DNA from: a virus
Reading direction: 5' to 3' (one strand)
DNA length: 64,000 bases
Virus record (IMG/VR): IMGVR_UViG_3300044640_002737
Location: 62,001-126,000 of that record
The notes under the pieces were generated by a model. That model saw nothing but the letters and a program-made list of their open reading frames with translations, was not told the origin of the DNA and searched no databases. Positions 1 to 64,000 of this stretch are shown one piece after another. The translations under genes were made by a program, and so were the position numbers. Position 1 is the first letter of the stretch. Each line of letters starts with the position of its first letter.

Positions 1-315
1 TTTACTATCCTATTATTAGTTTTATTGTTTGAATATTATTCAGTGAGATCAACGAGGATCAAGTTATTGGATGTCTGTCTTGTTGACGAGATATTACTTA
101 CTGATGATTTCGCAGTAAATGGAAAAAGCAAAGAATTTCCGGACGATCCTGTATATGTAACTGAAGCAGATCGGGAATATATTTTTTCTGATGCTGTTTA
201 TCAGGTTTCTCCTCCAGGTATTAAGGAAACACTAAAAAGCCATCGAATTTCTATATTAAATACGATGGCCTCTTTTATAATCTTTTATATACTATTGCAT
301 AATTACATAGCGTAA
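1..315 (+). CDS. C-terminal part of an unrecognised protein, open at the left edge
   Basis: The plus frame is open from base 1 to a TAA at 313-315, so the true start may lie outside the window; a TTG at 25 is the first possible internal start. The visible part begins hydrophobic, followed by a mixed, acidic soluble stretch that reads like real protein. The last 25 codons run through the terminator hairpin of the convergent operon and the stop overlaps the end of the opposing gene, which lowers confidence. No family recognised. Confidence 0.45.
   Translation, partial: FTILLLVLLFEYYSVRSTRIKLLDVCLVDEILLTDDFAVNGKSKEFPDDPVYVTEADREYIFSDAVYQVSPPGIKETLKSHRISILNTMASFIIFYILLHNYIA
233..270 (-). terminator. 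Rho-independent terminator of the 2866-303 operon
   Basis: Arms GCCATCG (239-245) and CGATGGC (263-269), followed on the minus strand by a run of five T. It lies about 33 bases past the stop of the last gene of the operon. Confidence 0.7.
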
Positions 316-1163
316 TTAGCACCTGACATAATTCCTTTATCTGTTAAGAATGTTCTATAAGCAAGATTAATTCTCTCTGCTGTTAATCCAGTTTCAGCTG
401 CCATCTTATTAACTGCCGCTCTATGAGCTTTAGTGATGTCTCTGAAGATTTCGTTTCTTCTTAGTGAATTAATAAGAGCAAAAACTTTAGATCCAACTTC
501 CAATTGCATTTTCTTTTGAGCTGCTCTTTGAGCTGCTGCTCTAGGTCCTGCTGCAATAGCTTCCTCTCTGTGTTTAGTAGAAACTGTAGGATCCTGAACT
601 GCTTCAGATGCCAAATTAGCTACTTGAGAAACCGGTTTATTTTGGAAAAATTCGTATGCTCTAAGTAATTTAGGGTAGATTGTCTCAGAAGAAGTTTCAC
701 CAGTACCATTAATTAGATTAACAAATTTGTTAACTGTACGTCCAACTGTTCTGATTGAATCAAGTCCAATGGCATCACCAAGAGCTGCAGTACTAACTTT
801 AAATGCTCTGCTGTCATCATCATATTCACCGAACTGATCGATACCATCAACCATTACCAAATATTTACCTGGATCATTTTCCTGAGCTTTTCCTAATGCC
901 CTTAGGTAAAGTGCTGCTAATTGTGGTTTAGTTAGAATTTGAAAATCCCTAGCAAGTGCTGCTTTTTCTCCACTTCCTAATTCTTCGTCATCCAGCCAAT
1001 CCATATCCTCGTCATCTTCTGATAAGTCATAAGTCATAGTGTCTTCATCGATATTAAAATCACCATCAGCATGGTTAGCCATCATATCATCATAAGCTTC
1101 ATTTATAATGTCGCTAGTTTCAGAGACATAAGCTTCGAATAATTTAATGTGTTTATTGTTCAT
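303..1163 (-). CDS. Capsid-targeted virion-type protein, function unknown
   Basis: 286 residues. The N-terminus has the leader shared by about twenty proteins here (HIKLFEAYVSE) and offers [ILV]-x-E sites (LFE, VSE) like those cut by T4-type prohead proteases. Residues 30-65 are very acidic; the C-terminal half is alanine-rich and probably helical. It has its own late-type box just upstream and is also the last gene of a five-gene operon. The body matches no family I know. A packaged head protein is inferred from leader and context only. Confidence 0.85.
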   Translation of the reverse strand: MNNKHIKLFEAYVSETSDIINEAYDDMMANHADGDFNIDEDTMTYDLSEDDEDMDWLDDEELGSGEKAALARDFQILTKPQLAALYLRALGKAQENDPGKYLVMVDGIDQFGEYDDDSRAFKVSTAALGDAIGLDSIRTVGRTVNKFVNLINGTGETSSETIYPKLLRAYEFFQNKPVSQVANLASEAVQDPTVSTKHREEAIAAGPRAAAQRAAQKKMQLEVGSKVFALINSLRRNEIFRDITKAHRAAVNKMAAETGLTAERINLAYRTFLTDKGIMSGANYAM

Positions 1164-1182
1164 ATTTTTTTATATTTTTATA

Positions 1183-1194
1183 ATCTATATATTC
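1183..1194 (-). promoter_or_regulatory. Late-type promoter box
   Basis: GAATATATAGAT on the minus strand, directly after the stop of the preceding gene and about 20 bases before the 1163 start codon. Confidence 0.6.
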
Positions 1195-1842
1195 TTAATC
1201 CAGAGATAATTCTCCCCCTTTTGCTCCACCAGCAAGAAGTTCTTTAGCTTTAGCAGCATCTATTAACTGTCCGCTTGTTATCATCTTCATTTTCTCTATG
1301 TCCTCCGGCTTATAGAATCTCTTCATCATAGGAAGACCAATATTTAGAAGATATGTCCCTGTCTTTTTAATACCACCTGGTGTAACACCTGTTCTTTTAA
1401 GAAGATCTACAAACTTCATAACGATCTCATCCATATCAGCAGCAGTAACTTCCCATTCACCTTCTGCCGAAGGATCGTGATCTTTTGTAGTTTCATCCAG
1501 CCATTTAGATATAGCTTTAGGATCCATTTTACCTTTAGCAGGATCGAAATAAAATTCAGCAAGTGCTTGTAGTGTGAGATCTTTGTTACATGTTTTACCA
1601 ACATTTCCTGGTTTACCCCCTCCAAACTTGATGCATGCTTTTTGAAAGATCTTTTTATAAGGCTCCATTATTGAAGCTTCGTCGTTTATGTCACCATCCA
1701 TCATCGTAACGATCTGTGGTGCTATACTTAGCGAGAATGGGTTTGCTATTGCTCTAGCAAAAACAGGCATGGTTTTAAATATACCAAGATCTGCCTCATT
1801 TAATTCAGAGTTAAATTCTGAATAGCTCTTTATCTTATCCAT
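1195..1842 (-). CDS. Capsid-targeted virion-type protein, function unknown
   Basis: 215 residues. Starts MDKIKSYSEF and has an LNE cleavage-type site at about residue 16, followed by AD. The body is mostly helical with hydrophobic patches and no recognised domain. The ATG overlaps the stop of the upstream gene, so translation is probably coupled. Second-last gene of the left-end late operon. Confidence 0.85.
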   Translation of the reverse strand: MDKIKSYSEFNSELNEADLGIFKTMPVFARAIANPFSLSIAPQIVTMMDGDINDEASIMEPYKKIFQKACIKFGGGKPGNVGKTCNKDLTLQALAEFYFDPAKGKMDPKAISKWLDETTKDHDPSAEGEWEVTAADMDEIVMKFVDLLKRTGVTPGGIKKTGTYLLNIGLPMMKRFYKPEDIEKMKMITSGQLIDAAKAKELLAGGAKGGELSLD

Positions 1843-2441
1843 TATAATTGATTTTTAATTTGCGAATAACTTTTGAGTGATCTAATTTGATCCTCAGTAA
1901 ATCCAAGATTTGATATTATATCATTGTATCTTGCACCATCATTTTCATATCTAAATAGAAGCTCGGGTGAATTTTTAATAGATTTGATTATGTAAGTGTT
2001 GTCATTATTGTTACCATTTCGGTCTCTTGACATTATCACATCAGCATTACTGAAGTACTTTCTAAGCAGCTGTGATGCCATTACAGGATTTGTCAAACTT
2101 ATTGAGTCATAGAATGCCTCATTTGAAACTGGTTCAAGTCCATGCCAGAACATTGATTCGTAGCTAGAAGGTTCAGCTGTATTATAAACCTCATCATCAA
2201 CATCTTCAATGTCCTTTATTGCATCACTGATGTCCTCTGGTTCCATCCCATGTAGATCCTCTAGAACTTGAAATGCAAATTCCTGAAATGTGTATGCGCT
2301 TCCAACAACAAGATATGATGAAATAGCATCACCCTGATCATAGCTAGCAATAGTACTTAGTGCAAATCCAAGAAGCTTTCTTTCACTCTTAACTGGTGGC
2401 TTGTCATCTTCGAATAGATTATATGGTGCTAGGTTTTTCAT
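1842..2441 (-). CDS. Capsid-targeted virion-type protein, function unknown
   Basis: 199 residues beginning MKNLAPYNLFEDD, a variant of the shared leader with an LFE site. The body is acidic with no recognised fold. An AGGGAT sequence lies before the ATG. It sits 11 bases after the upstream gene and overlaps the next one, so it is in the same operon. Confidence 0.85.
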   Translation of the reverse strand: MKNLAPYNLFEDDKPPVKSERKLLGFALSTIASYDQGDAISSYLVVGSAYTFQEFAFQVLEDLHGMEPEDISDAIKDIEDVDDEVYNTAEPSSYESMFWHGLEPVSNEAFYDSISLTNPVMASQLLRKYFSNADVIMSRDRNGNNNDNTYIIKSIKNSPELLFRYENDGARYNDIISNLGFTEDQIRSLKSYSQIKNQL

Positions 2442-2452
2442 CGTGATCCCTA

Positions 2453-2695
2453 TTATTTTTTAACCTCTTCTAAATGCACATCAACCAAATTCGTGATTAG
2501 ATCAAGCAATCTGTATTTGTCCTCAACGTTTTTAAATTTAGCATCGTTAATAAGCTCATCAATCTCTTTGGAAACTTTTTGAATCTTAGCTCCTGCTTTC
2601 TTATAGTATCTAGCGATCGGCATCATCTTCTGTGATGATTCATCCAGACGGTTATCAAAGTTGGTGTCCGCGTCAAATGGTGTAATGTATTTCAT
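2453..2695 (-). CDS. Small helical virion-type protein
   Basis: 80 residues, charged and almost certainly helical. The N-terminus (MKYITPFDAD, then LDE near residue 18) is a diverged form of the shared leader. It starts 6 bases after the stop of the 54-residue gene upstream. Function unknown; packaging into the head is inferred from the operon. Confidence 0.8.
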   Translation of the reverse strand: MKYITPFDADTNFDNRLDESSQKMMPIARYYKKAGAKIQKVSKEIDELINDAKFKNVEDKYRLLDLITNLVDVHLEEVKK

Positions 2696-2701
2696 AATAT
2701 C

Positions 2702-2866
2702 CTATTTCTGTTTTTGGTTCTGTGTTTTCTTGTCATCAACATCAACACAATTGGGCACGGTCTTGCCGTTCTTGATTTTGGTGCCAAGTTGTGTGTAACC
2801 AGGCCAGCATGGATTGCTGTCTCTTTTGGCTTTCTCCGTTATGTATTGGGTGTATGTTAATATCAT
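2702..2866 (-). CDS. 54-residue phage protein with leader and PCWPGY motif
   Basis: Short gene: ATG at 2866, TAG at 2704-2702. The start MILTYTQYITE is a clear capsid-targeting-type leader with an ITE site. It is followed by the motif PCWPGYxQxGTKxKNGK and then VPNC, a tag I know from many phage structural and hypothetical proteins. First gene of the left-end late operon, 4-5 bases after a late-type box. The motif's function is not known to me. Confidence 0.8.
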   Translation of the reverse strand: MILTYTQYITEKAKRDSNPCWPGYTQLGTKIKNGKTVPNCVDVDDKKTQNQKQK

Positions 2867-2869
2867 GCA

Positions 2870-2878
2870 CTATATATC
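2870..2878 (-). promoter_or_regulatory. Late-type promoter box
   Basis: GATATATAG on the minus strand a few bases before the ATG at 2866; it would drive the five-gene operon 2866-303. Confidence 0.65.
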
Positions 2879-3113
2879 ACTCTGTTGATGTTGTTTATAA
2901 CTCTCTCTGCCTCCTTGCTTTCTTCATTCCACCAAGGCTAAAGCGCGGGTTGGGCCCCCTCAGTTTTGGGTCTGCATCCCCCGGGGTCTTTTATTTCACT
3001 GGTCCCCCAGTGGGCCGAGCCCGAATCATGTTGGGGGTTTATGTACGGATTTCAAAGAGGGCCGGCCACCAGAGTAGATAGAGTACCTATAGAGTAGTAG
3101 AGTAAGAGTAGTA
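2879..3113. other. Non-coding gap with a GC-rich island
   Basis: No supported gene. Holds a GC-rich patch with GGGCC-type words (about 2945-3030), unlike the AT-rich surroundings, then a low-complexity stretch with repeated TAGAGTA words (3070-3110). Similar islands occur at 4340-4560 and 32.8-33.1 kb. Confidence 0.5.
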
Positions 3114-3530
3114 TTAGACCTCTTCGTCTCTGCCCCAGTTATAATGCTGTATACGACCATTAATATACTCCTTCCATGTTTTCCTCCATGAACCAGAGAA
3201 GAGTACAGTACAACAGCCCTTACTACTAGCTATACGATGGTAGGAGTCTCTTGGAAATCTTTTGATAAACGAAGTCCTCTCAGAAGCATGCCATTCACCA
3301 GTCTCCTCGTTGTCTAAGATGTGCTCAGTGTAGGAACCCCACAACTTAAATGAGATGGCATTGAATGCATGAGTGTGAAATCTGTCCTGTGCTCCATCTG
3401 ACTTATGGAAGTAGAAGATGATGATGGAGAATAGTGACTTGTGTTCGAAGATCACGAATTGTGATATGGGTTGTGTACCGAATTCAAATCTGTTGAATGC
3501 TAGTAACGAAAATGTCTTTGTCTTGATCAT
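3114..3530 (-). CDS. Cupin-like protein
   Basis: 138 residues. The centre carries RFHTHAFNAISFKLWG and later RDSYHRI, which fit the two conserved boxes of a small cupin (metal-binding His-x-His, then a later His). No second domain. No clear Shine-Dalgarno; the ATG at 3530 is the first one. Biochemical role unknown; cupin fold assigned from motif pattern only. Confidence 0.7.
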   Translation of the reverse strand: MIKTKTFSLLAFNRFEFGTQPISQFVIFEHKSLFSIIIFYFHKSDGAQDRFHTHAFNAISFKLWGSYTEHILDNEETGEWHASERTSFIKRFPRDSYHRIASSKGCCTVLFSGSWRKTWKEYINGRIQHYNWGRDEEV

Positions 3531-3684
3531 GGTAATATAAGGAGTTTTTTATATAGCCCCTTATAAAGGACTTGGACTGGCTTTGATGCTAAGTGTAACA
3601 GATAACTGAGTGACGGAACATCATCTGATCATCCCGTCTCTCAATGTATCTGAGCTTGGTTGTGGTGTTGTAGTAGTGCTGTAC

Positions 3685-4074
3685 TTACTCTGGTGATCCA
3701 GACTCGGTAGGCGTCTCAGTGTCATTGTCGTTGTTCTCTGATGCTGATCTTAGATCCTGAACCATAGCGAACACGATGCCAATTAGAAGCTCCATGTTTC
3801 CTCTGTGTCTCATAGATAGGTGATCAATAGATGCCTGAGCAACTGACACCTCTATCCATCCTCCATTAACGAAGTTGGCTGAGATCTCTATGTCACCGAT
3901 GTTAATATTGTTTTCTATCTGTGCTGTCTCTGTGGGATACTGTTGAAGACCCACTGCATATAAAGCACTCATTGCTGCATACCAAAGATCCCATAGGGCT
4001 CTTGTGATACCCATGTCCTTTAGATCATCATCTGACATAAAAGAGGCTGAAGCTGAATTTGAACTATCCATCAT
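3685..4074 (-). CDS. Unrecognised 129-residue protein
   Basis: Starts MMDSSNSASASF, then a hydrophobic central part and an acidic, Asn/Thr-rich tail. No signal peptide or known motif. It stands alone, with a repeat-rich gap upstream. Codon use is in line with neighbours. Confidence 0.7.
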   Translation of the reverse strand: MMDSSNSASASFMSDDDLKDMGITRALWDLWYAAMSALYAVGLQQYPTETAQIENNINIGDIEISANFVNGGWIEVSVAQASIDHLSMRHRGNMELLIGIVFAMVQDLRSASENNDNDTETPTESGSPE

Positions 4075-4189
4075 GATTTCTGTTTTATTTAATTATCTAA
4101 GTTTGTAGTGGATAGTATGACTAATGTTTCGATGTTGTGTTAGAGACGGAAGAGTACTTGGATAGTCTTTGACATGTCTTTGATTGTTA

Positions 4190-4296
4190 TGTCTTATTAC
4201 CTATACATTATGACTTATCCATTATGACTTATCCATTATGTATTATGACTTATGACTTATTACCTATACATTATGACTTATCTATTATGACTTATT
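4190..4296. repeat. Short AT-rich tandem repeats
   Basis: Six near-copies of ATTATGACTTAT, interspersed with CCATT and ACCTATAC variants. Non-coding. Confidence 0.85.
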
Positions 4297-4815
4297 GTTC
4301 CAACCATAATATGCAAAGTGTATTGTCAATATTTTGCTAAGCGTTTCCACCCCGGTGCATATGCCTATATACGAGGCCCCTCAACTTAGATCCCCTATAA
4401 GGGTCCCCTAAATTAGCCTTTTAGCCCCCTCACCAAAATAAGGGTCCCCTAACTGAGCGTTCTGGGCCCAAATAGGTTGCCTATATACGAGGGGGGTTCA
4501 TAGCCCCCTAAAAAGGACCCTGTTTTTACCCCCCTCCAATATACCCAAGGGGGGTGTAAAAAGCTCAATCCAAAAATTATACGAGGCTAAGGGGTTTCCA
4601 CCTCGGATTCCAAGAAGCATGCAGATATTGGAAATTGGATGTAGATTGGAGATTACACCGTGGGTTGGGAAATAGTGGATAAGTTGGGTTTGCCTTGGAT
4701 TAGCTGGATTACACCGTGGGTTGGGAAAGATGCATGTTTCTCCATTTGGGATTAAGCATACCAGGATCACCGTTGGCATCTTAACCCAACATGCTTATTT
4801 TAATGCTGACATAAT
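4297..4815. other. Non-coding GC-rich island with direct repeats
   Basis: No supported gene. GCCTATATACGAGG occurs at 4363-4376 and 4479-4492, and ATAAGGGTCCCCTAA at about 4397-4411 and 4438-4452. Many runs of C or G and GGGCCC words stand out against the AT-rich genome. A role as origin, packaging or recombination site is possible but unproven. Confidence 0.5.
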
Positions 4816-4820
4816 CCCAC

Positions 4821-4837
4821 CACCGTTGCCAACGGTG
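4821..4837. repeat. CACCGTT hairpin, intergenic cassette copy 1
   Basis: Perfect 7-bp stem CACCGTT/AACGGTG with loop GCC. Together with the adjoining 40 bases up to the terminator it is nearly identical to the region at 8066-8107. Confidence 0.85.
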
Positions 4838-4871
4838 TTTAGTAGAGTAGCTTTAGGAATTCTTGGTCCAC

Positions 4872-4895
4872 AAAAAAAGAGACCGAAGTCTCTTT
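4872..4895 (-). terminator. Terminator of the 5373-4900 operon
   Basis: Stem AGAGAC/GTCTCT followed by seven T on the minus strand. Confidence 0.85.
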
Positions 4896-4899
4896 TGTT

Positions 4900-5094
4900 C
4901 TATTGTATGGGTTGATACTCAGGATCTATTTCCTTTTGTCTTCCAATGAAGTACCTTAGCTTTTCTTGGATTGATTCCAGTTGGTGTATCGAGGGGGTTT
5001 CCTTAGCAACCTCTTCATCCATCTTAGAGATCCAATACTTGATCTTAGGAATGTATCCATCAGGGTATTTATTAACTGAGCGTTCTCTGTTCAT
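4900..5094 (-). CDS. Small charged protein, unknown
   Basis: 64 residues, Lys/Glu-rich, probably helical in its second half. Three bases after the membrane-protein gene 5098-5373 and directly before a strong terminator, so a two-gene operon. Confidence 0.7.
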   Translation of the reverse strand: MNRERSVNKYPDGYIPKIKYWISKMDEEVAKETPSIHQLESIQEKLRYFIGRQKEIDPEYQPIQ

Positions 5095-5097
5095 GGT

Positions 5098-5373
5098 TTA
5101 TGGTTTTAATAAATCACTTAGATCGTTATCGTCTTCTTCTTCCTCTACTATCACGCCTTTTAGGAAAGCCTTAGTTAATCCTTGTACTATGGTTGCCCAT
5201 ATAAGACCTGCGAAGGCAAGAAGAAACTTTTGATAGCCATCACCAAATGCTGAATAGATGTTTGGATCCTTACCTACATGTACTGGCTCTATAAAGAATA
5301 GAGGTGATAAAGGTAATAAGAATATTACTATGGCTACTAGTAATACGATTGATGTTCTTTTAATGCTTTTCAT
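5098..5373 (-). CDS. Small membrane protein
   Basis: 91 residues with two hydrophobic segments (about 8-28 and 50-68) and a strongly acidic C-terminal tail (EEEEDD). First gene after the early-type promoter at 5400-5434. Function unknown. Confidence 0.8.
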   Translation of the reverse strand: MKSIKRTSIVLLVAIVIFLLPLSPLFFIEPVHVGKDPNIYSAFGDGYQKFLLAFAGLIWATIVQGLTKAFLKGVIVEEEEDDNDLSDLLKP

Positions 5374-5399
5374 AATGATTTTGTTTGTTTGATTACTTA

Positions 5400-5434
5400 G
5401 CTAATATAAGACAACCTAACTAGATAAAAAAATA
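5400..5434 (-). promoter_or_regulatory. Early-type promoter
   Basis: TTTTTTTATC, spacer, then a TATATTAG variant of the -7 box; drives 5373-4900. Confidence 0.65.
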
Positions 5435-5461
5435 TTTGGGCCGGAAATTTTTAAATAATTA

Positions 5462-5716
5462 TTATTTCACAACAACTAAATCAAGAAAGTTACCCATACA
5501 TTTACATTCATCAAATCCCAGTCTTGCATCATCCATGATGGCCTCGGTTAAAGCACCATGTCCATATTGGTATTCATTGAGATGATCCCGAAGTTCATGT
5601 GATGTCCATTTCCCATAGTAGTACCAGATATTGTCAATGAAGACGAAGCGGGAAACACCGTTGACGGTTTGCCCTATATCCCAAATGTCTCCGTTCTTGA
5701 TAACTATCTCATTCAT
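5462..5716 (-). CDS. Unrecognised 84-residue protein
   Basis: Mixed beta-type sequence with two Cys near the C-terminus (ECKCMG). Start overlaps the stop of the preceding gene by one base; last of a seven-gene operon from the 6948 promoter. Confidence 0.75.
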   Translation of the reverse strand: MNEIVIKNGDIWDIGQTVNGVSRFVFIDNIWYYYGKWTSHELRDHLNEYQYGHGALTEAIMDDARLGFDECKCMGNFLDLVVVK

Positions 5717-5958
5717 TATACAATGCCCAATCTTTTTTTGATTCTGCCCTCGGTTATTACCAGAGCTTCATTTCGGTCTCGAGCTTCGAATGGTCCAACA
5801 ACAGCATAACAGAAATCACTCTCATTAGCTTCCTTGATGTCTTTGTCATCGAAGAATCTCTTCACATGGTAAATACCGTTGACGTGTCGGTAACCCCACC
5901 AAAGAAGACTACTTATCTTTTCTTCCTTCTTTACTCTTCTTACTCTTTTCTCCTCCAT
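5716..5958 (-). CDS. Basic 80-residue protein, unknown
   Basis: N-terminus is very basic (RVRRVKKEEK), suggesting nucleic-acid contact; the rest is a small alpha/beta-like body. Its start region overlaps the end of the small membrane-protein gene 5909-6055. Confidence 0.75.
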   Translation of the reverse strand: MEEKRVRRVKKEEKISSLLWWGYRHVNGIYHVKRFFDDKDIKEANESDFCYAVVGPFEARDRNEALVITEGRIKKRLGIV

Positions 5959-6055
5959 AATGCCTATGTATGTTGATGTCAGGAAAACCGTTGAATAGCA
6001 ATCCCATTGCTAAGATGACTAATGCTAATCCGCCCAATGCCCAGAATACTTCCAT
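5909..6055 (-). CDS. 48-residue single-pass membrane protein
   Basis: ATG at 6055, TAG at 5911-5909. Residues 3-24 form one transmembrane helix (VFWALGGLALVILAMG); the tail is basic and Lys-rich. The end overlaps the next gene by about 50 bases in another frame. Confidence 0.6.
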   Translation of the reverse strand: MEVFWALGGLALVILAMGLLFNGFPDINIHRHYGGEKSKKSKEGRKDK

Positions 6056-6058
6056 GTG

Positions 6059-6160
6059 TTAGTTTTTAAAAATGTTTACCAATGTAATCACCGTTGCCGA
6101 AAAGGCTAAGCCTACCAGTACCCCAAAGATGAAGTTTTCTGATTTTGTGAATTTTCCCAT
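6059..6160 (-). CDS. 33-residue single-pass membrane peptide
   Basis: ATG at 6160, TAA at 6061-6059. Short polar start, then one membrane helix. It fits exactly between neighbours with 2- and 3-base gaps, which supports it despite its size. Confidence 0.55.
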   Translation of the reverse strand: MGKFTKSENFIFGVLVGLAFSATVITLVNIFKN

Positions 6161-6162
6161 TC

Positions 6163-6429
6163 TTATTTACCTAAATATGTCCTGTTGTAGTATTGTTCAC
6201 CTCCGCCTATCACCTTACCCTCAGCTTGGTCATAAGCCTCGACAAGTTGGTTCTTTTCAGTTTCCAAAAGTTCCTCATCGATTCTTTTGATAACGTTTTC
6301 AAGAGTTAGCTTAACCATCTCCTGACAGGCTAATCTTACCTTAACGTCTTCGATTTCATTTAGAGCCTCGTTTGAGGAGTCAATAGATAGTTGAAGGTCC
6401 TCTCTTAAATCTTGTAATGCTGTTTTCAT
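6163..6429 (-). CDS. Helical 88-residue protein, unknown
   Basis: Almost entirely helical and acidic, with heptad-like spacing, then a Gly-rich C-terminus. Two bases after the next upstream gene in the operon. Confidence 0.75.
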   Translation of the reverse strand: MKTALQDLREDLQLSIDSSNEALNEIEDVKVRLACQEMVKLTLENVIKRIDEELLETEKNQLVEAYDQAEGKVIGGGEQYYNRTYLGK

Positions 6430-6431
6430 AC

Positions 6432-6662
6432 TTATTGCTTTTTGTATTTTGCAATCACCTCATCAAACTTTTTGCCACTTTGCGGAAATGGATTACCTAT
6501 GTTATCGATAGCCCAATTTACCATTTCGTTAGCAATCAACTCAACCTCTTCCTCACTATACATTCTTTTGCTTTGAATTTCCATGCCACTTAAAACTAAT
6601 GAAAGTTTTTGTAACTCGTCCGTTGATAGTCTATCTAATATTTCTTTGATTCCTGATTCCAT
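6432..6662 (-). CDS. Helical 76-residue protein, unknown
   Basis: Two predicted helices joined by a loop with NPFPQSGKKF. Similar short proteins occur in Bacteroidota phages; function unknown. Confidence 0.75.
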   Translation of the reverse strand: MESGIKEILDRLSTDELQKLSLVLSGMEIQSKRMYSEEEVELIANEMVNWAIDNIGNPFPQSGKKFDEVIAKYKKQ

Positions 6663-6675
6663 GATTGGTGATTGG

Positions 6676-6921
6676 TTAATTAATATTTTCTAATGGGTAA
6701 GCGGTAAGGATTGATTCCTTGTCAACCTCTACATCATCTGTGTAAGGAACGTCCTTTGTGTGAGCATCTGATGCTGCTGCTTTCAATGCAGCTTCCACAT
6801 GGAGTTTAGCAAATTCAATCATCATTGCATAAACATTCTGATAATTTGCTTCAGCTAATGTTTCTTTAAAATCATCTTCTTGGTTCCATGCAAACTCTGC
6901 TGCTGTTGGTATTTGTCCCAT
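6676..6921 (-). CDS. Conserved small Bacteroidota-phage protein
   Basis: 81 residues; the pattern IPTAAEF, then MIEFAKLHVEAALKAA, is one I associate with a small family common in Bacteroidota phages and prophages, of unknown function. First gene after the promoter at 6948-6983. Confidence 0.8.
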   Translation of the reverse strand: MGQIPTAAEFAWNQEDDFKETLAEANYQNVYAMMIEFAKLHVEAALKAAASDAHTKDVPYTDDVEVDKESILTAYPLENIN

Positions 6922-6947
6922 ACTATGTTTGTTTGATTATTACATTG

Positions 6948-6983
6948 CAAATATATGACTAACTACTCGGATAAAAAAATAAT
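6948..6983 (-). promoter_or_regulatory. Early-type promoter
   Basis: TTTTTTTATC and TATATTTG boxes; drives 6921-5462. Confidence 0.75.
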
Positions 6984-7127
6984 CTGATAATTATTTTTAA
7001 AAAGCCACCCAACCCCTCACGTCCTTTTACTCTTGGGGTTAAAGGTCTTGCGGACCACCATTGCGGGTTAATCATACTAGGAAGACGCTCAGTACATTAA
7101 CCTTGCTCCTCTCTGAGGTGGCTTTAG

Positions 7128-7225
7128 TAGTCAGGACAGGACTCGAACCTGCATATCTGGTACCCATTTTTACCGTTAGGTGTTTAAACCCACTGACCAG
7201 CGCTCTACCATTCCGCCACCTGACT
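7128..7225 (-). tRNA. tRNA-like gene with oversized anticodon loop
   Basis: Acceptor arms AGTCAGG/CCTGACT, D-loop GGTA, T arm GCAGG-TTCGAGT-CCTGT and a 4-base variable loop are all present. The anticodon stem CTGGT/ACCAG encloses 34 bases instead of 7, so about 27 extra bases. Anticodon cannot be assigned. Confidence 0.65.
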
Positions 7226-7230
7226 ATTTA

Positions 7231-7244
7231 CTTGTCTTTCCAAG
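7231..7244 (-). other. Leader hairpin before tRNA-like gene
   Basis: CTTG/CAAG stem with GAAAGA loop (minus strand), a few bases 5' of the tRNA-like gene. The equivalent at 51461-51474 has a different but equally paired stem (GATG/CATC). Confidence 0.5.
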
Positions 7245-7329
7245 TTGTCAAACAATTGTTAAAGCTAATTTAATAACCCAGCATTAATCTGTTAATAACC
7301 TCTACTCTGCATTGTTATGTCAGCAATCG

Positions 7330-7403
7330 ATGTTGTGACAGGAATCGAACCTGCTTACGGCAACTCCTATTACGGACCCGCTCTACCAATGAGCTACACA
7401 ACA
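7330..7403 (-). tRNA. tRNA-like gene, anticodon unclear
   Basis: 74 bases, normal tRNA length. Acceptor TGTTGTG/CACAACA, D arm GCTC/GAGC with ATTGGTA loop, T arm GCAGG-TTCGATT-CCTGT. The 24 bases between D and T arms do not form a standard anticodon arm; the nearest helix is TCC-GTAATA-GGA. Confidence 0.65.
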
Positions 7404-7458
7404 AACTTAACTTCATCTATCCAGTACTTGCGACTCTTATGATACCTCGTTAATTTAG

Positions 7459-7666
7459 CCAGCTAGGAAGGAATCGAACCCACAACGATATTTCATACTT
7501 GCATATTTTCTTATCATGTCTGAACAACACATTTCGTCCATATACTTTTTTACTATATCCATCTAACACCTACATAATATCAAAATACTTAATAGATTAC
7601 TCCAACGACCTGTTCAGATAACCTTTCAGTTATAATCGTTTATTTTGACTATGCTGTTACTAGCCG
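7459..7666 (-). tRNA. tRNA-like gene with about 130-base insertion
   Basis: 5' CGGCTAG pairs with 3' CTAGCTG as an acceptor stem, and the 3' part has a T arm (GTGGG-TTCGATT-CCTTC). Total length is 208 bases. An internal 8-bp helix TCTGAACA/TGTTCAGA closes much of the insert. Directly follows an early-type promoter. Weaker than the others: no clear D arm. Confidence 0.4.
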
Positions 7667-7687
7667 TTTTTATTTAATTATTATGTT

Positions 7688-7723
7688 GCAAATATAAGAC
7701 AATGTATCGGGATAAAAAAATAA
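7688..7723 (-). promoter_or_regulatory. Early-type promoter for the tRNA-like cluster
   Basis: TTTTTTTATC and TATATTTG boxes about 25 bases before the 5' end of the 7666 tRNA-like gene. Confidence 0.75.
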
Positions 7724-7731
7724 TGTGATGA

Positions 7732-7992
7732 TTACTTTCTTTGAGCTTTTCTTCTTGCTCTTCTACTCTCTCTTCCCGTTGGATAATTTCCATGAAGACT
7801 AGGTGAAAACACCTCGGGTGCTGTTATTGTCATGGTTGGGAGGTTATCAAAGTCATTCATTGTTAATCCTTGTTCCAAAGCTTCCTCTGGTGTATACAAC
7901 ACAATATCACCGCCGTGTTCTTCCCTCATCTTTTGTAAGAGTAAAGGTGATATTGATTTGTCTCCTCCAACTATTAATACTTTCTTTGACAT
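7732..7992 (-). CDS. Unrecognised 86-residue protein
   Basis: Starts MSKKVLIVGGD, a beta strand and Gly turn like a Rossmann-type beginning, and ends with a very basic tail (RESRRARRKAQRK). The ATG at 7992 is chosen because an upstream ATG lies inside the promoter. Single-gene unit. Confidence 0.75.
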   Translation of the reverse strand: MSKKVLIVGGDKSISPLLLQKMREEHGGDIVLYTPEEALEQGLTMNDFDNLPTMTITAPEVFSPSLHGNYPTGRESRRARRKAQRK

Positions 7993-8011
7993 CTCTAATG
8001 AATTTTGATAT

Positions 8012-8049
8012 GACAAATATAAGATAATACTTCGGGATAAAAAAATAAT
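8012..8049 (-). promoter_or_regulatory. Early-type promoter
   Basis: TTTTTTTATC and TATATTTG boxes; drives 7992-7732. Confidence 0.75.
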
Positions 8050-8106
8050 ATGCTAAGTATTTGGTCGACGGTGTTTAGTGTAGTAGCTTTAGGAATTCTT
8101 GGTCCA

Positions 8107-8139
8107 CAAAAAAAGAGACTGAATATCTCAGTCTCTTTT
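8107..8139 (-). terminator. Terminator of the 8561-8166 gene
   Basis: Stem AGAGACTGA/TCAGTCTCT with T run on the minus strand. Confidence 0.85.
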
Positions 8140-8165
8140 AAACATATTTTTCTTTTTATAACTTT

Positions 8166-8561
8166 CTATGATTTACGGCCAGGATCTATATGTAACTTTG
8201 GATCTGGTTTGATTTCATTATCGGATTTATCTATTGCCCTTATTACCCTGGATAATGAATCTATTGATTTACTTAGGATCTTTGTATTGTTATATAAATT
8301 GGCTGACTCGAGTCCACTCCTCTGTGATATCAATAACATCTTAGTGTCATGGTCATCCGTTATAGCATATTCCTTATCGACTCGCTTCAGGAGAGAATCG
8401 ATAGCACCTTGGGTTCTTGCAATCTTTGCTGTGTCCTGGTCAAGAGCTTCCATCTGAAGTTCCGTAATCAAATCCGTCCTTGCAGCATTCTCTGAATTGC
8501 ATGCAGTAATGAACGTGGTGATTGACACCATCAGCAACATTAAAATTAGAATTTTCCGCAT
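8166..8561 (-). CDS. Small lipoprotein with helical body
   Basis: 131 residues. Signal sequence 1-20 ends in a lipobox (ITAC, Cys21). The rest is polar and helical, probably coiled coil, with a basic C-terminus. Expected to sit on the host periplasmic face of a membrane. Host-modifying role is possible, as for superinfection-exclusion lipoproteins, but this is inference. Confidence 0.8.
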   Translation of the reverse strand: MRKILILMLLMVSITTFITACNSENAARTDLITELQMEALDQDTAKIARTQGAIDSLLKRVDKEYAITDDHDTKMLLISQRSGLESANLYNNTKILSKSIDSLSRVIRAIDKSDNEIKPDPKLHIDPGRKS

Positions 8562-8583
8562 ATGTTTTATTTTTAGTTACATA

Positions 8584-8619
8584 GCAAATATAAGTATAAT
8601 GCATCGGATAAAAAAATAA
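8584..8619 (-). promoter_or_regulatory. Early-type promoter
   Basis: TTTTTTTATC and TATATTTG boxes; drives 8561-8166. Confidence 0.75.
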
Positions 8620-8725
8620 AACAGAATCTTTTTTAATAAAATTTGGCCAACGGTGAAAAAGATGTAGAGCAGATGTTTAGTAGATGTCAGAAGATGTAAG
8701 TAGATGTCAGAAGATGTAGAAGCAC

Positions 8726-8754
8726 AAAAAACCTCGGATCCAACCGACCCGAGG
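8726..8754 (-). terminator. Terminator of the 9451-8777 operon
   Basis: Stem CCTCGG/CCGAGG followed by six T on the minus strand. Upstream bases 8660-8720 carry repeated AGATGT words. Confidence 0.8.
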
Positions 8755-8776
8755 AGTTTACCGATCAGATGATCGC

Positions 8777-9088
8777 TTACCTAAACTTATTTGGAAAAAG
8801 TCTTCTTAGCTCATGTCCTTGTGGAATGTCTGATGTACGTATCCCGAATACTTTCTTCTCAGGACAAGTGTCTTCACCGTTGATAGTGAATCCATTATTA
8901 CATGCCCATGTCTCTATAGTTCTTGTGTATTGCTGTCCTTTCATGAAAGGGAATCTAACTCCTGCTTGGTTATCGATGTCTTCTATACGACCACCTAATA
9001 AGTTCACGGTGATTACCCTACCTTGTCTTGACTTGAAGACCAACTCTTTCTCGTGATGGAAAGATTCATATAGTTGGAGATGTTTCAT
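8777..9088 (-). CDS. Capsid-targeted virion-type protein, unknown
   Basis: 103 residues beginning MKHLQLYESF (LYE site). The body looks like a small beta-rich domain with two Cys (TWACNN, EDTCPEKK). Follows 9451-9110 in a late-type transcript. Function unknown. Confidence 0.8.
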   Translation of the reverse strand: MKHLQLYESFHHEKELVFKSRQGRVITVNLLGGRIEDIDNQAGVRFPFMKGQQYTRTIETWACNNGFTINGEDTCPEKKVFGIRTSDIPQGHELRRLFPNKFR

Positions 9089-9109
9089 GATATGCGATAC
9101 TTAATTTTA

Positions 9110-9451
9110 TTATATGTCATCATCTATTTCGTAGGTGTTTTCTATGGTAAGATTCATTTTTGTTGCTAATATCTCTAGAAGTACAACATCATTAGTTCCC
9201 CAATTGGAAATTTCACCAGCAGTTAGACCCACCGATATGGCTTTAACTCCTCTGAATTTTTTTGGTGCTGGTGTTGGTTCATCATTCATTACTGCATCAC
9301 CATAAGATAGATTCACATTGAAATTGGCAGCACCTGGGATATATCTTGGTATAAATACTGTCATCCAATCATAAGTGATGGACACCGGCGCTTCGAATGG
9401 ACTTTCTTGTTTGATAATAGAAATACCTGGATTTAATTTAGCTATAATCAT
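9110..9451 (-). CDS. Unrecognised late-type protein
   Basis: 113 residues, beta-rich with an acidic C-terminus, no leader motif. First gene after a late-type box, followed by a leader-bearing gene, so probably a virion or assembly protein. Confidence 0.75.
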   Translation of the reverse strand: MIIAKLNPGISIIKQESPFEAPVSITYDWMTVFIPRYIPGAANFNVNLSYGDAVMNDEPTPAPKKFRGVKAISVGLTAGEISNWGTNDVVLLEILATKMNLTIENTYEIDDDI

Positions 9452-9473
9452 TATATGATATGGTTTATTTTAT

Positions 9474-9485
9474 GATGTATATATC
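9474..9485 (-). promoter_or_regulatory. Late-type promoter box
   Basis: GATATATACATC on the minus strand, about 25 bases before the ATG at 9451. Confidence 0.55.
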
Positions 9486-9535
9486 AAATAGCTTAATCAT
9501 ATGTATAATCATGAATCTTCATGTGCATGCATAAA

Positions 9536-9552
9536 CACCGTTGCCGGCGGTG
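9536..9552. repeat. CACCGTT hairpin, cassette copy 2
   Basis: CACCGTT-GCC-GGCGGTG, between the terminator at 9598 and the late-type box at 9474. Confidence 0.85.
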
Positions 9553-9597
9553 AGTTGCTGGAGAGCTGTTGGAATCTGATGCTTAACCTTGGTCCAC

Positions 9598-9622
9598 AAA
9601 AAAAGAGGCCAAAGCCTCTTTC
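9598..9622 (-). terminator. Terminator of 9861-9652
   Basis: Stem AGAGGC/GCCTCT with seven T on the minus strand. Confidence 0.85.
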
Positions 9623-9651
9623 CTTTCTGAATTTGAAATAGTTAGCAGAAC

Positions 9652-9861
9652 CTACTCAAATCCATGTCTCTTCTCAGCCTTTATATCTTTTGATAATGCG
9701 CTGAACATAAATCCAGCTGCTCCCATGAAGGATAATAAACAAAATGTCATCTCATTAGCAGCACCTTCGAAGCTGATAACTGATTGAACATGTCCTGTTG
9801 CAGTTCCTACTGCGATTAACATGCAAGCTAAAAATCCTAATACGTGGAATAAATTTTTCAT
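9652..9861 (-). CDS. Small two-helix membrane protein
   Basis: 69 residues with two membrane segments (about 4-22 and 36-55) and a basic tail. Starts at the ATG at 9861 because an upstream in-frame ATG lies within the promoter. Function unknown. Confidence 0.75.
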   Translation of the reverse strand: MKNLFHVLGFLACMLIAVGTATGHVQSVISFEGAANEMTFCLLSFMGAAGFMFSALSKDIKAEKRHGFE

Positions 9862-9887
9862 AGTGAGTGTTGTTATTTGGTTACAGA

Positions 9888-9923
9888 GCAAATATAGAAC
9901 ATTAAGTTCAGATAAAAAAATTA
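9888..9923 (-). promoter_or_regulatory. Early-type promoter
   Basis: TTTTTTTATC and TATATTTG boxes; drives 9861-9652. Confidence 0.75.
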
Positions 9924-9930
9924 TTTAATA

Positions 9931-10137
9931 TTAAAATGAAATTTTTTCAAATTCCATTTCAACTTCATTTAAGTCGACACACTCGGTCGAACCTCCGGTT
10001 CTCCAGGATATGTCAATTAATAGGTCAGAGTCAGGTATACCCTCAACTGAATGATAAGCAAATCCAACTCCAACTTCACCATCTGATGTTGTTACTTTTA
10101 ATAAATCTCCAGCTTTGATAGTAGTATCTTTTTTCAT
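9931..10137 (-). CDS. Small beta-rich protein, unknown
   Basis: 68 residues; IKAGDLLKVTTSDGEVGVGF suggests an SH3-like or KOW-like barrel start. ATG at 10137 chosen because the earlier ATG is inside the promoter. No terminator before the next promoter, so read-through into 9861 is likely. Confidence 0.75.
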   Translation of the reverse strand: MKKDTTIKAGDLLKVTTSDGEVGVGFAYHSVEGIPDSDLLIDISWRTGGSTECVDLNEVEMEFEKISF

Positions 10138-10160
10138 AGTGTTTGTTATTTGGTTACAGA

Positions 10161-10196
10161 GCAAATATAGAACATTAGGTTCAGATAAAAAAATAA
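10161..10196 (-). promoter_or_regulatory. Early-type promoter
   Basis: TTTTTTTATC and TATATTTG boxes; drives 10137-9931. Confidence 0.75.
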
Positions 10197-10299
10197 AACC
10201 CCAATCATTCCATTCAACGGTGTACCTGGATTATCCGATCAGGACCTCATCGTTAATATCAATTCCAAGAATTCCTCCAACCGTAGAGTAGATGGAGAA

Positions 10300-10316
10300 A
10301 CACCGTTGGCGACGGT
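10300..10316. repeat. CACCGTT hairpin, cassette copy 3
   Basis: CACCGTT-GGC-GACGGTG; flanking bases resemble those of copy 2 (GCTGGAGAGCTGTTGGAA). Confidence 0.85.
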
Positions 10317-10362
10317 GAGATGCTGGAGAGCTGTTGGAAACTGTTGCTTAGCATCAGCCCAC

Positions 10363-10392
10363 AAAAAAAGACCTCGCATACACGAGGCCTCT
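10363..10392 (-). terminator. Terminator of 10769-10422
   Basis: Stem GACCTCG/CGAGGCC (imperfect) with seven T on the minus strand. Confidence 0.8.
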
Positions 10393-10421
10393 TCCACATT
10401 TAACCAACCAAACTAAACAAA

Positions 10422-10769
10422 CTATACTTTTAACTCTTCAATTTCTTCGTTAGTAACATCGATACCTAGATTATACATCATTGTGATGTAGAATCCTAGG
10501 ACCTGGGAATTGATGTGGTCTGCTCTTGAGAATGCTCCATGAAGATCATTATCGAGTATTGCCTTTACGAAACTCCCCGGATAAGTATCAATGCCAATCT
10601 TATTCATCATTATACTTGTTCCGATATTAATGATGTGACCAACTGCTTCCTGATCCTGTATGATATGAAAAGGTACTCTGGTTGAAATCATATTCTCACG
10701 AAAGTAATTCGCAACAGCAAGATTAACCTTTAATTCTATTTTCTCTCTTTTTGATAATTCCTTAGCCAT
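10422..10769 (-). CDS. Helical 115-residue protein, unknown
   Basis: Mostly helical with Met-rich stretches in the second half and an acidic end. Single-gene unit between promoter 10796 and its terminator. No family recognised. Confidence 0.75.
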   Translation of the reverse strand: MAKELSKREKIELKVNLAVANYFRENMISTRVPFHIIQDQEAVGHIINIGTSIMMNKIGIDTYPGSFVKAILDNDLHGAFSRADHINSQVLGFYITMMYNLGIDVTNEEIEELKV

Positions 10770-10795
10770 AGTTTTTGTTTTTGTTTGATTATGAA

Positions 10796-10831
10796 GTAAA
10801 AGTAATATAAAAGATCCGGATAAAAAAATAA
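10796..10831 (-). promoter_or_regulatory. Early-type promoter, TTACTTTTAC variant
   Basis: TTTTTTTATC followed by a TTACTTTTAC -7 variant instead of TATATTTG; drives 10769-10422. Confidence 0.65.
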
Positions 10832-10856
10832 TTCCGGATCTTTTTAACCAACCAAA

Positions 10857-11054
10857 CTAAACCAAACCAATTCCTCTAAAATTATAATCGCCTTTTGCGA
10901 TAGCTTTTCTATCAGCTTCTACAGCTTCCATATACCTTGGGTTTTCTTTTTCTTCATCTTTGCAAGGCATACAGATAACTTGAGTATTAAACATCGACAT
11001 GATGGTTGTTCCATTTGTCGGTTTTTTGCATCTTTCACATTTTTCTACGTTCAT
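10857..11054 (-). CDS. Small zinc-finger phage protein
   Basis: 65 residues. CERC near residue 6 and CMPC near residue 28 form a CxxC-CxxC zinc site. The TTIMSMFNTQVIC segment and the DYNFRGIGLV end match a small conserved family of Bacteroidota phages, function unknown. Confidence 0.85.
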   Translation of the reverse strand: MNVEKCERCKKPTNGTTIMSMFNTQVICMPCKDEEKENPRYMEAVEADRKAIAKGDYNFRGIGLV

Positions 11055-11079
11055 AATATTGAGTGTTATTTGGTATGAA

Positions 11080-11115
11080 GTAAAAGTAATGAATCCTAAT
11101 CAGATAAAAAAATTA
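11080..11115 (-). promoter_or_regulatory. Early-type promoter, TTACTTTTAC variant
   Basis: TTTTTTTATC box and TTACTTTTAC; drives 11054-10857. Confidence 0.65.
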
Positions 11116-11394
11116 TTTACTGGATTTTCTACCTGAACCGAAAGTTAAACCTCCAACTCCAAGTATGAATCCAAAATCATACCAGCCACCGTTGTTGTTA
11201 ACAGCGTACATACTAATATCGTCCCAGATTAATGAACCGAAGAAACTGAAAGGTGCTACGATGCCGTGCCAAAGTCCTCCCCAGAAACCATATGTGTTAT
11301 CACTTACACATTCCTTTACAACCTCAACATCGGCGCATGATGCCAAGTTTAATAATAATGCTATCGCTAATATTCCAAATCCAATTCTTTTCAT
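11113..11394 (-). CDS. Lipoprotein of a widespread Bacteroidota family
   Basis: 93 residues. Signal sequence with lipobox LASC (Cys20). The core YGFWGGLWHGIVAPFSF and NNNGGWYDFGF matches a short lipoprotein family I know from many Bacteroidota chromosomes, so probably taken from a host. Function unknown. Confidence 0.85.
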   Translation of the reverse strand: MKRIGFGILAIALLLNLASCADVEVVKECVSDNTYGFWGGLWHGIVAPFSFFGSLIWDDISMYAVNNNGGWYDFGFILGVGGLTFGSGRKSSK

Positions 11395-11418
11395 AGGTGT
11401 ATGTTGTTTGATTATGGA

Positions 11419-11453
11419 GTAAAAGTAATGTATTAGGTTCAGATAAAAAAATA
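11419..11453 (-). promoter_or_regulatory. Early-type promoter, TTACTTTTAC variant
   Basis: TTTTTTTATC box and TTACTTTTAC; drives 11394-11113. Confidence 0.65.
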
Positions 11454-11475
11454 ATCAAATAATTTTTTTTCTTTT

Positions 11476-11649
11476 TTATTTACGCAACAACATTCCAACA
11501 GACGCTCCCCCAATAAAAATTAAAACATATGCAGCCCAAATTAAATTAGTTCCCAAACCAGAAGGATTGATAACGAACCCAAGAGTTGCGAAACCAACAG
11601 GAACCAATAGACTTAATAATGCAAAGTGAAATTTAGATAATTTTTTCAT
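11476..11649 (-). CDS. 57-residue two-helix membrane protein
   Basis: ATG at 11649, TAA at 11478-11476. Two hydrophobic helices separated by a short INPSGLGTN loop, with basic ends. Has its own promoter 30 bases upstream. Function unknown. Confidence 0.75.
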   Translation of the reverse strand: MKKLSKFHFALLSLLVPVGFATLGFVINPSGLGTNLIWAAYVLIFIGGASVGMLLRK

Positions 11650-11678
11650 AGCTTATTTTGTGTTTGTTTGATTATGAA

Positions 11679-11713
11679 GTAAAAGTAATGTATTAGGTTC
11701 GGATAAAAAAATA
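11679..11713 (-). promoter_or_regulatory. Early-type promoter, TTACTTTTAC variant
   Basis: TTTTTTTATC box and TTACTTTTAC; drives 11649-11476. The palindrome at 11739 lies just upstream. Confidence 0.65.
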
Positions 11714-11738
11714 AAATGAGATTTATTTCCCCCGCGAG

Positions 11739-11763
11739 CGTGGTATGTTACTACCATACTATG
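11739..11763. repeat. CATAGTATG inverted repeat, copy 1
   Basis: CGTGGTATG, spacer TTACTAC, CATACTATG. One of five copies in the window; here it lies about 25 bases upstream of a promoter's -33 box. Confidence 0.85.
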
Positions 11764-11800
11764 TATAGGATATACTAGTTTTGGATGTGGAGATGGGAAA

Positions 11801-11817
11801 CACCGTCGGCAACGGTG
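11801..11817. repeat. CACCGTT hairpin, cassette copy 4
   Basis: CACCGTC-GGC-AACGGTG between terminator 11853 and the palindrome at 11739. Confidence 0.85.
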
Positions 11818-11852
11818 TTTGACAGTAGAGCAGCAGTTAAGCAATAGTCCAC

Positions 11853-11877
11853 AAAAAAAGACTCCAATAGGAGTCTT
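11853..11877 (-). terminator. Terminator of 12213-11896
   Basis: Stem GACTCC/GGAGTC with seven T on the minus strand. Confidence 0.85.
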
Positions 11878-11895
11878 CAGTTGAGATGTATTTAA

Positions 11896-12213
11896 TTATT
11901 CTATTTCCTTAGGTAATTGATATTCTTTTGTCTTCATAACCGCAGGAATTAAAGCAGCTTTTGCTTTTTTAATAGCACCACTATATCTAGCATCCAGTCC
12001 AGCTTCTTCAATTTCTGAAAGTAAGGAACCTATACCTCTTACAACATAATCAGCATTAACCATTGAATTATTAACATCGCCTGATTTACCGCTTTTTTCT
12101 TTAAGGTAAGATGTCTTCATGCTATCATTATCAGCAGGTATTGCAAGGAATACTGCGATACTAGGGAATCTACTCTTTGGTGAGTATCCTTCGAAAATTT
12201 TAAGATGTTTCAT
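11896..12213 (-). CDS. Capsid-targeted virion-type protein, unknown
   Basis: 105 residues beginning MKHLKIFEGY (IFE site). The rest is basic and largely helical. Own late-type box and terminator, so a single-gene late unit among early genes. Function unknown. Confidence 0.8.
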   Translation of the reverse strand: MKHLKIFEGYSPKSRFPSIAVFLAIPADNDSMKTSYLKEKSGKSGDVNNSMVNADYVVRGIGSLLSEIEEAGLDARYSGAIKKAKAALIPAVMKTKEYQLPKEIE

Positions 12214-12232
12214 TTATGTCTATATTTTTATT

Positions 12233-12241
12233 CTATATATC
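12233..12241 (-). promoter_or_regulatory. Late-type promoter box
   Basis: GATATATAG about 20 bases before the ATG at 12213. Confidence 0.65.
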
Positions 12242-12260
12242 CTAGACTAAGATCGGAAAA

Positions 12261-12277
12261 CACCGTTGACGACGGTG
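12261..12277. repeat. CACCGTT hairpin, cassette copy 5
   Basis: CACCGTT-GAC-GACGGTG, between terminator 12324 and the late-type box. Confidence 0.85.
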
Positions 12278-12323
12278 TTTCTCCGCAGCTCTCTCTGCTT
12301 AAATGAATTTCTCCGCAACCCAC

Positions 12324-12350
12324 AAAAAAACCTGGAGGTTAGTCCAGGTT
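12324..12350 (-). terminator. Terminator of 12638-12375
   Basis: Stem CCTGGA/TCCAGG with seven T on the minus strand. Confidence 0.8.
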
Positions 12351-12374
12351 TAATAATTTAATGAGTGTGTGAGG

Positions 12375-12518
12375 TTAAAACTCAAAGGAAGCTGTTTCGC
12401 AATAGTTACCTGTTATCAGGTTTACTATTGTAACTGCGAGTGCAACGAAAGTGATAACTCCTAATCCAATGCTCCAAACTTGGAATGTTGTTGTGATAAT
12501 TTTTTCTGTTTTAGACAT
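12375..12518 (-). CDS. 47-residue single-pass membrane protein
   Basis: ATG at 12518, TAA at 12377-12375. Polar start, one long membrane helix (about 13-36), short acidic tail with one Cys. Follows another membrane peptide in the same transcript. Confidence 0.7.
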   Translation of the reverse strand: MSKTEKIITTTFQVWSIGLGVITFVALAVTIVNLITGNYCETASFEF

Positions 12519-12545
12519 AATGTATTGTTTTTAGTTGGTTAGTGT

Positions 12546-12638
12546 TTATTTTCTAGTTTTACTGTATATGGATAATCCTATTAGAATACCTACCATTGCA
12601 CATAAAATGTAATATAAAATAAAATTGAAAGTGTTCAT
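12546..12638 (-). CDS. 30-residue membrane peptide
   Basis: ATG at 12638, TAA at 12548-12546. A single hydrophobic helix with a basic end. Placed directly after the promoter at 12665. Short, so support is from spacing and composition. Confidence 0.5.
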   Translation of the reverse strand: MNTFNFILYYILCAMVGILIGLSIYSKTRK

Positions 12639-12664
12639 TCTTCTTTGTTTTAGTTGGTTATAAA

Positions 12665-12700
12665 GCAAATGTAAGTAATCCGTTTCAGATAAAAAAATTA
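12665..12700 (-). promoter_or_regulatory. Early-type promoter
   Basis: TTTTTTTATC box and TACATTTG -7 box; drives 12638-12375. It lies against the end of the upstream gene. Confidence 0.7.
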
Positions 12701-12898
12701 TCTATCGGTTAATTTTGAGAATGTGTTATTAGGATCTTCACTATAAACAATGGTCATATAAAGTCCGCTACCCCCCTGTGCTCTAGAAACTACTGGATGA
12801 ATTTGTAATATCTGAAACCCTGAATTCTCTTCCAACCACTCATTCACCAGATTCTGGAGTTTGGCGCTATTCTCCTCGAAAAATACTTTAACTTTCAT
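12698..12898 (-). CDS. Small Cse60-like protein
   Basis: 66 residues; a beta strand (MKVKVFFEE), a helix (LQNLVNEWLEE), then strands with GFQILQIHPVV and LYMTIVY. This order resembles the small Cse60/DUF2758 family known from Firmicutes and phages. Start at 12898 chosen for AGGATAGG before it and because longer readings overlap the next gene. Confidence 0.65.
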   Translation of the reverse strand: MKVKVFFEENSAKLQNLVNEWLEENSGFQILQIHPVVSRAQGGSGLYMTIVYSEDPNNTFSKLTDR

Positions 12899-12899
12899 C

Positions 12900-13016
12900 C
12901 TATCCTCTTTGAGTTGCCCACGAATCGTTGTCCCATCCACCGTTGTCCTTGTGTCCCATTTGGGTTGCCCAGAATGAATTTGGTGCAATTGCTTTCTCTT
13001 TCTTTTTCATGCTCAT
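12900..13016 (-). CDS. 38-residue basic/polar peptide
   Basis: MSMKKKEK start, then Trp- and Asn-rich sequence with a repeated WATQ word. One base before the next ATG, so coupled translation. Start at 13016 or 13010. Function unknown. Confidence 0.55.
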   Translation of the reverse strand: MSMKKKEKAIAPNSFWATQMGHKDNGGWDNDSWATQRG

Positions 13017-13036
13017 TAGTTTTAATTGGTTATAAA

Positions 13037-13072
13037 GCAAATATAACGAATCTGTTCCAGATAAAAAAATAA
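13037..13072 (-). promoter_or_regulatory. Early-type promoter
   Basis: TTTTTTTATC and TATATTTG-type boxes; drives 13016-12698. Confidence 0.7.
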
Positions 13073-13131
13073 ACAGTTGACTATTGACTATTGATAGTAA
13101 ACTATAAAATCCGATCAACCTATACCTGGCG

Positions 13132-13148
13132 CACCGTTGCCGGCGGTG
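13132..13148. repeat. CACCGTT hairpin, cassette copy 6
   Basis: CACCGTT-GCC-GGCGGTG, between terminator 13190 and promoter 13037. Confidence 0.85.
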
Positions 13149-13189
13149 TTCGGATACAGCTCATCCAGAATTGCATTAGCTTAGTCCAC

Positions 13190-13221
13190 AAAAAAAGGAG
13201 ACTTCATTACAAAGTCTCCTT
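13190..13221 (-). terminator. Terminator of 13529-13242
   Basis: Stem GGAGACTT/AAGTCTCC with seven T on the minus strand. Confidence 0.85.
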
Positions 13222-13241
13222 TATCATAGATGTTTTTATTT

Positions 13242-13529
13242 CTAAACTTCTTCTTCTGTTGTGTAGAAAGTTCTGGTAGAATTTTCTTTTTTAACTCTGA
13301 CAACGTGTGTACCTGTTGGTCCAATTTCTGCTGTCTTCTCCAAAATCACCGAGGATCCTTGAGGCATGGAGGTTGGATTACCTGAGATGTCTTTCTTTCC
13401 AAACACCTTCATACCTGATGTAAGTACTCTGTGAATCTTTTGACCTAAAGTCAATGCTGATGCTGAAGCTTGTGGTCCTGCATTCTTAGGAAGAAATCTT
13501 CCTGTTTTTGGGTCTCTTAATCTGCTCAT
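13242..13529 (-). CDS. Basic 95-residue protein, unknown
   Basis: N-terminus MSRLRDPKTGRFLPKN is a basic segment often seen at the start of phage nucleic-acid-binding proteins. The second half is beta-rich. Function unknown. Confidence 0.75.
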   Translation of the reverse strand: MSRLRDPKTGRFLPKNAGPQASASALTLGQKIHRVLTSGMKVFGKKDISGNPTSMPQGSSVILEKTAEIGPTGTHVVRVKKENSTRTFYTTEEEV

Positions 13530-13570
13530 GTCTTTTTTGTTTTAATTGATTATTGATTATTGATTATGAT

Positions 13571-13606
13571 GTAAAGATAACTATTCCTGCTCTGGTAAAA
13601 AAATTA
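13571..13606 (-). promoter_or_regulatory. Early-type promoter, diverged
   Basis: TTTTTTTACC and TTATCTTTAC; drives 13529-13242. Confidence 0.6.
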
Positions 13607-13618
13607 AACCAGATATTT

Positions 13619-13915
13619 TTAAAAACTTTTTCTAACCTCTATTGAGAATGCCAATTGTATTCCCCAAGTGAATTTGGATGCTGTGAATCCTCCAGTACCT
13701 GAAGTTGTGGTTGGGTCATCAGAAGCTATAACATCATATAGAAGTCTTTCTGCTGTTGTTCTCAGCTTATTCACCGAGGGAACCTCATCGATCCATTTCC
13801 AATTGGTTAACTTCATATAGGCATGAACCTTTTCGAAATCAAATCTTTCCATTATGTGATTGAGTTGCTCTAATAACTCATCCTTTGTTTTTGCTGCTTC
13901 AGTTGTTGTTGTCAT
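13619..13915 (-). CDS. Conserved Bacteroidota-phage protein
   Basis: 98 residues. MKLTNWKW, then VPSVNKLRTTAERLL and a GGFTASKF segment, fits a small family common in Bacteroidota phages, function unknown. Follows a 42-residue gene by 16 bases. Confidence 0.8.
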   Translation of the reverse strand: MTTTTEAAKTKDELLEQLNHIMERFDFEKVHAYMKLTNWKWIDEVPSVNKLRTTAERLLYDVIASDDPTTTSGTGGFTASKFTWGIQLAFSIEVRKSF

Positions 13916-13931
13916 GTGTATGGTGTATTGG

Positions 13932-14060
13932 TTAGTTTAAACAAATTCGTACTTCGATGTTCTTAGATTGGATAACCTGAAATGCTTGATGTTCCTTTCT
14001 TAGTGCTTCAATTAAATTTATGAATTCTCTTCTCATTGCTAAAAATTGGTCTCTGCTCAT
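13932..14060 (-). CDS. 42-residue helical peptide
   Basis: ATG at 14060, TAA at 13934-13932. Basic amphipathic helix, then a strand. First gene of a two-gene unit behind a degenerate promoter. Confidence 0.6.
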   Translation of the reverse strand: MSRDQFLAMRREFINLIEALRKEHQAFQVIQSKNIEVRICLN

Positions 14061-14085
14061 AACGATTCTTTTAATTGGTTGTTAA

Positions 14086-14118
14086 GCAAATATAACGATT
14101 CTCTTTTAGATAGCAACG
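14086..14118 (-). promoter_or_regulatory. Early-type promoter, degenerate upstream box
   Basis: The TATATTTG-type -7 box is intact but the T-tract is missing; only TATCTAAAA remains at the -33 position. Confidence 0.5.
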
Positions 14119-14184
14119 ATGCCAAACGTTAAAGTTTCCAAATAATTTTTTATTTCCAGACCAGCTGGTTGGGCAGGAGAGAAA

Positions 14185-14201
14185 CACCTCCGGCGACGGT
14201 G
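14185..14201. repeat. CACCGTT hairpin, cassette copy 7
   Basis: CACCTCCGGCGACGGTG, imperfect stem. The following 60 bases are nearly identical to those after copy 8. Confidence 0.75.
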
Positions 14202-14236
14202 ATTCCCTCCTGCTACACCAGAAAACACCACACACA

Positions 14237-14265
14237 AGAAAGGTCTGGAATTACCAGACCTTTCT
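14237..14265 (-). terminator. Terminator of 14470-14288
   Basis: Stem AAAGGTCTGG/CCAGACCTTT on the minus strand with an interrupted T run. Confidence 0.75.
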
Positions 14266-14287
14266 AAGTTAAAATGAATTTGAATCT

Positions 14288-14470
14288 TTATAAAAACTTT
14301 GCTCTCAACTTACCGACCTCATCTTTGATAGGATCCGTGAATTTATCAGATCCGGATTCAGTTGGGATTATCGTTGGTCCTTGAAGACTTATTATGTAAT
14401 CCAATCCTTCCTCAATTCCCACCGTTGTTAGATAGGTTCTTGTTTTTCCAATTACTTCATGTTTGTTCAT
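14288..14470 (-). CDS. Unrecognised 60-residue protein
   Basis: Small alpha/beta sequence, single gene between promoter 14494 and its terminator. Function unknown. Confidence 0.7.
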   Translation of the reverse strand: MNKHEVIGKTRTYLTTVGIEEGLDYIISLQGPTIIPTESGSDKFTDPIKDEVGKLRAKFL

Positions 14471-14493
14471 AGGTATAATGTTTTAGTTACATA

Positions 14494-14529
14494 GCAAATA
14501 TAAGAAATTTCTGGGTAATAAAAAAATAG
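14494..14529 (-). promoter_or_regulatory. Early-type promoter
   Basis: TTTTTTTATTACC and TATATTTG boxes; drives 14470-14288. Confidence 0.65.
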
Positions 14530-14566
14530 TATCCGAATTAATTTTCGCTACTCACATCTGGACATC

Positions 14567-14583
14567 CACCGTTGGCGACGGTG
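14567..14583. repeat. CACCGTT hairpin, cassette copy 8
   Basis: CACCGTT-GGC-GACGGTG followed by the same GCTACACCAGAAAACACC sequence seen after copy 7. Confidence 0.85.
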
Positions 14584-14617
14584 TTTCCCTACTGCTACAC
14601 CAGAAAACACCACACAC

Positions 14618-14647
14618 AAAAAAGGTCTGGAATTTCCAGACCTTTTT
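14618..14647 (-). terminator. Terminator of 14926-14678
   Basis: Stem AAAGGTCTGG/CCAGACCTTT with T run on the minus strand; same stem as the terminator at 14237. Confidence 0.8.
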
Positions 14648-14677
14648 CGCCTAAATCTAAACTATGAAAGTGGTGGG

Positions 14678-14926
14678 TTAATCAACCCAGATTTCCTGTC
14701 TATATGAAACCGAACGCCAAGCTGATTTTTCCAAATCGAAGAATGTTGTTACTCCTGGAGGTGGTGTTCCTCCTTTTGGTTTTCCTGATTCTGGAATTCT
14801 TGAAGAATCCAAAGTTCCTAATGCTCTTCTGAGCGAACCATCAGTTTTTCTAAATGAAAAGGTAACTGCTCCTTCTCTTAATCTGTTTCTTAATGTTTCG
14901 TGTGAAATGTTTTTTAATACTGGCAT
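14678..14926 (-). CDS. DUF2693-like small phage protein
   Basis: 82 residues. VTFSFRKTDGSLRRALGTL, then a Pro/Gly-rich linker and FDLEKSAWRSV, fits the DUF2693 pattern of short SH3-like phage proteins. ATG at 14926 chosen because a longer frame would cross the promoter. Function unknown. Confidence 0.8.
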   Translation of the reverse strand: MPVLKNISHETLRNRLREGAVTFSFRKTDGSLRRALGTLDSSRIPESGKPKGGTPPPGVTTFFDLEKSAWRSVSYRQEIWVD

Positions 14927-14952
14927 GTTTGTTTGTTTTAATTGGTTACATA

Positions 14953-14988
14953 GCAAATATAAGTAATCCGGTTCAGATAAAAAAATAT
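14953..14988 (-). promoter_or_regulatory. Early-type promoter
   Basis: TTTTTTTATC and TATATTTG boxes; drives 14926-14678. Touches the stop of the upstream gene. Confidence 0.75.
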
Positions 14989-15335
14989 TACGGAATATAT
15001 TTTTGATCAAAAAACATATACTCTCCATCAGGAAAAACTGATAGCGGGTCTTCTAGCGGGTCGAGCCATGAATTAGAAATTTTTCTGCCATACATTATTT
15101 TCTTGGGTACTGATCGGCTATAGGAATTCACCGAGGGCATGTACTTAGATGTGAATTCATTCTCGAATACTATCTTTGCATCACGTTCATTTCTTGCTCT
15201 TACTCTAACCCATCTGTCTTTCATGGAAACACCGTCGACAGTCTTATGCATCTGTCCAAAGATGAAATAATAATCTTTCTTACTGAACACTGATCGTCTA
15301 CGGATAACACCGTCGTTATTATTATTCGTCGACAT
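14988..15335 (-). CDS. Basic 115-residue protein, unknown
   Basis: Arg/Lys- and Tyr-rich, with SVFSKKDYYFIFGQM near the start. Overlaps the preceding gene by 14 bases. Function unknown. Confidence 0.75.
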   Translation of the reverse strand: MSTNNNNDGVIRRRSVFSKKDYYFIFGQMHKTVDGVSMKDRWVRVRARNERDAKIVFENEFTSKYMPSVNSYSRSVPKKIMYGRKISNSWLDPLEDPLSVFPDGEYMFFDQKYIP

Positions 15336-15534
15336 CTACTAGGGATTGGGATAAAAGGTAATCATACAACAGATACATTTTTTTATCAAATGGTAACGGT
15401 GATCCGTCCATATTGAATTGCATATGAGAGGTTGATAATATGGATGCAATCTCTCTATCATCCAATTGTCTTAGGTGAATGTGAGGATAGTTGTTATCAA
15501 AATGTTCTTTTGTTCTTTCTACTAGTTCGTTCAT
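15322..15534 (-). CDS. Unrecognised 70-residue protein
   Basis: Helical protein starting MNELVERTKEHF. The ATG at 15534 is used because the earlier one overlaps the -7 box. First gene of a two-gene unit. Confidence 0.7.
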   Translation of the reverse strand: MNELVERTKEHFDNNYPHIHLRQLDDREIASILSTSHMQFNMDGSPLPFDKKMYLLYDYLLSQSLVDVDE

Positions 15535-15551
15535 GGCTTTGGTTTTGATTA

Positions 15552-15587
15552 GCAAATATAATAAAAAGATTCAGGATAAAAAAATAT
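15552..15587 (-). promoter_or_regulatory. Early-type promoter
   Basis: TTTTTTTATC and TATATTTG boxes; drives 15534-14988. Confidence 0.75.
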
Positions 15588-15610
15588 TTCCGCGGAAATG
15601 TGCGTGCGTG

Positions 15611-15635
15611 CATGGTATGTTACTACCATACTATG
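15611..15635. repeat. CATAGTATG inverted repeat, copy 2
   Basis: CATGGTATG, spacer TTACTAC, CATACTATG, about 25 bases upstream of the promoter at 15552. Confidence 0.85.
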
Positions 15636-15682
15636 TTCCGGGGTGTTTACCATTTGTTTAACCAATTTGCAAATACATTAAA

Positions 15683-15722
15683 CAAAAAAGAAAAAGGGCC
15701 GGACAAAATCCGAACCCTTCTT
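15683..15722 (-). terminator. Terminator of 16163-15747
   Basis: Imperfect stem AAGGGNNCGGA/TCCGNNCCCTT with interrupted T run on the minus strand. Confidence 0.7.
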
Positions 15723-15746
15723 CCAACCAACCAAACAAATTCTTTA

Positions 15747-16163
15747 TTACTCCTTACACATTTCCGGAGTTAGGTCTGCAATTCTGGAACTTCCAAATGT
15801 TATTTTCCATTGATTGTCTTTTGTGAATATGTAACCATATTGTTCAAAGTCAGATCTTGAGAAAGCTTCCAATGAAGCATTAACTCTTGGGATTTGAAGT
15901 CCTTCACCTCGGTCTCTGTGGTAAGCCACAACCACATCCTTAGCGGGTTTCTCAAAATCGTGAGCATCACCATCAATCGGTGTTAAGTTCTTAGCCAGAA
16001 TTGAGATTGCTCCCAATTCAATTAGAGCTAAAACTTTCTCTCGGTCAGTGTAGTTCTCTAATAATATTTTTCCATTGTGTGATGGGTAACCATCCCAGTG
16101 ACAGTATACTGAAAGTATTGTACCATCTTCTTTTTCGATTCCAATTCTTGAACGTGTTGCCAT
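15747..16163 (-). CDS. Conserved phage protein (MATRSRIGIE family)
   Basis: 138 residues. MATRSRIGIEKEDGTILSVYCHWDGYP with later VVAYHRDRGEG is a very conserved phage family of unknown function, here at its usual length. Single-gene early unit. Confidence 0.9.
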   Translation of the reverse strand: MATRSRIGIEKEDGTILSVYCHWDGYPSHNGKILLENYTDREKVLALIELGAISILAKNLTPIDGDAHDFEKPAKDVVVAYHRDRGEGLQIPRVNASLEAFSRSDFEQYGYIFTKDNQWKITFGSSRIADLTPEMCKE

Positions 16164-16192
16164 ATCTTTTTTGTTTTTAGTTTGATTATGAA

Positions 16193-16229
16193 GTAAAAGT
16201 AATATATTATTTCCAGATAAAAAAATTAT
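16193..16229 (-). promoter_or_regulatory. Early-type promoter, TTACTTTTAC variant
   Basis: TTTTTTTATC box and TTACTTTTAC; drives 16163-15747. Confidence 0.65.
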
Positions 16230-16438
16230 TCTTCAATTATATCGTCAACTTCAATTACCAAATAGTCATTGAGTCCTTCTTCCGCCATTGAGTCAGCTGC
16301 CTCTTCAGTGAATCCAATTTTATTTAAAGCTATCTTTAATGCTGAATCTCTATCAGTTGTTCTAACGTGTAAGATTGTTGGACTGTCCCAATCTTCCTGA
16401 CCGGTGAAAGCCACACAGAATAATTTTTTAATCTCCAT
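16226..16438 (-). CDS. Small acidic protein, unknown
   Basis: 70 residues starting MEIKKLFCVAFTG; alpha/beta with a very acidic end (VIEVDDIIEE). ATG at 16438 chosen since upstream ones lie in the promoter. Confidence 0.75.
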   Translation of the reverse strand: MEIKKLFCVAFTGQEDWDSPTILHVRTTDRDSALKIALNKIGFTEEAADSMAEEGLNDYLVIEVDDIIEE

Positions 16439-16462
16439 AATGCTATTTGTTTTAGTTACAGA

Positions 16463-16498
16463 GCAAATATAAGTAATCGGTTCCAGATAAAAAAATAA
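16463..16498 (-). promoter_or_regulatory. Early-type promoter
   Basis: TTTTTTTATC and TATATTTG boxes; drives 16438-16226. Confidence 0.75.
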
Positions 16499-16567
16499 TA
16501 TCAAATAATTTTTAACCCACGGTGTTTCCTCCCTGCCAGGTAGGAATTCTTAGCAACCGCTACAAAC

Positions 16568-16598
16568 AGAAATGGACCTCATCACGAGGCCCATTTCT
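16568..16598 (-). terminator. Probable terminator of 17051-16617
   Basis: Stem AAATGG-CCTC/GAGG-CCATTT; the T run after it on the minus strand is weak. Confidence 0.55.
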
Positions 16599-16616
16599 TA
16601 TAACCAAACAAACAAA

Positions 16617-17051
16617 CTATTCTTCTTCATCTTCTTCATCCTCATCCTCGTCCTCATCTTCCCACTCATCTTCATCTTCCTCTTCATCACCGTAGAAGTA
16701 ACCCTGAGCTTCACATGTTTCTGGATTGGGTAAGTTATTGTACTGAGCTACCACATCTGATTCCAAATCCTCTACCAACTTAGGATAAATCACTCCCGGT
16801 GTATTATCACCATTTGGATTATTTTTGAAGCAAAGATCGATTCCTGCACTTCGGTCTGAACCAAGACCATTTAGTTCAGCAAGTAATTCATAAAAGTCCT
16901 TTCCTCCAAATTCACCGTAACCATCATACTCGTTCTCAGTAAATACTCTACCATCAGGTGTGATCATGTGTACAGTGTATGTTGGTTTCCCTGAGTACAC
17001 ATTAGCAATTGATTCACCATTATCGCACGTTTTCCAGCTAAAAAATCCCAT
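16617..17051 (-). CDS. Conserved phage protein (MGFFSWKT family) with acidic tail
   Basis: 144 residues. The start MGFFSWKTCDNGESI, then YGEFGGKDFYELLAELNG, belongs to a broadly conserved phage family of unknown function. The last 25 residues are almost only Asp and Glu, as in DNA-mimic or charge-buffering tails; this tail is the unusual part. Confidence 0.9.
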   Translation of the reverse strand: MGFFSWKTCDNGESIANVYSGKPTYTVHMITPDGRVFTENEYDGYGEFGGKDFYELLAELNGLGSDRSAGIDLCFKNNPNGDNTPGVIYPKLVEDLESDVVAQYNNLPNPETCEAQGYFYGDEEEDEDEWEDEDEDEDEEDEEE

Positions 17052-17078
17052 ATCTTTTTGTTTTAGTTTGTTGATAGA

Positions 17079-17114
17079 GCAAATATAGAAATTTGGATTC
17101 AGATAAAAAAATAA
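17079..17114 (-). promoter_or_regulatory. Early-type promoter
   Basis: TTTTTTTATC and TATATTTG boxes; drives 17051-16617. Confidence 0.75.
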
Positions 17115-17396
17115 TTACTGGATTTTTTCGAATACAGTATCAATTATGAAAGGTGCCATGCAAATCATTCTATCTATACCAAAATTGATTGACGTGAATC
17201 CACCATCGAATTTACCAGTCATAGTGAATTCGTTATATCTCTCCGTGGTATGTCCATTATGATGTATAACATAACTTTGTCCGTTAAGCATTCGAAACTT
17301 TGGTCTCTCTTTTACCTCATGGTCAACATTAGAATCGTATACGAATTCAATTTTATTGCCGGAGGTTCGGATCATCTCGATATAGATCTGGGTCAT
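17115..17396 (-). CDS. Unrecognised 93-residue protein
   Basis: Beta-rich protein starting MTQIYIEMIRTSG. The ATG at 17396 has GGGAAGAAG upstream and lies just after the previous stop. Last of a three-gene unit from promoter 18162. Confidence 0.7.
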   Translation of the reverse strand: MTQIYIEMIRTSGNKIEFVYDSNVDHEVKERPKFRMLNGQSYVIHHNGHTTERYNEFTMTGKFDGGFTSINFGIDRMICMAPFIIDTVFEKIQ

Positions 17397-17418
17397 TCTA
17401 ATTTCTTCTTCCCTGGTA

Positions 17419-17838
17419 TTAATTATCATTTTCAGATATTTTAAAAAATTCAACATCATTGTAGAAATCTCTGTAGTATACGAAGAATCCCTTTGACTTG
17501 TCCGTGATAGCATCCAACTGTTTTGGAGTTGCTTCATGAAGCTTGTTTATTATACCATCTTCGATATTTCTTCTTAGTAAAGCTTCATCAAGAGTTCTGA
17601 AGTACCCAAGGTCAACCAATTTCTGGGCTTCCATACTTTTTGTTAAATCTCTATTTAGATCTCTAAATTTATCAGATAGCTTTTTTAACTCATTTTTTAG
17701 TTCATCCCTATTTGATAATCCAGAAATGTATCCCATTACTTTTTCCCTTTCTTTTTCCCAATCAGATCCTACCACTTTTCTCCAAACTAATTCTTTCCTG
17801 TTTTCATCTGCTGTATCTATTAACTTATCCAGATCCAT
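17419..17838 (-). CDS. Helical 139-residue protein, unknown
   Basis: Long charged helices, coiled-coil-like between about 35 and 80, then an aromatic C-terminal part (FFVYYRDFYNDVEFF). Two bases after the upstream stop. Confidence 0.75.
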   Translation of the reverse strand: MDLDKLIDTADENRKELVWRKVVGSDWEKEREKVMGYISGLSNRDELKNELKKLSDKFRDLNRDLTKSMEAQKLVDLGYFRTLDEALLRRNIEDGIINKLHEATPKQLDAITDKSKGFFVYYRDFYNDVEFFKISENDN

Positions 17839-17840
17839 GA

Positions 17841-18140
17841 TTAATCCTGTTTAAGTAATTTAACAACCGGACAAGTAACCCAACCTGAAGATACAGTTCT
17901 TACTGGTTCACTTACTATTCCATTTTCGATTAGAAATTCTAATACGCCCTCATTCTCTGAATAGTTCTTTATGATAACTTCATCATCTGAAAGCGATACG
18001 TCTGGTAGATTCACCGTCGCCATCATGACTGGGCATCCATCCTCAAGATCAATTAGTTCGATAGCGGTTCTTCTGTTATTGTATCTTCCGAACTTCAAAC
18101 GAACATCATATGTTTCGTACTGTGTCTTTAATGTGTACAT
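17841..18140 (-). CDS. DUF4313-like phage protein
   Basis: 99 residues. RRTAIELIDLEDGCPVMMAT, then NYSENEGVLEFLIENGIV, fits the DUF4313 family found in phages and plasmids; function unknown. First gene after promoter 18162. Confidence 0.85.
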   Translation of the reverse strand: MYTLKTQYETYDVRLKFGRYNNRRTAIELIDLEDGCPVMMATVNLPDVSLSDDEVIIKNYSENEGVLEFLIENGIVSEPVRTVSSGWVTCPVVKLLKQD

Positions 18141-18161
18141 TGTTTATATTTTTGGTGTTTA

Positions 18162-18197
18162 GCAAAGATAATAAATTGGTATCGGATAAAAAAATTA
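18162..18197 (-). promoter_or_regulatory. Early-type promoter
   Basis: TTTTTTTATC and TTATCTTTGC boxes; drives 18140-17115. Confidence 0.7.
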
Positions 18198-18446
18198 AAT
18201 CATGTTAATGAACGGAATGCCTCTCTTTGTGAATTCTTCTTCAATCTCTTCTCTGGTCTGCCAACATCTGGGATTATCTTCATCTGAGAAAAACACCTCA
18301 AAGGTGTTAACACCGTCGCCATATAACATAGGACCAGCAACTATTGATACGCTACTGCCGTCTGCAAATCCCACCTCGGTTTTGATCGAATCAGGAAGAT
18401 GGTGCGGGACAAATACAAGATCATCAAATTTAACAATGTGTACCAT
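18195..18446 (-). CDS. Conserved small phage protein
   Basis: 83 residues. FDDLVFVPHHLP, then a GDGVNTFEV segment and WQTREEIEEEF, matches a small family seen widely in phages, function unknown. One base after the next gene. Confidence 0.8.
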   Translation of the reverse strand: MVHIVKFDDLVFVPHHLPDSIKTEVGFADGSSVSIVAGPMLYGDGVNTFEVFFSDEDNPRCWQTREEIEEEFTKRGIPFINMI

Positions 18447-18447
18447 G

Positions 18448-18642
18448 TTATTTTACTTTATCCCATTCCATTGGGGTGAACGTTTTCTTTGCATCAACAC
18501 TTAACCAAACTGGATTGGTTGATTTTGGATTTATCATAATAGATCCGGTATCTTCGTTGTATATTGTTACTGCTCCTTTGGGTAGTGATCCACTAAACCT
18601 TGAAAACACTGATCTCTTAAGTATTACTAACATATGATTCAT
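18448..18642 (-). CDS. Unrecognised 64-residue protein
   Basis: Basic beta-type sequence; the start may be the second ATG at 18633 (MLVILKR). First gene of the two-gene unit from promoter 18652. Confidence 0.65.
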   Translation of the reverse strand: MNHMLVILKRSVFSRFSGSLPKGAVTIYNEDTGSIMINPKSTNPVWLSVDAKKTFTPMEWDKVK

Positions 18643-18651
18643 TTTGATATT

Positions 18652-18688
18652 GGTAAAGATAATAAATTGGTTTCAGATAAAAAAATAA
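18652..18688 (-). promoter_or_regulatory. Early-type promoter
   Basis: TTTTTTTATC and TTATCTTTAC boxes; drives 18642-18195. Confidence 0.65.
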
Positions 18689-18721
18689 AACCAAATCTAT
18701 CCCGCAACGAGGCCTCGCACG

Positions 18722-18746
18722 CATAGTATGTTAGTCCCATACTATG
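18722..18746. repeat. CATAGTATG inverted repeat, copy 3
   Basis: Perfect arms CATAGTATG and CATACTATG, spacer TTAGTCC. Overlaps the stop codon of 18924-18742 and lies 34 bases upstream of promoter 18652. Confidence 0.9.
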
Positions 18747-18924
18747 TATTGGCCGGATCCATCATCTGTATATAGTGTTCCAATCTCTCCGCGGGTAAGC
18801 TATAAGCAAACTCATACTGTGAGACATCCTTTCCCTTTGGATAGTACTTACGCAGAATAACCAGGAGCTCTTCTCTTTGCTCCTGGTTATCTGTTCTTAA
18901 TATCTTCTTTGGCTTCTTAGCCAT
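18742..18924 (-). CDS. Basic 60-residue protein, unknown
   Basis: Begins MAKKPKKILRT, helical. Start overlaps the stop of the DUF932-like gene, and its stop lies inside a palindromic repeat. Confidence 0.7.
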   Translation of the reverse strand: MAKKPKKILRTDNQEQREELLVILRKYYPKGKDVSQYEFAYSLPAERLEHYIQMMDPANT

Positions 18925-20018
18925 TAATAAGGACTCGAAATGATATTTGCCATATCATATTTTTTACTTAGTAACTGTGATGCCTGAACTTGAAGTCTGC
19001 GACGGTCGTAGTCGCTGATGTTGATACCGTTATCATGGGTAGCGAAATGCGTGACTCCATTTACAAGATCCCAGATTGTTGTTCCTGTTTTAGCACTCTT
19101 CTTTTGCTGTGGGTTTAACAAGATTGTATCGATGTTTGCACCGTGGAAACGTTCTCTCGTTGTGTGCAAAGGTACCCAAGCTTCCAACTCTTTATGCTCC
19201 GCATCTGAAAATCTTCTTAGAGCTTCGTGTGTTGACTCCAACTCGAATAGTGATGCTCTGGTGTTCATAGCTGCTCTTAGCTTCTCTTCGAATTGGAGAG
19301 GTTGAAATCCTCTATCGGCTAGAAGGTTTAATCTGTCCCAGAAACTTTCCATTGACATCCTGTCCATTTGACCAAGAGCCATACTCTCATCGAATGCTGT
19401 ACCAATCATACCATTTGCGCAAACCAATCGATACATGAAAGGTGAAACTCTAAAGCCACCCTCTGGGTTGTTAGTGAAGGTAACACCTCCGTAATGATCT
19501 TCGTCGCTTAACCCCTTTACACCCCAAGAGTTGTTAGGTGAAGATGCATTGATAACCACACCTCCGTTATCCCCAATTGAGAAGTTGTTTACTGATAGGT
19601 TGTACTTATCAATAATACGTCCGGTTGTCTCCATAAAGATCTGGTTGCTGATAAGATCTCTTGGATCCTTCTGTACACTAACGATCTCTCTGCTGTCAGG
19701 GTTAACTACCAATGATAGGCTCGTAGCCCCTTTAGCCTGAACAGCCACCTTTAACCTGTTAACTAAAGCCTGTCTAGCCTTATCCCCAAATGCTGAGGAG
19801 AATGTTTTGTCGAAACCTACCGGTAGGCCAACAACCTTACAGATACCTTTGAATGCATCGCTATTCATTCGGATAAGTTTATCCTCAACCTTTAGCGTGT
19901 TGGGTTTTACTATTTCGATATCCTTCAGACTGACTTCCTTTCTGATTGGAGTTTTTAAAATGGCCTCTGCTGATCTTTGGTCGAATAGAGATTGTGAGAT
20001 TGTTTCAAATTTTTTCAT
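18924..20018 (-). CDS. DUF932-like phage protein
   Basis: 364 residues, the normal size for the family. The central YRLVCANGMIG segment is the hallmark of DUF932 (phage/plasmid-like TIGR03299-type) proteins, whose role is unknown though they often lie near recombination genes. It sits directly downstream of the RecA-like gene but under its own promoter at 20041. Confidence 0.8.
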   Translation of the reverse strand: MKKFETISQSLFDQRSAEAILKTPIRKEVSLKDIEIVKPNTLKVEDKLIRMNSDAFKGICKVVGLPVGFDKTFSSAFGDKARQALVNRLKVAVQAKGATSLSLVVNPDSREIVSVQKDPRDLISNQIFMETTGRIIDKYNLSVNNFSIGDNGGVVINASSPNNSWGVKGLSDEDHYGGVTFTNNPEGGFRVSPFMYRLVCANGMIGTAFDESMALGQMDRMSMESFWDRLNLLADRGFQPLQFEEKLRAAMNTRASLFELESTHEALRRFSDAEHKELEAWVPLHTTRERFHGANIDTILLNPQQKKSAKTGTTIWDLVNGVTHFATHDNGINISDYDRRRLQVQASQLLSKKYDMANIISSPY

Positions 20019-20040
20019 AGATGTTTGTTTTGATTATGAA

Positions 20041-20076
20041 GCAAATATAATAATAGAATACCGGATAAAAAAATAA
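20041..20076 (-). promoter_or_regulatory. Early-type promoter
   Basis: TTTTTTTATC and TATATTTG boxes; drives 20018-18742. Confidence 0.75.
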
Positions 20077-20088
20077 AAGCTGGGTTTT

Positions 20089-21096
20089 TTATAACCCAGC
20101 TTCAAAATCATCATTAGCTTCATTAAAGCCAAACATTTCATCGAAAGCATTTCCTTCACCTTCGATTAATGTTCTTTCGTGAGCCAAAGCCTCTCTAGCG
20201 TTCTCATCGTTGTTGAAACGTTTTAGGTCGTAGTGTACATCGCCTGTCTCGGATAGTGAATAGAACATTCTTTTTTCTGCCTGACCTCTACGGTTTTTGG
20301 TAAAGATCAAATAAGGTGAGCCACTGTCCTTATCTAAGCGTAACTCAAGCATACCTGTGGTATTGTGCTTAAGCTTGTTAGAACCAACGAAAACGCCTCC
20401 TTTTGTCACTTGTTGGATTGCTATGAACGTGGTATTCTTTGTAGCATCATTACCTCCAAGGTTATGACTTAGCATTAGATCAATCAACCACTTCTCAGCA
20501 CCGGAAGTTCCCAATCTTAGTACTTCCTTGATATCTTCCTGTACCTCAGCGAAGGAGTCAATTAAGACCACATCGTAACCTGGCTTCAGAGCCTGCTCGA
20601 TAACCGTCTTTGGATTGCTGTCACAGTACTCACCGGTGAATAGAATATCAACCTCACCAAACTTAGGGAAACGTTGGACATAACCATATAGGTCGATCCT
20701 CGTCATCTCCGCTGAAATGAATAGAACTTTGTTACCTTCAAGTGCAAGGTCGGATAGCATATCTAACGATACGGTTGACTTACCAACCCCTGGTCCTCCA
20801 ATAAGCATGAAGTTACAAGCCTTAGGTATACCTCCTTGTGGGGTGAATAGAAAATCAACCGGCTTACCTGTTTTAAGAGGTACGAATAGATCCGGCGGGA
20901 AATTCTGTTCACTCATACGAACCAATTCCAATGGGCGTTCCATGAAATCTGGTGCTGGTGTACTACTGGAAGTAAGAGGTGGTAACCCCTGCTCCTCTCT
21001 CTTCTTTGCTGCTGCTGCTCTTACCGACTCTGCAATCTTAGCTCTAGCTTCGTCTGACATCGGTTTTCTTGTTCCTGTTGCTGGTGTGTGTGCCAT
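20089..21096 (-). CDS. RecA/RadA-type ATPase
   Basis: 335 residues. Walker A GGPGVGKST at about 100-108, a RecA-like strand KVLFISAEM at 123-131, Walker B VVLID at 176-180, and a later TTFIAIQQ sensor-like strand. The N-terminal 50 residues are basic (SDEARAKIAESVRAAAAKK), NUMOD3-like and probably DNA-binding. This is the core of a recombinase or DnaB-like helicase; a UvsX-type recombination role is likely but not separable from helicase loading. ATG at 21096 is used because the longer frame crosses the promoter. Confidence 0.85.
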   Translation of the reverse strand: MAHTPATGTRKPMSDEARAKIAESVRAAAAKKREEQGLPPLTSSSTPAPDFMERPLELVRMSEQNFPPDLFVPLKTGKPVDFLFTPQGGIPKACNFMLIGGPGVGKSTVSLDMLSDLALEGNKVLFISAEMTRIDLYGYVQRFPKFGEVDILFTGEYCDSNPKTVIEQALKPGYDVVLIDSFAEVQEDIKEVLRLGTSGAEKWLIDLMLSHNLGGNDATKNTTFIAIQQVTKGGVFVGSNKLKHNTTGMLELRLDKDSGSPYLIFTKNRRGQAEKRMFYSLSETGDVHYDLKRFNNDENAREALAHERTLIEGEGNAFDEMFGFNEANDDFEAGL

Positions 21097-21123
21097 ATCT
21101 TTTTGTTTGTTTTTGATTATAAA

Positions 21124-21159
21124 GCAAATATAAGAAACCTTCCTTAGATAAAAAAATAA
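21124..21159 (-). promoter_or_regulatory. Early-type promoter
   Basis: TTTTTTTATC and TATATTTG boxes; drives the RecA-like gene. Back to back with the plus-strand late box at 21177. Confidence 0.75.
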
Positions 21160-21176
21160 TTGATGAATTTTTTTCG

Positions 21177-21185
21177 GATATATAC
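21177..21185 (+). promoter_or_regulatory. Late-type promoter box
   Basis: GATATATAC about 28 bases before the ATG at 21213. Confidence 0.6.
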
Positions 21186-21212
21186 AATATAAATAAAAAC
21201 TGTATAGTAATA

Positions 21213-22040
21213 ATGGGAAAGATAAAATCATTCAACGAATATATCAACGAGAATAACATGGGTATTATTGCTATGGCAATAGGTCAGGCTGAATTGGAAG
21301 CAAGGGCTAAGGAAGAAAAAGCAAGAGCTGAAAAAGCTGGAGCTGAAGCAACCAATGCTACTATAGATTCGACGGTGTCCGGATACAGTGCAAAGAAATT
21401 TAATCCAGTTGCTGGTAATGATGACTTTGCTATCTACCTTCAACATCAGCAAGGACCTGCAGGTGCAGCTGGTTTAGTTAAGGCATTAAACGGAACAGGC
21501 AACTTAGCTTCCGATACGGTTAAAACTAAAGGTGGTGTTAAATACGCAAACATTGTTAAGAACATACCGAGTGATAAGCCTCAGGTTAAAGCTGACGTCA
21601 TTAAAGCACTAGACAACGGTGATGAGAAAACTGCATCAGCTTTATTCATGAATACTTGGAAAGAGAAATGGTTTGCTAAGCAAAAGCAGGCTATGACGGA
21701 AATAGAAAAACCCGCTAATGCTGCGGTTAAAGAAGCAATTCAAAAATACAGTATCCAATACTCTGTACCTTTTGACTTTGCTGTCACCGTTGCAATGATT
21801 GAATCTGGTCTTAATCCTAAGGCAGGTAATTCAACATATAAAGGTCTTTATGCAATCCAACCTAACAGTAACTACGGTGGTAAGACAATAGCAGTTGGTA
21901 AAGATTGGGCAAATGCAGATAGAAATGCAGAAGCTGGTATTAAGTTGTTAGCTTCACAGGTTAAAGGATTCAAAAAGTTATTAGGTGGTGATTGGGCATC
22001 ATTAAATGTTGGTGATTGGACTAATCAAGTAATCGCATAA
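21213..22040 (+). CDS. Capsid-targeted lytic transglycosylase
   Basis: 275 residues. Leader MGKIKSFNEYINEN with an INE site; residues 25-48 are a helical Ala/Glu/Lys-rich linker. The C-terminal 100 residues form a lysozyme-like SLT domain: VTVAMIESGLNP with catalytic Glu197, then YKGLYAIQPN. It should cut the glycan strands of peptidoglycan. With the leader and late-type box it is best read as a head-packaged or virion-borne wall hydrolase used at entry, not a holin-partnered endolysin; an endolysin role cannot be excluded. Confidence 0.85.
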   Translation: MGKIKSFNEYINENNMGIIAMAIGQAELEARAKEEKARAEKAGAEATNATIDSTVSGYSAKKFNPVAGNDDFAIYLQHQQGPAGAAGLVKALNGTGNLASDTVKTKGGVKYANIVKNIPSDKPQVKADVIKALDNGDEKTASALFMNTWKEKWFAKQKQAMTEIEKPANAAVKEAIQKYSIQYSVPFDFAVTVAMIESGLNPKAGNSTYKGLYAIQPNSNYGGKTIAVGKDWANADRNAEAGIKLLASQVKGFKKLLGGDWASLNVGDWTNQVIA

Positions 22041-22077
22041 AAAAACCCCAGACTCATAAAGAATCTGGGGTTTTTTG
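22037..22077. terminator. Bidirectional terminator
   Basis: Stem CCCCAGA(C)TC/GA(A)TCTGGGG with A run before and T run after; serves 21213-22040 and, on the minus strand, 22321-22094. Confidence 0.9.
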
Positions 22078-22093
22078 TATGATGAGGTCTGGA

Positions 22094-22321
22094 TTAATCT
22101 GCCATCTCATGAGTTTCGAATTCGAATACTACTTCAGCACCAAAGACATCACCTTGGGAACCAAAGCCAAATCTTTTACCTTCATCATTCGGTTTCATTA
22201 GGACAACACGTTCAGTGAACATACCATCACATGCTTTATCGAATGCTGATTTAGCTTCATCAGCATCATTAAACATTTGATAGGTGTCTCCATCGACATT
22301 ACAATTTACTAGTAAAAACAT
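22094..22321 (-). CDS. Unrecognised 75-residue protein
   Basis: Acidic alpha/beta protein beginning MFLLVNCNVDG. Second gene of a two-gene early unit. Function unknown. Confidence 0.75.
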   Translation of the reverse strand: MFLLVNCNVDGDTYQMFNDADEAKSAFDKACDGMFTERVVLMKPNDEGKRFGFGSQGDVFGAEVVFEFETHEMAD

Positions 22322-22358
22322 ATATTAAAATTTTAATCGGTTACTTTTTGCATTTTTG

Positions 22359-22598
22359 CTAACTCACCAAAGCATTTAGCAAGTTGGGTAATTGAGATTC
22401 ATTGATGACTAGAACCTTACAGAATCCTTGTTCATATTCTCCTACCGCGTCATCTATTAGGTAGTCTGCATATTCTCCGAAGTCATCAAATTCATCCTCT
22501 TCCATATTTGATTCATCAATAACGATCATTTCCACTCTTACCTCATCATTGAGAGATCCTCCAGTAGCTATTAGTATGTGTGTTTCTTTTTGTGCCAT
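22359..22598 (-). CDS. Acidic 79-residue protein, unknown
   Basis: Starts MAQKETHILIATGG and contains an Asp/Glu-rich centre. First gene after promoter 22622. Confidence 0.75.
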   Translation of the reverse strand: MAQKETHILIATGGSLNDEVRVEMIVIDESNMEEDEFDDFGEYADYLIDDAVGEYEQGFCKVLVINESQLPNLLNALVS

Positions 22599-22621
22599 GA
22601 TTGTTTGTTTTTAATTACTAA

Positions 22622-22657
22622 GCAAATATAAGTAGACCAACTCAGATAAAAAAATAA
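22622..22657 (-). promoter_or_regulatory. Early-type promoter
   Basis: TTTTTTTATC and TATATTTG boxes; drives 22598-22094; back to back with the late box at 22674. Confidence 0.75.
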
Positions 22658-22673
22658 TACCCCAATTTTTTTT

Positions 22674-22682
22674 GATATATAG
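22674..22682 (+). promoter_or_regulatory. Late-type promoter box
   Basis: GATATATAG 17 bases before the ATG at 22699. Confidence 0.7.
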
Positions 22683-22698
22683 TGAATACTAATAAATT

Positions 22699-23520
22699 AT
22701 GGAAAAATTAAAATCATTCTCCGAATTTCTGGCAGAGGCACAGATACCTTTAAGTAACCCTGAAGCTGCTGGTGATGCATTAACCGATATACTAGCTAAG
22801 AATAGAAATGTACAGGAAGAACCTAGCGGAAGCAATAAAGGTGTGGAGATAAAGAAATATCTCGCCAGTGTTGGATTGAAAGAAGGTTTACCATGGTGCA
22901 TGGCATTTGTGTATTATGTGTTTGATGAATTCTCTAAGAAACTAGGAGCTACCAATCCATTACCTAAGACCGGCGGTGTAAAGTATCACTGGGATAAAGC
23001 ACCAGCAGATTTAAAGATAACTGTAGACCAAGTAAGGAAAGACATCAATCTTCTTAGACCAGGACAGATATTTATGATGAGTAGAGCTGGTGGTAAAGGA
23101 CTTGGACATACAGGAATAGTTATTAGTGTGGATCCTGCTAAGAAAACTTTTACTACAATAGAAGGTAATACGAGTGATCAGAAATCAGGAGAAGGTGATA
23201 GAGTTGGTGTTAATGTTAGAAAGATAACGGATAAAAACATATTCGGATTCATTGATTATTTTAAAACATCAAGAACACCTGCATTTGAAGATGATTTAAT
23301 AAAGAGCGCTGGGGGAATTGGTGGAAGACTTGGTTCCATCCCAAACACCCCGGTTCCTGATTCATCAAGTTTACCTAGTGATAGTGTGGTTGGATTCTCG
23401 GCAGAACCAGCCAGAGGATTTGTTAGTAGTATATTATCAGGTATAGCAAAAGCAGTAAGTGGTAAGGATCTTAATCTATCAAATGAAGAATTAGCAAAGG
23501 TGCTAACCAACCTTAGATAA
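22699..23520 (+). CDS. Capsid-targeted CHAP-type peptidoglycan hydrolase
   Basis: 273 residues. Leader MEKLKSFSEFLAEA with an LAE site, nearly the T4 internal-protein form. Residues 55-190 fit a CHAP amidase/endopeptidase: LPWCMAFV with Cys67, GHTGIVIS with His137, and IEGNTS with Glu155/Asn157. The C-terminal 80 residues are a Ser/Pro-rich linker and a helical end with no known domain. It would cut peptide bonds or the amide link in peptidoglycan; with the transglycosylase at 21213 it forms a pair of virion-type wall hydrolases. Confidence 0.85.
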   Translation: MEKLKSFSEFLAEAQIPLSNPEAAGDALTDILAKNRNVQEEPSGSNKGVEIKKYLASVGLKEGLPWCMAFVYYVFDEFSKKLGATNPLPKTGGVKYHWDKAPADLKITVDQVRKDINLLRPGQIFMMSRAGGKGLGHTGIVISVDPAKKTFTTIEGNTSDQKSGEGDRVGVNVRKITDKNIFGFIDYFKTSRTPAFEDDLIKSAGGIGGRLGSIPNTPVPDSSSLPSDSVVGFSAEPARGFVSSILSGIAKAVSGKDLNLSNEELAKVLTNLR

Positions 23521-23570
23521 CCACGGTGTTTACACGCATCTTCATGCATTTAATCATTTTACTTCACACA

Positions 23571-23606
23571 TAAAAAAAGGTCTGACATTACATCAGACCT
23601 TTTTTC
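23571..23606. terminator. Bidirectional terminator
   Basis: Stem AAAGGTCTGA/TCAGACCTTT with A run before and T run after; between convergent genes. Confidence 0.85.
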
Positions 23607-23629
23607 TATAACCAACCTAACCAAACAAA

Positions 23630-23869
23630 TTATTCTATTACCAATTCTGGGAATGTTTCCTCAATTTCATTTCTTGTGTATCCGAATCTTTCCTTAAGCA
23701 TATTGGTTAATGCTATAACACCTCCGGAGAATTCAACCATCGGATATTTCTCTTCAGATTCAAGTACTTTGTGATCTATTGAATACTCATCAAGGTACTC
23801 GAAAAATAACCTATCAAAGTCTTCATTCTCATTAAGTACCGTTTGTACTTCTATCTTAACAATGTTCAT
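23630..23869 (-). CDS. Acidic 79-residue protein, unknown
   Basis: Alpha/beta pattern ending TRNEIEETFPELVIE. One base after the upstream gene. Function unknown. Confidence 0.75.
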   Translation of the reverse strand: MNIVKIEVQTVLNENEDFDRLFFEYLDEYSIDHKVLESEEKYPMVEFSGGVIALTNMLKERFGYTRNEIEETFPELVIE

Positions 23870-23870
23870 A

Positions 23871-24086
23871 TTATATTCCTGGGTTTAATTCAAGCATCTT
23901 AACCGACACTAGAAGAGAAAAATCTTCGTTCATCTCATTTATAGCCTCATCGGATGCTGTGTCTTTACATTTAGAAATGTACAGATTAAAATACTCAATT
24001 GCGGCATCAATCTGTACTGAATTGTTACAAGAATCTAATATTTTTTTAGCTCTTTCATAATCCATCGGCTCTTGTGATTTTTCCAT
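23871..24086 (-). CDS. Helical 71-residue protein, unknown
   Basis: Start is uncertain: the ATG at 24086 lies only 4 bases from the -7 box, so the real start may be the ATG at 24065 (MDYERAKK). Helical with two Cys. Confidence 0.7.
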   Translation of the reverse strand: MEKSQEPMDYERAKKILDSCNNSVQIDAAIEYFNLYISKCKDTASDEAINEMNEDFSLLVSVKMLELNPGI

Positions 24087-24089
24087 AGT

Positions 24090-24124
24090 ACAAATATAAT
24101 TAATTTTATCGGGATAAAAAATTA
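24090..24124 (-). promoter_or_regulatory. Early-type promoter
   Basis: TTTTTATCCC and TATATTTG boxes; drives 24065/24086-23630. Confidence 0.65.
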
Positions 24125-24652
24125 ATGAAACATAATTATTCCCTCATCAGCTCCCAATTCAAAGATTTTGATTAACTTATCATAAGTTGATAATGGATAA
24201 ACTTCTTCCCTCTCTCCTATATATTCAGCATACTTATCTCTATTAGCAACAAGTTGTTCGTGAATCTCCTTAGACACTGTAGGTCCAAATAAACCCTCAC
24301 AGTCACTGAAGTTAATTAACTTATATGCTGGAGATTCTTTGTAGTATTGTTCGTTAGTCCAAACTTCTTTTGCAGGTGCACCTATAAGTGCTAATGATAT
24401 TTCATTTCTAAACCCATTATATCCGCCATAACTAAAACTAATAGACTCAGACTTGGATTCTGAAGTTTCGTAATATGTACCTTCCTCCATATCTTGAGTG
24501 TGCATTGAGTATTCAGCATGCTTTCTAAGAACATGATCCAATGTGACCACTTCCTCCTCACCACCACCGATGAATAGTCTACGTCTCATGGCTTTAATCT
24601 CATCCGATTGTTCTATCTCGATTTTGCTTACCGCTCTTATATCTAATCCCAT
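24122..24652 (-). CDS. Conserved phage protein (MGLDIRA family)
   Basis: 176 residues. Start MGLDIRAVSK, SFSYGGYNGFRNEI in the middle and LINFSDCEGLFGPTVS later are hallmarks of a family found in many phages and some bacteria, of unknown function. Single-gene unit. Confidence 0.85.
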   Translation of the reverse strand: MGLDIRAVSKIEIEQSDEIKAMRRRLFIGGGEEEVVTLDHVLRKHAEYSMHTQDMEEGTYYETSESKSESISFSYGGYNGFRNEISLALIGAPAKEVWTNEQYYKESPAYKLINFSDCEGLFGPTVSKEIHEQLVANRDKYAEYIGEREEVYPLSTYDKLIKIFELGADEGIIMFH

Positions 24653-24673
24653 GTTATTTGTTTTTGGTTATGA

Positions 24674-24710
24674 TGTAAAAGTAAATATAACGGTTCAGAT
24701 AAAAAAATTA
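24674..24710 (-). promoter_or_regulatory. Early-type promoter, TTACTTTTAC variant
   Basis: TTTTTTTATC box and TTACTTTTAC; drives 24652-24122. Confidence 0.65.
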
Positions 24711-24724
24711 TTCATAACATTTTT

Positions 24725-24934
24725 TTACCTACCTAGTTTCCGAGGTGCTTGTCTGTCTACGATCCGATTTGCATAGAAAGGATCTTTCTCACACTTATCG
24801 CAAAGGTTACGGTAATAGAATCCATTCTTATCGGACGACGGATTAATTGGAAGTGTTACCATTTGAATCTTTGATTCTTCGAATTCTTCGGTGCATGATC
24901 CGCACATAATCTTTTGTGGTTTCTTAGGTGACAT
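24725..24934 (-). CDS. Small zinc-ribbon protein
   Basis: 69 residues with CGSC near residue 11 and CDKC near 46, a CxxC-CxxC site, and a basic end (RQAPRKLGR). DNA or RNA binding is plausible. No own early-type promoter seen. Confidence 0.75.
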   Translation of the reverse strand: MSPKKPQKIMCGSCTEEFEESKIQMVTLPINPSSDKNGFYYRNLCDKCEKDPFYANRIVDRQAPRKLGR

Positions 24935-24955
24935 ATGTAATTGTGATTAGGTTAC

Positions 24956-24998
24956 AAAAAAAAATCTTGAGGTAACATGATGGAACCTCAAGATTTCA
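24956..24998 (-). terminator. Terminator of 27030-25082
   Basis: Stem AAATCTTGAGGT/ACCTCAAGATTT with T run on the minus strand. 24999-25081 holds nothing else recognised. Confidence 0.85.
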
Positions 24999-25081
24999 AT
25001 ATATGTAGAATCCAACTCGAAATGGTCGGATGAGAGATGTATATATTATCAACTTAACGTTAATTTGTTCCGTTTTTGATG

Positions 25082-25354
25082 CTAAATTCTTACACCCTGT
25101 TCTACTAGGTTCTTATAGATTGAATCAACCTTTTGATGATCAGCATTTTCGATCTCATCTAATAGCGCTTCTATCGCGGTAGATCCCAAATCCATCTCAA
25201 TATCCTTTTCGTCCCAATCCTTATTTAACATTAGATTTCCTAATGCTATTAGGTCTGGTGTCTCAGCATCCTCCACAAGGATACTCAACCTTGTACGAAG
25301 AGATATCGATTCGACCATCTTGGTCTGATTCTTATAGAGAGATGTTGTTTTCAT
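25082..25354 (-). CDS. Unrecognised 90-residue protein
   Basis: Starts MKTTSLYKN at 25354 inside the end of the previous gene (an AGGATA precedes it); 25318 is another possible start. Acidic helical body. Last gene of the rhomboid operon. Confidence 0.7.
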   Translation of the reverse strand: MKTTSLYKNQTKMVESISLRTRLSILVEDAETPDLIALGNLMLNKDWDEKDIEMDLGSTAIEALLDEIENADHQKVDSIYKNLVEQGVRI

Positions 25355-25619
25355 TATCCTGAGATTTATTGTTTTGTGATGGGTTATCATTGTTTGCCGA
25401 TGCCAGTTTAATAAAGAAGAAAACTAACACTGCTCCTAACCATGATGATAAACTAATTTCTACGGGTAATCCGATTAACTGTAATCCCCAAACTAGAAGA
25501 AGAGGCATTGCTACGATGATTGATGCTCCGGATACAAGAAGCAATAACACCGTGGGTAAAGAATTTCCTTCTATCTTACCTTTACTTAATGACTTAAGCA
25601 CTGATGTGAACTTCTTCAT
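25332..25619 (-). CDS. Small two-helix membrane protein
   Basis: 95 residues: basic start, two membrane helices (about 22-48 and 55-75) and an Asn/Gln-rich polar tail. Operon with the rhomboid gene. Confidence 0.75.
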   Translation of the reverse strand: MKKFTSVLKSLSKGKIEGNSLPTVLLLLVSGASIIVAMPLLLVWGLQLIGLPVEISLSSWLGAVLVFFFIKLASANNDNPSQNNKSQDNENNISL

Positions 25620-25620
25620 A

Positions 25621-25869
25621 TTAATCTAGATTATCCCAGGGTTCATAATCATGCACGCCAAGTTGCCATACAGTTTTACCGTCGATTAGAATCTCCATGA
25701 TTCTTCCGTGTCCGTTATCATTAGATATACGTTTGATGTAACTACCTGGTTTTTTAATCTTGTCATATATGAATGACTTACCACCTTCGTGGTTAACCGT
25801 TACCTCATAGCCACCTGGTTTTAAGCTAAGAGGGTTTGTTCTGAAATTGTCTGTTACGTGTAGACTCAT
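25621..25869 (-). CDS. Unrecognised 82-residue protein
   Basis: Beta-rich, with GGYEVTVNHEGGKSF and an aromatic end (HDYEPWDNLD). Function unknown. Confidence 0.75.
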   Translation of the reverse strand: MSLHVTDNFRTNPLSLKPGGYEVTVNHEGGKSFIYDKIKKPGSYIKRISNDNGHGRIMEILIDGKTVWQLGVHDYEPWDNLD

Positions 25870-25901
25870 ATTGTTTGTTGTTACTGATTGATGATTGATG
25901 A

Positions 25902-26237
25902 TTAACTGTATGGATCCAAGTCCTCGTTAGGAATAAGCTTCCAGCTCTTTTCCGCTCCAGGTGATCTCATTAAACTTATACTCTTTGCAACCTCCTTTAG
26001 TTTCACTAGAGCCTCTGAATATTCACCGGCCTTTAAGAGTGCATTAATCTCCTTAACCCCTTCTGGATCTAGGTCTGCCTGATAGACAACCGCATGTCGA
26101 TGTCTGTTTGCATTTGCTCTTAATCCCATGATGGAAAGAGCTCTCGTATCACTTTCGAATCTTTCTGTATCCGAATTGTATGTTTCTGGATTAAATGATT
26201 CCAATCCATGTGAATCTGCTATACCGTAGAATTTCAT
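25902..26237 (-). CDS. Conserved phage protein, unknown
   Basis: 111 residues starting MKFYGIADSHGLESF; I associate this start and the MGLRANANRHRHAVVY segment with a family in large tailed phages. Function unknown. One base after the rhomboid gene. Confidence 0.75.
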   Translation of the reverse strand: MKFYGIADSHGLESFNPETYNSDTERFESDTRALSIMGLRANANRHRHAVVYQADLDPEGVKEINALLKAGEYSEALVKLKEVAKSISLMRSPGAEKSWKLIPNEDLDPYS

Positions 26238-26238
26238 A

Positions 26239-27030
26239 TTAGTTAATTATTTTGTTTATTTTATTTGGAATACATCTATTTATCGGCAATACCGTTACTG
26301 CTCCTAATGCCGCACCGAATAGGTGGAAAAGATGTGCAACGTTATCTGAGTTACCCAGCATACTCATCTCTCCCAAGATAACAAGACCATATAATATGTA
26401 TCCAACCCATCTTATCCATGCTGCTGTTGCACTATTAGTTATAAAGAACCTGGAGGCTAAAAAGTAAACCACTCCTGAGATTCCAACTACGGGTGATGCA
26501 ATTCCCAATAATGCTAATGGTAGGTATACTGCGGATAATATGACCGCCGTCCAATAGAATCTCTTTAGTGTGTATATTGCATTAATGTCCGCTAAGCATA
26601 GTAGGAAAACATTTAGTATATTGCTACCCAAGTGACCGAATGATGAATGCATGAATCCGTTAACGAAAGGGTTGTACATGATGAACCCACTTGATGATTC
26701 TCCCAACGCCAATATCAGTATTGCTGATATGATGAATGCGATAATGCTAAGTACTAAAACTCCAGCTGTAATCTTTAGCGATGATCTAAGGTTACTTAGG
26801 AGAGGACCTCTTTCAATATTCTTAACAGTTATTACTTTCTTATCAACCATCGTAAGTGGTCTGGATGCTATAACTATAAGAATACCTATCAGTGGTGTAA
26901 ATAGAAGACTAATCCAAAATGGGGTTGAATACCCTATTTCTCTTTCAGAACCCAGCTTACCGATAATATTCGCTATGAATAATAATAGAGCTAATACTAA
27001 TACTAATAAAATTACTACTGCTATTTCCAT
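26239..27030 (-). CDS. Rhomboid-family intramembrane serine protease
   Basis: 263 residues with six or more membrane helices. The N-terminal third (two helices and a basic loop) is an extra region. The rhomboid core has HSSFGHLGSN (His128, His133, Asn137), GISG with nucleophile Ser185, and VAHLFHLFGA with catalytic His233, so the Ser-His dyad and oxyanion residues are complete. Such enzymes cut helices within the membrane. Its target in infection is unknown. First gene of a five-gene early operon from promoter 27060. Confidence 0.85.
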   Translation of the reverse strand: MEIAVVILLVLVLALLLFIANIIGKLGSEREIGYSTPFWISLLFTPLIGILIVIASRPLTMVDKKVITVKNIERGPLLSNLRSSLKITAGVLVLSIIAFIISAILILALGESSSGFIMYNPFVNGFMHSSFGHLGSNILNVFLLCLADINAIYTLKRFYWTAVILSAVYLPLALLGIASPVVGISGVVYFLASRFFITNSATAAWIRWVGYILYGLVILGEMSMLGNSDNVAHLFHLFGAALGAVTVLPINRCIPNKINKIIN

Positions 27031-27059
27031 ATGTTTATTGGTTTATGTTTTTGTATAAC

Positions 27060-27095
27060 GCTAAAGTAATGCATTACCTACAGATAAAAAAATAA
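27060..27095 (-). promoter_or_regulatory. Early-type promoter, TTACTTTAGC variant
   Basis: TTTTTTTATC box and TTACTTTAGC; drives the rhomboid operon 27030-25082. Confidence 0.65.
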
Positions 27096-27110
27096 AACGA
27101 AAACTATTTA

Positions 27111-27148
27111 CAAAAAAAGAAGCAGTACGAATAAACGATGCTGCTTCT
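27111..27148 (-). terminator. Terminator of 29440-27173
   Basis: Stem AGAAGCAG/CTGCTTCT with seven T on the minus strand. Confidence 0.85.
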
Positions 27149-27172
27149 AATCTTTTAATTGGGCTTATGAAT

Positions 27173-27460
27173 CTATATATTCTCTGCTCTATATTTTTTT
27201 TGGAGTGTTTCTAAAAATTTCCAGCTAAGTCTTCCGCCGATATTAAGTATATCAAATCTTTCCTGTTCGGTCGGAGGCTTTATCTCTCCGATCTCCCAGC
27301 TACGAATCAGATCGTCTAACACCTCGGTCTTCATCCTTCTCTGATAACCTCTTCTCGAATCTCTTGCTTCGTCTCTGTAGATACGTCCTCCAACACTTCT
27401 CGTTCTGGACCACACCACATACCTTTTAGTTATGGTTCTAACCATTTCCTTTAACCTCAT
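27173..27460 (-). CDS. Basic Arg-rich 95-residue protein
   Basis: Very basic (RTITKRYVVWSRTRSVGGRIYRDEA), probably nucleic-acid binding. Overlaps the preceding gene by 23 bases. Unknown. Confidence 0.75.
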   Translation of the reverse strand: MRLKEMVRTITKRYVVWSRTRSVGGRIYRDEARDSRRGYQRRMKTEVLDDLIRSWEIGEIKPPTEQERFDILNIGGRLSWKFLETLQKKYRAENI

Positions 27461-27629
27461 TCTTATCTAAGTACATTTTAACCCTAGATTCGATAACCGC
27501 AGTCGAGGCCTCTATTCCTGATTCCATTAAGATCTTTCTTATCTCTTCGATATTAGCTTCCCCATGTTTCCTAATATAGTCCGTGATTATACTAGCAACT
27601 AGATCTCTGTCCCATTCTGAATTTTTCAT
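27438..27629 (-). CDS. Small helical protein, possibly winged-helix
   Basis: 63 residues; the helix-turn-helix-like run IRKHGEANIEEIRKILMES with a following helix suggests a tiny HTH. Stop and start overlap neighbours. Confidence 0.7.
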   Translation of the reverse strand: MKNSEWDRDLVASIITDYIRKHGEANIEEIRKILMESGIEASTAVIESRVKMYLDKNEVKGNG

Positions 27630-27814
27630 TTCTGTGGTTGTTCTGTTATAAGCAGATTAATGCAATGTAGAAGTAACTTGTGTTTGTCTTCCGGATTAAT
27701 TGCACTATTATCTAACTCCTTCTTCAGAGCTAATGCTTGAAGGTAAGCACCTCGGGCTAACTTCTCTACTGATTTTCTGTAGTCCTGTAGTAGTTGTTCG
27801 GTTCTTGGATCCAT
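27626..27814 (-). CDS. Helical 62-residue protein, unknown
   Basis: All-helical, start overlaps the stop of the zinc-finger gene; ATGA overlap with the next gene. Confidence 0.75.
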   Translation of the reverse strand: MDPRTEQLLQDYRKSVEKLARGAYLQALALKKELDNSAINPEDKHKLLLHCINLLITEQPQK

Positions 27815-27996
27815 TATTGTTGTTTAATTTTTAATTGTATACCTGCACATAATTTCATTACACATTTATAACAGGTAACTGCATCGACTTTTTCGTCTAC
27901 GTTATGGACCTTTTCACCACAGTACTTACATCCCATGGATTTGATTGTTCTTGATCCTTTAAATTCTCCTCTTGATGATTTCTTTCCTATGGCCAT
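27814..27996 (-). CDS. Small zinc-finger protein
   Basis: 60 residues, basic N-terminus (GKKSSRGEFKGSR), then CKYC and CYKC forming a CxxC-CxxC zinc site. Confidence 0.75.
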   Translation of the reverse strand: MAIGKKSSRGEFKGSRTIKSMGCKYCGEKVHNVDEKVDAVTCYKCVMKLCAGIQLKIKQQ

Positions 27997-28005
27997 AATA
28001 AGTGG

Positions 28006-28332
28006 TTATAGATTATTTATGATTTCCTCCTCTTGAGTTATAACATGTTCTGGCATATAGTTAGCAACAAAGTCGGCTAGAAATTTACATCTTTCATACT
28101 CCTCACGGTGAATGAAGAGAGTTGTCATTCTATTTATTGCCTTTCCTATTGCTTCCATATCACCGTCGTCCAATGCACTTCCACCTTTAGCAACAAGCAT
28201 ATCGTATGCGGTATAACATCCATCGATAAATTCCTTTTTGGATTGTGCAGCAAGTTTCTTAGCAAACTCGTTGGCTTGATTTCTTAATTGCTCACCTAGA
28301 CCAAATTCTTCTTCTTCGTCGTCCTCGTACAT
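28006..28332 (-). CDS. Helical 108-residue protein, unknown
   Basis: Acidic start (MYEDDEEEEF), then helices; the C-terminal half reads like a short TPR-like pair. Unknown function. Confidence 0.75.
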   Translation of the reverse strand: MYEDDEEEEFGLGEQLRNQANEFAKKLAAQSKKEFIDGCYTAYDMLVAKGGSALDDGDMEAIGKAINRMTTLFIHREEYERCKFLADFVANYMPEHVITQEEEIINNL

Positions 28333-28341
28333 AATATTTAA

Positions 28342-28563
28342 TTATTCTAAAATATAAACACTCTTTCCCAGCTCCAGTTCCTTTACTTGACGGTATAATG
28401 TACCTCCCTCAGAAACGATTTCCATTTCACTCTCAAAGTTAGTGCTCGTATCTCTATAGATCTTCTCCCTTACTATAGCTCCTCCCGCAATGTAGGTCAT
28501 GTTCTTGATCTCATTGTGATTTGCTTTTGTGTCTGTTTTACAAATAAATCTAATAGCTCCCAT
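28342..28563 (-). CDS. Unrecognised 73-residue protein
   Basis: Beta-rich. Nine bases before the next gene. Function unknown. Confidence 0.7.
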   Translation of the reverse strand: MGAIRFICKTDTKANHNEIKNMTYIAGGAIVREKIYRDTSTNFESEMEIVSEGGTLYRQVKELELGKSVYILE

Positions 28564-28632
28564 AATTGAATGTTTACAATGTATTTATTCTAGTTCAGAA
28601 ATAAGGAAAAATTCCATCATGTCAACCTCTTT

Positions 28633-28788
28633 TTACACCATTGGAGCTCTCATATCTGCTAACCAATCTTTGAAGATCGCTCTCTCCTCTTCATTCATAC
28701 CTTCGTTGAATGCTGTGAAGTTGCCTTCTGAAGCTTTGAAGTCCGCTACTAATTGCTCCAATGTACGATTTGTGTTTTCTACTGTCAT
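28633..28788 (-). CDS. 51-residue acidic protein
   Basis: ATG at 28788, TAA at 28635-28633. Sequence like TNRTLEQLVADFKASEGN, helical and acidic. Lies in an otherwise unexplained gap of the same operon. Confidence 0.65.
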   Translation of the reverse strand: MTVENTNRTLEQLVADFKASEGNFTAFNEGMNEEERAIFKDWLADMRAPMV

Positions 28789-28840
28789 GATTTCTAAATT
28801 TTAAATTGTTTGATTTTTGTTTTTATTTACCTTTAACCTT

Positions 28841-29440
28841 TTAACTATTCCAAAGAATTCCGTCCTCTGTGAATTCTACCTCTTCATCCTCTGCCAGCCT
28901 ATCTATGATATTATCATCTGAGAAGTATTCCTCTATTCCAGAATCTATTCGGCGTTTAATCACATTGATATGATTTGCAAATTTAGATTCGGCTTGAGTA
29001 AGAATACCTGTTAGAGCATCTGCAAGTGGATCACCCATTAGCCTATTGTGAACCATTTCAATTTCTGTGGTTGTGGTTGTATCTGATATTTCATACTCAA
29101 CCTTATTAATGAACATATCTGGTACGCCTAACCATTTAAGAAACATCGTGGAGTTTGTTATGGTAAGTGCATCTTTAATATTGATACAAGAATAATCCGA
29201 TATCTCTATACCCTTTCTTCCATTCTCCATAATGAATCCGCCATTTCTATCGTAGTAGTCGTCACCAACCACAGCAACAAGTTCATTATGTTCGGGTTCG
29301 AATAAGGCACAATCATCAATAGCCCATCTGAATGCCTCTTGTTGTTCGTTCTCCTCCATCTCCTCTTTATAATCTAGAATTGCTCTTTTCTTAGCCTCCT
29401 CTGATAGCTCTGAAAAATTGTAAAGGTTTAATGATCTCAT
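28841..29440 (-). CDS. Conserved phage protein (NFSELSEEAKKRAI family)
   Basis: 199 residues. The LSEEAKKRAI start with later acidic, aromatic segments is shared with the gene 30922-30305 (LSDSAKANAI), so the two are probably distant relatives. Family known from many phages, function unknown. First gene of a long early operon. Confidence 0.8.
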   Translation of the reverse strand: MRSLNLYNFSELSEEAKKRAILDYKEEMEENEQQEAFRWAIDDCALFEPEHNELVAVVGDDYYDRNGGFIMENGRKGIEISDYSCINIKDALTITNSTMFLKWLGVPDMFINKVEYEISDTTTTTEIEMVHNRLMGDPLADALTGILTQAESKFANHINVIKRRIDSGIEEYFSDDNIIDRLAEDEEVEFTEDGILWNS

Positions 29441-29462
29441 AATATCCGTTGTTTGATTATGA

Positions 29463-29499
29463 AGTAAAGGTAATCATTCAGTTTCAGATAAAAAAATAA
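29463..29499 (-). promoter_or_regulatory. Early-type promoter, TTACCTTTAC variant
   Basis: TTTTTTTATC box and TTACCTTTAC; drives 29440-27173. Confidence 0.65.
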
Positions 29500-29514
29500 A
29501 AACGAAAATAATTT

Positions 29515-30189
29515 TTATAATATAAAGTCGTGGCCTTTTGTTTCTAGATTTTTTGTGGACTCGACAAGTGAGGCTATTGTTGTTTTAATTTCATCACGCT
29601 TATCCGCATATTCTTGCTCTGTCTTATCCATTAGATCCATTGCTTCCTGAATATCCTTACACTTGGCTTTTATCTTTTCGTATATTCTTGGGTGTAACCA
29701 ATGTACAGTTTCAGCCATTTTATGTCGACCATTATCTGGATCAAATTCATCGATATCACAACAAATAAAATCATTAGTAGCCGAAACTAATTCGTACTCA
29801 TATACATACGGCTTTAATCCGAGTTTCATTCTTCTGAGAACGATCTCTAATGATTTAGAATCCGGTTCCACCTCGGGTTCCTTTTCTTTCTCGTAATATT
29901 TGGAGGTACTGTTTCGTTCCATTTCCTGAATAGCATATCCCAATCCTTCCAAGGTATACACCCTACCATCTGTATATAAATGATCTGGTCTTTGTGCTGT
30001 ACGAGCAACCTCATCGATTTCTTCTTGAGCTCTTACAGCAGCTTCATAAGGATCTGTATATCGCCGAATATCAGCCAGCATCGATCTGCCTCGGTTATCG
30101 TTATTTGTGCTCAATGAAGGTCCCCATTTATCGGTATATCTGAGATAGTTAGCATATGCTGATCCGTCTAAGCTGTCTTCGTCTTCCAT
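29515..30189 (-). CDS. Unrecognised 224-residue protein
   Basis: Charged; coiled-coil-like C-terminal third (AMDLMDKTEQEYADKRDEI). A Cys pair ICCDID in the centre. Single-gene unit from promoter 30219. Function unknown. Confidence 0.75.
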   Translation of the reverse strand: MEDEDSLDGSAYANYLRYTDKWGPSLSTNNDNRGRSMLADIRRYTDPYEAAVRAQEEIDEVARTAQRPDHLYTDGRVYTLEGLGYAIQEMERNSTSKYYEKEKEPEVEPDSKSLEIVLRRMKLGLKPYVYEYELVSATNDFICCDIDEFDPDNGRHKMAETVHWLHPRIYEKIKAKCKDIQEAMDLMDKTEQEYADKRDEIKTTIASLVESTKNLETKGHDFIL

Positions 30190-30218
30190 CGTCTAATTAT
30201 TTTTGTATTCAACTTCCT

Positions 30219-30251
30219 ACAAATGTATGCAAACTCCGCGGATAAAAAAAA
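30219..30251 (-). promoter_or_regulatory. Early-type promoter overlapping a terminator
   Basis: TTTTTTTATC and TACATTTG boxes. The T tract is also the T run of the terminator at 30243-30274. Confidence 0.65.
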
Positions 30252-30274
30252 TCACGCCGGAGAGACGTGATTCT
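30243..30274 (-). terminator. Terminator of 31151-30305, sharing its T run with a promoter
   Basis: Stem ATCACG/CGTGAT, loop CCGGAGAGA, then the T tract that forms the -33 element of the next promoter. Confidence 0.75.
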
Positions 30275-30304
30275 TAATACATTATGTTCGGGTTGGGAGA
30301 TTAG

Positions 30305-30922
30305 TTATATGATATTACCATCCGCATCAAATTCATAATCTATTAAGGTTGCTGTTACAGATTCATCAGAAGATAGATCCTCGTATGCCTTTTCTAATTT
30401 GCGGTATAACTCATCAGCTTTTCCTTTAGCCCATTCTTCTACTTTAGGTTGTATCAATTCACATTGTTGTTCAACATCCAAAGTCACATTAACATCCGGA
30501 CCGATATAAATCTCAACCTCATCGTCTCCATCAACTTCCACCTCGGCTACCATAGTATTACTGTGTGAGTATCTGCTATCGGTTTTTTTAATTGAGATAT
30601 AAATGTTCTCCAAGACCTCTTTAGGAACTGCCATACCAATTTCTTTGTTAACCAATATTGATTTGTCCTCGTCTCCTCTAACCACCCCGGTAAAAGAAGC
30701 TCCATCACCTTGACTCCAAAATCCTGAATACTCAACCTCAACATCACTAACCCCAGCCTTTTCCATATCCTCGACAAAGCCTTCTATATAAGGATCTGCC
30801 CAACTGTCATAATCCACGTTGATATTACGAGCATTATCTATAGCGTTAGCCTTGGCCGAATCCGATAGGTCTTCAAAGCTTATGCCCTGTTTGAATGATT
30901 CGAATGTTTTAATTGTTTTCAT
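30305..30922 (-). CDS. Conserved phage protein with leader-like start
   Basis: 205 residues. The start MKTIKTFESFKQG resembles the capsid-targeting leader, but the gene is behind an early-type promoter, so the match may be chance. The body (LSDSAKANAIDNARNINVDYDSW and YSGFWSQGDGASFTG) is a phage family of unknown function. ATG at 30922 avoids overlap with the previous gene. Confidence 0.8.
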   Translation of the reverse strand: MKTIKTFESFKQGISFEDLSDSAKANAIDNARNINVDYDSWADPYIEGFVEDMEKAGVSDVEVEYSGFWSQGDGASFTGVVRGDEDKSILVNKEIGMAVPKEVLENIYISIKKTDSRYSHSNTMVAEVEVDGDDEVEIYIGPDVNVTLDVEQQCELIQPKVEEWAKGKADELYRKLEKAYEDLSSDESVTATLIDYEFDADGNII

Positions 30923-30926
30923 TGGA

Positions 30927-31151
30927 TTATCTTTTTTTGTTTCTGCTATCATATTTATCTACCATTTGATCGTAAAAAGATTCGGATACATTATCAAACT
31001 TACCTTGACGGCCTTCATTGATGAACATACGATTTCCTTCCGCCATAATAATAGATGATCCCACGGGTGGGTGTAGCGAGAGAGCAATATAGCTCTTGTT
31101 AGACTTAAGGGTTGCTAACTGTGATTTGATTGATGATTCTACTGAGTTCAT
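30927..31151 (-). CDS. Unrecognised 74-residue protein
   Basis: Basic C-terminus (KYDSRNKKR). First gene after promoter 31177. Confidence 0.7.
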   Translation of the reverse strand: MNSVESSIKSQLATLKSNKSYIALSLHPPVGSSIIMAEGNRMFINEGRQGKFDNVSESFYDQMVDKYDSRNKKR

Positions 31152-31176
31152 GTCTTTGCCTTTTTTTGGTTACATG

Positions 31177-31212
31177 GCAAAGATAACGAATCCGATTCAG
31201 ATAAAAAAATTA
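31177..31212 (-). promoter_or_regulatory. Early-type promoter
   Basis: TTTTTTTATC and TTATCTTTGC boxes; drives 31151-30305. Confidence 0.7.
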
Positions 31213-31455
31213 TTCGTCTTCTTTTTTGGTGTGTAACTTATTGGTTGGTTGTTTGGAACCTGATAGGTATCCGAACACCGCTGAAGTTAGGATAAGGAGT
31301 AGAGGCTTTAATAACGATGGCCATTTGGCTGGATTAAGTTCTTCGGTTAGAATTGCTAATAGAAACCAAACCAGAAGAAGACTAACAACCAATATCTTTC
31401 CTTCTTCTTTAAATGATCTATTACATATTCTTTTACAACAGTTGGGTTTTTTCAT
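31210..31455 (-). CDS. Small two-helix membrane protein
   Basis: 81 residues: Cys- and Lys-rich start (KKPNCCKRICNR), two membrane helices (about 20-38 and 48-65), basic tail. Confidence 0.75.
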   Translation of the reverse strand: MKKPNCCKRICNRSFKEEGKILVVSLLLVWFLLAILTEELNPAKWPSLLKPLLLILTSAVFGYLSGSKQPTNKLHTKKEDE

Positions 31456-31519
31456 AAATCAAAAAGTTTTTGTTATAGTTCTATATATGAAATAAATTAA
31501 ATTATTTTATTTCATCAGA

Positions 31520-31555
31520 GCAAATATAATAAAAAATCCCGGGATAAAAAAATTA
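31520..31555 (-). promoter_or_regulatory. Early-type promoter
   Basis: TTTTTTTATC and TATATTTG boxes; drives 31455-31210. Confidence 0.75.
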
Positions 31556-31565
31556 CACGCCCGCA

Positions 31566-31590
31566 CATAGTATGTTACGACCATAGTATG
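31566..31590. repeat. CATAGTATG repeat, copy 4
   Basis: CATAGTATG, spacer TTACGAC, CATAGTATG: here the second arm is direct rather than inverted. Ten bases upstream of promoter 31520. Confidence 0.8.
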
Positions 31591-31674
31591 TATATGGGTA
31601 TAAAAAATAATTGGCGTTTTATTTTTTTATCTCGAGAAAATATCGTAATTTTATATTGGGGAAAGGTTGGGATA

Positions 31675-31710
31675 CAAAAAAACACCTAAGAGAAATCCGA
31701 GGTGTTTGAA
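31675..31710 (-). terminator. Terminator of 32509-31730
   Basis: Stem AAACACCT/AGGTGTTT with T run on the minus strand. Confidence 0.8.
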
Positions 31711-31729
31711 ATGTTATTAACAACAGATA

Positions 31730-32509
31730 TTATAATTGAAGCTTTGGTAACTCCCATATGACTTGTTTAAGAGAAGAGATCACTGCATTACTTCTGGTTC
31801 TGGCTTGCCAACGGTGTGAAGGTCTAAGAGATCTTTCGAATGATTCAAGCAACTCGTTCCTTAACTCCTCGTCAACCTTAACCAACTTAACCCCGTCTTC
31901 CCAGTCTGCTAACCCTTCACCCTTATCACCCTCGTCATATAGGTCAGTGGCGTAGTTAACCAACGATTCCGATGCTATCTCGCATTCCCATTCGTCATCC
32001 CCGATCTCCACACAGTATTGGTATTCCTCGGGTAGGTCATCTGTGTTAACTACCCATACCCCGCCGCCTACCTCGGGCTTACCTACTAGGATACCAAGCT
32101 GATCCGATATGTGTAGGTTAGCGAACCCTGTAAACTTGGTCTTAGCAGATGGGTAGTCAACCTCCATCTTAGTTCTAGCGTCCTCTTGGTTAGCTGGATG
32201 GTCTGGATGTGAATCGAACCAGTCTCCCTCATAAAGCTCTTTGAACTTCTTGATCGCTGAGGGTTCGTCCGCTATCCCTTTCTGGATTAGCTTGGTGTAG
32301 TACTGGGGATCTTCAGATACGTGATCCATCGCAATCTCCTCGGCCTTCTCTCTATCTGTGGTGTGTTCCATTTCAACTTCAATGCCCACCGCCAGTTGTT
32401 TATGGATGTCTTCAACTTCTACACCGTGGGATGCAGCAAGTTGGTCTATGGTCATCCCGGAGGCTCTGCCACCTGGGATATGTTCTTCGAATAGTTTGAT
32501 GTGTTTCAT
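31730..32509 (-). CDS. Capsid-targeted protein with DUF5661-like domain
   Basis: 259 residues. Leader MKHIKLFEEH (LFE). Residues 18-72 (GIEVEMEHTTDREKAEEIA, then DHVSEDPQYYTKL) fit the DUF5661 pattern of a small helical domain in phages. The C-terminal part is acidic, then basic at the end. Behind a late-type box, so probably a packaged protein. Function unknown. Confidence 0.85.
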   Translation of the reverse strand: MKHIKLFEEHIPGGRASGMTIDQLAASHGVEVEDIHKQLAVGIEVEMEHTTDREKAEEIAMDHVSEDPQYYTKLIQKGIADEPSAIKKFKELYEGDWFDSHPDHPANQEDARTKMEVDYPSAKTKFTGFANLHISDQLGILVGKPEVGGGVWVVNTDDLPEEYQYCVEIGDDEWECEIASESLVNYATDLYDEGDKGEGLADWEDGVKLVKVDEELRNELLESFERSLRPSHRWQARTRSNAVISSLKQVIWELPKLQL

Positions 32510-32512
32510 GTT

Positions 32513-32521
32513 CTATATATC
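32513..32521 (-). promoter_or_regulatory. Late-type promoter box
   Basis: GATATATAG immediately before the ATG at 32509. Confidence 0.65.
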
Positions 32522-33574
32522 GTCAGGATTATCCACGTCTCTACGGGAGAAACACCGCGGGCAACAGAAGCTTAACCTTAACCCCAACCCTCAGAAAAAT
32601 CCGGCCCCAAATAAATAAATCTAATACTGTTCCGTCTCCTAGTACTATAGAGAGAAGAGAGAGAACTAAAGAGGATACTAGAGAGAGATAGTCCGAGGTG
32701 TATAGAGAGAGAATGAAGACTGGAATCACATACGGAATCACATAGAGATAGGCGGGTGGATCTGGGAATCCTTGGTATCCTGACCAAGCTGAGGCGGGGC
32801 AAGGAAATAAGGCCGCTCAATGGACCATACGGGGCGGTTTTCGAGGCGGGTCTTTTGGGATCCAACCGGGGCAGGGTGAACTCGGCCCAAAATCACACTT
32901 TTTACCACAATATACCACATTTTTCCAGATTGGCTTGGACACATGGAAACCGTGGGTATGTGGATGGGAAAACGAGGCATCCGAGAAATCCGTGTATATA
33001 CACCCTGGGTGGTAGCTCAGCCCTGGAGAGGGGCTTGCAAACGGGCCCTTTTAACGCGAATGACAGGGGACTATCCCACATAGTATCTTACTACCATACT
33101 ATGTTAATGGGCCTATCCGGTTGGATCTATAAGGTCTTCTCTAATGAAGCCTATTGGCTAGGGGTTTGGTTGACCTTTCTCTCTCTGTCTTCTCTCTCTA
33201 TGAACCACTCTATGCCTCTCTAGTATAAGTCTTGGTTTGGGTCTGTTACTATGTGTATGTACGTGTCTATGCTACTGGTCGTTTCTATCTAGTATAGGAT
33301 GAGGTTGGACATGATGTCTAAGCTTGTGTCTATGTCTATGTACTTGTCTATGCTCATGTACTTGTCTACTGTGATACGGAATATGTTATTGGTTCTTCTC
33401 TCTAGTCTATCTAGTACTTCTTCTCTCTCTATGACTCTCTCTAGGACTCTCTCTAGTAGTACTATGAGTATTGGTATTGGCATGGTTGTTAGTATTAGTA
33501 TTGTTATTGGTATAATCTATTTGGAGGCCGGGCCCTCTGGGAGATCTACCCCGAAAAGGCCCAATGACAACCGT
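32522..33574. other. Divergent non-coding region with purine/pyrimidine-skewed ends
   Basis: About 1 kb with no supported gene, between leftward and rightward gene blocks. The left part (32640-32725) is AG-rich on the plus strand with AGAGAG words; the right part (33175-33450) is CT-rich with CTCTCT and TCTAGTAC words, so the ends are roughly inverted copies. The centre holds a GC-rich island (32790-33060). Candidate origin or packaging-type site, unproven. Confidence 0.5.
33079..33103. repeat. CATAGTATG inverted repeat, copy 5
   Basis: CATAGTATC, spacer TTACTAC, CATACTATG, inside the divergent region, with no early-type promoter beside it. Confidence 0.85.
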
Positions 33575-33583
33575 GATATATAG
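33575..33583 (+). promoter_or_regulatory. Late-type promoter box
   Basis: GATATATAG four bases before the ATG at 33587. Confidence 0.7.
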
Positions 33584-33586
33584 AAC

Positions 33587-33988
33587 ATGAAACACATTGA
33601 ACTATTCGAGAAGTTTATATCCGAATCATCTAATACTCATTTAGTACAGGTGTCACCAAACCAATATCTGTATCACACGTCCAATCCCATATTTAGAGAC
33701 ACAATCTCAAGAGAGGGTCTGGTGCCAAAGGGAAAGGGTGAAAGCTGGCTATCTGATACCGACATTGATGGTGAAGTCATCTTTGCAGTTAACAGTGATG
33801 ATAAGAAGGATTGGTGGGATTCCACATACGATGATGACATCTATAGAATAGATACAGGTGGTCTAAGTAACACGTGGTACGTTGATCCCAACTTTGAACC
33901 TGAAGACAAGAGAGTTATCACATTTGAAAAGATCCCGCCCGCATCAATCGAATTAATTCATAAAGGTGCCGGCGATTCCACGTTATAG
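33587..33988 (+). CDS. Capsid-targeted ADP-ribosyltransferase-fold protein
   Basis: 133 residues. Leader MKHIELFEKFISES with an ISE site. The body has YLYHTS (His30-Thr31), a turn GLVPKGKG, strand VIFAVNSD, strand DIYRIDT, WYVDPNF and the end PPASIELIHKG, the pattern of small ART/KptA-like proteins. T4 packs the ADP-ribosyltransferase Alt behind the same kind of leader, so an injected NAD-using enzyme is plausible. The active-site Glu is not certain. Confidence 0.7.
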   Translation: MKHIELFEKFISESSNTHLVQVSPNQYLYHTSNPIFRDTISREGLVPKGKGESWLSDTDIDGEVIFAVNSDDKKDWWDSTYDDDIYRIDTGGLSNTWYVDPNFEPEDKRVITFEKIPPASIELIHKGAGDSTL

Positions 33989-33991
33989 AAG

Positions 33992-34000
33992 AATATATAG
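33992..34000 (+). promoter_or_regulatory. Late-type promoter box
   Basis: AATATATAG about 24 bases before the ATG at 34024. Confidence 0.6.
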
Positions 34001-34023
34001 AGTATCAAAAAACAATAAGTAAT

Positions 34024-34596
34024 ATGAAACACATTAAATTATTCGAAGCATTTAGCGACGAGCATGGCGTACTTAATGAACTGGCTAGCAAGGAGTCCGA
34101 TCCTAAAGTGATAGTTGATTTTTTTAAGAAGAATCCAAAAGCAAAACAAGCAGCTGGAAATTGTAAGGCTCTGCTAAAAGCAATGAGAGGTACAGGAACT
34201 GACGAGGATGCAGTATATGCAGTTTTTTCCAAGATTAAAACAAAGGAAGAGCTAATTGAACTGTCTTCAATTTGGGATTTACTTGGACTGGAATATGATA
34301 AATACCAAGGAATAGGATCACTGATACCTGCACTAATAGGAACTCCAGATGCTTTCACTAAACACGTTAGTAATCAATGGAAACTTTATCCACTAACAAT
34401 AAAGGACATATTCTCAAGCTGGGACAAGAATGAACATAAGAACGTTAATGCTTATTATAAAGCAAGAGAGGATTACTATAAGAAAAATCCAAATATGAAA
34501 TCAACAGCTCTTAGTTACTGGTTGAAAGAGGAGCTAGACGAAGAAGAACTTGCAAAGGTTAATAGCATCATTAAGAAATTCGGAATGAAATTCTAA
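34024..34596 (+). CDS. Capsid-targeted annexin-like protein
   Basis: 190 residues. Leader MKHIKLFEAF (LFE). At about residues 55-90, LLKAMRGTGTDEDAVYAVF closely follows the annexin repeat with its G-x-GTDE calcium loop. The C-terminus (YWLKEELDEEELAKVNSII) resembles the helices ending such a repeat. Only one clear repeat, where eukaryotic annexins have four. Membrane or calcium binding is inferred from the motif. Confidence 0.7.
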   Translation: MKHIKLFEAFSDEHGVLNELASKESDPKVIVDFFKKNPKAKQAAGNCKALLKAMRGTGTDEDAVYAVFSKIKTKEELIELSSIWDLLGLEYDKYQGIGSLIPALIGTPDAFTKHVSNQWKLYPLTIKDIFSSWDKNEHKNVNAYYKAREDYYKKNPNMKSTALSYWLKEELDEEELAKVNSIIKKFGMKF

Positions 34597-34614
34597 ATAT
34601 TGAAATAATAATAT

Positions 34615-34641
34615 GAAAGCAGATAAACGTCTGCTTTTTTT
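34615..34641 (+). terminator. Terminator of 33587-34596
   Basis: Stem AAAGCAGA/TCTGCTTT with T run. Confidence 0.85.
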
Positions 34642-34646
34642 GTGCG

Positions 34647-34655
34647 GATATATAG
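34647..34655 (+). promoter_or_regulatory. Late-type promoter box
   Basis: GATATATAG 30 bases before the ATG at 34686. Confidence 0.65.
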
Positions 34656-34685
34656 AGTCATTAATAACATAAACAAAATCAAATT

Positions 34686-35384
34686 ATGAAAAAGATTATT
34701 TTAGGTGCTGTGGTTGCTCTGCTATTCAGCTGCAACACAAGTACAAAACCAGAAACTGTTGAAGACATCAAGAAGGACAAGGACACCATAGTGAAAGTTC
34801 ACCAAGGAGCTTTTGCTTTTTGTGGTGCATCAGCAGCAGTTCCTACAGGAAGAAAGATTGTTGTACAGGGGGTTGAGTATGCTGAAGGGTGTGCAATATG
34901 TCCAGTGCTATCAGGACCATCGCTATCCAATCTAGCAATGGAAGGTGTTAGTGGAACCTACGGAGATTTCAATGTAAAGAAAAACTTTCAAAGCCCAGAT
35001 GGAACAGCTAATACTGTGTGGTCATTATTCTGGTACTACGATGCATCAACAACAATTCCTCAATTCAATCCAACAACAAAGGAATGGGAAATGATGGCTC
35101 CTGTGAATAGAGCATTCGTCATCGACTTAGATTCACCAGCTACAAGTGAGAGCAACATGTTTGCAATGCCGGGTGTTATCGTTGATACAACATCAACAGG
35201 TATCGTGTTGGCTAAAGTTTATGGTCCACTTAATGAAGCAGCAGTTCCATTACGAATAGCAGTTCCTGTTAAGAATGGACAGACTTCTGTAACTGCAGCT
35301 AAAGTAGGATTTCCTTATCCTGTAGGAACACCAGTTCCAGTTGCTGAGTACAGTAAGGAACTTCAAAGCAAGGGAAAGCAATAA
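34686..35384 (+). CDS. Late-type lipoprotein, function unknown
   Basis: 232 residues. Signal sequence with lipobox LFSC (Cys16). The mature part has a CAICPV Cys pair, is Thr/Ser/Pro-rich and beta-like, with a repeated PVPV-type end. No capsid leader although a late-type box precedes it. May be a host-envelope or virion-surface lipoprotein. Confidence 0.8.
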   Translation: MKKIILGAVVALLFSCNTSTKPETVEDIKKDKDTIVKVHQGAFAFCGASAAVPTGRKIVVQGVEYAEGCAICPVLSGPSLSNLAMEGVSGTYGDFNVKKNFQSPDGTANTVWSLFWYYDASTTIPQFNPTTKEWEMMAPVNRAFVIDLDSPATSESNMFAMPGVIVDTTSTGIVLAKVYGPLNEAAVPLRIAVPVKNGQTSVTAAKVGFPYPVGTPVPVAEYSKELQSKGKQ

Positions 35385-35406
35385 GTGATTCGATATCACC
35401 GTATAT

Positions 35407-35436
35407 AAAAAAAGCAGACTTAGGTCTGCTTTTTTA
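35407..35436. terminator. Bidirectional terminator
   Basis: Stem AAGCAGAC/GTCTGCTT with A run before and T run after. Confidence 0.9.
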
Positions 35437-35447
35437 GTTACTGCTGT

Positions 35448-35696
35448 TTATCTCCAATCGTGAACATCCTCCACAACCTTCCTTATACCATATTTGATCT
35501 TCATCAGATCTATAATGTCATCCACACCAACCACATCTTCATGTTTATTGTTCTCTAGGTACTCGTCGACAAATATATGTTCCATCAACTCACCTTTAAC
35601 ATAAACCATTATATGTCCGCTGTTCCATTGACTATTCCTATTTTCGTATTCTATTCTGGTTTTTTTGAATAGGGAAAGAAATGTTTTTATGCACAT
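35448..35696 (-). CDS. Unrecognised 82-residue protein
   Basis: Starts MCIKTFLSLFKKT, then acidic alpha/beta. Last gene of the long operon from promoter 39547. Function unknown. Confidence 0.75.
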   Translation of the reverse strand: MCIKTFLSLFKKTRIEYENRNSQWNSGHIMVYVKGELMEHIFVDEYLENNKHEDVVGVDDIIDLMKIKYGIRKVVEDVHDWR

Positions 35697-35698
35697 CG

Positions 35699-35956
35699 TT
35701 ATTTATCAATCTGTATCATGGTCACACTCTCAACTCCACGATAGATTAGAACGTTGATCGTGTCTTTGTCTGAAGTTAATGTTACCTTGTGCAGACCGTG
35801 ACCAACCTCATCCGACAACGTTTCAATCTGCATCTTGCTTACATGAAGTGGTTTATGTGAATCTATAGATTCAACAACATTGTTTTCGTTTTGGTTGTCT
35901 AAGTTACATGATGATAGTACACCAAATAATAATGCTGTAATTGCTACTCTTTTCAT
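35699..35956 (-). CDS. Small lipoprotein
   Basis: 85 residues; signal sequence with lipobox LSSC (Cys17), polar linker, then a beta-rich domain. Function unknown. Confidence 0.8.
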   Translation of the reverse strand: MKRVAITALLFGVLSSCNLDNQNENNVVESIDSHKPLHVSKMQIETLSDEVGHGLHKVTLTSDKDTINVLIYRGVESVTMIQIDK

Positions 35957-35982
35957 ATTCTTTTTTCTTTAATTGCTGATTA

Positions 35983-36150
35983 CTAATCTTTTCTTCCCAT
36001 TATCAGGATCATTACACCAAACACCACACCAAAGACTCCTCCTATGATTGCGCTTTGTAATAGTGTTTCCCCTTCCTGCTCTCTTGCAAATCCTGCTAAC
36101 ATGCACAGGAGGAATGTTATTCCGAAGCCTGACCAATTTAATTTTTTCAT
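35983..36150 (-). CDS. 55-residue two-helix membrane protein
   Basis: ATG at 36150, TAG at 35985-35983. Two hydrophobic segments joined by AREQEGETLLQ. Start overlaps the stop of the upstream gene (ATGA-type). Confidence 0.7.
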   Translation of the reverse strand: MKKLNWSGFGITFLLCMLAGFAREQEGETLLQSAIIGGVFGVVFGVMILIMGRKD

Positions 36151-36374
36151 AATAAATTCTTATTTTCTTTTTGATTCCACCATTCTTCCAAGTCAACATC
36201 CCCCTTAATAAGGATGTCGTGTCTTAATTCCACCAATAATCTTTTTACTGCCAGATCATTGTACTTGGGTTCCTGTTTTATGCTTATAACTTTCTCTTCA
36301 TTGATGGATGCATCAAATGATATCAATCTGGATCCTTTACCTAAAATTATTCCTTCCGGTGATGAATGTGACAT
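36147..36374 (-). CDS. Unrecognised 75-residue protein
   Basis: Alpha/beta, ends WWNQKENKNLL. Three bases after the zinc-ribbon gene. Function unknown. Confidence 0.75.
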   Translation of the reverse strand: MSHSSPEGIILGKGSRLISFDASINEEKVISIKQEPKYNDLAVKRLLVELRHDILIKGDVDLEEWWNQKENKNLL

Positions 36375-36377
36375 GTG

Positions 36378-36560
36378 TTATTTTTTTATAAATTCTGAAT
36401 TGTTCTCTAAATCGTGTAAAGTGCCACAGTTATTACAAGCAATATACACCACTTGTCTTTCCTCGTCTGTGTCATCATCAATTTCGATACTTATGTGGTG
36501 TTCGAACATGTCGTTCTGTCCACAGTTACCGCAGATGATGTGAAGTTTTGCATTTGCCAT
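36378..36560 (-). CDS. Small zinc-ribbon protein
   Basis: 60 residues with CGNC at about 10-13 and CNNC at about 42-45: a two-knuckle zinc ribbon on an acidic body. Confidence 0.8.
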   Translation of the reverse strand: MANAKLHIICGNCGQNDMFEHHISIEIDDDTDEERQVVYIACNNCGTLHDLENNSEFIKK

Positions 36561-36563
36561 AAC

Positions 36564-36767
36564 CTACTTTCTCTCAAACGTTTGATTAAAATCCCTAATG
36601 CTCTTACCCGTTCTACCCATCGAATAGGCTTCTTTTAGATCGTCTAGCGTGTATTTGGACTTATCCTGTTCGCACTCATTCCATACCTGCTTTAATGCTA
36701 GCATAACACTTCTACTCTCCGGATAAGCCGTTTGGTCTTGTATCTCTTTGATTCTTTCTGATGTCAT
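36564..36767 (-). CDS. Helical 67-residue protein, unknown
   Basis: Starts MTSERIKEIQDQ at 36767; the longer reading from 36812 would overlap the upstream gene. Contains SVMLALKQVWNE, familiar from small Bacteroidota-phage proteins. Confidence 0.7.
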   Translation of the reverse strand: MTSERIKEIQDQTAYPESRSVMLALKQVWNECEQDKSKYTLDDLKEAYSMGRTGKSIRDFNQTFERK

Positions 36768-36780
36768 CTTGATTCTTTTT

Positions 36781-37053
36781 TTAAAGTTTTTGAAATGTTT
36801 TACCTGATTCATTTACGATGTAGTGGTTTTTATCCCAATATAAAGGTAGGGAGTTTGGTAAATTCTCTGCATCAATAAAAGATTTCACTTGTTCTGGATG
36901 TTCGTTTTCACTACAAGACTCACCAAAGAATTGGTCAATTTTATGCTTGAATTCTTCTCCGCTTACACTTCCTTTTTTATGGATCGTGTAATGACTTCCT
37001 AAATACAGATTTACTTCTCTTCCATCTGTTTCAATTGTTCTTAATGTGTACAT
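36781..37053 (-). CDS. Conserved small Bacteroidota-phage protein
   Basis: 90 residues; MYTLRTIETDGREVNLYLGSHYT is a start I associate with small Flavobacterium-phage proteins of unknown function. Confidence 0.8.
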   Translation of the reverse strand: MYTLRTIETDGREVNLYLGSHYTIHKKGSVSGEEFKHKIDQFFGESCSENEHPEQVKSFIDAENLPNSLPLYWDKNHYIVNESGKTFQKL

Positions 37054-37111
37054 TTATGTATAAATTTATGTATGTTGCTTACTCTATACAGTTTTCAGCT
37101 TCCCTGTTTAA

Positions 37112-37198
37112 TTATTTTCTGTTATTCAAATAATCTAGAAATCTATCTTTAAAACTAATTGCAAAGGCTACAATCACTGTTACTGTTACCGCTATCAC
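37112..37198 (-). CDS. Possible 28-residue membrane peptide (GTG start)
   Basis: GTG at 37198, TAA at 37114-37112; one hydrophobic helix and a basic end. Fills an otherwise empty gap in the operon, but the start is weak. Confidence 0.3.
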   Translation of the reverse strand: MIAVTVTVIVAFAISFKDRFLDYLNNRK

Positions 37199-37202
37199 AA
37201 TT

Positions 37203-37454
37203 TTACTTATTTAGTTTTTTAAACATTTCTTCCAATTCCTGAGAGGTGTACTTACTTAGACTGTCGAGAGCACCTTTAGGTTCTACATAAGGTCCTTCGC
37301 CTTTCTCATCTCCGATACTCCAGCCTAGTTTTTCTCTCACCCATTTATTCTTTTCGAAATTAAACTCAAAATATTCATTTCTAAAATAAGGAATACCATC
37401 TACCTCTACTGTGTGGTGTTTTCTTTTGCTTTGTGCTGTTTCCGTTACCTTCAT
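37203..37454 (-). CDS. Unrecognised 83-residue protein
   Basis: Basic start, aromatic middle, helical acidic end. Four bases after the upstream gene. Function unknown. Confidence 0.75.
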   Translation of the reverse strand: MKVTETAQSKRKHHTVEVDGIPYFRNEYFEFNFEKNKWVREKLGWSIGDEKGEGPYVEPKGALDSLSKYTSQELEEMFKKLNK

Positions 37455-37458
37455 GATC

Positions 37459-37701
37459 CTATTTGTTTTTTTCTAAAAACCCCATTATCTCTTCCTCCAT
37501 TATAGGAGATTTAGTATCGTGGAAATGTTCTTTGAATTTTTCAACTAAATGTTCAGGGATATCAATAGATTCCAATCCCATCTTCATCTCCATAGTTTCC
37601 GGGATAAATGATTCTGGATTATTTTCACTATCTTTAATAATGTCTTCAAAAGAACGAGTTAAGTCTTTTGTTACTGAGCTTTTCAGGTAAAATGCTTTCA
37701 T
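37459..37701 (-). CDS. Acidic 80-residue protein, unknown
   Basis: Helical, acidic. Three bases after 37947-37705 in the same operon. Confidence 0.75.
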   Translation of the reverse strand: MKAFYLKSSVTKDLTRSFEDIIKDSENNPESFIPETMEMKMGLESIDIPEHLVEKFKEHFHDTKSPIMEEEIMGFLEKNK

Positions 37702-37704
37702 ATC

Positions 37705-37947
37705 TTATTTATTTTTTAATTGTTCTAATCTTTTTTGTTCTTCAAACCATTCAGGGATCCACTCATAAATAGTTTTTTCTCCTCTGTAATTGTATGTGTA
37801 ATCAAATCCAAACTTGTGAAGCATTTCTAATAATTGTTTTTCTTGCATTTCTTTGGCTTGTTTAATAGTATTTTCTTTAGCTTCTTCACTGTAAAATACT
37901 ATTTTTTCAAATTGTTCTACTAACCATTCTACTGCTGATTGTTCCAT
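37705..37947 (-). CDS. MEQSAVEWL family protein, paralog 1
   Basis: 80 residues. MEQSAVEWLVEQ, then QAKEM, then a C-terminal tail with FEEQKRLEQ is a small Bacteroidota-phage family. A second copy lies at 38377-38135. Function unknown. Confidence 0.85.
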   Translation of the reverse strand: MEQSAVEWLVEQFEKIVFYSEEAKENTIKQAKEMQEKQLLEMLHKFGFDYTYNYRGEKTIYEWIPEWFEEQKRLEQLKNK

Positions 37948-37951
37948 GATC

Positions 37952-38131
37952 TTATTTGTTTTTAAATGCTAATTTAATTCTTTGAATTAAATTCATTTTT
38001 TTATAATCGTAATAAAAATTTATTGCTCTTGGTACACCACTTGACCAATGATGGCATTCTGTTGATAATTCATCATAGTGTTTTAAATCGGATTGTCTAA
38101 GTTCTTCTAAAGGTGTTTGCTTTGGTTCCAT
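37952..38131 (-). CDS. 59-residue protein, unknown
   Basis: ATG at 38131, TAA at 37954-37952. Polar start (MEPKQTPLEELRQSD), His/Cys-containing centre (TECHHW), basic end. Lies between the two MEQSAVEWL paralogs. Confidence 0.75.
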   Translation of the reverse strand: MEPKQTPLEELRQSDLKHYDELSTECHHWSSGVPRAINFYYDYKKMNLIQRIKLAFKNK

Positions 38132-38134
38132 ATC

Positions 38135-38377
38135 CTATTTGTTTTTATAAATTTCTAATATTTGTTCTATTGTTACATTTTTGTCTACTTCCCCAACCAT
38201 TATTAAATCGTGTAATAGATCTTCTGCATCTTCAGAGTTACACCAGTTAAAGAAGTCAATAGCAAATTTGTCTTGTTGTTGATTCCCCATTTCTTTGGCT
38301 TGCTTAAATAAGCTTTTCGTAATAATGGACTTTGAATTTAATTGAAGCTCTAACCATTCTACTGCTGATTGTTCCAT
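38135..38377 (-). CDS. MEQSAVEWL family protein, paralog 2
   Basis: 80 residues, shares MEQSAVEWL and FKQAKEM with the gene at 37947 but diverges after that. A tandem duplication with one gene between. Confidence 0.85.
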   Translation of the reverse strand: MEQSAVEWLELQLNSKSIITKSLFKQAKEMGNQQQDKFAIDFFNWCNSEDAEDLLHDLIMVGEVDKNVTIEQILEIYKNK

Positions 38378-38389
38378 GATCTTATTTCT

Positions 38390-38617
38390 TTAAAATTGTT
38401 TATTTAGAACTTCCGATTCTAATTTAACCGATTGGTCGACTAATACATTATCTCTAACAGATTTTTGAATTGGTCTTAAATTCATAGGAACGCGAATGTG
38501 GTTAAATCCATTATTAATATCCCTCCAATTGTCTAAATCTTGAAATGAAATGTGTGCAAAATCTCCTTTTTCTGTGATTTCTATGTGAAATACCTCAACG
38601 TTTGCTAAATTTTTCAT
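38390..38617 (-). CDS. Unrecognised 75-residue protein
   Basis: Beta-rich with FQDLDNWRDINNGFNHIRV. Follows the large first gene of the operon by four bases. Confidence 0.75.
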   Translation of the reverse strand: MKNLANVEVFHIEITEKGDFAHISFQDLDNWRDINNGFNHIRVPMNLRPIQKSVRDNVLVDQSVKLESEVLNKQF

Positions 38618-38621
38618 GGTT

Positions 38622-39515
38622 TTATTTCTTTTTTAAATTATTATCTAGTATTCTGCTCCATTCTGCTTCTAGCTCATCATCATCAAATTCGTTAGTCTTA
38701 TAGAAGTGAAATGACCATTCCGCTATTCTTCTGACCTCCTCCGCGCTAAACTTATTCTTATCTTGCTCATGTTGCCATTTAACCAATTCATATGATGCTT
38801 GTTTAAAATCCTCCTTGTCCATCATATAATCATAATGACCTTCAGCCAATGATGTATTATTTGAATGGTAATTAAATAATCTTTCAACAGCTTCGTCGAG
38901 TGTTTCTTTTTTATGTTTGTCAATAAACTCTTTAAGATCTTTCTTTTTTTCTTCACCAAAGACTTTTTCAAAAGTTATTTCCCGGTTGGGTTCTTCTTTT
39001 GGAATGATTATGAAATATTCAACCATCTTTCCATAACAAATTTCACAGCCTCTTTCCTTATGATCATCGCACGTCATATCAGTAAAACATAAATCGTCTA
39101 TTCCATTACATCTTCCGCAGCATCTTGGTATTGAATTGACCTCAACTTTCTCACAACTTGGATTCCTAACAAACCATTCTAAGAACTCGTCATCAATAGC
39201 TTGTACACCATCCTTAATAAGTTCGTCATCTGTTGTTAGTATTATTTTTTTACAAATAGCTATTACATGAGTAAATCCATCACTTCTTAATATTCCTTGC
39301 GTATGGTTTATCTCTAAAACTTGAAATACATCTTGCTCATCATCTAATACATAATCTCCAGCTTTTGGTTCTTCATCAGAAGTGACATAGACGTTTCTTT
39401 TATGTTTCCAATCTTCGATGGGCTCAGCTAATAATCTAAATTCATTTAACAATGTTGAATAGATTATTAATCTGCTTGGTTTATCAGTTGGTAATAGGTA
39501 TAGATTTTTCTTCAT
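38622..39515 (-). CDS. Conserved Bacteroidota-phage protein (MKKNLYLLPTDKPSRL family)
   Basis: 297 residues. The start MKKNLYLLPTDKPSRL and the DGVQAIDDEFLEWFVRNPSCE segment mark a family frequent in Flavobacterium phages and prophages, function unknown. A Cys-rich insert (CCGRCNGIDDLC, CEICYGK) suggests zinc binding. First gene of an operon of about 14 genes. Confidence 0.85.
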   Translation of the reverse strand: MKKNLYLLPTDKPSRLIIYSTLLNEFRLLAEPIEDWKHKRNVYVTSDEEPKAGDYVLDDEQDVFQVLEINHTQGILRSDGFTHVIAICKKIILTTDDELIKDGVQAIDDEFLEWFVRNPSCEKVEVNSIPRCCGRCNGIDDLCFTDMTCDDHKERGCEICYGKMVEYFIIIPKEEPNREITFEKVFGEEKKKDLKEFIDKHKKETLDEAVERLFNYHSNNTSLAEGHYDYMMDKEDFKQASYELVKWQHEQDKNKFSAEEVRRIAEWSFHFYKTNEFDDDELEAEWSRILDNNLKKK

Positions 39516-39546
39516 GTTCTTCCTAAAATTAAGAATCTATTAATGG

Positions 39547-39581
39547 TGTAAATGTAATACCACATTGCGGGTAAAAAAAAT
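39547..39581 (-). promoter_or_regulatory. Early-type promoter overlapping a terminator
   Basis: TTTTTTTTACCCG and TTACATTTAC; the T tract is shared with terminator 39573. Drives 39515-35448. Confidence 0.6.
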
Positions 39582-39610
39582 AGGAATGCCTTAATTAAGA
39601 CATTCCTATC
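39573..39610 (-). terminator. Terminator of 42922-39644, sharing its T run with a promoter
   Basis: Stem TAGGAATG/CATTCCTA then T run on the minus strand. Confidence 0.8.
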
Positions 39611-39643
39611 CATATTATATTTTTGAGTAGCCTATTAGGCTGA

Positions 39644-40234
39644 CTAATCCGCTTTATTTTCGGAAGAAATAACATCACCTAAGTATGACGTCACCGTAAA
39701 GTTAGCTATTCTCATCTTTCCATCCGAGTGATAACCAGCAGATCCGTGAATGAATCCATCACCACTCTCCACGTCAAATACTATCACAGTGAATTCTAAA
39801 CGATTATCCATTTCTTTCTGAAGTAATTCCTTTAATCCTTCTGAACCATTAAATAGATTTTCAGAAATATATTCTCTCAATATGGCTTCAACCAGCTTTC
39901 CATTCCCCGTCGTATCCACATCTGGTACTACATCACCTCTTGTTGTTTGTAATGTTGTTTGTGGAGCTAGATCCATAAAATCAACGGCATTTGGTGTTTC
40001 GTACTGTGCTGTTGCCGTATCTGGTGCTTCTTTTAATGCACCGGACAGATCCTGTTTTCTTAGAAGCTCAACTACTCCATTCTTTGCAATGTACCAATCC
40101 CCTTGATACTTGAACTCAAATCCGCTGTCTCTCATTACGATAGACATTTCCTCCTTATCGTCGGATACTAGAACTATCGGCAGATAAACTTCCTCTAATT
40201 GGAATGAGTCATCTTGATTTACTGATATTTTCAT
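39644..40234 (-). CDS. Unrecognised 196-residue protein
   Basis: Beta-rich N-terminal half, Thr/Pro linker at about 75-105, then a C-terminal domain with strands (EFTVIVFDVESGDGF). Last gene of its operon. Function unknown. Confidence 0.75.
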   Translation of the reverse strand: MKISVNQDDSFQLEEVYLPIVLVSDDKEEMSIVMRDSGFEFKYQGDWYIAKNGVVELLRKQDLSGALKEAPDTATAQYETPNAVDFMDLAPQTTLQTTRGDVVPDVDTTGNGKLVEAILREYISENLFNGSEGLKELLQKEMDNRLEFTVIVFDVESGDGFIHGSAGYHSDGKMRIANFTVTSYLGDVISSENKAD

Positions 40235-40257
40235 ATTACGTGTTAGCTTTTACCTAT

Positions 40258-40497
40258 TCAAGCGAGGTTTAGTTGTTCTTCTTTCAACGTTATAGTTTTT
40301 GTATTTTTCACATGCTCAATTACATGATCGAAATTTTTGCTCACGTGTTCGTTGAATTGATTCTCGTTTTCATAATCGATTCCACCGTCAAATTCGACTA
40401 TAAAATCATTTTCTCTTAGAAAATCCTTTAGTAATAGCATTATACGAGACTTTCCTGAGTTAGTTTCACCAGACACGGTGATGATTAAATTTTTCAT
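40258..40497 (-). CDS. Small P-loop protein
   Basis: 79 residues. IITVSGETNSGKSRIMLLL is a Walker A loop at the N-terminus, but the protein ends before a full NTPase fold. It may be a nucleotide-binding remnant or a very short kinase-like protein. Confidence 0.7.
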   Translation of the reverse strand: MKNLIITVSGETNSGKSRIMLLLKDFLRENDFIVEFDGGIDYENENQFNEHVSKNFDHVIEHVKNTKTITLKEEQLNLA

Positions 40498-40532
40498 ATT
40501 ATTAATTAGCTTTTACCTACCCAAGCGAGGTT

Positions 40533-40730
40533 TTAAATTTCTCCATATTTGGTTGTCTCTGTATGACATTTAGAACATGCCCATCTGTTACTTTTTCGAA
40601 AGAATTTTCCAGATTTCATGGTATATTCAATTTCAGAATCCATATTGCATCGACCACCTTTTTTACATTTGGGTAAGCCTATCAGCCAATTTAAAAAGTC
40701 TTTCCATCCAGATCTTACCCGATTCGACAT
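40533..40730 (-). CDS. Small Cys-rich zinc-binding protein
   Basis: 65 residues, very basic, with CKKGGRC and CSKC, a likely zinc site. Three bases after the upstream gene. Confidence 0.75.
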   Translation of the reverse strand: MSNRVRSGWKDFLNWLIGLPKCKKGGRCNMDSEIEYTMKSGKFFRKSNRWACSKCHTETTKYGEI

Positions 40731-40733
40731 AAC

Positions 40734-41057
40734 TTATTTGATTAAATCGATATAAGTTGGTGCCGGAGCTAATTCCATAGTGAATTCAGAAAATTCTTGA
40801 TCACTATTACCAACTTTTAAGCCACAATCAGAATCACCAAAAACTTCTCTGTAATTTCCCAGAAGTTCCTCCGTGGTCATTTCGTCATAATCTCTATCCT
40901 CGGTACCAAGTTCCTCCACATTTATAACCCATGAAAATCGGGTGTCTAGGTTAATATCGCAATCCACTAATTGTAGGGATTCTTCCAATGGTAAGAAATC
41001 TAGATTCTCATCCAACATTTTCTGTGCAAACTTTTGCTTTAATTCTTCTTGAGTCAT
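40734..41057 (-). CDS. Acidic 107-residue protein, unknown
   Basis: Starts MTQEELKQKFAQKM; acidic throughout with helices at the start. Function unknown. Confidence 0.75.
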   Translation of the reverse strand: MTQEELKQKFAQKMLDENLDFLPLEESLQLVDCDINLDTRFSWVINVEELGTEDRDYDEMTTEELLGNYREVFGDSDCGLKVGNSDQEFSEFTMELAPAPTYIDLIK

Positions 41058-41063
41058 TTTAAT

Positions 41064-41324
41064 TTAATTTTTTGATTTGTTTACTAATTCTAATAGTTCC
41101 TTCCAGCAATCTCTAGTAGCCATTGCTTTATATGTAAATTTTTTAAAATTGTGCTCGTTATCCGAGTGCTTTTGAGCAAGGTCCTCATATTTCAGCTGTC
41201 TTTGTCTCCATGACTCCACCAGCTTCTCAATTTCATTGGCATCACCAACAACATCTGGACCGCAATCACAGTAATCTGTATGTCCGCAATAGCACTTGAT
41301 TTGATCTGCTTCATTATTTCCCAT
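41064..41324 (-). CDS. Small Cys-cluster protein
   Basis: 86 residues. CYCGHTDYCDCG gives a dense metal-binding cluster, then a long charged helix. The cluster recurs in Bacteroidota-phage small proteins. Function unknown. Confidence 0.8.
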   Translation of the reverse strand: MGNNEADQIKCYCGHTDYCDCGPDVVGDANEIEKLVESWRQRQLKYEDLAQKHSDNEHNFKKFTYKAMATRDCWKELLELVNKSKN

Positions 41325-41898
41325 CTACTAACTCTTTTTGTTCGTCAATCAATTTGTGCAGCATATCCAATGCTTCACTCATATTCTTTAATTCATCAAC
41401 ATGGAAGTCTTCCAGTTCCAGTCGTTTTAATGGTAGGTTAAATTCACGAACAAGTTCATTGTGTTTATCGTGTCTTCTCCAATCTTTCATGTAGCTATCG
41501 AACTTGCCAGTAGTTTCAACATGATCTAGCGTATCTTTACAAAACGTATACGCTTCTTTGTATTTGTGGTCATAACCATATACAAAACGATCAGCCAATT
41601 CTGAACTACTCATATTGCTTCTAATATCTAACCCAGATGATATATTATCAATCGCATTCAAATACAAATAAACAATCAAACGGTAATCATAAGGTAAACC
41701 GTCTCTGATAAGAATTTCCTTGATGCTGGTTTCAATCTCAGCTACACGTTTGATAAATTCTCTAGCATGCTTCTTGCTCAAAGCCCATACGTATTTATTG
41801 TAGTGTGATGGAACATGGTCCAGCCCATTAACATAATCGATCTGGAAATAATTTCCTTTTTTTGATGCTTTAAGCGTCGTTTCGTTATTAGTCTTCAT
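41314..41898 (-). CDS. Unrecognised 194-residue protein
   Basis: Helical, ATG at 41898 chosen because the earlier reading overlaps the upstream gene by 83 bases. Overlaps 41888 by 11 bases. Function unknown. Confidence 0.75.
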   Translation of the reverse strand: MKTNNETTLKASKKGNYFQIDYVNGLDHVPSHYNKYVWALSKKHAREFIKRVAEIETSIKEILIRDGLPYDYRLIVYLYLNAIDNISSGLDIRSNMSSSELADRFVYGYDHKYKEAYTFCKDTLDHVETTGKFDSYMKDWRRHDKHNELVREFNLPLKRLELEDFHVDELKNMSEALDMLHKLIDEQKELVDGK

Positions 41899-42922
41899 AT
41901 TCTTCGATGTATGATTTATTAATCTTTGCAAATGCTTCAAGCAATATTTGGTGTTGTTCATGTTCACCACATTGTGGGGTTAGATACAATACGTGTGGAA
42001 AAAATCTGCTGGACATAGGATGCATATTACCACGAACATTAAGTAATCCAACGATTTTATCACCAAATTCCTCCATATTGTCGAAGTATTGTTTATAGAT
42101 TGATTTTTTGTTGATTTTAATACCAAGTACATCACCTGTTTTTTCTATTGCATCTTTTAAGTTAGCTAATAGTCCCTCGTCGATATCCAGATCATAACGA
42201 TTCCCAAAGATATAACCCAGCTTTTCCTTCTGCTTTACTTTGGACATTAATCGCCAAATTTCACTACTGGTTTTATCCTTAATGTACGCTAATTCTTCTG
42301 GTAATTCTGTGTATGTGGTAAGACTACTCTCGCAACCTTTATCGGTATAAAAAATGTATCGATTAGCTTCTGATAACATTGTTCTATCATCAGAATATAC
42401 AATCAAATCACCTTTTTTATATTTCTTATTGAAACGTTTTGGATCGTAGTTTGTGATTTCACCATCAATAAGTGTGAAGCCTAACAATGATAACATTTCT
42501 GGTGTACCAAAGTCATGATGTCCCTTCTCATGTTCGTCATATGATTGTGCCATAACATCATAAACCTGTTTATCCACCCACATAAAACGCCATTTCTCGA
42601 TGTGCTCTAGTTTTCCATTGTCTTCTAGCTTTTGTCTGATTGGTTTAACCTCACGTCTATCGAAAGTATATTCTCCATCAACCAAAAATTCAATAAATTC
42701 AGCAATTGTGATACCGAAAAAGTCCTCTATGAGTTTAGTGTTCTCATCCTCAACTATGTCTTCCATACCGCCATAGTCATCATACTTACCAAAAATTGGT
42801 AATGTAGTAGGTAAATACCCACCATAGTCTTGACCTGATTCATTTAGCGGAATGATGCAACATTCATTTCCTGATGTGATTGCGATATTGCTAATTCCAC
42901 AGCTTACTGACCAACTTCCCAT
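41888..42922 (-). CDS. Conserved phage protein (MGSWSVSCGIS family)
   Basis: 344 residues. The start MGSWSVSCGISNIAITSG, then LPIFGKYDDYGGMEDI, belongs to a family found across many tailed phages, of unknown function. First gene of a seven-gene early operon. Confidence 0.9.
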   Translation of the reverse strand: MGSWSVSCGISNIAITSGNECCIIPLNESGQDYGGYLPTTLPIFGKYDDYGGMEDIVEDENTKLIEDFFGITIAEFIEFLVDGEYTFDRREVKPIRQKLEDNGKLEHIEKWRFMWVDKQVYDVMAQSYDEHEKGHHDFGTPEMLSLLGFTLIDGEITNYDPKRFNKKYKKGDLIVYSDDRTMLSEANRYIFYTDKGCESSLTTYTELPEELAYIKDKTSSEIWRLMSKVKQKEKLGYIFGNRYDLDIDEGLLANLKDAIEKTGDVLGIKINKKSIYKQYFDNMEEFGDKIVGLLNVRGNMHPMSSRFFPHVLYLTPQCGEHEQHQILLEAFAKINKSYIEEYED

Positions 42923-42965
42923 ATGTTTTTTTATTTTGAATTAATTGATTTCATCGATTTATTAT

Positions 42966-43001
42966 GCAAATATCTGAGAATTCCCCGGTATAAAAAAATA
43001 A
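42966..43001 (-). promoter_or_regulatory. Early-type promoter
   Basis: TTTTTTTATACC and GATATTTG boxes; drives 42922-39644. Confidence 0.65.
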
Positions 43002-43051
43002 ATTTGTATTTTATGTTTTTAGTTATGAAGAATTTATAACTATTTTAAATT

Positions 43052-43060
43052 GATATATAG
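43052..43060 (+). promoter_or_regulatory. Late-type promoter box
   Basis: GATATATAG 20 bases before the ATG at 43081. Confidence 0.7.
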
Positions 43061-43080
43061 ATTAATATAATAAATAAATT

Positions 43081-43332
43081 ATGAAACATATTAGATTATT
43101 TGAGGATTTTGCAGGGAAGCCTGAATTTATATTCCTATTCAAGGATAAAGGTTTGGACCTTAGCACAATTGAGGTTGATGGTATAGATACTAATGATAGA
43201 CCAGACTTCGTTGACTCATACGTTTCCTATGCTGAATACACGGACGGAACACCACTTACTGAAGTTGAACTAGACGAACTTAATTCGATGCATCCAGAGA
43301 TTGCACAGGATTGGGCGAACGAAAATGCATAA
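43081..43332 (+). CDS. Capsid-targeted small acidic protein
   Basis: 83 residues. Leader MKHIRLFEDF (LFE), then an acidic alpha/beta body. Five bases before the next leader-bearing gene. Function unknown. Confidence 0.8.
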   Translation: MKHIRLFEDFAGKPEFIFLFKDKGLDLSTIEVDGIDTNDRPDFVDSYVSYAEYTDGTPLTEVELDELNSMHPEIAQDWANENA

Positions 43333-43336
43333 TAAG

Positions 43337-43843
43337 ATGAAGTATATAAAATCTTTCAGCTCGCATATAAATGAATCACTCATAGACATTTCTCCAGAAC
43401 TTGATACTGAGATAGAGGATGCTATTGCGGCCATTCTTAAAAACAAAGAATGTAATCAAGTAGATACCGGGTATATTGAAATAGAAACCCCGTTTGAATT
43501 AAATCCGGATGTTCCTAATAAGGAATGGATAAACAAAACTGGTATGGTTTTTTATCCCGAGCTTTTAACATATGGTAGCTCTGATAGATCAGGTAAAGTC
43601 CAAAGAACACCATGGATTGCATGTTCCATTGAGATTGAGGGTGAGAAGGATGATTCATTAATTAAAGAATTACTTAATTGGCTTGTTGAGCTAATAAAGA
43701 AATCAGGTTATCAACCATTTATGGACGAGGATGCTAGATGGAATCATTGGAACGAAGATAAAAGAAAGGACTGGACAAAGTTTACATGTTATATAAATCC
43801 TAGTTATCCGGAAGGACATTGGGAAAATCACGCATTAGAATAA
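43337..43843 (+). CDS. Capsid-targeted virion-type protein, unknown
   Basis: 168 residues starting MKYIKSFSSHINES (INE site). The body is alpha/beta with two helices and Trp-rich segments; no known family. Start at 43337 chosen because it restores the leader; earlier starts overlap the previous gene. Confidence 0.8.
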   Translation: MKYIKSFSSHINESLIDISPELDTEIEDAIAAILKNKECNQVDTGYIEIETPFELNPDVPNKEWINKTGMVFYPELLTYGSSDRSGKVQRTPWIACSIEIEGEKDDSLIKELLNWLVELIKKSGYQPFMDEDARWNHWNEDKRKDWTKFTCYINPSYPEGHWENHALE

Positions 43844-43881
43844 TAAAAAAGGCTCAGAAATTAAAATACTGAGCCTTTTTT
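43843..43881. terminator. Terminator of 43081-43843
   Basis: Stem AAAAGGCTCAG/CTGAGCCTTTT with T run. Confidence 0.85.
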
Positions 43882-43955
43882 GTGGTATTTAGTCATCACC
43901 ATTTTGGAACCTAATATCGATCATCACATATAATATCGATATCTTGGATAATATT

Positions 43956-44936
43956 ATGGCAAAAAGAGTAGTGAAAAAACCATCATGGAATGCTGAATTA
44001 CATAAGAAAGTGATCGGAGCCATCGAGGGTCTTAATGAAACCGATTCGGAGGAATTCAGAGCAATATTTGATGCATCTCATAGGTTATTAAAAAAGTACA
44101 ATGATCCTCCACATCTTAGTGAAGATGTCAAAAAAATACTAAATGGGTTTAGTAGCTCGTGGAATTTTGACTATTCTACAGAATCTGTTAATATTGATGG
44201 AACTTTAGCATCAGTTGATCTTGGTCTTGAATCCAAGAGTAGATGGTATAGAGAAGAATCGAAAAAAGATAAAAAATTAAGGCTGGCAATATTTAAAACG
44301 ATGAAGGACGTAAAGTTTGGTAATTGTAGATATTTTAGCATTAGACATTCCGGGCTCAAGCAGCTTTGGTCAGCCCTACCAAGAAAGGTTTCCTACCATT
44401 TTGATTGCTCTCATAATGAACTGACATCCCTTAAGAATGGACCGGATTGGGTGAGCGAATACGACTGTTCCAATAATAAATTGACCTCTCTAAAATACAT
44501 TTCCAAATATATAGACGGAGATCTAAAATGCTCATATAATGAAATAACATCATTGGAACCGTTAAAAAATCTATCGCTGGCTACATTAAATTGCGCCGAT
44601 AATAAATTGCGTGACCTTGTAGGATGTCCGGAAATACGAAGAAGGCTGGTAGTGTCCCATAATGAACTTGTTTCTATGAAAGGTGCACCTATTAATCTAA
44701 CTCTTAGAGATATAGATCTGGAGGGTAACGTGGTTAGTAGCAAATCTCTTAAGCTGGCTTTTAATGCTATGAAGGCTGCTGGTGGTGACTACAGTAAAGG
44801 TTTGCTTAAGATATGGAAGAAAATACCATTAGAAGATCAGATCCACATGTACAATGACCTTCCGACAGTAACGGAAGAGGATGTTAGAAAGTATGAGGCA
44901 TTCAGAAACTTTATGTCGATAAAGGATGTAATATAG
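43956..44936 (+). CDS. Leucine-rich-repeat protein
   Basis: 326 residues. From about residue 135 to 245 there are five repeats of the form DCSxNELTSLxxxxxxV, the short LRR type common in phages and Bacteroidota. N-terminal 100 residues are helical and basic. ATG at 43956 (an upstream TTG is less likely). LRRs usually bind proteins; the target is unknown. No capsid leader and no clear late-type box. Confidence 0.8.
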   Translation: MAKRVVKKPSWNAELHKKVIGAIEGLNETDSEEFRAIFDASHRLLKKYNDPPHLSEDVKKILNGFSSSWNFDYSTESVNIDGTLASVDLGLESKSRWYREESKKDKKLRLAIFKTMKDVKFGNCRYFSIRHSGLKQLWSALPRKVSYHFDCSHNELTSLKNGPDWVSEYDCSNNKLTSLKYISKYIDGDLKCSYNEITSLEPLKNLSLATLNCADNKLRDLVGCPEIRRRLVVSHNELVSMKGAPINLTLRDIDLEGNVVSSKSLKLAFNAMKAAGGDYSKGLLKIWKKIPLEDQIHMYNDLPTVTEEDVRKYEAFRNFMSIKDVI

Positions 44937-44938
44937 CG

Positions 44939-44947
44939 GATATATAC
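44939..44947 (+). promoter_or_regulatory. Late-type promoter box
   Basis: GATATATAC three bases before the ATG at 44951. Confidence 0.55.
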
Positions 44948-44950
44948 ATC

Positions 44951-46009
44951 ATGAAAAACCTAAGAACATTCAGATTATTTGAGGCTGAAAAAGCTTTACA
45001 TCCAGAAGCTGAGGAGTTTATGAAAGCATTAAATTCTACGGAGTGGGGTAAAAAACTAGAATCACTTATTAAAACCAAACCAGTAAAGACTGGAAGAGTA
45101 TATGTAACCAGCCGATTCCTTCCTGTTATGACCTACTTCTGGAAAACAGGATCCAATTGGAATTATACCTACAGCTCATCGGGAAGAGATTACGGAAAAC
45201 AAACATCATCCGATCTTTCTAAACTGTTCGAAGAAATGGTTATTGACTGTATTAAGAAGGTGGCTCCAAGCGGTTTTACTAGAAACGAAGTTGATAAGAT
45301 GGTTTCGGATAAGAAATGGATATTGGCTAATGCCAGTATGGATTCTCTTTCTGGAGGTGATATTTATAAGAAATATAGGGAAAGCTTTAATCCTGGTGTT
45401 CTAAATGACTTTAGTAAAATAAGAACCCCTTTAATGGACAGACTTCTTCTTAATGGATTAAGTACATCTAGTGTTAATAAGGATGATTCTATCACCATGA
45501 ATTTTTCTCATCAAGTATACGGAGAGCATAATAAATCGTGGCCATTCCATATTATAGCTTCCCTCCTTAAAGGTAGCGGAATGGTTGTCTTTAAGAATGG
45601 TATTGACACTGTCAACATTTCTCCTGGTAAACCAGGAAGCGAAGTGAAAACATCCAAATATAGAGATCGTTATATAAGAATTAAAATGAAGCTCGGCTAT
45701 CAGAATAGTTATCCGATGATACAGAAGATTGATGAAATTTTAACTAAATACATTAAGAAGGTTGAAATATTTATAACTGATAAAAATGGATCAAAAAAAT
45801 CGGATATACTTACTAACCTATATCACGATATCGCTTTATCTGATAATGATGGTTCATGGCAGGAAATCCTGGATGAGTACATTAAAAAGAATCCGCTGGA
45901 TATAATTAAGCTAAATGGTAATCCTGAAATGAAAGCGGAGGTTCTTAAAAGAACTGGAATAAGAGATTATAGCAAGATCGCATCAGGACTTGATATAGGT
46001 ATAATCTAA
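44951..46009 (+). CDS. Capsid-targeted large virion-type protein, unknown
   Basis: 352 residues. Leader MKNLRTFRLFEAEK (LFE). The body is basic with Tyr- and Ser-rich segments and an internal GSKKSDILTNLYHDI region; no known family. At this size a virion enzyme or structural role is possible. Confidence 0.8.
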   Translation: MKNLRTFRLFEAEKALHPEAEEFMKALNSTEWGKKLESLIKTKPVKTGRVYVTSRFLPVMTYFWKTGSNWNYTYSSSGRDYGKQTSSDLSKLFEEMVIDCIKKVAPSGFTRNEVDKMVSDKKWILANASMDSLSGGDIYKKYRESFNPGVLNDFSKIRTPLMDRLLLNGLSTSSVNKDDSITMNFSHQVYGEHNKSWPFHIIASLLKGSGMVVFKNGIDTVNISPGKPGSEVKTSKYRDRYIRIKMKLGYQNSYPMIQKIDEILTKYIKKVEIFITDKNGSKKSDILTNLYHDIALSDNDGSWQEILDEYIKKNPLDIIKLNGNPEMKAEVLKRTGIRDYSKIASGLDIGII

Positions 46010-46073
46010 ATGATATATATTTTATCCGGCGGGCTTAGTGCCCCATTTTAGGACCGGAGTGGTTACGATCACT

Positions 46074-46111
46074 GAAGGATGAAAGGTTCGCTACTTTCAT
46101 CCTTCTTTTTT
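46074..46111 (+). terminator. Terminator of 44951-46009
   Basis: Stem GAAGGATGAAAG/CTTTCATCCTTC, loop GTTCGCTA, then T run. Confidence 0.9.
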
Positions 46112-46120
46112 GATATATAG
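46112..46120 (+). promoter_or_regulatory. Late-type promoter box
   Basis: GATATATAG directly after the terminator and 19 bases before the ATG at 46139. Confidence 0.7.
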
Positions 46121-46138
46121 ATGAAATAAAAATTTATT

Positions 46139-46498
46139 ATGGAAAACATAAAAATATATTCTGATTTTGTTAATGAGAATAGCAACGTTCCGCAATTAGC
46201 ATCTAATGATACCGATTCAACTCCTGCTTTAAGAAGCGAGACTGAGGTTGTTACAAGAGAGCAGGAAGCTATGAGAGCTAAATTGGAAGCTGATGTTAAA
46301 AGAATGTACCCACATTTATCAATCAGACACACCCCAGATGGACAATCAGGTGTAGCTATTAATGACAATGTAATATATGCTTCAGACCACTATGAAGCTT
46401 TCAATGCTTTTCTATTTGGATTAGTCATGGCTAAGATGAGCGGAGGTAATCCCAATATGGGTGATAGACCAGCTGGAAGAATTCCGACAAGATATTAA
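46139..46498 (+). CDS. Capsid-targeted virion-type protein, unknown
   Basis: 119 residues. Leader MENIKIYSDFVNEN (VNE site). The middle is helical and charged; the end is Gly/Pro-rich. Function unknown. Confidence 0.8.
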   Translation: MENIKIYSDFVNENSNVPQLASNDTDSTPALRSETEVVTREQEAMRAKLEADVKRMYPHLSIRHTPDGQSGVAINDNVIYASDHYEAFNAFLFGLVMAKMSGGNPNMGDRPAGRIPTRY

Positions 46499-46546
46499 AC
46501 GAAACTGTTGGGAATGGTATTATTGGGAGATTTTAACTAAGATCGA

Positions 46547-47020
46547 TTAATTGGTCTTCTTTATAGGAGATTGATATCTTTCTACCCATGATGGGAATTC
46601 TTCCAATATATCAGTTTTCGAATCACTATAACCATACTTCAGATACCCTTTAGCATTACCTACATAATAATTATCCTTGGGATTACCTGATATTTTTTTG
46701 TAGGTAAAGTCTATAATATATCCATTAAGAAATATAGCTACATGATCTTTAATATCGCCATTTCCCTGGAAATATATCACCTTTACTGGTATACCAAGTA
46801 GCTCACACCATCTAAAAAACTCCTGTGTGTACCATGAGTCATCGCCGTATTTAACGTTGTATGGCTTATCCTTTCCCGTAATATAATCTTTTCTAACCAC
46901 ACCTAAAAATTGTTCAGCCAGACTCTTGTAATCCTCCTTAAAATTAGGTACGCTGGTTACAACCGGTAGATAGTCTGCGTTTGCTGCTGTATATGATTCG
47001 TATACTGTTAGATGTTTCAT
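46547..47020 (-). CDS. Capsid-targeted cysteine-peptidase-like protein
   Basis: 157 residues. Leader MKHLTVYESY (VYE). The body shows RWCELLG, then VKVIYFQ, DHVAIFLNGYIIDFTYK and a Tyr/Lys-rich end. A Cys, a His before a strand and an Asp after it, in this order, fit the transglutaminase/papain-like fold. A protease or transferase delivered with DNA is plausible; the fold call needs structure comparison. Confidence 0.65.
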   Translation of the reverse strand: MKHLTVYESYTAANADYLPVVTSVPNFKEDYKSLAEQFLGVVRKDYITGKDKPYNVKYGDDSWYTQEFFRWCELLGIPVKVIYFQGNGDIKDHVAIFLNGYIIDFTYKKISGNPKDNYYVGNAKGYLKYGYSDSKTDILEEFPSWVERYQSPIKKTN

Positions 47021-47023
47021 TCA

Positions 47024-47032
47024 GTATATATC
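47024..47032 (-). promoter_or_regulatory. Late-type promoter box
   Basis: GATATATAC just before the ATG at 47020. Confidence 0.6.
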
Positions 47033-47047
47033 ATTAAAATTACCTCA

Positions 47048-47081
47048 ATAAAAAGGTCCGACTTTTGCCGGACCTTTTTTA
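47048..47081. terminator. Terminator of 47563-47105
   Basis: Stem AAAAGGTCCG/CGGACCTTTT with T runs on both sides. Confidence 0.85.
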
Positions 47082-47104
47082 TATTTATTTATTTCTATTT
47101 TTAC

Positions 47105-47563
47105 TTACTCAAAAGTGATCGTTACTTTCGCACCGTTTGCTTTAGCAAACTTTTTGATCATAGCTAAACCGATAGTTTCTGTCTTAGCACCTTTGCTAGG
47201 TTTTGAAACTTTAACCGAGCCTGTCTCAACATTTACCATAACTTCAGGTTTAGTTGAACGTGCAACACTTCCCTTAGCTGATGTTGTTACTTTAGAATTT
47301 TTACCTGCATTCTTTCTAACTTTCGTAGAAATTGAAACCGGTACCATGATTCCTTGTCCTTTAGATGATGTTAATCTTCCTGTAACACCTAGGCCATATT
47401 TTCTGCCCCAGATAGCAGCTTTAGTTCTTCCCAACTCCTTGGCAATCTCTGCAGTGGAAGCACCATCTTTTGCCATTCCGATTAAAGTTTTGTCGTCCTT
47501 AGAAGTCCAAACTTTGTTGTTTGAAGGAGCTTGTGCATTTTTTGCTTTCTTAACGTAAGTCAT
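47105..47563 (-). CDS. Myb/SANT-like DNA-binding protein
   Basis: 152 residues. Residues 18-60 (VWTSKDDKTLIGMAKDGAS, then TAEIAKELGRTKAAIWGR) fit a Myb/SANT-type HTH like GcrA-class regulators. The middle is Lys/Ser/Thr-rich and basic; the last 25 residues return to a short helical/beta unit. Likely a transcription or chromatin-type regulator of phage genes. Confidence 0.75.
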   Translation of the reverse strand: MTYVKKAKNAQAPSNNKVWTSKDDKTLIGMAKDGASTAEIAKELGRTKAAIWGRKYGLGVTGRLTSSKGQGIMVPVSISTKVRKNAGKNSKVTTSAKGSVARSTKPEVMVNVETGSVKVSKPSKGAKTETIGLAMIKKFAKANGAKVTITFE

Positions 47564-47588
47564 ATTTTTATATTTTAAGATTTATGAG

Positions 47589-47624
47589 GTAAAAGTAATG
47601 CATAATTACGGGATAAAAAAATAT
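47589..47624 (-). promoter_or_regulatory. Early-type promoter, TTACTTTTAC variant
   Basis: TTTTTTTATC box and TTACTTTTAC; drives 47563-47105. Confidence 0.65.
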
Positions 47625-47640
47625 TTAATCAATTTTTTTG

Positions 47641-47649
47641 AATATATAC
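47641..47649 (+). promoter_or_regulatory. Late-type promoter box
   Basis: AATATATAC about 17 bases before the ATG at 47666. Confidence 0.55.
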
Positions 47650-47665
47650 ATAAATTATAAATCAT

Positions 47666-48022
47666 ATGCAATATATTAAAGATTATCCGAGTTTAAATAT
47701 TAATGAGGCCAAAAGCGAATCTTTTGAGGAATTTTCTAATGTGAGATTAGCTGGTGCTACAAAGATAGCTGATTCAGCAAAGGAAAAAGGTGGTGATGCC
47801 ATGCTCACTTATCATCACTTTGTAGTTAAGCTGCCAACATATAGAAAAGCTGGTGATGGTAAATTCGATCTTGATAAAGCTAAGGATGAGTATAAGGATC
47901 TGATGGATAAACTTTATTCATCAACTTATAAGAAAATGGATATTACTCCGGTGGAATTTCAGGAGCTTGTTGGAAGAATAGAGGTTGTTGGTGAATTGAT
48001 AATCAGATACGAGAAGGATTAA
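47666..48022 (+). CDS. Capsid-targeted virion-type protein, unknown
   Basis: 118 residues. Start MQYIKDYPSLNINEA has an INE site and the leader pattern. The body is helical and basic. Function unknown. Confidence 0.75.
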   Translation: MQYIKDYPSLNINEAKSESFEEFSNVRLAGATKIADSAKEKGGDAMLTYHHFVVKLPTYRKAGDGKFDLDKAKDEYKDLMDKLYSSTYKKMDITPVEFQELVGRIEVVGELIIRYEKD

Positions 48023-48083
48023 ACCAATATCCAAGGGAACTAAATTAATTTCATTTAATATAAATAAGAAAATAAATTTAATT

Positions 48084-48269
48084 ATGGGATTTTTATCTAA
48101 CTTAGTTGGTGCAACTATTAAAACAGCACTTACTCCAGTAGCGATCTTAAAGGACACTGTAAATGTAGTAACCGGAGAGGAAGCGGATGCAACCAAAAAA
48201 TTAATACAATCAGCAGGTGAAGACCTTGCAGATGCAGGAGAAGACCTTGCAGATGGTGAAATTCTTTAA
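48084..48269 (+). CDS. Conserved small Bacteroidota-phage protein
   Basis: 61 residues. MGFLSNLVGATIKTALTPVA, then VVTGEEADAT, then repeats of GEDLADA: a family common in Bacteroidota phages. The N-terminal half is an amphipathic helix, possibly membrane-associated. Function unknown. Confidence 0.8.
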   Translation: MGFLSNLVGATIKTALTPVAILKDTVNVVTGEEADATKKLIQSAGEDLADAGEDLADGEIL

Positions 48270-48289
48270 CTCCCTATTATTTTCGGTTG

Positions 48290-49006
48290 ATGAAGGAATT
48301 CTATTATCAGATAAAGGGTAAGAATAATCCGAGTGACCCATATTCATATGGGAAATGGGCTTTCCCTCCCATATTCAGTGGTAAGGTTTCAGCTACTGAT
48401 AGAAAGGAAGCTAAACTAATTATAGACGAGGAATACGGTAGAAAATTTCCACTAAGAGTTCTTGATAAGGATATAGATGCTAATGAATATCTTCTAGCAA
48501 TAACTGAAATAACGGAAAACTCTGGGCATTCTAGGTTATTTTCATCAAGGGAGTGTTCCACTTGTGGATCTGAATTCAGAATAATTGATAAGTACAATGA
48601 TGCTAATTGTTTAAATAAGGGATCTGAATATTGCTCCGATGAATGTAAACACGAAGCAAAGCTTATTGAGACCGTAAAGTGGAATGAGGATAACGTAATG
48701 AACGGTAAACACATTCCTGTCATATACAAGATAACCAATAAGAAAACTGGTCTATCCTATATAGGAAAGACAACACAAGCATTTACTTTCCGATGGTATC
48801 AACACTTTTTCCAACTCGGTAGCACTAAATTCCACAATGAGATAAAGACAACCGAGATTAGTGATTGGACATTTGAAGTGATAGAGGTTGTTAAGATCCC
48901 GGATGATACAAAGGAATATTCAGAAGCTGATAAATTCATTTTCGAGAGAGAAAGATTCTGGATAAACCACCACGATTCCATAAAGAATGGCTACAATTCA
49001 ATATAA
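48290..49006 (+). CDS. GIY-YIG endonuclease with zinc finger
   Basis: 238 residues. Residues 1-80 form an unassigned N-terminal part; CSTCG and CSDEC (about 95-120) form a zinc finger; residues 140-238 are a GIY-YIG nuclease: VIYKITNKKTGLSYIGKTT with RWYQH and a later ERERFWINHH. Such proteins are usually free-standing homing endonucleases that nick DNA near tRNA or replication genes. ATG at 48290 preferred over the TTG three bases upstream. Confidence 0.85.
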   Translation: MKEFYYQIKGKNNPSDPYSYGKWAFPPIFSGKVSATDRKEAKLIIDEEYGRKFPLRVLDKDIDANEYLLAITEITENSGHSRLFSSRECSTCGSEFRIIDKYNDANCLNKGSEYCSDECKHEAKLIETVKWNEDNVMNGKHIPVIYKITNKKTGLSYIGKTTQAFTFRWYQHFFQLGSTKFHNEIKTTEISDWTFEVIEVVKIPDDTKEYSEADKFIFERERFWINHHDSIKNGYNSI

Positions 49007-49007
49007 A

Positions 49008-49038
49008 AAAGGTGAGATTAAATCTCACCTTTTTTTAT
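49008..49038. terminator. Bidirectional terminator
   Basis: Stem AAAAGGTGAGATT/AATCTCACCTTTT with A and T runs on either side. Confidence 0.9.
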
Positions 49039-49371
49039 TTCTGCCATAAGCTTATCGTAATACTTTCTCTTTATGGATGTATATGTATGTCCATGGTAGT
49101 CGTGACAGTAACATGTTGCAGATCCAAATATTCTATGCTTAATTATATTCTTAGTGTTCCCCAACGGAGGGGTATTTCTTTTCATAAAATCCTCTATTGA
49201 GCAATCTGAGAATATTGGACTAGTCCCATGCTTACCGTTTTTAACTAGGTAGAATACTCCGTCCTCTGTTTCTTCGACGTGCATAAGCTCATCCTTTATA
49301 ATGAATCTATGCTCTGTTGTTTTTCTTAGGTAGTTTAAAACCTCTTTCTTGTGATGTTCCGTTGTTTTCAT
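49018..49371 (-). CDS. Unrecognised 117-residue protein
   Basis: Basic; contains a His/Cys-rich stretch (CYCHDYHGHTY) that may bind a metal. ATG at 49371 chosen over the earlier start that overlaps the HD gene. Its end lies within the bidirectional terminator. Confidence 0.7.
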   Translation of the reverse strand: MKTTEHHKKEVLNYLRKTTEHRFIIKDELMHVEETEDGVFYLVKNGKHGTSPIFSDCSIEDFMKRNTPPLGNTKNIIKHRIFGSATCYCHDYHGHTYTSIKRKYYDKLMAEIKKGEI

Positions 49372-49373
49372 AA

Positions 49374-49919
49374 TTAAATTGTTTTTATTTTTAATATTTG
49401 TTTGCCTCGTTGGGTGATGGCTTTCCATTTGATTTTAAAACTTGTACTATCCATCCCACCAAACATCTGAGAGTTTGAATGGATTTCTGCTAATCCAGCT
49501 AATAATAAGGTTAAACAGTGTGGATTTTTTGCAAATTCCTCTACACCTTCGGACTTAAGACAATGAATGTCCATATCACATCGAATTAGCTCCGCTGCAA
49601 CACTATTTTCAAAAAATCGGGTAAAGGTCTTATGAGATATTTCTGCGTGATTAGGGAAGTGTTTACGTCCGTCGGCATCTATTTCCATACATAAAATTTT
49701 TCCACAGTCGTGGTAAATTGTATAGAGACTTAATGTCTCGTCATCTGGCAATGACTTAAGTAATAGATCCTTGTTTTCGTATACGAATTCTGGAATTTTC
49801 CATTCGTATTTCAGATCGGATCCGTGGCGTAGATGATGAAGTAAATCGAATAAATGGGATTCCACAGATTTACCGTGATCTAATACAGACTGTCCTTTAG
49901 TCTGCTCGCATTGGCTCAT
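49374..49919 (-). CDS. HD-domain protein
   Basis: 181 residues. His near residue 15 (LDHGKSV), YHDCGK at about 68-73 and HFPNHAEIS at about 85-93 fit an HD metal-dependent phosphohydrolase. Nucleotide or nucleic-acid phosphate cleavage is expected; the substrate is unknown. Part of the 50731-49018 operon. Confidence 0.8.
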   Translation of the reverse strand: MSQCEQTKGQSVLDHGKSVESHLFDLLHHLRHGSDLKYEWKIPEFVYENKDLLLKSLPDDETLSLYTIYHDCGKILCMEIDADGRKHFPNHAEISHKTFTRFFENSVAAELIRCDMDIHCLKSEGVEEFAKNPHCLTLLLAGLAEIHSNSQMFGGMDSTSFKIKWKAITQRGKQILKIKTI

Positions 49920-49970
49920 TGCAATAACGAGCTCTTCTTTGTTGTTAATCTAGTTGCACATAATTATTTA

Positions 49971-50384
49971 TTATTTATTATTTATTATTTGTTTTAATTC
50001 TAGTTCTCTCCTTGTCATAGCATCCCTATATTTATAATAGATCTCGTATGGTAGATTGCTAGTAATATTGTGTGAATTAACTGAGATTTTGTTGATATAT
50101 TCATCCATTGTTTCCTGGGATAGCGTGGTATAATTGAGCCAGGAGCTTCTTTTCCTAACATAGATCAGATATTGTAATTTGGAATATTCAGCATGATATT
50201 TTAAATAAATCACCATTATATCCCATAGCTGATCCTCGGTGAGCATATTATGTTCCTCTAGAAATAATATTGATGTTCGAATTTTTGACATTCTCGATCT
50301 CAGACCTTTCTGCTTGCCGATAGCCCTCTTAAGACTCAATCTCTTAATTGAATCTATGTTTCTAACTTTTAGAATTCCTTTCAT
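49971..50384 (-). CDS. Basic helical protein, unknown
   Basis: 137 residues; ATG at 50384 overlaps the TGA of the peptidyl-tRNA hydrolase-like gene (ATGA), so translation is coupled. Lys/Arg- and Tyr-rich helices; likely nucleic-acid contact. A (TTATTTA) repeat of 28 bases lies at its end. Confidence 0.7.
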   Translation of the reverse strand: MKGILKVRNIDSIKRLSLKRAIGKQKGLRSRMSKIRTSILFLEEHNMLTEDQLWDIMVIYLKYHAEYSKLQYLIYVRKRSSWLNYTTLSQETMDEYINKISVNSHNITSNLPYEIYYKYRDAMTRRELELKQIINNK

Positions 50385-50731
50385 GATGTTGGTTGTGTTT
50401 TTAATGATAGCGGTAGATGCGAGAATGCTTTTCTGACTTGTGGAGTTCCAAAAAAACACGCAGAAGTATATGCGTCAACATCAGGCTCAAAAAACAATGA
50501 TGCCTCTGTGACGGTTCTGTATTTCTCGTAAAGTTTAATTAGGTGCTCTTCTGATCTTGCGGAGAGACAAATTATAGAATTTGATGTCTCTTTCCATTCT
50601 TTGAACTTTTCAGGATGTTCATAAGCAAAGTCAGCTATTGAATGTGTTGATTGAACAACTTGATAACCTGGGTTGATGTCTTGTCTGGTTATGATGACAA
50701 GTTTCGGAGTTTGTAATTTAATCTAATTCAT
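50381..50731 (-). CDS. Peptidyl-tRNA hydrolase 2-like protein with amber third codon
   Basis: From the ATG at 50731 the frame is Met-Asn-TAG (50725-50723), then open to TGA at 50383-50381. After the stop: IKLQTPKLVIITRQD, then PGYQVVQSTHSIADFAYEH and TEASLFFEPDVDAYT, a clear PTH2-type pattern. PTH2 proteins usually start Met-Lys-Leu at exactly the place of the ATT that follows the TAG (50722-50720), so the real start may be that ATT, or the TAG may be read through by the candidate amber-suppressor tRNA at 54154. Reads translation-coupled into the next gene. Confidence 0.75.
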
Positions 50732-50828
50732 ACCTATTATATATTTGTTTTTAAAAAAGTTTCTTTTTTTATTAAATTTATTTTTAATAAACCCGCTTAT
50801 TCGTCTTTACGTCCTCACGGGTTATATG

Positions 50829-51155
50829 TCAAAATGGGAGCTGACTTTCATAGAAAGTTTCACAACCGTAATGAACCTCAATAGGAACACACACTGGACG
50901 ACGACCTATTTTCTTCAGATATTTATTACTATGTACACTAGTATCACGTTTCTTTAAATAATGGACCATCTTATTAAAGTTCTTTCCACCTCTTCCGCAT
51001 TGATAGCACTTAAAAACTTTTAGTTTCGTGTTTATACGAAACGATTTGCTATTCGGGGTTCTTGGACAAATCGGGCATTGCTTTGCTACATAAGCACTCT
51101 TGTTTTGAGTTTGTCTTAAGTCCGGAAGCCAATGTCTAAATAAGTCTACATTCAC
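50829..51155 (-). CDS. CHC2-type zinc-finger protein
   Basis: 108 residues. A primase-like zinc ribbon CPICPRTPNSKSFRINTKLK followed by VFKCYQCGRGG matches DnaG-type CHC2 fingers, but no TOPRIM or helicase part follows. The start is uncertain: no ATG downstream of the tRNA-like gene; a GTG at 51155 is the best candidate. Possibly a primase remnant or a stand-alone finger. Confidence 0.5.
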   Translation of the reverse strand: MNVDLFRHWLPDLRQTQNKSAYVAKQCPICPRTPNSKSFRINTKLKVFKCYQCGRGGKNFNKMVHYLKKRDTSVHSNKYLKKIGRRPVCVPIEVHYGCETFYESQLPF

Positions 51156-51181
51156 ATGGAATTTTTTTAATTTAATATTAG

Positions 51182-51247
51182 TAGTCAGAGCAGGAATCGA
51201 ACCTGCAACGCGAAACTTAATTCGTCTTAGCCTACTTTCATCTGACT
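51182..51247 (-). tRNA. Short tRNA-like gene lacking a normal D arm
   Basis: 66 bases. Acceptor AGTCAGA/TCTGACT and T arm GCAGG-TTCGATT-CCTGC are perfect. The stretch after the acceptor is too short for a D arm plus anticodon arm; the best inner helix is CGAA/TTCG. Confidence 0.5.
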
Positions 51248-51368
51248 GTATAAAAACAACTACATAAGCAATCTTCGGTTTAGTTTTCAATGGACTACAC
51301 AGCATCCCCAAACCTACTTAAATACCACTGTTAACGAAGATTTGTGCCTACTCCGCTAGTTGTTTTAG
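51248..51368 (-). ncRNA. Possible structured RNA between tRNA-like genes
   Basis: AAAACAACTA pairs with TAGTTGTTTT and AATCTTCG with CGAAGATT inside it, giving a nested two-helix structure about 110 bases long. No coding frame supported. May be a processing scaffold or an inserted element. Confidence 0.35.
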
Positions 51369-51455
51369 TGGTCAGGACAGGATTCGAACCTGCGTCGTCC
51401 TTCCAGCCTTACGGGGCCTGATAATGAAGGGTGTTGCCTATTACACCACCTGACT
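51369..51455 (-). tRNA. tRNA-like gene with oversized anticodon loop
   Basis: 87 bases. D arm GGTGT/ACACC, variable loop ACGAC, T arm GCAGG-TTCGAAT-CCTGT. Anticodon stem CCTTC/GAAGG encloses 22 bases, including an inner GCC/GGC helix. First acceptor pair is A-C. Confidence 0.6.
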
Positions 51456-51460
51456 ATTTT

Positions 51461-51474
51461 GATGTCTTTCCATC
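51461..51474 (-). other. Leader hairpin before tRNA-like gene
   Basis: GATG/CATC stem with GAAAGA loop; counterpart of the hairpin at 7231-7244, with both stem sides changed together. Confidence 0.5.
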
Positions 51475-51600
51475 AGTCACCCGTTAGATTATGCTCTCTG
51501 GACTTTATGGGTAAGCCCTGTTAACCGTAAGCATTTCGGTCTGTCTGCAACTTAACATAAACTTGTGACAGATTTTCCTTATCGTTTATGCCTTGCTAAG

Positions 51601-51730
51601 TAGCCAGGACAGGATTCGAACCTGTATACCAACCTCTGCGACAGAGCTGTTCTTATTAACCGTGATCAGCGGGTTTATTACAGTTGTAGTTGGTTACCTG
51701 TCTAGCGTCTACCAATTCCGCCACCTGACT
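51601..51730 (-). tRNA. Interrupted class II tRNA-like gene
   Basis: 130 bases. Acceptor AGTCAGG/CCTGGCT, Leu-type D arm GCGGAATTGGTAGACGC, T arm ACAGG-TTCGAAT-CCTGT, 14-base variable region. Anticodon stem GACAG/CTGTC encloses 53 bases, about 46 too many. Confidence 0.6.
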
Positions 51731-51737
51731 TTTTTTA

Positions 51738-52196
51738 TTATTCTGTAATATATCTACGTTTTCTTGTTCCGTTACTATAAACCAAAACCAGAGGTTTATT
51801 TGTTACCAATTCAGATTCTTTACCTACTAAATCAAATACTCCTACAATTTTGGCTTCATTTGTCAATTCATCGATTCCTAAATGTGTTGATGGTGATAGG
51901 ATGGTAATGACTGTATCATAGTACATCGTATCCGTCATATTGTTCCAAATTTGAACATCATATATTCCTGGACATAGATTATAGGTTGTTGAATCCGATG
52001 TAAACGTTGCAATTGGTGTTGTCCCTTGTTGCATCCAAATAAACACTGCTGATGGATTAGCTCCGGTAAAAGTGGTTGATCCATTGCATAAAGTATCACT
52101 AGTTGCCGGGGTAACTACCGATGTAATGGATTGAGCGAATGTACTTAGTGACAAAACACTTAACATCGCAATTAAAATTAATTTTGTTCTTTTCAT
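51738..52196 (-). CDS. Exported protein with SprB-like repeat and T9SS-like tail
   Basis: 152 residues. Signal peptide 1-21 (KLILIAMLSVLSLSTFAQ). Residues 35-85 (TLCNGSTTFTGANPS, then YNLCPGIYDVQIW) resemble one unit of the SprB/gliding-adhesin repeat. The last 40 residues (VFDLVGKESELVTNKPLVL, then YSNGTRKRRYI) closely resemble the type A C-terminal sorting domain of the Bacteroidota type IX secretion system. If so, the phage would use its host's T9SS to place this protein on the cell surface. It sits between two interrupted tRNA-like genes. Confidence 0.75.
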   Translation of the reverse strand: MKRTKLILIAMLSVLSLSTFAQSITSVVTPATSDTLCNGSTTFTGANPSAVFIWMQQGTTPIATFTSDSTTYNLCPGIYDVQIWNNMTDTMYYDTVITILSPSTHLGIDELTNEAKIVGVFDLVGKESELVTNKPLVLVYSNGTRKRRYITE

Positions 52197-52236
52197 TATA
52201 TTTGTTTTTCTTCTTATCAACGTCGATAAGAATTCG

Positions 52237-52406
52237 TAGTCAGGGCAGGACTCGAACCTGCATGGATTACATGCCAACCGCGAGCGGTTAATATCAGTTA
52301 TTACGACCCAGTACCTTAATGGCATTTGATACTACTTAGCTGGTGCCGATCTAATCCTGCAACTGTTTGCTTTCAAAATAGCGTCTACCAATTCCGCCAC
52401 CTGACT
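52237..52406 (-). tRNA. Interrupted class II tRNA-like gene
   Basis: 170 bases. Acceptor AGTCAGG/CCTGACT, Leu-type D arm identical to the gene at 51730, T arm GCAGG-TTCGAGT-CCTGC. The inserted central part contains a perfect AACCGC/GCGGTT hairpin. Anticodon not assignable. Confidence 0.55.
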
Positions 52407-52412
52407 ATTTAA

Positions 52413-52619
52413 TTATTTACCTCTTCCGTCACCATCGACATATATTAATCTTACTGTTTCCCCATTGCTCATATTATGAATAGTAAAAGTTGGATATGAT
52501 CCATCTTCATTTCTTTTATTAATGGTATCAGTTGGCCAAATTTCAAAGCGATGTTCCCAACATAGATGGTCTAATTTATCAATAAACTCATCAGTTTCTT
52601 TACTTATTTCTCTTTCCAT
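52413..52619 (-). CDS. Small acidic protein, unknown
   Basis: 68 residues, beginning MEREISKETDEF; ends VDGDGRGK. Within the tRNA-like cluster. Function unknown. Confidence 0.7.
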   Translation of the reverse strand: MEREISKETDEFIDKLDHLCWEHRFEIWPTDTINKRNEDGSYPTFTIHNMSNGETVRLIYVDGDGRGK

Positions 52620-53321
52620 AACTTTTATTTAGCACCCTCTTTCTTATAGCCTACCGAGTTATCAGTTACGGGGCTTGTATAAGAGTAGGGTCACGTACTT
52701 CTAGTTTGTAAGGCTCCATAGGAGTTTTAAAACTGCATAGCTTTTCGAAGCACTTGCTGAGAACTCATTTGTGTTGTCTTGTCAGTATCAAAACTCCTGC
52801 ACCAAGCTTGCCAAATCGTATTCCTTTCTCAAGGGAACAACACATCTACCATTACTGATAGTATCTTTATGTAAACCTATAGCAAAAGAGTCTTTCAACT
52901 TCTTAACTTTGAGGACAATCTGAGATTCAAACTCATCTAAACACTCATCTGTGAAATGCCCAACTATAATTTACAAAGGTATTCAATGTTTAACCTGTTT
53001 AGTTAATTAATCCTTTCCCCAAAATATTTATTAACTAAATATATTTTAAAAAGCAATGGTTTCTTATAGGTGGATGGAATTATCTTATAAAGTCCTGATG
53101 GGTAGCCAGGCGGGAATCTCAAATCCATGAGCCCCTATTCTCCAACGCTTCATCTCGCGTTTACCTCCATTGCTAATTGTATCATAATGGTTTATCGTTT
53201 GGACTGTTGTATGCCTACAGACAGTTATTTCCTCACATTGAGCAGATTACATTAAATACTCCTCCCTGTCTACCAACCAGGCCGTTTTTATGATATTTTT
53301 TATAATTTCAAAGAACTATTT
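52620..53321. other. Gap without a supported gene in the tRNA-like cluster
   Basis: The minus strand has a 60-codon stretch (about 52970-52790) that reads like protein (LKDSFAIGLHKDTISNGR) but lacks a start and ends in TGA. At 53262-53284 a D-arm-like CCTG-GTTGGTAGA-CAGG is seen, and at 53102-53125 a T-arm-like piece. These look like decayed gene and tRNA fragments. Confidence 0.35.
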
Positions 53322-53867
53322 TTAACCTCTCTTGTCAAATTCTTCAGATTCCTTTTCGGTAAATTCCTCTGTTAAATTATCTGATATCTTTTGGAATCTG
53401 TTTTCTAATCCGGAGAATATCTTTTGGAATGCTTTCTTAACTGGATCGTCGATCAATGTCCAAATTCCTGACAACGGCCAATACATCATCCAATTAATGA
53501 TTCTCTCCTTATTTTCCCTAGCATTAAATTTATCCTTAGCTGAACTGAAATTATATGGATATTTTCTGTAATATTCCGTTAAATTTGTAAGATATAGAAA
53601 CCATTTAATGAAAGACCAGAGGGTACCTACTAATAAATATCCACCTAAGATCAGAATTATTGCTAATGGATTATCCTTAGCATAGTTTATAATGGAATTG
53701 ATCTCATCTGCACATCCAGTAAAGTATAGCAGTGTTGGGATTCCTAGTAATATTGGCCAATGCCAGGATGACGACTCCTCCAATTCAGTGATGGAAATAA
53801 TGGTTACTAGAACCGCCGTAATTAGGAACCAAAACCAAATTGTTCCAAATGCAAATAATGTTGCCAT
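53322..53867 (-). CDS. Membrane protein, unknown
   Basis: 181 residues: three membrane helices (about 5-25, 37-55, 68-92), then a charged cytosolic part with a coiled-coil-like end. Sits within the tRNA-like cluster transcript. Function unknown. Confidence 0.75.
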   Translation of the reverse strand: MATLFAFGTIWFWFLITAVLVTIISITELEESSSWHWPILLGIPTLLYFTGCADEINSIINYAKDNPLAIILILGGYLLVGTLWSFIKWFLYLTNLTEYYRKYPYNFSSAKDKFNARENKERIINWMMYWPLSGIWTLIDDPVKKAFQKIFSGLENRFQKISDNLTEEFTEKESEEFDKRG

Positions 53868-53879
53868 AAATATTTTTTA

Positions 53880-54153
53880 AGTGTTAATTATCAATCAAGA
53901 ATAATTAAAATAGTAAGACCTTAAGATTTACACATTCGTGGGTTACCCCATCCTTTCTACCTATATCTCGCCTTTAACATCCGTTCTACCCAAACCATCG
54001 TTTATACACCTGTTAACCTCTCGGAAAACTTTGAGTGCCTCCTCAACGCGTTAATCTGATAGGAGCTCCGTCTTGCTCGTCATTTCTGACTCCCTGTGGG
54101 ATTCTGCTGATATAGGTCTATCTGCTATCTTACTATTTCAAAGAACTCTTTTG
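53880..54153. other. Non-coding gap upstream of the membrane-protein gene
   Basis: No gene or clear tRNA found; several short hairpins possible. Composition is less AT-rich than nearby coding DNA. Confidence 0.4.
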
Positions 54154-54233
54154 TGATCCTAGCAGGATTCGAACCCGATGCTATCTGTTTTAGAGGCAGA
54201 CCTGACTTCCACGTCAGATTAAGCTCCAGGACC
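54154..54233 (-). tRNA. Candidate amber-suppressor tRNA (anticodon CTA)
   Basis: 80 bases. Acceptor GGTCCTG/TAGGATC, anticodon arm TCTGC-CTCTAAA-ACAGA giving anticodon CTA, variable loop TAGCA, T arm TCGGG-TTCGAAT-CCTGC. The D region is about 7 bases longer than usual (inner helix CTGAC/GTCAG), and the top anticodon pair is C-A. CTA would read UAG. Directly follows the early-type promoter at 54249. Confidence 0.6.
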
Positions 54234-54248
54234 TTTTTAATTGTTATA

Positions 54249-54284
54249 CAAATTTAATCAATTTATACGAGATAAAAAAATAAT
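54249..54284 (-). promoter_or_regulatory. Early-type promoter for the second tRNA-like cluster
   Basis: TTTTTTTATC and TAAATTTG boxes 16 bases before the tRNA at 54233; the transcript could run to 50829. Confidence 0.7.
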
Positions 54285-54287
54285 TTG

Positions 54288-54497
54288 CTATTTTATTTTA
54301 TCCCAATCTGCATCTGATGATAATAATTTCTCTATCCTATTACCTATAAGATCACCCTCACCCATTGTATTAGGTGCTAATTTATCTAGGAGCCTGTGTA
54401 ATGATGCTATTTCCTCTTCTATACGGTGGTAAGTATCTGGTTGTTTAATAGATGCTTTCATATCGATTACATCAAAGAGATTATTAAAACTTCTCAT
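54288..54497 (-). CDS. Helical 69-residue protein, unknown
   Basis: Begins MRSFNNLFDVIDM; acidic, helical. Overlaps the next upstream gene by four bases (ATGA). Confidence 0.7.
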   Translation of the reverse strand: MRSFNNLFDVIDMKASIKQPDTYHRIEEEIASLHRLLDKLAPNTMGEGDLIGNRIEKLLSSDADWDKIK

Positions 54498-54718
54498 GAA
54501 TTAATTTTTTTATTACCACGCTGATGCTCTTCTATTGATTTTTGTATGTCATCAAATGCTTTTATAATCTCCGGATCCAATTGAGAACTGTAGCGAAACC
54601 TTGCATCCTGAAAATTCTCAATTGGAGTTGTTGGATACATCCACATCCATCGAAAAAATGCTCCGGCTGCATCAAAAAATGCCTTAATCCTATCTTTTAT
54701 ACCTATTTTTTTATCCAT
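54494..54718 (-). CDS. Unrecognised 74-residue protein
   Basis: Aromatic centre (AAGAFFRWMWMYPTTP), then polar helix. Overlaps its neighbours. Function unknown. Confidence 0.7.
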   Translation of the reverse strand: MDKKIGIKDRIKAFFDAAGAFFRWMWMYPTTPIENFQDARFRYSSQLDPEIIKAFDDIQKSIEEHQRGNKKINS

Positions 54719-55101
54719 TTGTTTTCTGAATTTAACATATATGATCCGATAAAATCGGTTTCTTTATTCCATTCTTGAGGACTGATTAAAGATAGAGTTC
54801 TCTGTCCGTTGAAATTGTATAAGTGATAGATTTTTCCTATGATTGGTTCAAATGAAATTTTAGATTCCCAAACCATAATTGAAGTGTTATATTCTTCGTA
54901 AAGCTTTTCTATTCGTTCTCTAATTTCTTCTTTCTCTCTATTAAAAACGTCCATCATTTTTTTCGATGATAATTCCCTAAATAGGGGAACGTTAGGTAAA
55001 TCAAAACCTTGTCCGGAAACAGTTGTTGGATATGCTTTAGATTTAGCATCATACCCTTCATCCTCACTCCAAACAACCAGATCAGGTTTTTTATCTTTCA
55101 T
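54703..55101 (-). CDS. DUF2452-like protein
   Basis: 132 residues. MKDKKPDLVVWSEDEGYDAK, then a helical centre and WESKISFEPIIGKIYHLY with later SLISPQEWN fits DUF2452. The ATG at 55101 shares a base with the stop of the Fpg gene. Function unknown. Confidence 0.85.
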   Translation of the reverse strand: MKDKKPDLVVWSEDEGYDAKSKAYPTTVSGQGFDLPNVPLFRELSSKKMMDVFNREKEEIRERIEKLYEEYNTSIMVWESKISFEPIIGKIYHLYNFNGQRTLSLISPQEWNKETDFIGSYMLNSENKWIKK

Positions 55102-55919
55102 TATTTTTGTATTTGTGGAACCCAATGAGTTGTTCTTCCTTCCTTCGTAGTTTCTCTTATTACCGTGAATCCACTCTCGCATTCTTTTCTACCGTATACT
55201 TTGAAATAAAATACAAAGTCTCCTTCTTCGCCATCCATTCCCTTATATGTACTTATGGATGCTCCCTGACTGGCGAATGATTTATTAACCACATCCTTGG
55301 TTGCTGCATTAAGTTTTGCAAATTCCTCGTCGGATAGTGTATTTACAATTCGGTGCGGTGAAATCCCTGCAATATAAAGGATCTCAGCTTTAATGTAATT
55401 GCCTATCCCACCTATTAGTGATTGGTCCATTAAGACCTCTGGCATAGTACGGTTCGGTCTTTTAAGTAATCGGGTCTTGAATAACTCGTCGGAAATTGTA
55501 TCTGCTAAATGATTAGGTCCAATGGATGATTTTTTCTTATTTGTTTCATTCTCGCTATCTACAAATTTCAATGTACCGAAATTACGTATATCTGTGAAGA
55601 AAACTGAACCGTCATTTGTTACAAACTCAACATGTCCGTGTTTTGTTCTCTCATGTCTCCATCCACCTCCCATGCCGAGTGTATTCCAAAGCCACCATTT
55701 TTTCCCGCTCTTACCGGTAAATTCAAATAAGATAAGTTTTCCACAGAAGGTAACATTATCAACATGTGCAGGAAGTTCCTCACTAAAATTAGCTAACCCG
55801 ACTGGATCCCCATGTCTGGAATATCTTCCCGAGTGTACGATAACATCACTTAATGTTTTACCCTGTATTGCAGTATTTAATGATAGTGCTGCTCTAGCTA
55901 CTTCTGGTAATTCTGGCAT
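55101..55919 (-). CDS. Formamidopyrimidine-DNA glycosylase (Fpg/Nei family), zincless type
   Basis: 272 residues, normal length. N-terminal MPELPEV gives the catalytic Pro and Glu exposed after Met removal; GKLILFEF contains the conserved Lys (about 61); the H2TH part is SLIGGIGNYIKAEILY, then AGISPHR. At the C-terminus the zinc finger CxxC pairs are missing (VYGRKECESGF, then GRTTHWVPQ): a zincless finger keeping the Arg loop, as in NEIL1. Removes oxidised purines or pyrimidines from DNA. Rare in phages. Confidence 0.9.
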   Translation of the reverse strand: MPELPEVARAALSLNTAIQGKTLSDVIVHSGRYSRHGDPVGLANFSEELPAHVDNVTFCGKLILFEFTGKSGKKWWLWNTLGMGGGWRHERTKHGHVEFVTNDGSVFFTDIRNFGTLKFVDSENETNKKKSSIGPNHLADTISDELFKTRLLKRPNRTMPEVLMDQSLIGGIGNYIKAEILYIAGISPHRIVNTLSDEEFAKLNAATKDVVNKSFASQGASISTYKGMDGEEGDFVFYFKVYGRKECESGFTVIRETTKEGRTTHWVPQIQK

Positions 55920-55932
55920 CTTTAAATTGTGA

Positions 55933-56316
55933 TTAAATTAATTCAAATTTGGTTAACGAGTCTCTTCCTTCCTCCTTATTAATTCCTATTAAATAGTTCT
56001 TAACGTTGCGAACTATTAACTTACTGTAGAAAGTATCAATATATGCTAGTGTTACTTTTTTCTTTGCAGAAACGATATTATTCATGCTAATCTTACCGTT
56101 TTTAATTTCACTAATTGCAGCTAGTATTTGATTCTTATATCCGGATTTTCCGTCTACCAAATTAATAACCTTAGTTGATAATATTCCGTTAACAACAATT
56201 CTGATTTGGTGGGGTTTCTTACCTTTGATGTATGTGATTAGATACTCATCATATCCAAGATGATTAAACCCAACATCGGTCTTTTCGTACTTAGCAACTT
56301 TAAATACTGTTTCCAT
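55933..56316 (-). CDS. Basic 127-residue protein, unknown
   Basis: Lys-rich alpha/beta protein starting METVFKVAKYEKTD. ATG at 56316 chosen; it lies inside the end of the previous gene. Function unknown. Confidence 0.7.
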   Translation of the reverse strand: METVFKVAKYEKTDVGFNHLGYDEYLITYIKGKKPHQIRIVVNGILSTKVINLVDGKSGYKNQILAAISEIKNGKISMNNIVSAKKKVTLAYIDTFYSKLIVRNVKNYLIGINKEEGRDSLTKFELI

Positions 56317-56686
56317 CTTGTTTTTTATATTTGATATCACCTGATCCAGTTTTTACCGATCCCATAATGGTATTCGATTTAACATCACCGGAACCGGTAT
56401 TAACGTCACCATTGATATATGAACATTCAACATCACCAGAACCTGTCTGGACATCACCGCCAACTCTCTCACAATTAACATCGCCGCTTCCGGATCTGAC
56501 CTTATTGACATTTCCTGTTATCTCTATACTTTTAGCATAATCAACTTCAAGATTTTCCAGATCTCCGATAACAGAGATGTTTACTTCCTTGGAATCAGGT
56601 GTGACATCCTTACCGTCTACGATAACTTTACCATCTTTGATCACTATGCTTCTACCTGAGTAACTGTTATTGTTTATTGTTATCAT
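56300..56686 (-). CDS. Beta-helical repeat protein
   Basis: 128 residues. From about residue 64, four repeats of GDVxTGSGDVxCxxIN type, 15-16 residues each, predict a right-handed beta-helix. Similar repeats occur in polymer-forming and fiber-like proteins. Role unknown. Confidence 0.8.
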   Translation of the reverse strand: MITINNNSYSGRSIVIKDGKVIVDGKDVTPDSKEVNISVIGDLENLEVDYAKSIEITGNVNKVRSGSGDVNCERVGGDVQTGSGDVECSYINGDVNTGSGDVKSNTIMGSVKTGSGDIKYKKQDGNSI

Positions 56687-56879
56687 TTATATTTGATTTT
56701 GGATTAATGTTATTTATAATTTTCAGTGAATCTATCTGATGTTTATAAGATTCAATTTGGATTTTCAGCTCCTTGTTTTCGTTTCTTTCTGCATGAAATG
56801 CAAACATGTACATTATAAATGACATCGAAGCACCTATCAGTGGAAATATTAATGGATTTTTATTTGTATCTTTCTCCAT
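56667..56879 (-). CDS. Membrane-anchored coiled-coil protein
   Basis: 70 residues: a membrane helix (about 10-28), then a charged coiled coil (ENKELKIQIESYKHQIDSL) and an Asn-rich tail; the topology of a small Rz-like or spacer protein. First gene of this operon. Confidence 0.75.
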   Translation of the reverse strand: MEKDTNKNPLIFPLIGASMSFIMYMFAFHAERNENKELKIQIESYKHQIDSLKIINNINPKSNINDNNKQ

Positions 56880-56902
56880 ATCGGATCTTATTAATTTTAT
56901 AA

Positions 56903-56939
56903 TGCAAATATAAAAATAAAGCCCGGAATAAAAAAATTC
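56903..56939 (-). promoter_or_regulatory. Early-type promoter inside a terminator hairpin
   Basis: TTTTTTTATTCC and TATATTTG boxes; the -33 T tract lies in the loop of the terminator at 56913-56956. Confidence 0.65.
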
Positions 56940-56956
56940 CAGGCTTTATTTTTTGA
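56913..56956 (-). terminator. Terminator of 59586-56970
   Basis: Long stem AAATAAAGCC/GGCTTTATTT, with inner GGAAT/ATTCC, looping over the promoter's T tract. Confidence 0.75.
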
Positions 56957-56969
56957 TTTATTTTGGGCT

Positions 56970-57386
56970 TCAGATATTCGATTCCTTGTTATCTTCTATC
57001 ATGGAGCTTATTCTGTTTCTTCCTTTATCCCCGATTGGTATAGGGTTACCTCCTTCGTCTATAGAAACAAATCTTATGTTTGTTCTTAGAACTATCACCT
57101 GATTACCGGTATATACATTATGAGCTCTAGCTTCCATATAAAGAGTAACTGAGGTAGTTCCCAATTTACTAGGTGTACCATATATCTTAAGAAGCTGACC
57201 CTCTCTAGCTGGTTTTTCAAAATAACACTTATCGATGGATACTGTTACCATTCTTGGTGTATCACAAAGCTGCATAGAATATCCAGCAGCTGCAGCATCT
57301 ATCCATGCTAATAATTTCCCACCAAATAGGTTACCATGAAATCCCAAATCAGATTTTTTGATAGGATGGGTGTTTAATAATTCCAT
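56970..57386 (-). CDS. Hotdog-fold acyl-CoA thioesterase
   Basis: 138 residues. FHGNLFGGKLLAWIDAAAAG is the YciA/acyl-CoA thioesterase signature with the catalytic Asp, followed by VSIDKCYFEKPAREGQLL. Cleaves acyl-CoA thioesters; in a phage it may alter host lipid pools. ATG at 57386 chosen over the longer reading because only it starts at the family's N-terminus (LNTHPIKKSD). Overlaps the previous gene by 13 bases. Confidence 0.85.
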   Translation of the reverse strand: MELLNTHPIKKSDLGFHGNLFGGKLLAWIDAAAAGYSMQLCDTPRMVTVSIDKCYFEKPAREGQLLKIYGTPSKLGTTSVTLYMEARAHNVYTGNQVIVLRTNIRFVSIDEGGNPIPIGDKGRNRISSMIEDNKESNI

Positions 57387-57631
57387 ATACTTTTTATTAA
57401 AAATAATACTCCAATTGCTAAAATGGATAATAATGCCCACATAGCTATCATTAGTGATGTCTTATATTGTCTTCTGCTTTTACCCTGTCTGTAAATTTGA
57501 TTCTCCTTCACTTCCAGCATTTCCGCTTTTATCTTGTTTGAACATTTAGAACAGCATTCTATAAAAACCTCACCGGTCTCGATAGAAATCCTTCTATCAG
57601 CTTTCTTTCCGCATATACATTTATTGCCCAT
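57374..57631 (-). CDS. Small zinc-finger membrane protein
   Basis: 85 residues: CICG and CSKC in the first 30 residues (zinc site), then one membrane helix at the C-terminus. A tail-anchored small zinc protein. Function unknown. Confidence 0.75.
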   Translation of the reverse strand: MGNKCICGKKADRRISIETGEVFIECCSKCSNKIKAEMLEVKENQIYRQGKSRRQYKTSLMIAMWALLSILAIGVLFLIKSIWNY

Positions 57632-57652
57632 GGGTATTATTTTAGATTTTTT

Positions 57653-57967
57653 TTAAATTCTAAATTTTTCTGCAAGTTTATTAACCTGCTCAACTAATTC
57701 ATTAGGAAGACAATGATATTGCTTATCTAATGCAAGCAATGATTTTTTGAAAAGTAGCTGATCGAATGTTTCTCTACCATTCGATGAGATCGATCCCATC
57801 CCGTTATCTGATTCATATTCGATTGATTCGATAAGATATTCTTTTAGATCTGGATCGTCTTCACATTCGCTTGATATTAGATCTATTAATTCTTTTTTCT
57901 CTCTCCTGTTACATTCCTTATAGAAATCATCAGCATCAACGTCGACGTACGTTTCGAAATTTGGCAT
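57653..57967 (-). CDS. Conserved acidic phage protein
   Basis: 104 residues. Acidic start (ETYVDVDADDF) and FDQLLFKKSLLALDK are features I know from a small family in Bacteroidota phages; function unknown. Confidence 0.75.
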   Translation of the reverse strand: MPNFETYVDVDADDFYKECNRREKKELIDLISSECEDDPDLKEYLIESIEYESDNGMGSISSNGRETFDQLLFKKSLLALDKQYHCLPNELVEQVNKLAEKFRI

Positions 57968-57969
57968 AA

Positions 57970-58299
57970 TTAAAAGTTTATATTGTTAATTAAATTTGAT
58001 AGTAAATAAGCTAATTTATATCCGCTAAATGCTCCTAGAGCGGATGGTATCGGAAATACTATTAGTTTTCCTAATGATGTAACATACTTTGGTCTATTCA
58101 CTATTCTACCCATATAGAAATAGTATACTAAATATCCTAGGAATACGGCAGTATCAAGTTTTGTTGATATGAATACAACTAATACAGCCCCAAGAAACCC
58201 AAAGGTAAAGTTATCTCTAACTCCCTCCCAGATTTCTTTAGCAGTGGCATCTTTATATTCTTTAACTATTTTATTTATTTTTATTTTAGGGTCTTTCAT
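57970..58299 (-). CDS. Small membrane protein
   Basis: 109 residues with three hydrophobic segments after a charged start. Overlaps the methyltransferase gene by four bases. Function unknown. Confidence 0.75.
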   Translation of the reverse strand: MKDPKIKINKIVKEYKDATAKEIWEGVRDNFTFGFLGAVLVVFISTKLDTAVFLGYLVYYFYMGRIVNRPKYVTSLGKLIVFPIPSALGAFSGYKLAYLLSNLINNINF

Positions 58300-58865
58300 G
58301 ACTTAATTGATTTTATCCAACTTCCGTCGGAATATGTTTTATGAGGTTTACCAAAGATTTCATCTACTGCCTTGATTACTCCAGGCCATTCTTTTTGATA
58401 ATCATGTCCACCCATTAAATGTTTAGTTTTTGGAAGGTATAATTCAATGTCTTTTTTTGCATCCTCGTATGAGTGATTACCATCAATGTATATAAAGTCA
58501 AAATAATTGTCTTCAAAATTATTAACCAAATTATAACTAAATCCTTGATGCAGGGTTACATTATCGAAGTAACGAGTATTTAGTTTAAATTCATTCTTAA
58601 CATTGTCCCAATTCTCAGTAAAAATATCATTTGACTCTTCCACACCTTCTAAGGGATCAATGCAATGTATCTCTGTAAATATACCTAGAGAAGCAAACAT
58701 AAAAGCTGATTCTCCTTTATAAGACCCAATTTCCAGCATCTTTAAATTAGGTCGGTTTAATAAGGTACCGTATAAGTCATACATCAAGTCAGTAAGTCCC
58801 AAAAAGTATCTATTACCAAAATTATTATTCCATTGTTTCGGAGGATTAAATCTTAGAGAACTCAT
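58296..58865 (-). CDS. SAM-dependent methyltransferase (Methyltransf_24-like)
   Basis: 189 residues. Motif I LEIGSYKGESAFMF at about 43-56, EIHCIDP after it, and FIYIDGNHSYEDAKKDI later, the pattern of cephalosporin-hydroxylase-type and sugar O-methyltransferases. Overlaps the PhyH gene's end by two bases, so the two probably act on one product. Confidence 0.85.
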   Translation of the reverse strand: MSSLRFNPPKQWNNNFGNRYFLGLTDLMYDLYGTLLNRPNLKMLEIGSYKGESAFMFASLGIFTEIHCIDPLEGVEESNDIFTENWDNVKNEFKLNTRYFDNVTLHQGFSYNLVNNFEDNYFDFIYIDGNHSYEDAKKDIELYLPKTKHLMGGHDYQKEWPGVIKAVDEIFGKPHKTYSDGSWIKSIKS

Positions 58866-58866
58866 A

Positions 58867-59586
58867 TTATCCTACTAAGTTTCTATCACACCAATTATCT
58901 GGTGAGTGTGCTACTTTACTATTACTAGATTCTATGTATTCCCATGCTAAGCTAAATCGAGTCCCGTTTGATGTGTTTGGATAACACCCATGTATCATAT
59001 TAATATTAAAAAACACAGCATATGGAGCATCCAGTTCTAAATCTAATATCGCATTAGGATTTAGTATTTTTTCATCTATCCACCTTATACCTCCTATATG
59101 AGAAGATATATCATGTCTTATTATTCCTATATTATGGGACCCCGGAATGATTCTTAAGCAACCATTTTCTTTATTCGTATCTTGAAAATATAGAGCACAA
59201 CTAATTATGGTATTGGGATCGCCTCCAAAATAGAAATTGTCTTGGTGGAAAAATGTTGATATTCCCACTTTAGGTTTCATAGGGAAAAATTTAGATATAT
59301 AAACATCCAATGTTTCCTCGGTATTAATTAATTTCTTGGCAGTATCTACTAAAATTTTATTTTTTGCTATCTTCAAAAACTCAGGTTCGTAATCGCAGGC
59401 ACCCTCTATTTTGTTTAAATTAGTTGGACTGTTTAGTCTGTAGTTGCCTTCATGTTCCCTTAAGTTAAGAGAATACTCATAATGCTTTTGTGATGTTTCT
59501 AATAAAGTTTTTAGTTCATCTTCAGATAAAAAATCTTTTACTATTACATAACCTAGTTTGTTGAAATTATTTATATCAAAGTTCAT
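58867..59586 (-). CDS. Phytanoyl-CoA-type (PhyH) Fe(II)/2OG dioxygenase
   Basis: 239 residues. HQDNFYFGGD gives the H-x-D metal pair (about 115-117), a distal His is in NMIHGCYPNTS, and RFSLAWEY has the 2OG-binding Arg. Hydroxylates a small molecule or fatty-acid-type substrate. With the methyltransferase and thioesterase it forms a small tailoring set whose substrate is unknown. Confidence 0.85.
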   Translation of the reverse strand: MNFDINNFNKLGYVIVKDFLSEDELKTLLETSQKHYEYSLNLREHEGNYRLNSPTNLNKIEGACDYEPEFLKIAKNKILVDTAKKLINTEETLDVYISKFFPMKPKVGISTFFHQDNFYFGGDPNTIISCALYFQDTNKENGCLRIIPGSHNIGIIRHDISSHIGGIRWIDEKILNPNAILDLELDAPYAVFFNINMIHGCYPNTSNGTRFSLAWEYIESSNSKVAHSPDNWCDRNLVG

Positions 59587-59623
59587 ATTTTCTTTTTTTC
59601 ATTGATTTAATCTTAAACCTCTC

Positions 59624-59728
59624 TTATAATCTATCAGAACCATTAGTATGATCTAAAGTTTTATAAGAGCCAATTATTTTCTCAACCCAATTAAACATGT
59701 CATACTTATTGTTTGAAATTACCGACAT
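59624..59728 (-). CDS. 34-residue peptide
   Basis: ATG at 59728, TAA at 59626-59624. Helical start, polar end. Has its own early-type promoter 25 bases upstream. Confidence 0.55.
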   Translation of the reverse strand: MSVISNNKYDMFNWVEKIIGSYKTLDHTNGSDRL

Positions 59729-59752
59729 ATTAATTTAAACTAGTTAATAATT

Positions 59753-59790
59753 TGTAAATATAAGTATTATATGCGGGAATATAAAAAAAT
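59753..59790 (-). promoter_or_regulatory. Early-type promoter
   Basis: TTTTTTTATATTCC and TATATTTAC; drives 59728 and probably 59586-56970. Confidence 0.6.
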
Positions 59791-59800
59791 TTCGGAAATA

Positions 59801-59809
59801 AATATATAG
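59801..59809 (+). promoter_or_regulatory. Late-type promoter box
   Basis: AATATATAG two bases before the ATG at 59812; back to back with the early-type promoter. Confidence 0.55.
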
Positions 59810-59811
59810 AG

Positions 59812-60120
59812 ATGGATAACTTGAATCCCGTAACATATTATATTGTATATCATATGTTTAGAAAATTAATTCCTCTATGGACCCCGATAGTTTTAAACGT
59901 GAACAAAAAGAAAAAAATAAGAACACTAATTCTTATCCTAGCAACTTTCTTCAATCCATTGGGATTCGACGCACTATTCGCTCTTGTGATGAAGTGGACT
60001 GGATCATATTGGGTAACCGATATAATTTTCTATTCCATATCGGCATTGTTTTTTGGATTGTATTATTTATTGAAGCCAGAAAATAAAGTCGACTTAAATG
60101 AAAAAGAGATCACTATCTAG
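59812..60120 (+). CDS. Three-helix membrane protein
   Basis: 102 residues with three membrane segments and a basic loop (NKKKKIR). No capsid leader (MDNLNPVTYY) despite a late-type box. Ends in TAG within a terminator hairpin, overlapping the convergent gene. Holin-like size and topology, but this is only a guess. Confidence 0.75.
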   Translation: MDNLNPVTYYIVYHMFRKLIPLWTPIVLNVNKKKKIRTLILILATFFNPLGFDALFALVMKWTGSYWVTDIIFYSISALFFGLYYLLKPENKVDLNEKEITI

Positions 60121-60135
60121 CAGCGATCTCTCTTC
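60102..60135. terminator. Terminator inside two convergent gene ends
   Basis: Stem AGAGATC/GATCTCT spanning both stop codons, with A run before and T-rich run after. Confidence 0.65.
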
Positions 60136-60292
60136 TTCTATTCTCTTTCACTGTTCTTAATGCTTTCTCATAAGCATCAACAGCAAGTGAACCTTCGTCT
60201 ATATGTTTTTTTGCAAGATCGAACACCTTTCTGTGTATTTTAAGATTATATGCCTCGTACATAATCTCTTCAATTTGCTCTGAATTTGTCAT
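60113..60292 (-). CDS. 59-residue helical protein
   Basis: ATG at 60292, TAG at 60115-60113; helical, charged, ends with EIAAR. Overlaps the end of the membrane-protein gene on the other strand. Confidence 0.75.
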   Translation of the reverse strand: MTNSEQIEEIMYEAYNLKIHRKVFDLAKKHIDEGSLAVDAYEKALRTVKENRRREIAAR

Positions 60293-60313
60293 AGTTATTT
60301 AAAATTATTTTTA

Positions 60314-60346
60314 ATAAAAAACCAGAGTCTTAAAAAGACTCTGGTG
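60314..60346 (-). terminator. Terminator of 61397-60433
   Basis: Stem ACCAGAGTCT/AGACTCTGGT with T run on the minus strand. Confidence 0.85.
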
Positions 60347-60432
60347 AACCAAAACAAACATCTATGATTGTCTATTACTAAACCTCTTAGTGTTCTATTT
60401 TTATATCACCTATTTGATGTTATGTTTCAAAA

Positions 60433-60648
60433 TTATTTTCTATTTCTAAGTATAAACATCAAGCATTTAGCTTCTTCAAATTTATCCTCTGATTCTAGGT
60501 TTTTTATAATGTGATCCGGATGATTTCCATTTAACAACTTAAATAATGAGTCGACCATTTCTGAGCCCCATTTTTCTTTAGCTTCCTGAACATCCCTAGA
60601 TTTTATTATAATGGCACCAAACATAGATTTATATATCAAATAATTCAT
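60433..60648 (-). CDS. Helical 71-residue protein, unknown
   Basis: Charged helices, ATG overlaps the stop of the M28 peptidase gene. Function unknown. Confidence 0.75.
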   Translation of the reverse strand: MNYLIYKSMFGAIIIKSRDVQEAKEKWGSEMVDSLFKLLNGNHPDHIIKNLESEDKFEEAKCLMFILRNRK

Positions 60649-61397
60649 TATTCCGAAACTATGGGTACAAGAACCTCGTTGACAAAATCATACATATCTT
60701 TTGTTGATAACTTATCCGCAGTGTCCTCCATGGTATGACACAACCACCATGATGAGTTATCTAAATATCCTGACTCACTCAATATACTAGATTCTCCTTC
60801 ATTCAATAGCGATAATGGGTTTATTACATTGGTATCTATGCCATATCTTTCAAATGCATAAGAATCGCTAGGAGGAGTTTGAACTACTGGTGCATTAAAC
60901 ATCTCGACAATCCTGTCTGTAAGTTTACCCTTATGTGATCCTATCATAAAATTCTTACCGCCAGCTCCACTTAATTCCAAATTTAATACCCATTCAATTT
61001 CTCCAAATTCTCCAGCCAATATTTGTTCTGCCAAATGTGATGCACCTCTAAGACCAACCTCCTCGGCATCTGTCAGAACTACATTGATCTCAGGAAGTAT
61101 CGATTTTAAATATATCGCATTAAGGACTGATGCTGAATTGTCATTCGCATTCTCAGAATCTGGATTAACTATATCATGATGTGCTACCACCATTCTTTTG
61201 CTGGTTCCTCTCAATATCACATTATATAGATTTATATCATTGAACAGGAAGCTGTCAATTTCATAAGGTATTTTCATCTCATCTAAAAGATCAATGATAA
61301 ATCTAACTCTTGGTGTTGGCTCAGCTCCATTTAGGTATGCTGGTCCTGCATTTTTAACAGAGCAGAAAGGTCTTAAAGATTCTAATATCTTATTCAT
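60648..61397 (-). CDS. M28-family metallopeptidase
   Basis: 249 residues. VVAHHDIV with His73 and Asp75, ANDNSAS with bridging Asp86, TDAEEVGLRG with Glu112/Glu113, and the distal His in LCHTMEDTADKLS: all zinc ligands and the general base are present. Aminopeptidase-type domain of normal catalytic core size, without signal peptide, so it acts in the cytosol. Unusual for a phage; substrate unknown. Confidence 0.9.
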   Translation of the reverse strand: MNKILESLRPFCSVKNAGPAYLNGAEPTPRVRFIIDLLDEMKIPYEIDSFLFNDINLYNVILRGTSKRMVVAHHDIVNPDSENANDNSASVLNAIYLKSILPEINVVLTDAEEVGLRGASHLAEQILAGEFGEIEWVLNLELSGAGGKNFMIGSHKGKLTDRIVEMFNAPVVQTPPSDSYAFERYGIDTNVINPLSLLNEGESSILSESGYLDNSSWWLCHTMEDTADKLSTKDMYDFVNEVLVPIVSE

Positions 61398-61409
61398 ATT
61401 TGATTTTTT

Positions 61410-61442
61410 GTAAATGTATTAAAATGTTACGGGTATAAAAAA
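61410..61442 (-). promoter_or_regulatory. Early-type promoter, weak
   Basis: TTTTTATACCC and TACATTTAC; drives 61397-60433; back to back with the late box at 61444. Confidence 0.55.
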
Positions 61443-61443
61443 T

Positions 61444-61452
61444 GATATATAG
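61444..61452 (+). promoter_or_regulatory. Late-type promoter box
   Basis: GATATATAG 23 bases before the GTG at 61476. Confidence 0.65.
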
Positions 61453-61475
61453 ATTAAATTAAATATAAGCTAATA

Positions 61476-62084
61476 GTGATAAATCTTCTAAAATTCTCCG
61501 ATCTATTTGAATCTGCTAATTATTCATATACAATTGATGATGTTAAGGCTCTTCCTACTTTTAAGGTATTGGAAACATTAGGGTTTACTGATTCCACTAC
61601 CAATGCAATATGGAGTCATGGTAACATGAGATTATATAACAACGAGCTTGATATGGATGCACCGGACACAGCTATCACGATATATCAGAATGGACCAATA
61701 AGAAAGTCTACCGCAAGTTTTTATAGAAACGTGAGGGGAATCAATAAGGGTAATCCTCATATATTAAAAGAATTCGATGCACCAATACAAAATCTAAATG
61801 ATTGGAATTCAAGATTTCTCTACATTCTATCATGGGCTAAGAAGAGATATAAGAGGTATAAAAGCATAGATCTTGGTCATTTCGACAGAGTACCCAAGGA
61901 TAAACTTGGCGAATACCTAGTATCAGCTTATAAAGGTGATATTGATAATTTCCTTATGATCTATCCTATATTGAAGAAGGAAGAGAAAGAATTATTCCTT
62001 TCCTCCATCAATCTAGAATCTGATGAATTTGATAAAATTATTGACAGATATAAATCATTCAAAAACAAGTTACCTCTTATTTAA
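61476..62084 (+). CDS. Capsid-targeted virion-type protein, unknown (GTG start)
   Basis: 202 residues from a GTG start. Leader MINLLKFSDLFESA (LFE). The body is basic, with a helical C-terminal half (LKKEEKELFLSSINLESDE). The GTG is kept because it restores the leader and fits the late box. Function unknown. Confidence 0.8.
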   Translation: MINLLKFSDLFESANYSYTIDDVKALPTFKVLETLGFTDSTTNAIWSHGNMRLYNNELDMDAPDTAITIYQNGPIRKSTASFYRNVRGINKGNPHILKEFDAPIQNLNDWNSRFLYILSWAKKRYKRYKSIDLGHFDRVPKDKLGEYLVSAYKGDIDNFLMIYPILKKEEKELFLSSINLESDEFDKIIDRYKSFKNKLPLI

Positions 62085-62409
62085 TCTGATCCCATTCCAC
62101 CGGACCTCCGTGGCATCTTAGTATTATTTGATCACCTTCCAGGATTTCTATATTATTAACTATCAGCCCCTTCCATGCTTTGTCATAATATCCCATATCT
62201 GTACCAGGATGCCCATCTATCTCAGCTCCTATATAAGGACCACCTGATGGATCATACATTACCGTTTCACCCGATTCAGTCATGGATCTTCTGGCGAAAA
62301 AATTTGGTATATTAGACACCAAAAATTCAGAGATTGAAGTTCTTTTGAATTCAAGAACAGTTCCATATCTGTTCGTGAATTCAACAACCTTATTAATATC
62401 TATATCCAT
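62077..62409 (-). CDS. Unrecognised 110-residue protein
   Basis: Beta-rich, Gly-rich centre (DPSGGPYIGAEIDGHPG). Its end overlaps the convergent leader gene by eight bases and its start overlaps the membrane gene upstream. Function unknown. Confidence 0.75.
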   Translation of the reverse strand: MDIDINKVVEFTNRYGTVLEFKRTSISEFLVSNIPNFFARRSMTESGETVMYDPSGGPYIGAEIDGHPGTDMGYYDKAWKGLIVNNIEILEGDQIILRCHGGPVEWDQIK

Positions 62410-63604
62410 TATTTCTTTTATTAAATAATTCCTTTAAAGGATCATATGCTGAATCTATTTGATTCGTAACTGCCCACCAGCATAGTGCTACAGTTATCAT
62501 TAAGGTTACTATAAATGTTACCCATTTAGCCCATGTAGGTGGTTCAACTGTGATGTATGAGAATTCCTCAAAGTTCTTTCTTTTGTACTCTTTCCCAACA
62601 TTAACCAATATTGAATTTGCTATATTATCGACGTCGAAATTATCTCTTGACATTATATCCTCTCTGACATCTGGTATGATCCTTCTTTCCGGTGACCATG
62701 TAAATGGTCTGGTCCATTGGATCTTTCTGGTTTTACTATTAAGACCTATACAAACAACTAACTCATTATCATTTCCGCCGTCCCAGTATGCTTCCTGCAT
62801 ATTAGCTGCTAAAGCAGATTGATCAACGAAGAATAGTAAATATATTCTTGCGTGTTTTTTGGTTCCGAGATGTCCATTTAGATATTTTGCCCATTGTTTC
62901 ATCCTATTGACTTCCCATTTCTTCACCCATTTAACTTTATCCAATCCAAGAACTGTCTCCTGTTGGAATCCGTCTATATCGGGATATTCAAATAGTTTAT
63001 ATGCTTTTACATCATCCTCGGTAACATCAGCAAAATCGAAAGCTGTGTGAGCTGCCTGTACTCTATTCTCATACCAATGACTTGTAGTCGTAGCTTCTGC
63101 TGTTAGTGGATCTGCATTCCAATTAACCCTGTACATATCCCCATCCTGTCCACATCCACCGCTATGATCAATATCCCTGTTTAGCTCTACAAATTCTGGT
63201 GTGTCTTTCCATTTCTTAACAAGATAATCGTAATATGATTTTGATACTGTAAATTCATTACCCAGTGAATTTACAACTGTCCAGCGTTCATAATTCTCGT
63301 CACAATATGAACAGTCATAAGAAACAGTTGTTGTGCAATTTTTACCGCAACTAACCGTCCTTGTGCATGTTCGATGTACGTAAGTTTCCCAATACTCATA
63401 GTATCTGGCTTCGACTATAAGAGCACCGTGATACTCAGTGTCATTCACCTGTACTTTTTCGACCGTGAATTTAAAAATCCCAATGAATACAAAGCAAACA
63501 GCTAGAGGAATAGCTCCTTCCCACCATGCTAAATATTTAGGAAACCACTTCAGCATAACTGCTGCTGCAAGAACTGGTATAAGTAATGAAAGCCAAATAG
63601 ACAT
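62393..63604 (-). CDS. Large membrane protein, TPM-like soluble part
   Basis: 403 residues. Two membrane helices at the N-terminus and one near the C-terminus (about 360-385) flank a large periplasmic or cytosolic part with Cys-rich clusters (CTRTVSCGKNCTTTVSYDC, then CSYC) and a segment WDGGNDNELVVCIGLN that resembles TPM-type domains. Lies beside a LemA-like gene, as TPM proteins often do in bacteria. Confidence 0.75.
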   Translation of the reverse strand: MSIWLSLLIPVLAAAVMLKWFPKYLAWWEGAIPLAVCFVFIGIFKFTVEKVQVNDTEYHGALIVEARYYEYWETYVHRTCTRTVSCGKNCTTTVSYDCSYCDENYERWTVVNSLGNEFTVSKSYYDYLVKKWKDTPEFVELNRDIDHSGGCGQDGDMYRVNWNADPLTAEATTTSHWYENRVQAAHTAFDFADVTEDDVKAYKLFEYPDIDGFQQETVLGLDKVKWVKKWEVNRMKQWAKYLNGHLGTKKHARIYLLFFVDQSALAANMQEAYWDGGNDNELVVCIGLNSKTRKIQWTRPFTWSPERRIIPDVREDIMSRDNFDVDNIANSILVNVGKEYKRKNFEEFSYITVEPPTWAKWVTFIVTLMITVALCWWAVTNQIDSAYDPLKELFNKRNNGYRY

Positions 63605-63627
63605 AATGATTATTTTTAATTGTTTAT

Positions 63628-63659
63628 AAAAAAAGCCAGCCTTTACGACTGGCTTTTTG
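63628..63659 (-). terminator. Terminator of the LemA-like gene
   Basis: Stem AAAGCCAGCC/GACTGGCTTT-type with A and T runs on either side. Confidence 0.8.
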
Positions 63660-63672
63660 ACTTATGTTATTA

Positions 63673-64000
63673 TTAAAATACGCTTACATCGTTATCCTTA
63701 CCTGACTTGATAACGCCATCTGTACGGTCCGATGTAATAGGTTTGTATACTAATCTTGTTCTACCCATGAAGGTTGATAGGATAAAACCTGAAGGAAATC
63801 TAGTCATTATATTATCATGTGATAGAACGATGTCTTGGATCATTTTTTCCTGCATGAAGAAACCATCTCTCTGTCCCTCTACGGTTCTACTTAAATCAGC
63901 ATATAAGGAGGATACAGTTTCATAATTTGAATTTGGATTTGATTCCTGGATCCATTTCATAAATACCTGCGGTGCATCTTTTCTTCCTTGCATAATGATA
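63673..64000 (-). CDS. LemA-like protein, 5' end outside window
   Basis: The frame is open to the right edge; the ATG at 63993 may be internal. LSRTVEGQRDGFFMQEKM, then HDNIMTRFPSGFILSTF, follows the LemA pattern (helices, then an FP-G motif). LemA proteins carry an N-terminal membrane helix, expected beyond the edge. Only 109 codons are visible. Confidence 0.6.
   Translation of the reverse strand, partial: IIMQGRKDAPQVFMKWIQESNPNSNYETVSSLYADLSRTVEGQRDGFFMQEKMIQDIVLSHDNIMTRFPSGFILSTFMGRTRLVYKPITSDRTDGVIKSGKDNDVSVF

Follow-up and report, generated by a model that had tools for sequence, protein, structure and literature searches.

In bacteriophage T4, the internal proteins IPI, IPII and IPIII and the Alt protein carry a capsid-targeting sequence (CTS), i.e., a short N-terminal propeptide placed on otherwise unrelated proteins, with hydrophobic or aromatic residues at positions 4 and 7 and ending in [IL]-x-E. 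In IPIII (MKTYQEFIAE/A, where the slash marks, here and below, a cut or predicted cut), targeting depends on residues 4 and 7 and processing on residues 8 and 10, and a foreign protein fused to these ten residues gets packaged (PMC9026906). In the giant phages phiKZ and SPN3US, a prohead protease likewise cuts the head proteins, which are in part delivered (PMC5694885, PMC13282480); however, most propeptides of these phages exceed 100 residues, no shared short tag has been described, and the set of proteins differs from that of the phage studied here. Flavobacterium phage immuto resembles the phage studied here in harboring an S77 protease, gp20 and gp23, as well as a recurrent short N-terminus of the MKKSQLRxIIKE type, shared by unrelated proteins among which is a DUF5661 relative; nevertheless, its leader sequence is a different one, with 0/41 ORFs matching our leader HMM.

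The DNA under investigation (hereafter, the window) is a stretch of 64,000 nucleotides from a virus record of 373,467 bp (IMGVR_UViG_3300044640_002737), in which it occupies positions 62001-126000. The gp23-like major capsid protein encoded by this genome (L006:16306-18009) has its best matches in an uncultured 462-kb phage, at 46% identity, and in the Prevotella Lak megaphages, at 38-46% (mostly 43-44%), followed by other huge phages and by Flavobacterium and Tenacibaculum phages. On the basis of these capsid-protein matches, the phage is classified as a huge T4-related myovirus, whose host is probably a member of the Bacteroidota. In the head cluster, at about 302-342 kb, the capsid protein is accompanied by an S77 (gp21-type) protease and by two gp20-like portal proteins.

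Many proteins of this phage share an N-terminal leader with a relaxed core, M-x2-[IL]4-x2-[FY]7. In the 223 of 373 kb covered by the counts on its own genome, this core was found at 36/321 gene starts vs 10/999 internal methionines (p=6e-15). The leader HMM, trained on 277 leaders of other phages with the own phage excluded, reached at least 6 bits in 36/346 own genes vs 1/930 internal-Met control windows across the same 223 kb, a scan that the earlier note had proposed for the full genome. The shared leader is thus genuine, exceeding chance in every control. The set of about twenty leader proteins previously listed for the window is real; nonetheless, the list missed the gene at 30305, and the same HMM count on the 223 kb sampled reveals that the set extends beyond the window. 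A rough extrapolation gives some 40-60 leader proteins for the whole genome, a figure that may be high because the stretches outside the window were picked partly around GATATATA boxes (late-type boxes, see below) and head genes. The motif M-K-x-[IL]-K-x-[FY], by which the leader had originally been described, turned out to be too strict if taken literally, fitting only 4 of about 19 listed genes (11896, 31730, 34024 and 43337) plus the unlisted 30305.

All the listed genes are present as open frames. On the minus strand, the genes 303-1163 (286 aa, MNNKHIKLFEAYVSE/T; 26.7 bits; an ATATATA box 30 nt upstream; no family assigned to the body) and 1195-1842 (215 aa, MDKIKSYSEFNSELNE/A; 12.5 bits) lie beside three weak members, i.e., 1842-2441 (199 aa, MKNLAPYNLFE/DD; 2.5 bits only, with [IL]4 and [FY]7 retained), 2453-2695 (80 aa, MKYITPFDADTNFDNRLDE/S; 5.1 bits) and 2702-2866. 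The last one, which is the fifth gene of this block, is a 54-aa frame (MILTYTQYITE/KAKRDSNPCWPGYTQ, running on to VPNCV) with a CWxGY/VPNCV module that is also found in cyanophage proteins; its relative in contig L058 bears a clear leader (MKKVLLFEEFLDE), and a GATATATA late-promoter-like box (2871-2878, minus strand) is located directly upstream. The same strand harbors the genes 8777-9088 (103 aa, MKHLQLYESFHHE; 20.3 bits), whose orthologues, 58-59% identical, retain the leader; 11896-12213 (105 aa, MKHLKIFEGY; 17.5 bits), with a box at 12234-12241 (minus); the previously unlisted 30305-30922 (205 aa, MKTIKTFESF; 18.0 bits); 31730-32509 (259 aa, MKHIKLFEEH; 25.0 bits), with DUF5661 (PF18905, 9e-13) and a box at 32514-32521 (minus); and 46547-47020 (157 aa, MKHLTVYESY; 6.5 bits), with a box at 47025-47032 (minus).

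On the plus strand, a box at 21177-21184 is located upstream of the gene 21213-22040 (275 aa, MGKIKSFNEYINE/N; 16.8 bits), a lytic transglycosylase with Pfam SLT over cut-off whose orthologue in L020 retains the leader, and another one at 22674-22681 upstream of 22699-23520 (273 aa, MEKLKSFSEFLAE/A; 13.5 bits), with a CHAP amidase/peptidase domain (Pfam, 2e-10). The box at 33575-33582 is near the gene 33587-33988 (133 aa, MKHIELFEKFISE/S; 27.4 bits), whose homologue at L096:7227-7787 is also leader-bearing, and the gene 34024-34596 (190 aa, MKHIKLFEAFSDE/H; 31.7 bits) lies just beyond. The box at 43052-43059 is near 43081-43332 (83 aa, MKHIRLFEDF; 23.4 bits), with 43337-43843 (168 aa, MKYIKSFSSHINE/S; 24.6 bits) next to it; those at 44939-44946 and 46112-46119 are near 44951-46009 (352 aa, MKNLRTFRLFE/A; 7.1 bits) and 46139-46498 (119 aa, MENIKIYSDFVNE/N; 17.9 bits), respectively. 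The body of the gene 47666-48022 (118 aa, MQYIKDYPSLNINE/A; 5.1 bits) is kept in phage immuto, where the N-terminus differs (MRLLELLRE/A). Lastly, the gene 61476-62084 (202 aa, MINLLKFSDLFE/S), another weak member, has a GTG start and a box 25-32 nt upstream (61444-61451).

The GATATATA sequence occurs 16 times in the window vs 6 expected, and 11 of the 16 copies precede a leader gene by no more than 40 bases. For 23/35 leader genes vs 32/286 other genes (p=5e-12), an [AG]ATATATA box was found within 50 bases upstream; several of these 32 look structural. The box resembles a late promoter, a role that it might well play here.

The conservation of the leader was examined outside this phage by scanning IMG/VR for DNA encoding MKHIKLFE only, which gave at least 127 distinct proteins in which the residues past position 8 were unforced. 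In the 127 proteins listed, position 10 is F, Y or W in 96% of cases, and [ILVFM]11-x-E13 is present in 68/127 vs 2% (at most 6.4%) of random windows of the same proteins, so that the conserved unforced residues of the listed matches are F10-[ILV]11-x-E13. In terms of information content, position 13 still has 1.77 bits, position 14 only 0.49, and the positions beyond 0.1-0.2. Since conservation ends right after Glu13, the pattern is read as the footprint of a predicted propeptide cleaved after this residue. The bodies were stated to be unrelated, and so they are: the 126 tested among the listed MKHIKLFE matches fall into 91 unrelated clusters, 73 of which are singletons, and in a small sample of related contigs 255 tagged proteins form 187 body clusters.

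Near-identical upstream DNA at some genes of this phage (those starting at 32509 and 33587) might suggest that the shared starts result from the copying of a 5' cassette, comprising promoter and start codon region, with no protein function. This explanation was rejected on codon diversity and synonymous divergence, and we give it almost no credence: the MKHIKLFE codons vary, with 56 distinct 24-mers among the 132 listed for the same eight residues, which therefore points to selection on the protein, and in seven divergent CHAP orthologues (50-61% identical) F7, F10, E13 and A14 are invariant. More distant CHAP homologues in other phages have no leader.

The earlier note had suggested looking for a gp21-like prohead protease, and such a gene does exist in the genome: an S77 protease (PF03420 at 321562-321912, E 3.4e-9, over cut-off), also matching the phrog_207 head maturation protease (4.6e-37). 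It is fused to a scaffold region in which a 14-residue repeat, Y-x-x-[YH]-[LIV]-[AG]-E, occurs 13 times; the repeat sequence YSEYLAE is close to the end of the CHAP-gene leader, FSEFLAE. The S77 protease was found in 16/23 large leader-bearing contigs, and none was detected in the other 7/23, these contigs being fragments; the proteases of the 16 carry similar sites, with the 14-residue spacing to a varying degree, and the ladder of sites is weak in the 462-kb phage. As for the complete reference records searched, 9/9 have an S77 match, six of them over the Pfam cut-off. The gp23-type capsid protein of this phage has an LNE site, and a conserved L-[NY]-E/[SND] is located near the T4 gp23 cut position, suggesting that the capsid protein may be cut at L-[NY]-E. 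Scaffold, capsid protein and leaders all bear sites of the [LIV]-x-E type; thus, one type of site would be offered to one protease.

The previous claim that an [ILV]-x-E site follows the core holds for about half of the leader genes of the window, where a clean site is present past the core; in 8777, 11896, 31730, 43081 and 46547, and in 30305 as well, the only Glu is inside the core (LFE, IFE, LYE, VYE, TFE). The half of the genes without a clean [ILV]-x-E was weighed against the main reading, as was the presence of several leader proteins in the head cluster. The lack of a second site in half of the window's genes would also fit a leader by which proteins dock elsewhere, on another phage assembly or compartment (tail, membrane or replication site), and in which [ILV]-x-E is part of a helix and no cleavage occurs. 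The AlphaFold model of a leader protein, built from five relatives, does include a short helix at residues 7-13, with low confidence; in the same model, residues 1-17 are disordered and the body is folded confidently. Docking of this kind appears quite improbable, given that conservation ends exactly at Glu13, that the same site is laddered in the S77-fused scaffold and present at the likely cut of the capsid protein, and that the leader has no hydrophobic signal, while its HMM recovers T4 IPI-III.

Indeed, when the environmental leader HMM was run on 210 T4 ORFs (129 kb), IPIII, IPII and IPI ranked 3rd, 5th and 7th. With modest scores of 4.2-6.4 bits, and with other ORFs interspersed in the ranking, the result indicates a kinship of the signal and not its identity. 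Like the T4 CTS, the leader is a short N-terminal propeptide on unrelated proteins, in a genome with a gp21-type protease; [IL]4 and [FY]7 occupy the T4 IPIII positions and, by analogy, might have the same targeting role. The two systems differ in several respects: the T4 CTS has 10 residues and this leader typically 13, with [ILV]-x-E three residues further on; position 4 is Ile/Leu here and Tyr/Phe in T4; the carriers are about four in T4 and, by the rough and possibly high extrapolation, about 40-60 in this phage, which also has the late-type box GATATATA and a cargo largely unrelated to that of T4. The difference in length was counted against the T4-type reading. A T4-like capsid-targeting leader, as first proposed from the window, agrees with the S77 protease, the matching scaffold and capsid sites, the stop of conservation at Glu13 and the retrieval of T4 IPI-III; it is very probable that the leader is a T4-type capsid-targeting propeptide borne by dozens of proteins, and we strongly infer, with equally high confidence, that these proteins are packaged in the head and cut.

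The leader cargo of this phage includes SLT twice (the second SLT gene being outside the window), CHAP, a RimK-type ATP-grasp and DUF5661, and most bodies have no family. Hence, the wall hydrolases announced in the earlier note were recovered. An annexin-like protein at 34024 and a peptidase-like one at 46547 found no support in Pfam, and the only relatives found for these two and for 303 are near-identical copies of the same phage. For the supposed ART-like protein at 33587, no Pfam or PDB match to the body was obtained, the PDB sequence search giving chance matches only, and a single-sequence AlphaFold model (mean pLDDT 36) is unusable as fold evidence.

In the relatives, the leader is carried by GNAT, NUDIX, DNA polymerase X, lysozyme, nucleotidyltransferase, AAA ATPase and 2H phosphoesterase proteins. 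In the 2H family the two HxT motifs, HCT and HMT, are invariant; Pfam Acb1 is just over cut-off in 2/5 members, about equal to 2'-5' RNA ligase, and the best PDB folds are the phage PDE BCSR5 and Acb1 (TM 0.45-0.53). Assignment to Acb1 by sequence alone was discarded, as PDB phmmer gave E 0.37 only, and support came from Pfam and the fold search; by fold, this cargo, including the protein at L090:979-1518, is predicted to be an Acb1-like phosphodiesterase. Leader-like tags are present at the start of its homologues from 634- and 642-kb phages, and the one in Maribacter phage Molly has no tag. The DUF5661 body, in turn, bears other tags: a 140-kb contig has it with MKHIKLFEEFINE/E, the 462-kb phage with MEFVKTYLEFINE/Q and immuto with MKKSQLRQIIKE/A, as if each lineage had put its own tag on it.

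Leader-like starts also occur in the head cluster, beside the capsid and protease genes (among them L006:15070-16212 and L006:14173-15063, both coiled-coil-like), and in Vibrio phage VPs20 the head protease protein contains DUF5661. This would be expected if the leader sent proteins to the prohead core and were cut there, the proteins being scaffold, core or head-stabilising parts that stay or leave before packaging, with few or none injected. Such an explanation seems rather unlikely, since many bodies are host-aimed enzymes (SLT, CHAP, RimK, GNAT, NUDIX, Acb1-like, lysozyme) and the repertoire differs strongly between phages, unlike structural cores.

According to the reading preferred here, i.e., packaging followed by delivery, the leader would, late in infection and while the head is being formed, dock unrelated proteins to its scaffold core by means of [IL]4 and [FY]7, like Tyr4 and Phe7 in T4 IPIII. 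The gp21-type S77 protease, one polypeptide with the site-laddered scaffold, would cut after [ILV]-x-Glu, typically Glu13, at the same stage as the scaffold and the capsid protein; its predicted substrates are leader peptides of the MKHIKLFEQFINE/A type, as an example MKHIKLFEQFINEAKD. Once freed, the bodies would stay alongside the DNA in the head, and a large number of them would probably be delivered into the host. Injection is drawn from the comparison with T4, and we regard it as likely, with less confidence than packaging and cutting. A system of this kind is already known from T4. In the literature searched, neither its scale here nor the protease-scaffold ladder nor the cargo list appears to be described, and no paper was found on this leader or on a large set of CTS-bearing proteins in huge phages or in phages of Bacteroidota, most subscription journals being outside the coverage.

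Huge phages are mostly uncultured, and most of their genes have no known function. If the tag means "into the head, cut, and probably into the host", hundreds of hypothetical proteins would become candidate early effectors or counter-defence proteins, and the tag gives the exact predicted N-termini to look for. In a 2026 review (PMC13282480), Tad1 is named as the sole anti-defence protein yet described for jumbo phages, so that a head-tagged Acb1-like enzyme would be new. On balance, we lean towards the view that huge phages may use the capsid as a protein-delivery device, in which one short tag, readable from sequence, would mark dozens of effectors in each genome, among them counter-defence enzymes packed in advance, like the Acb1-like phosphodiesterase, and that the injected set of uncultured huge phages might thereby be directly predictable.

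In the head gene cluster of the phage, the S77 protease and the scaffold are joined in a single fused protein of 656 aa (L006:18026-19996, i.e., genome positions 320026-321996, minus strand), in which 13 self-cleavage-type sites are placed at an exact spacing of 14 residues; the proteases of relatives harbor similar ladders. A tandem pair of genes in the same cluster (L007:11782-13398 and L007:13403-15001) encodes gp20-like portal proteins, 538 aa and 532 aa long, which are possibly two distinct portal subunits.

The finding of a DUF5661 domain within the DUF2213 (head protease type) protein of Vibrio phage VPs20 (L173:2395-3663) suggests that DUF5661 is a head-associated domain. In two cyanophages, it is combined in one protein with an NPCWxGYxxxGTK...VPNCV module, and the corresponding gene adjoins that of the small terminase; in the window, this module is harbored by a 54-aa gene (2702-2866).

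Outside the window, a RimK-type ATP-grasp ligase gene possessing both the leader and a late-type box (L012:5114-6574) possibly encodes an injected protein-modifying enzyme. Within the window, a lipoprotein-like gene (MKKIILGAVVALLFSCN; 34686-35384) is preceded by a GATATATA box and flanked by leader genes. In relatives, a putative head-targeting leader precedes a predicted Acb1-like 2H phosphodiesterase (L090:979-1518, L058:3747-4295, L128:1757-2359, L143:8006-8554, and L149:2337-2882); the homologue of Maribacter phage Molly has no leader.

Several unrelated proteins of Flavobacterium phage immuto share a different start, MKKSQLRxIIKE or MENFDLKKFLVE, perhaps representing the head tag of that lineage. 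As for T4, the N-terminus of gp61.1 (18966-19130, 54 aa), MKTFKEFIKE, is CTS-like, and the leader HMM ranked this ORF higher than IPIII; gp61.1 may be an internal protein so far unrecognised.
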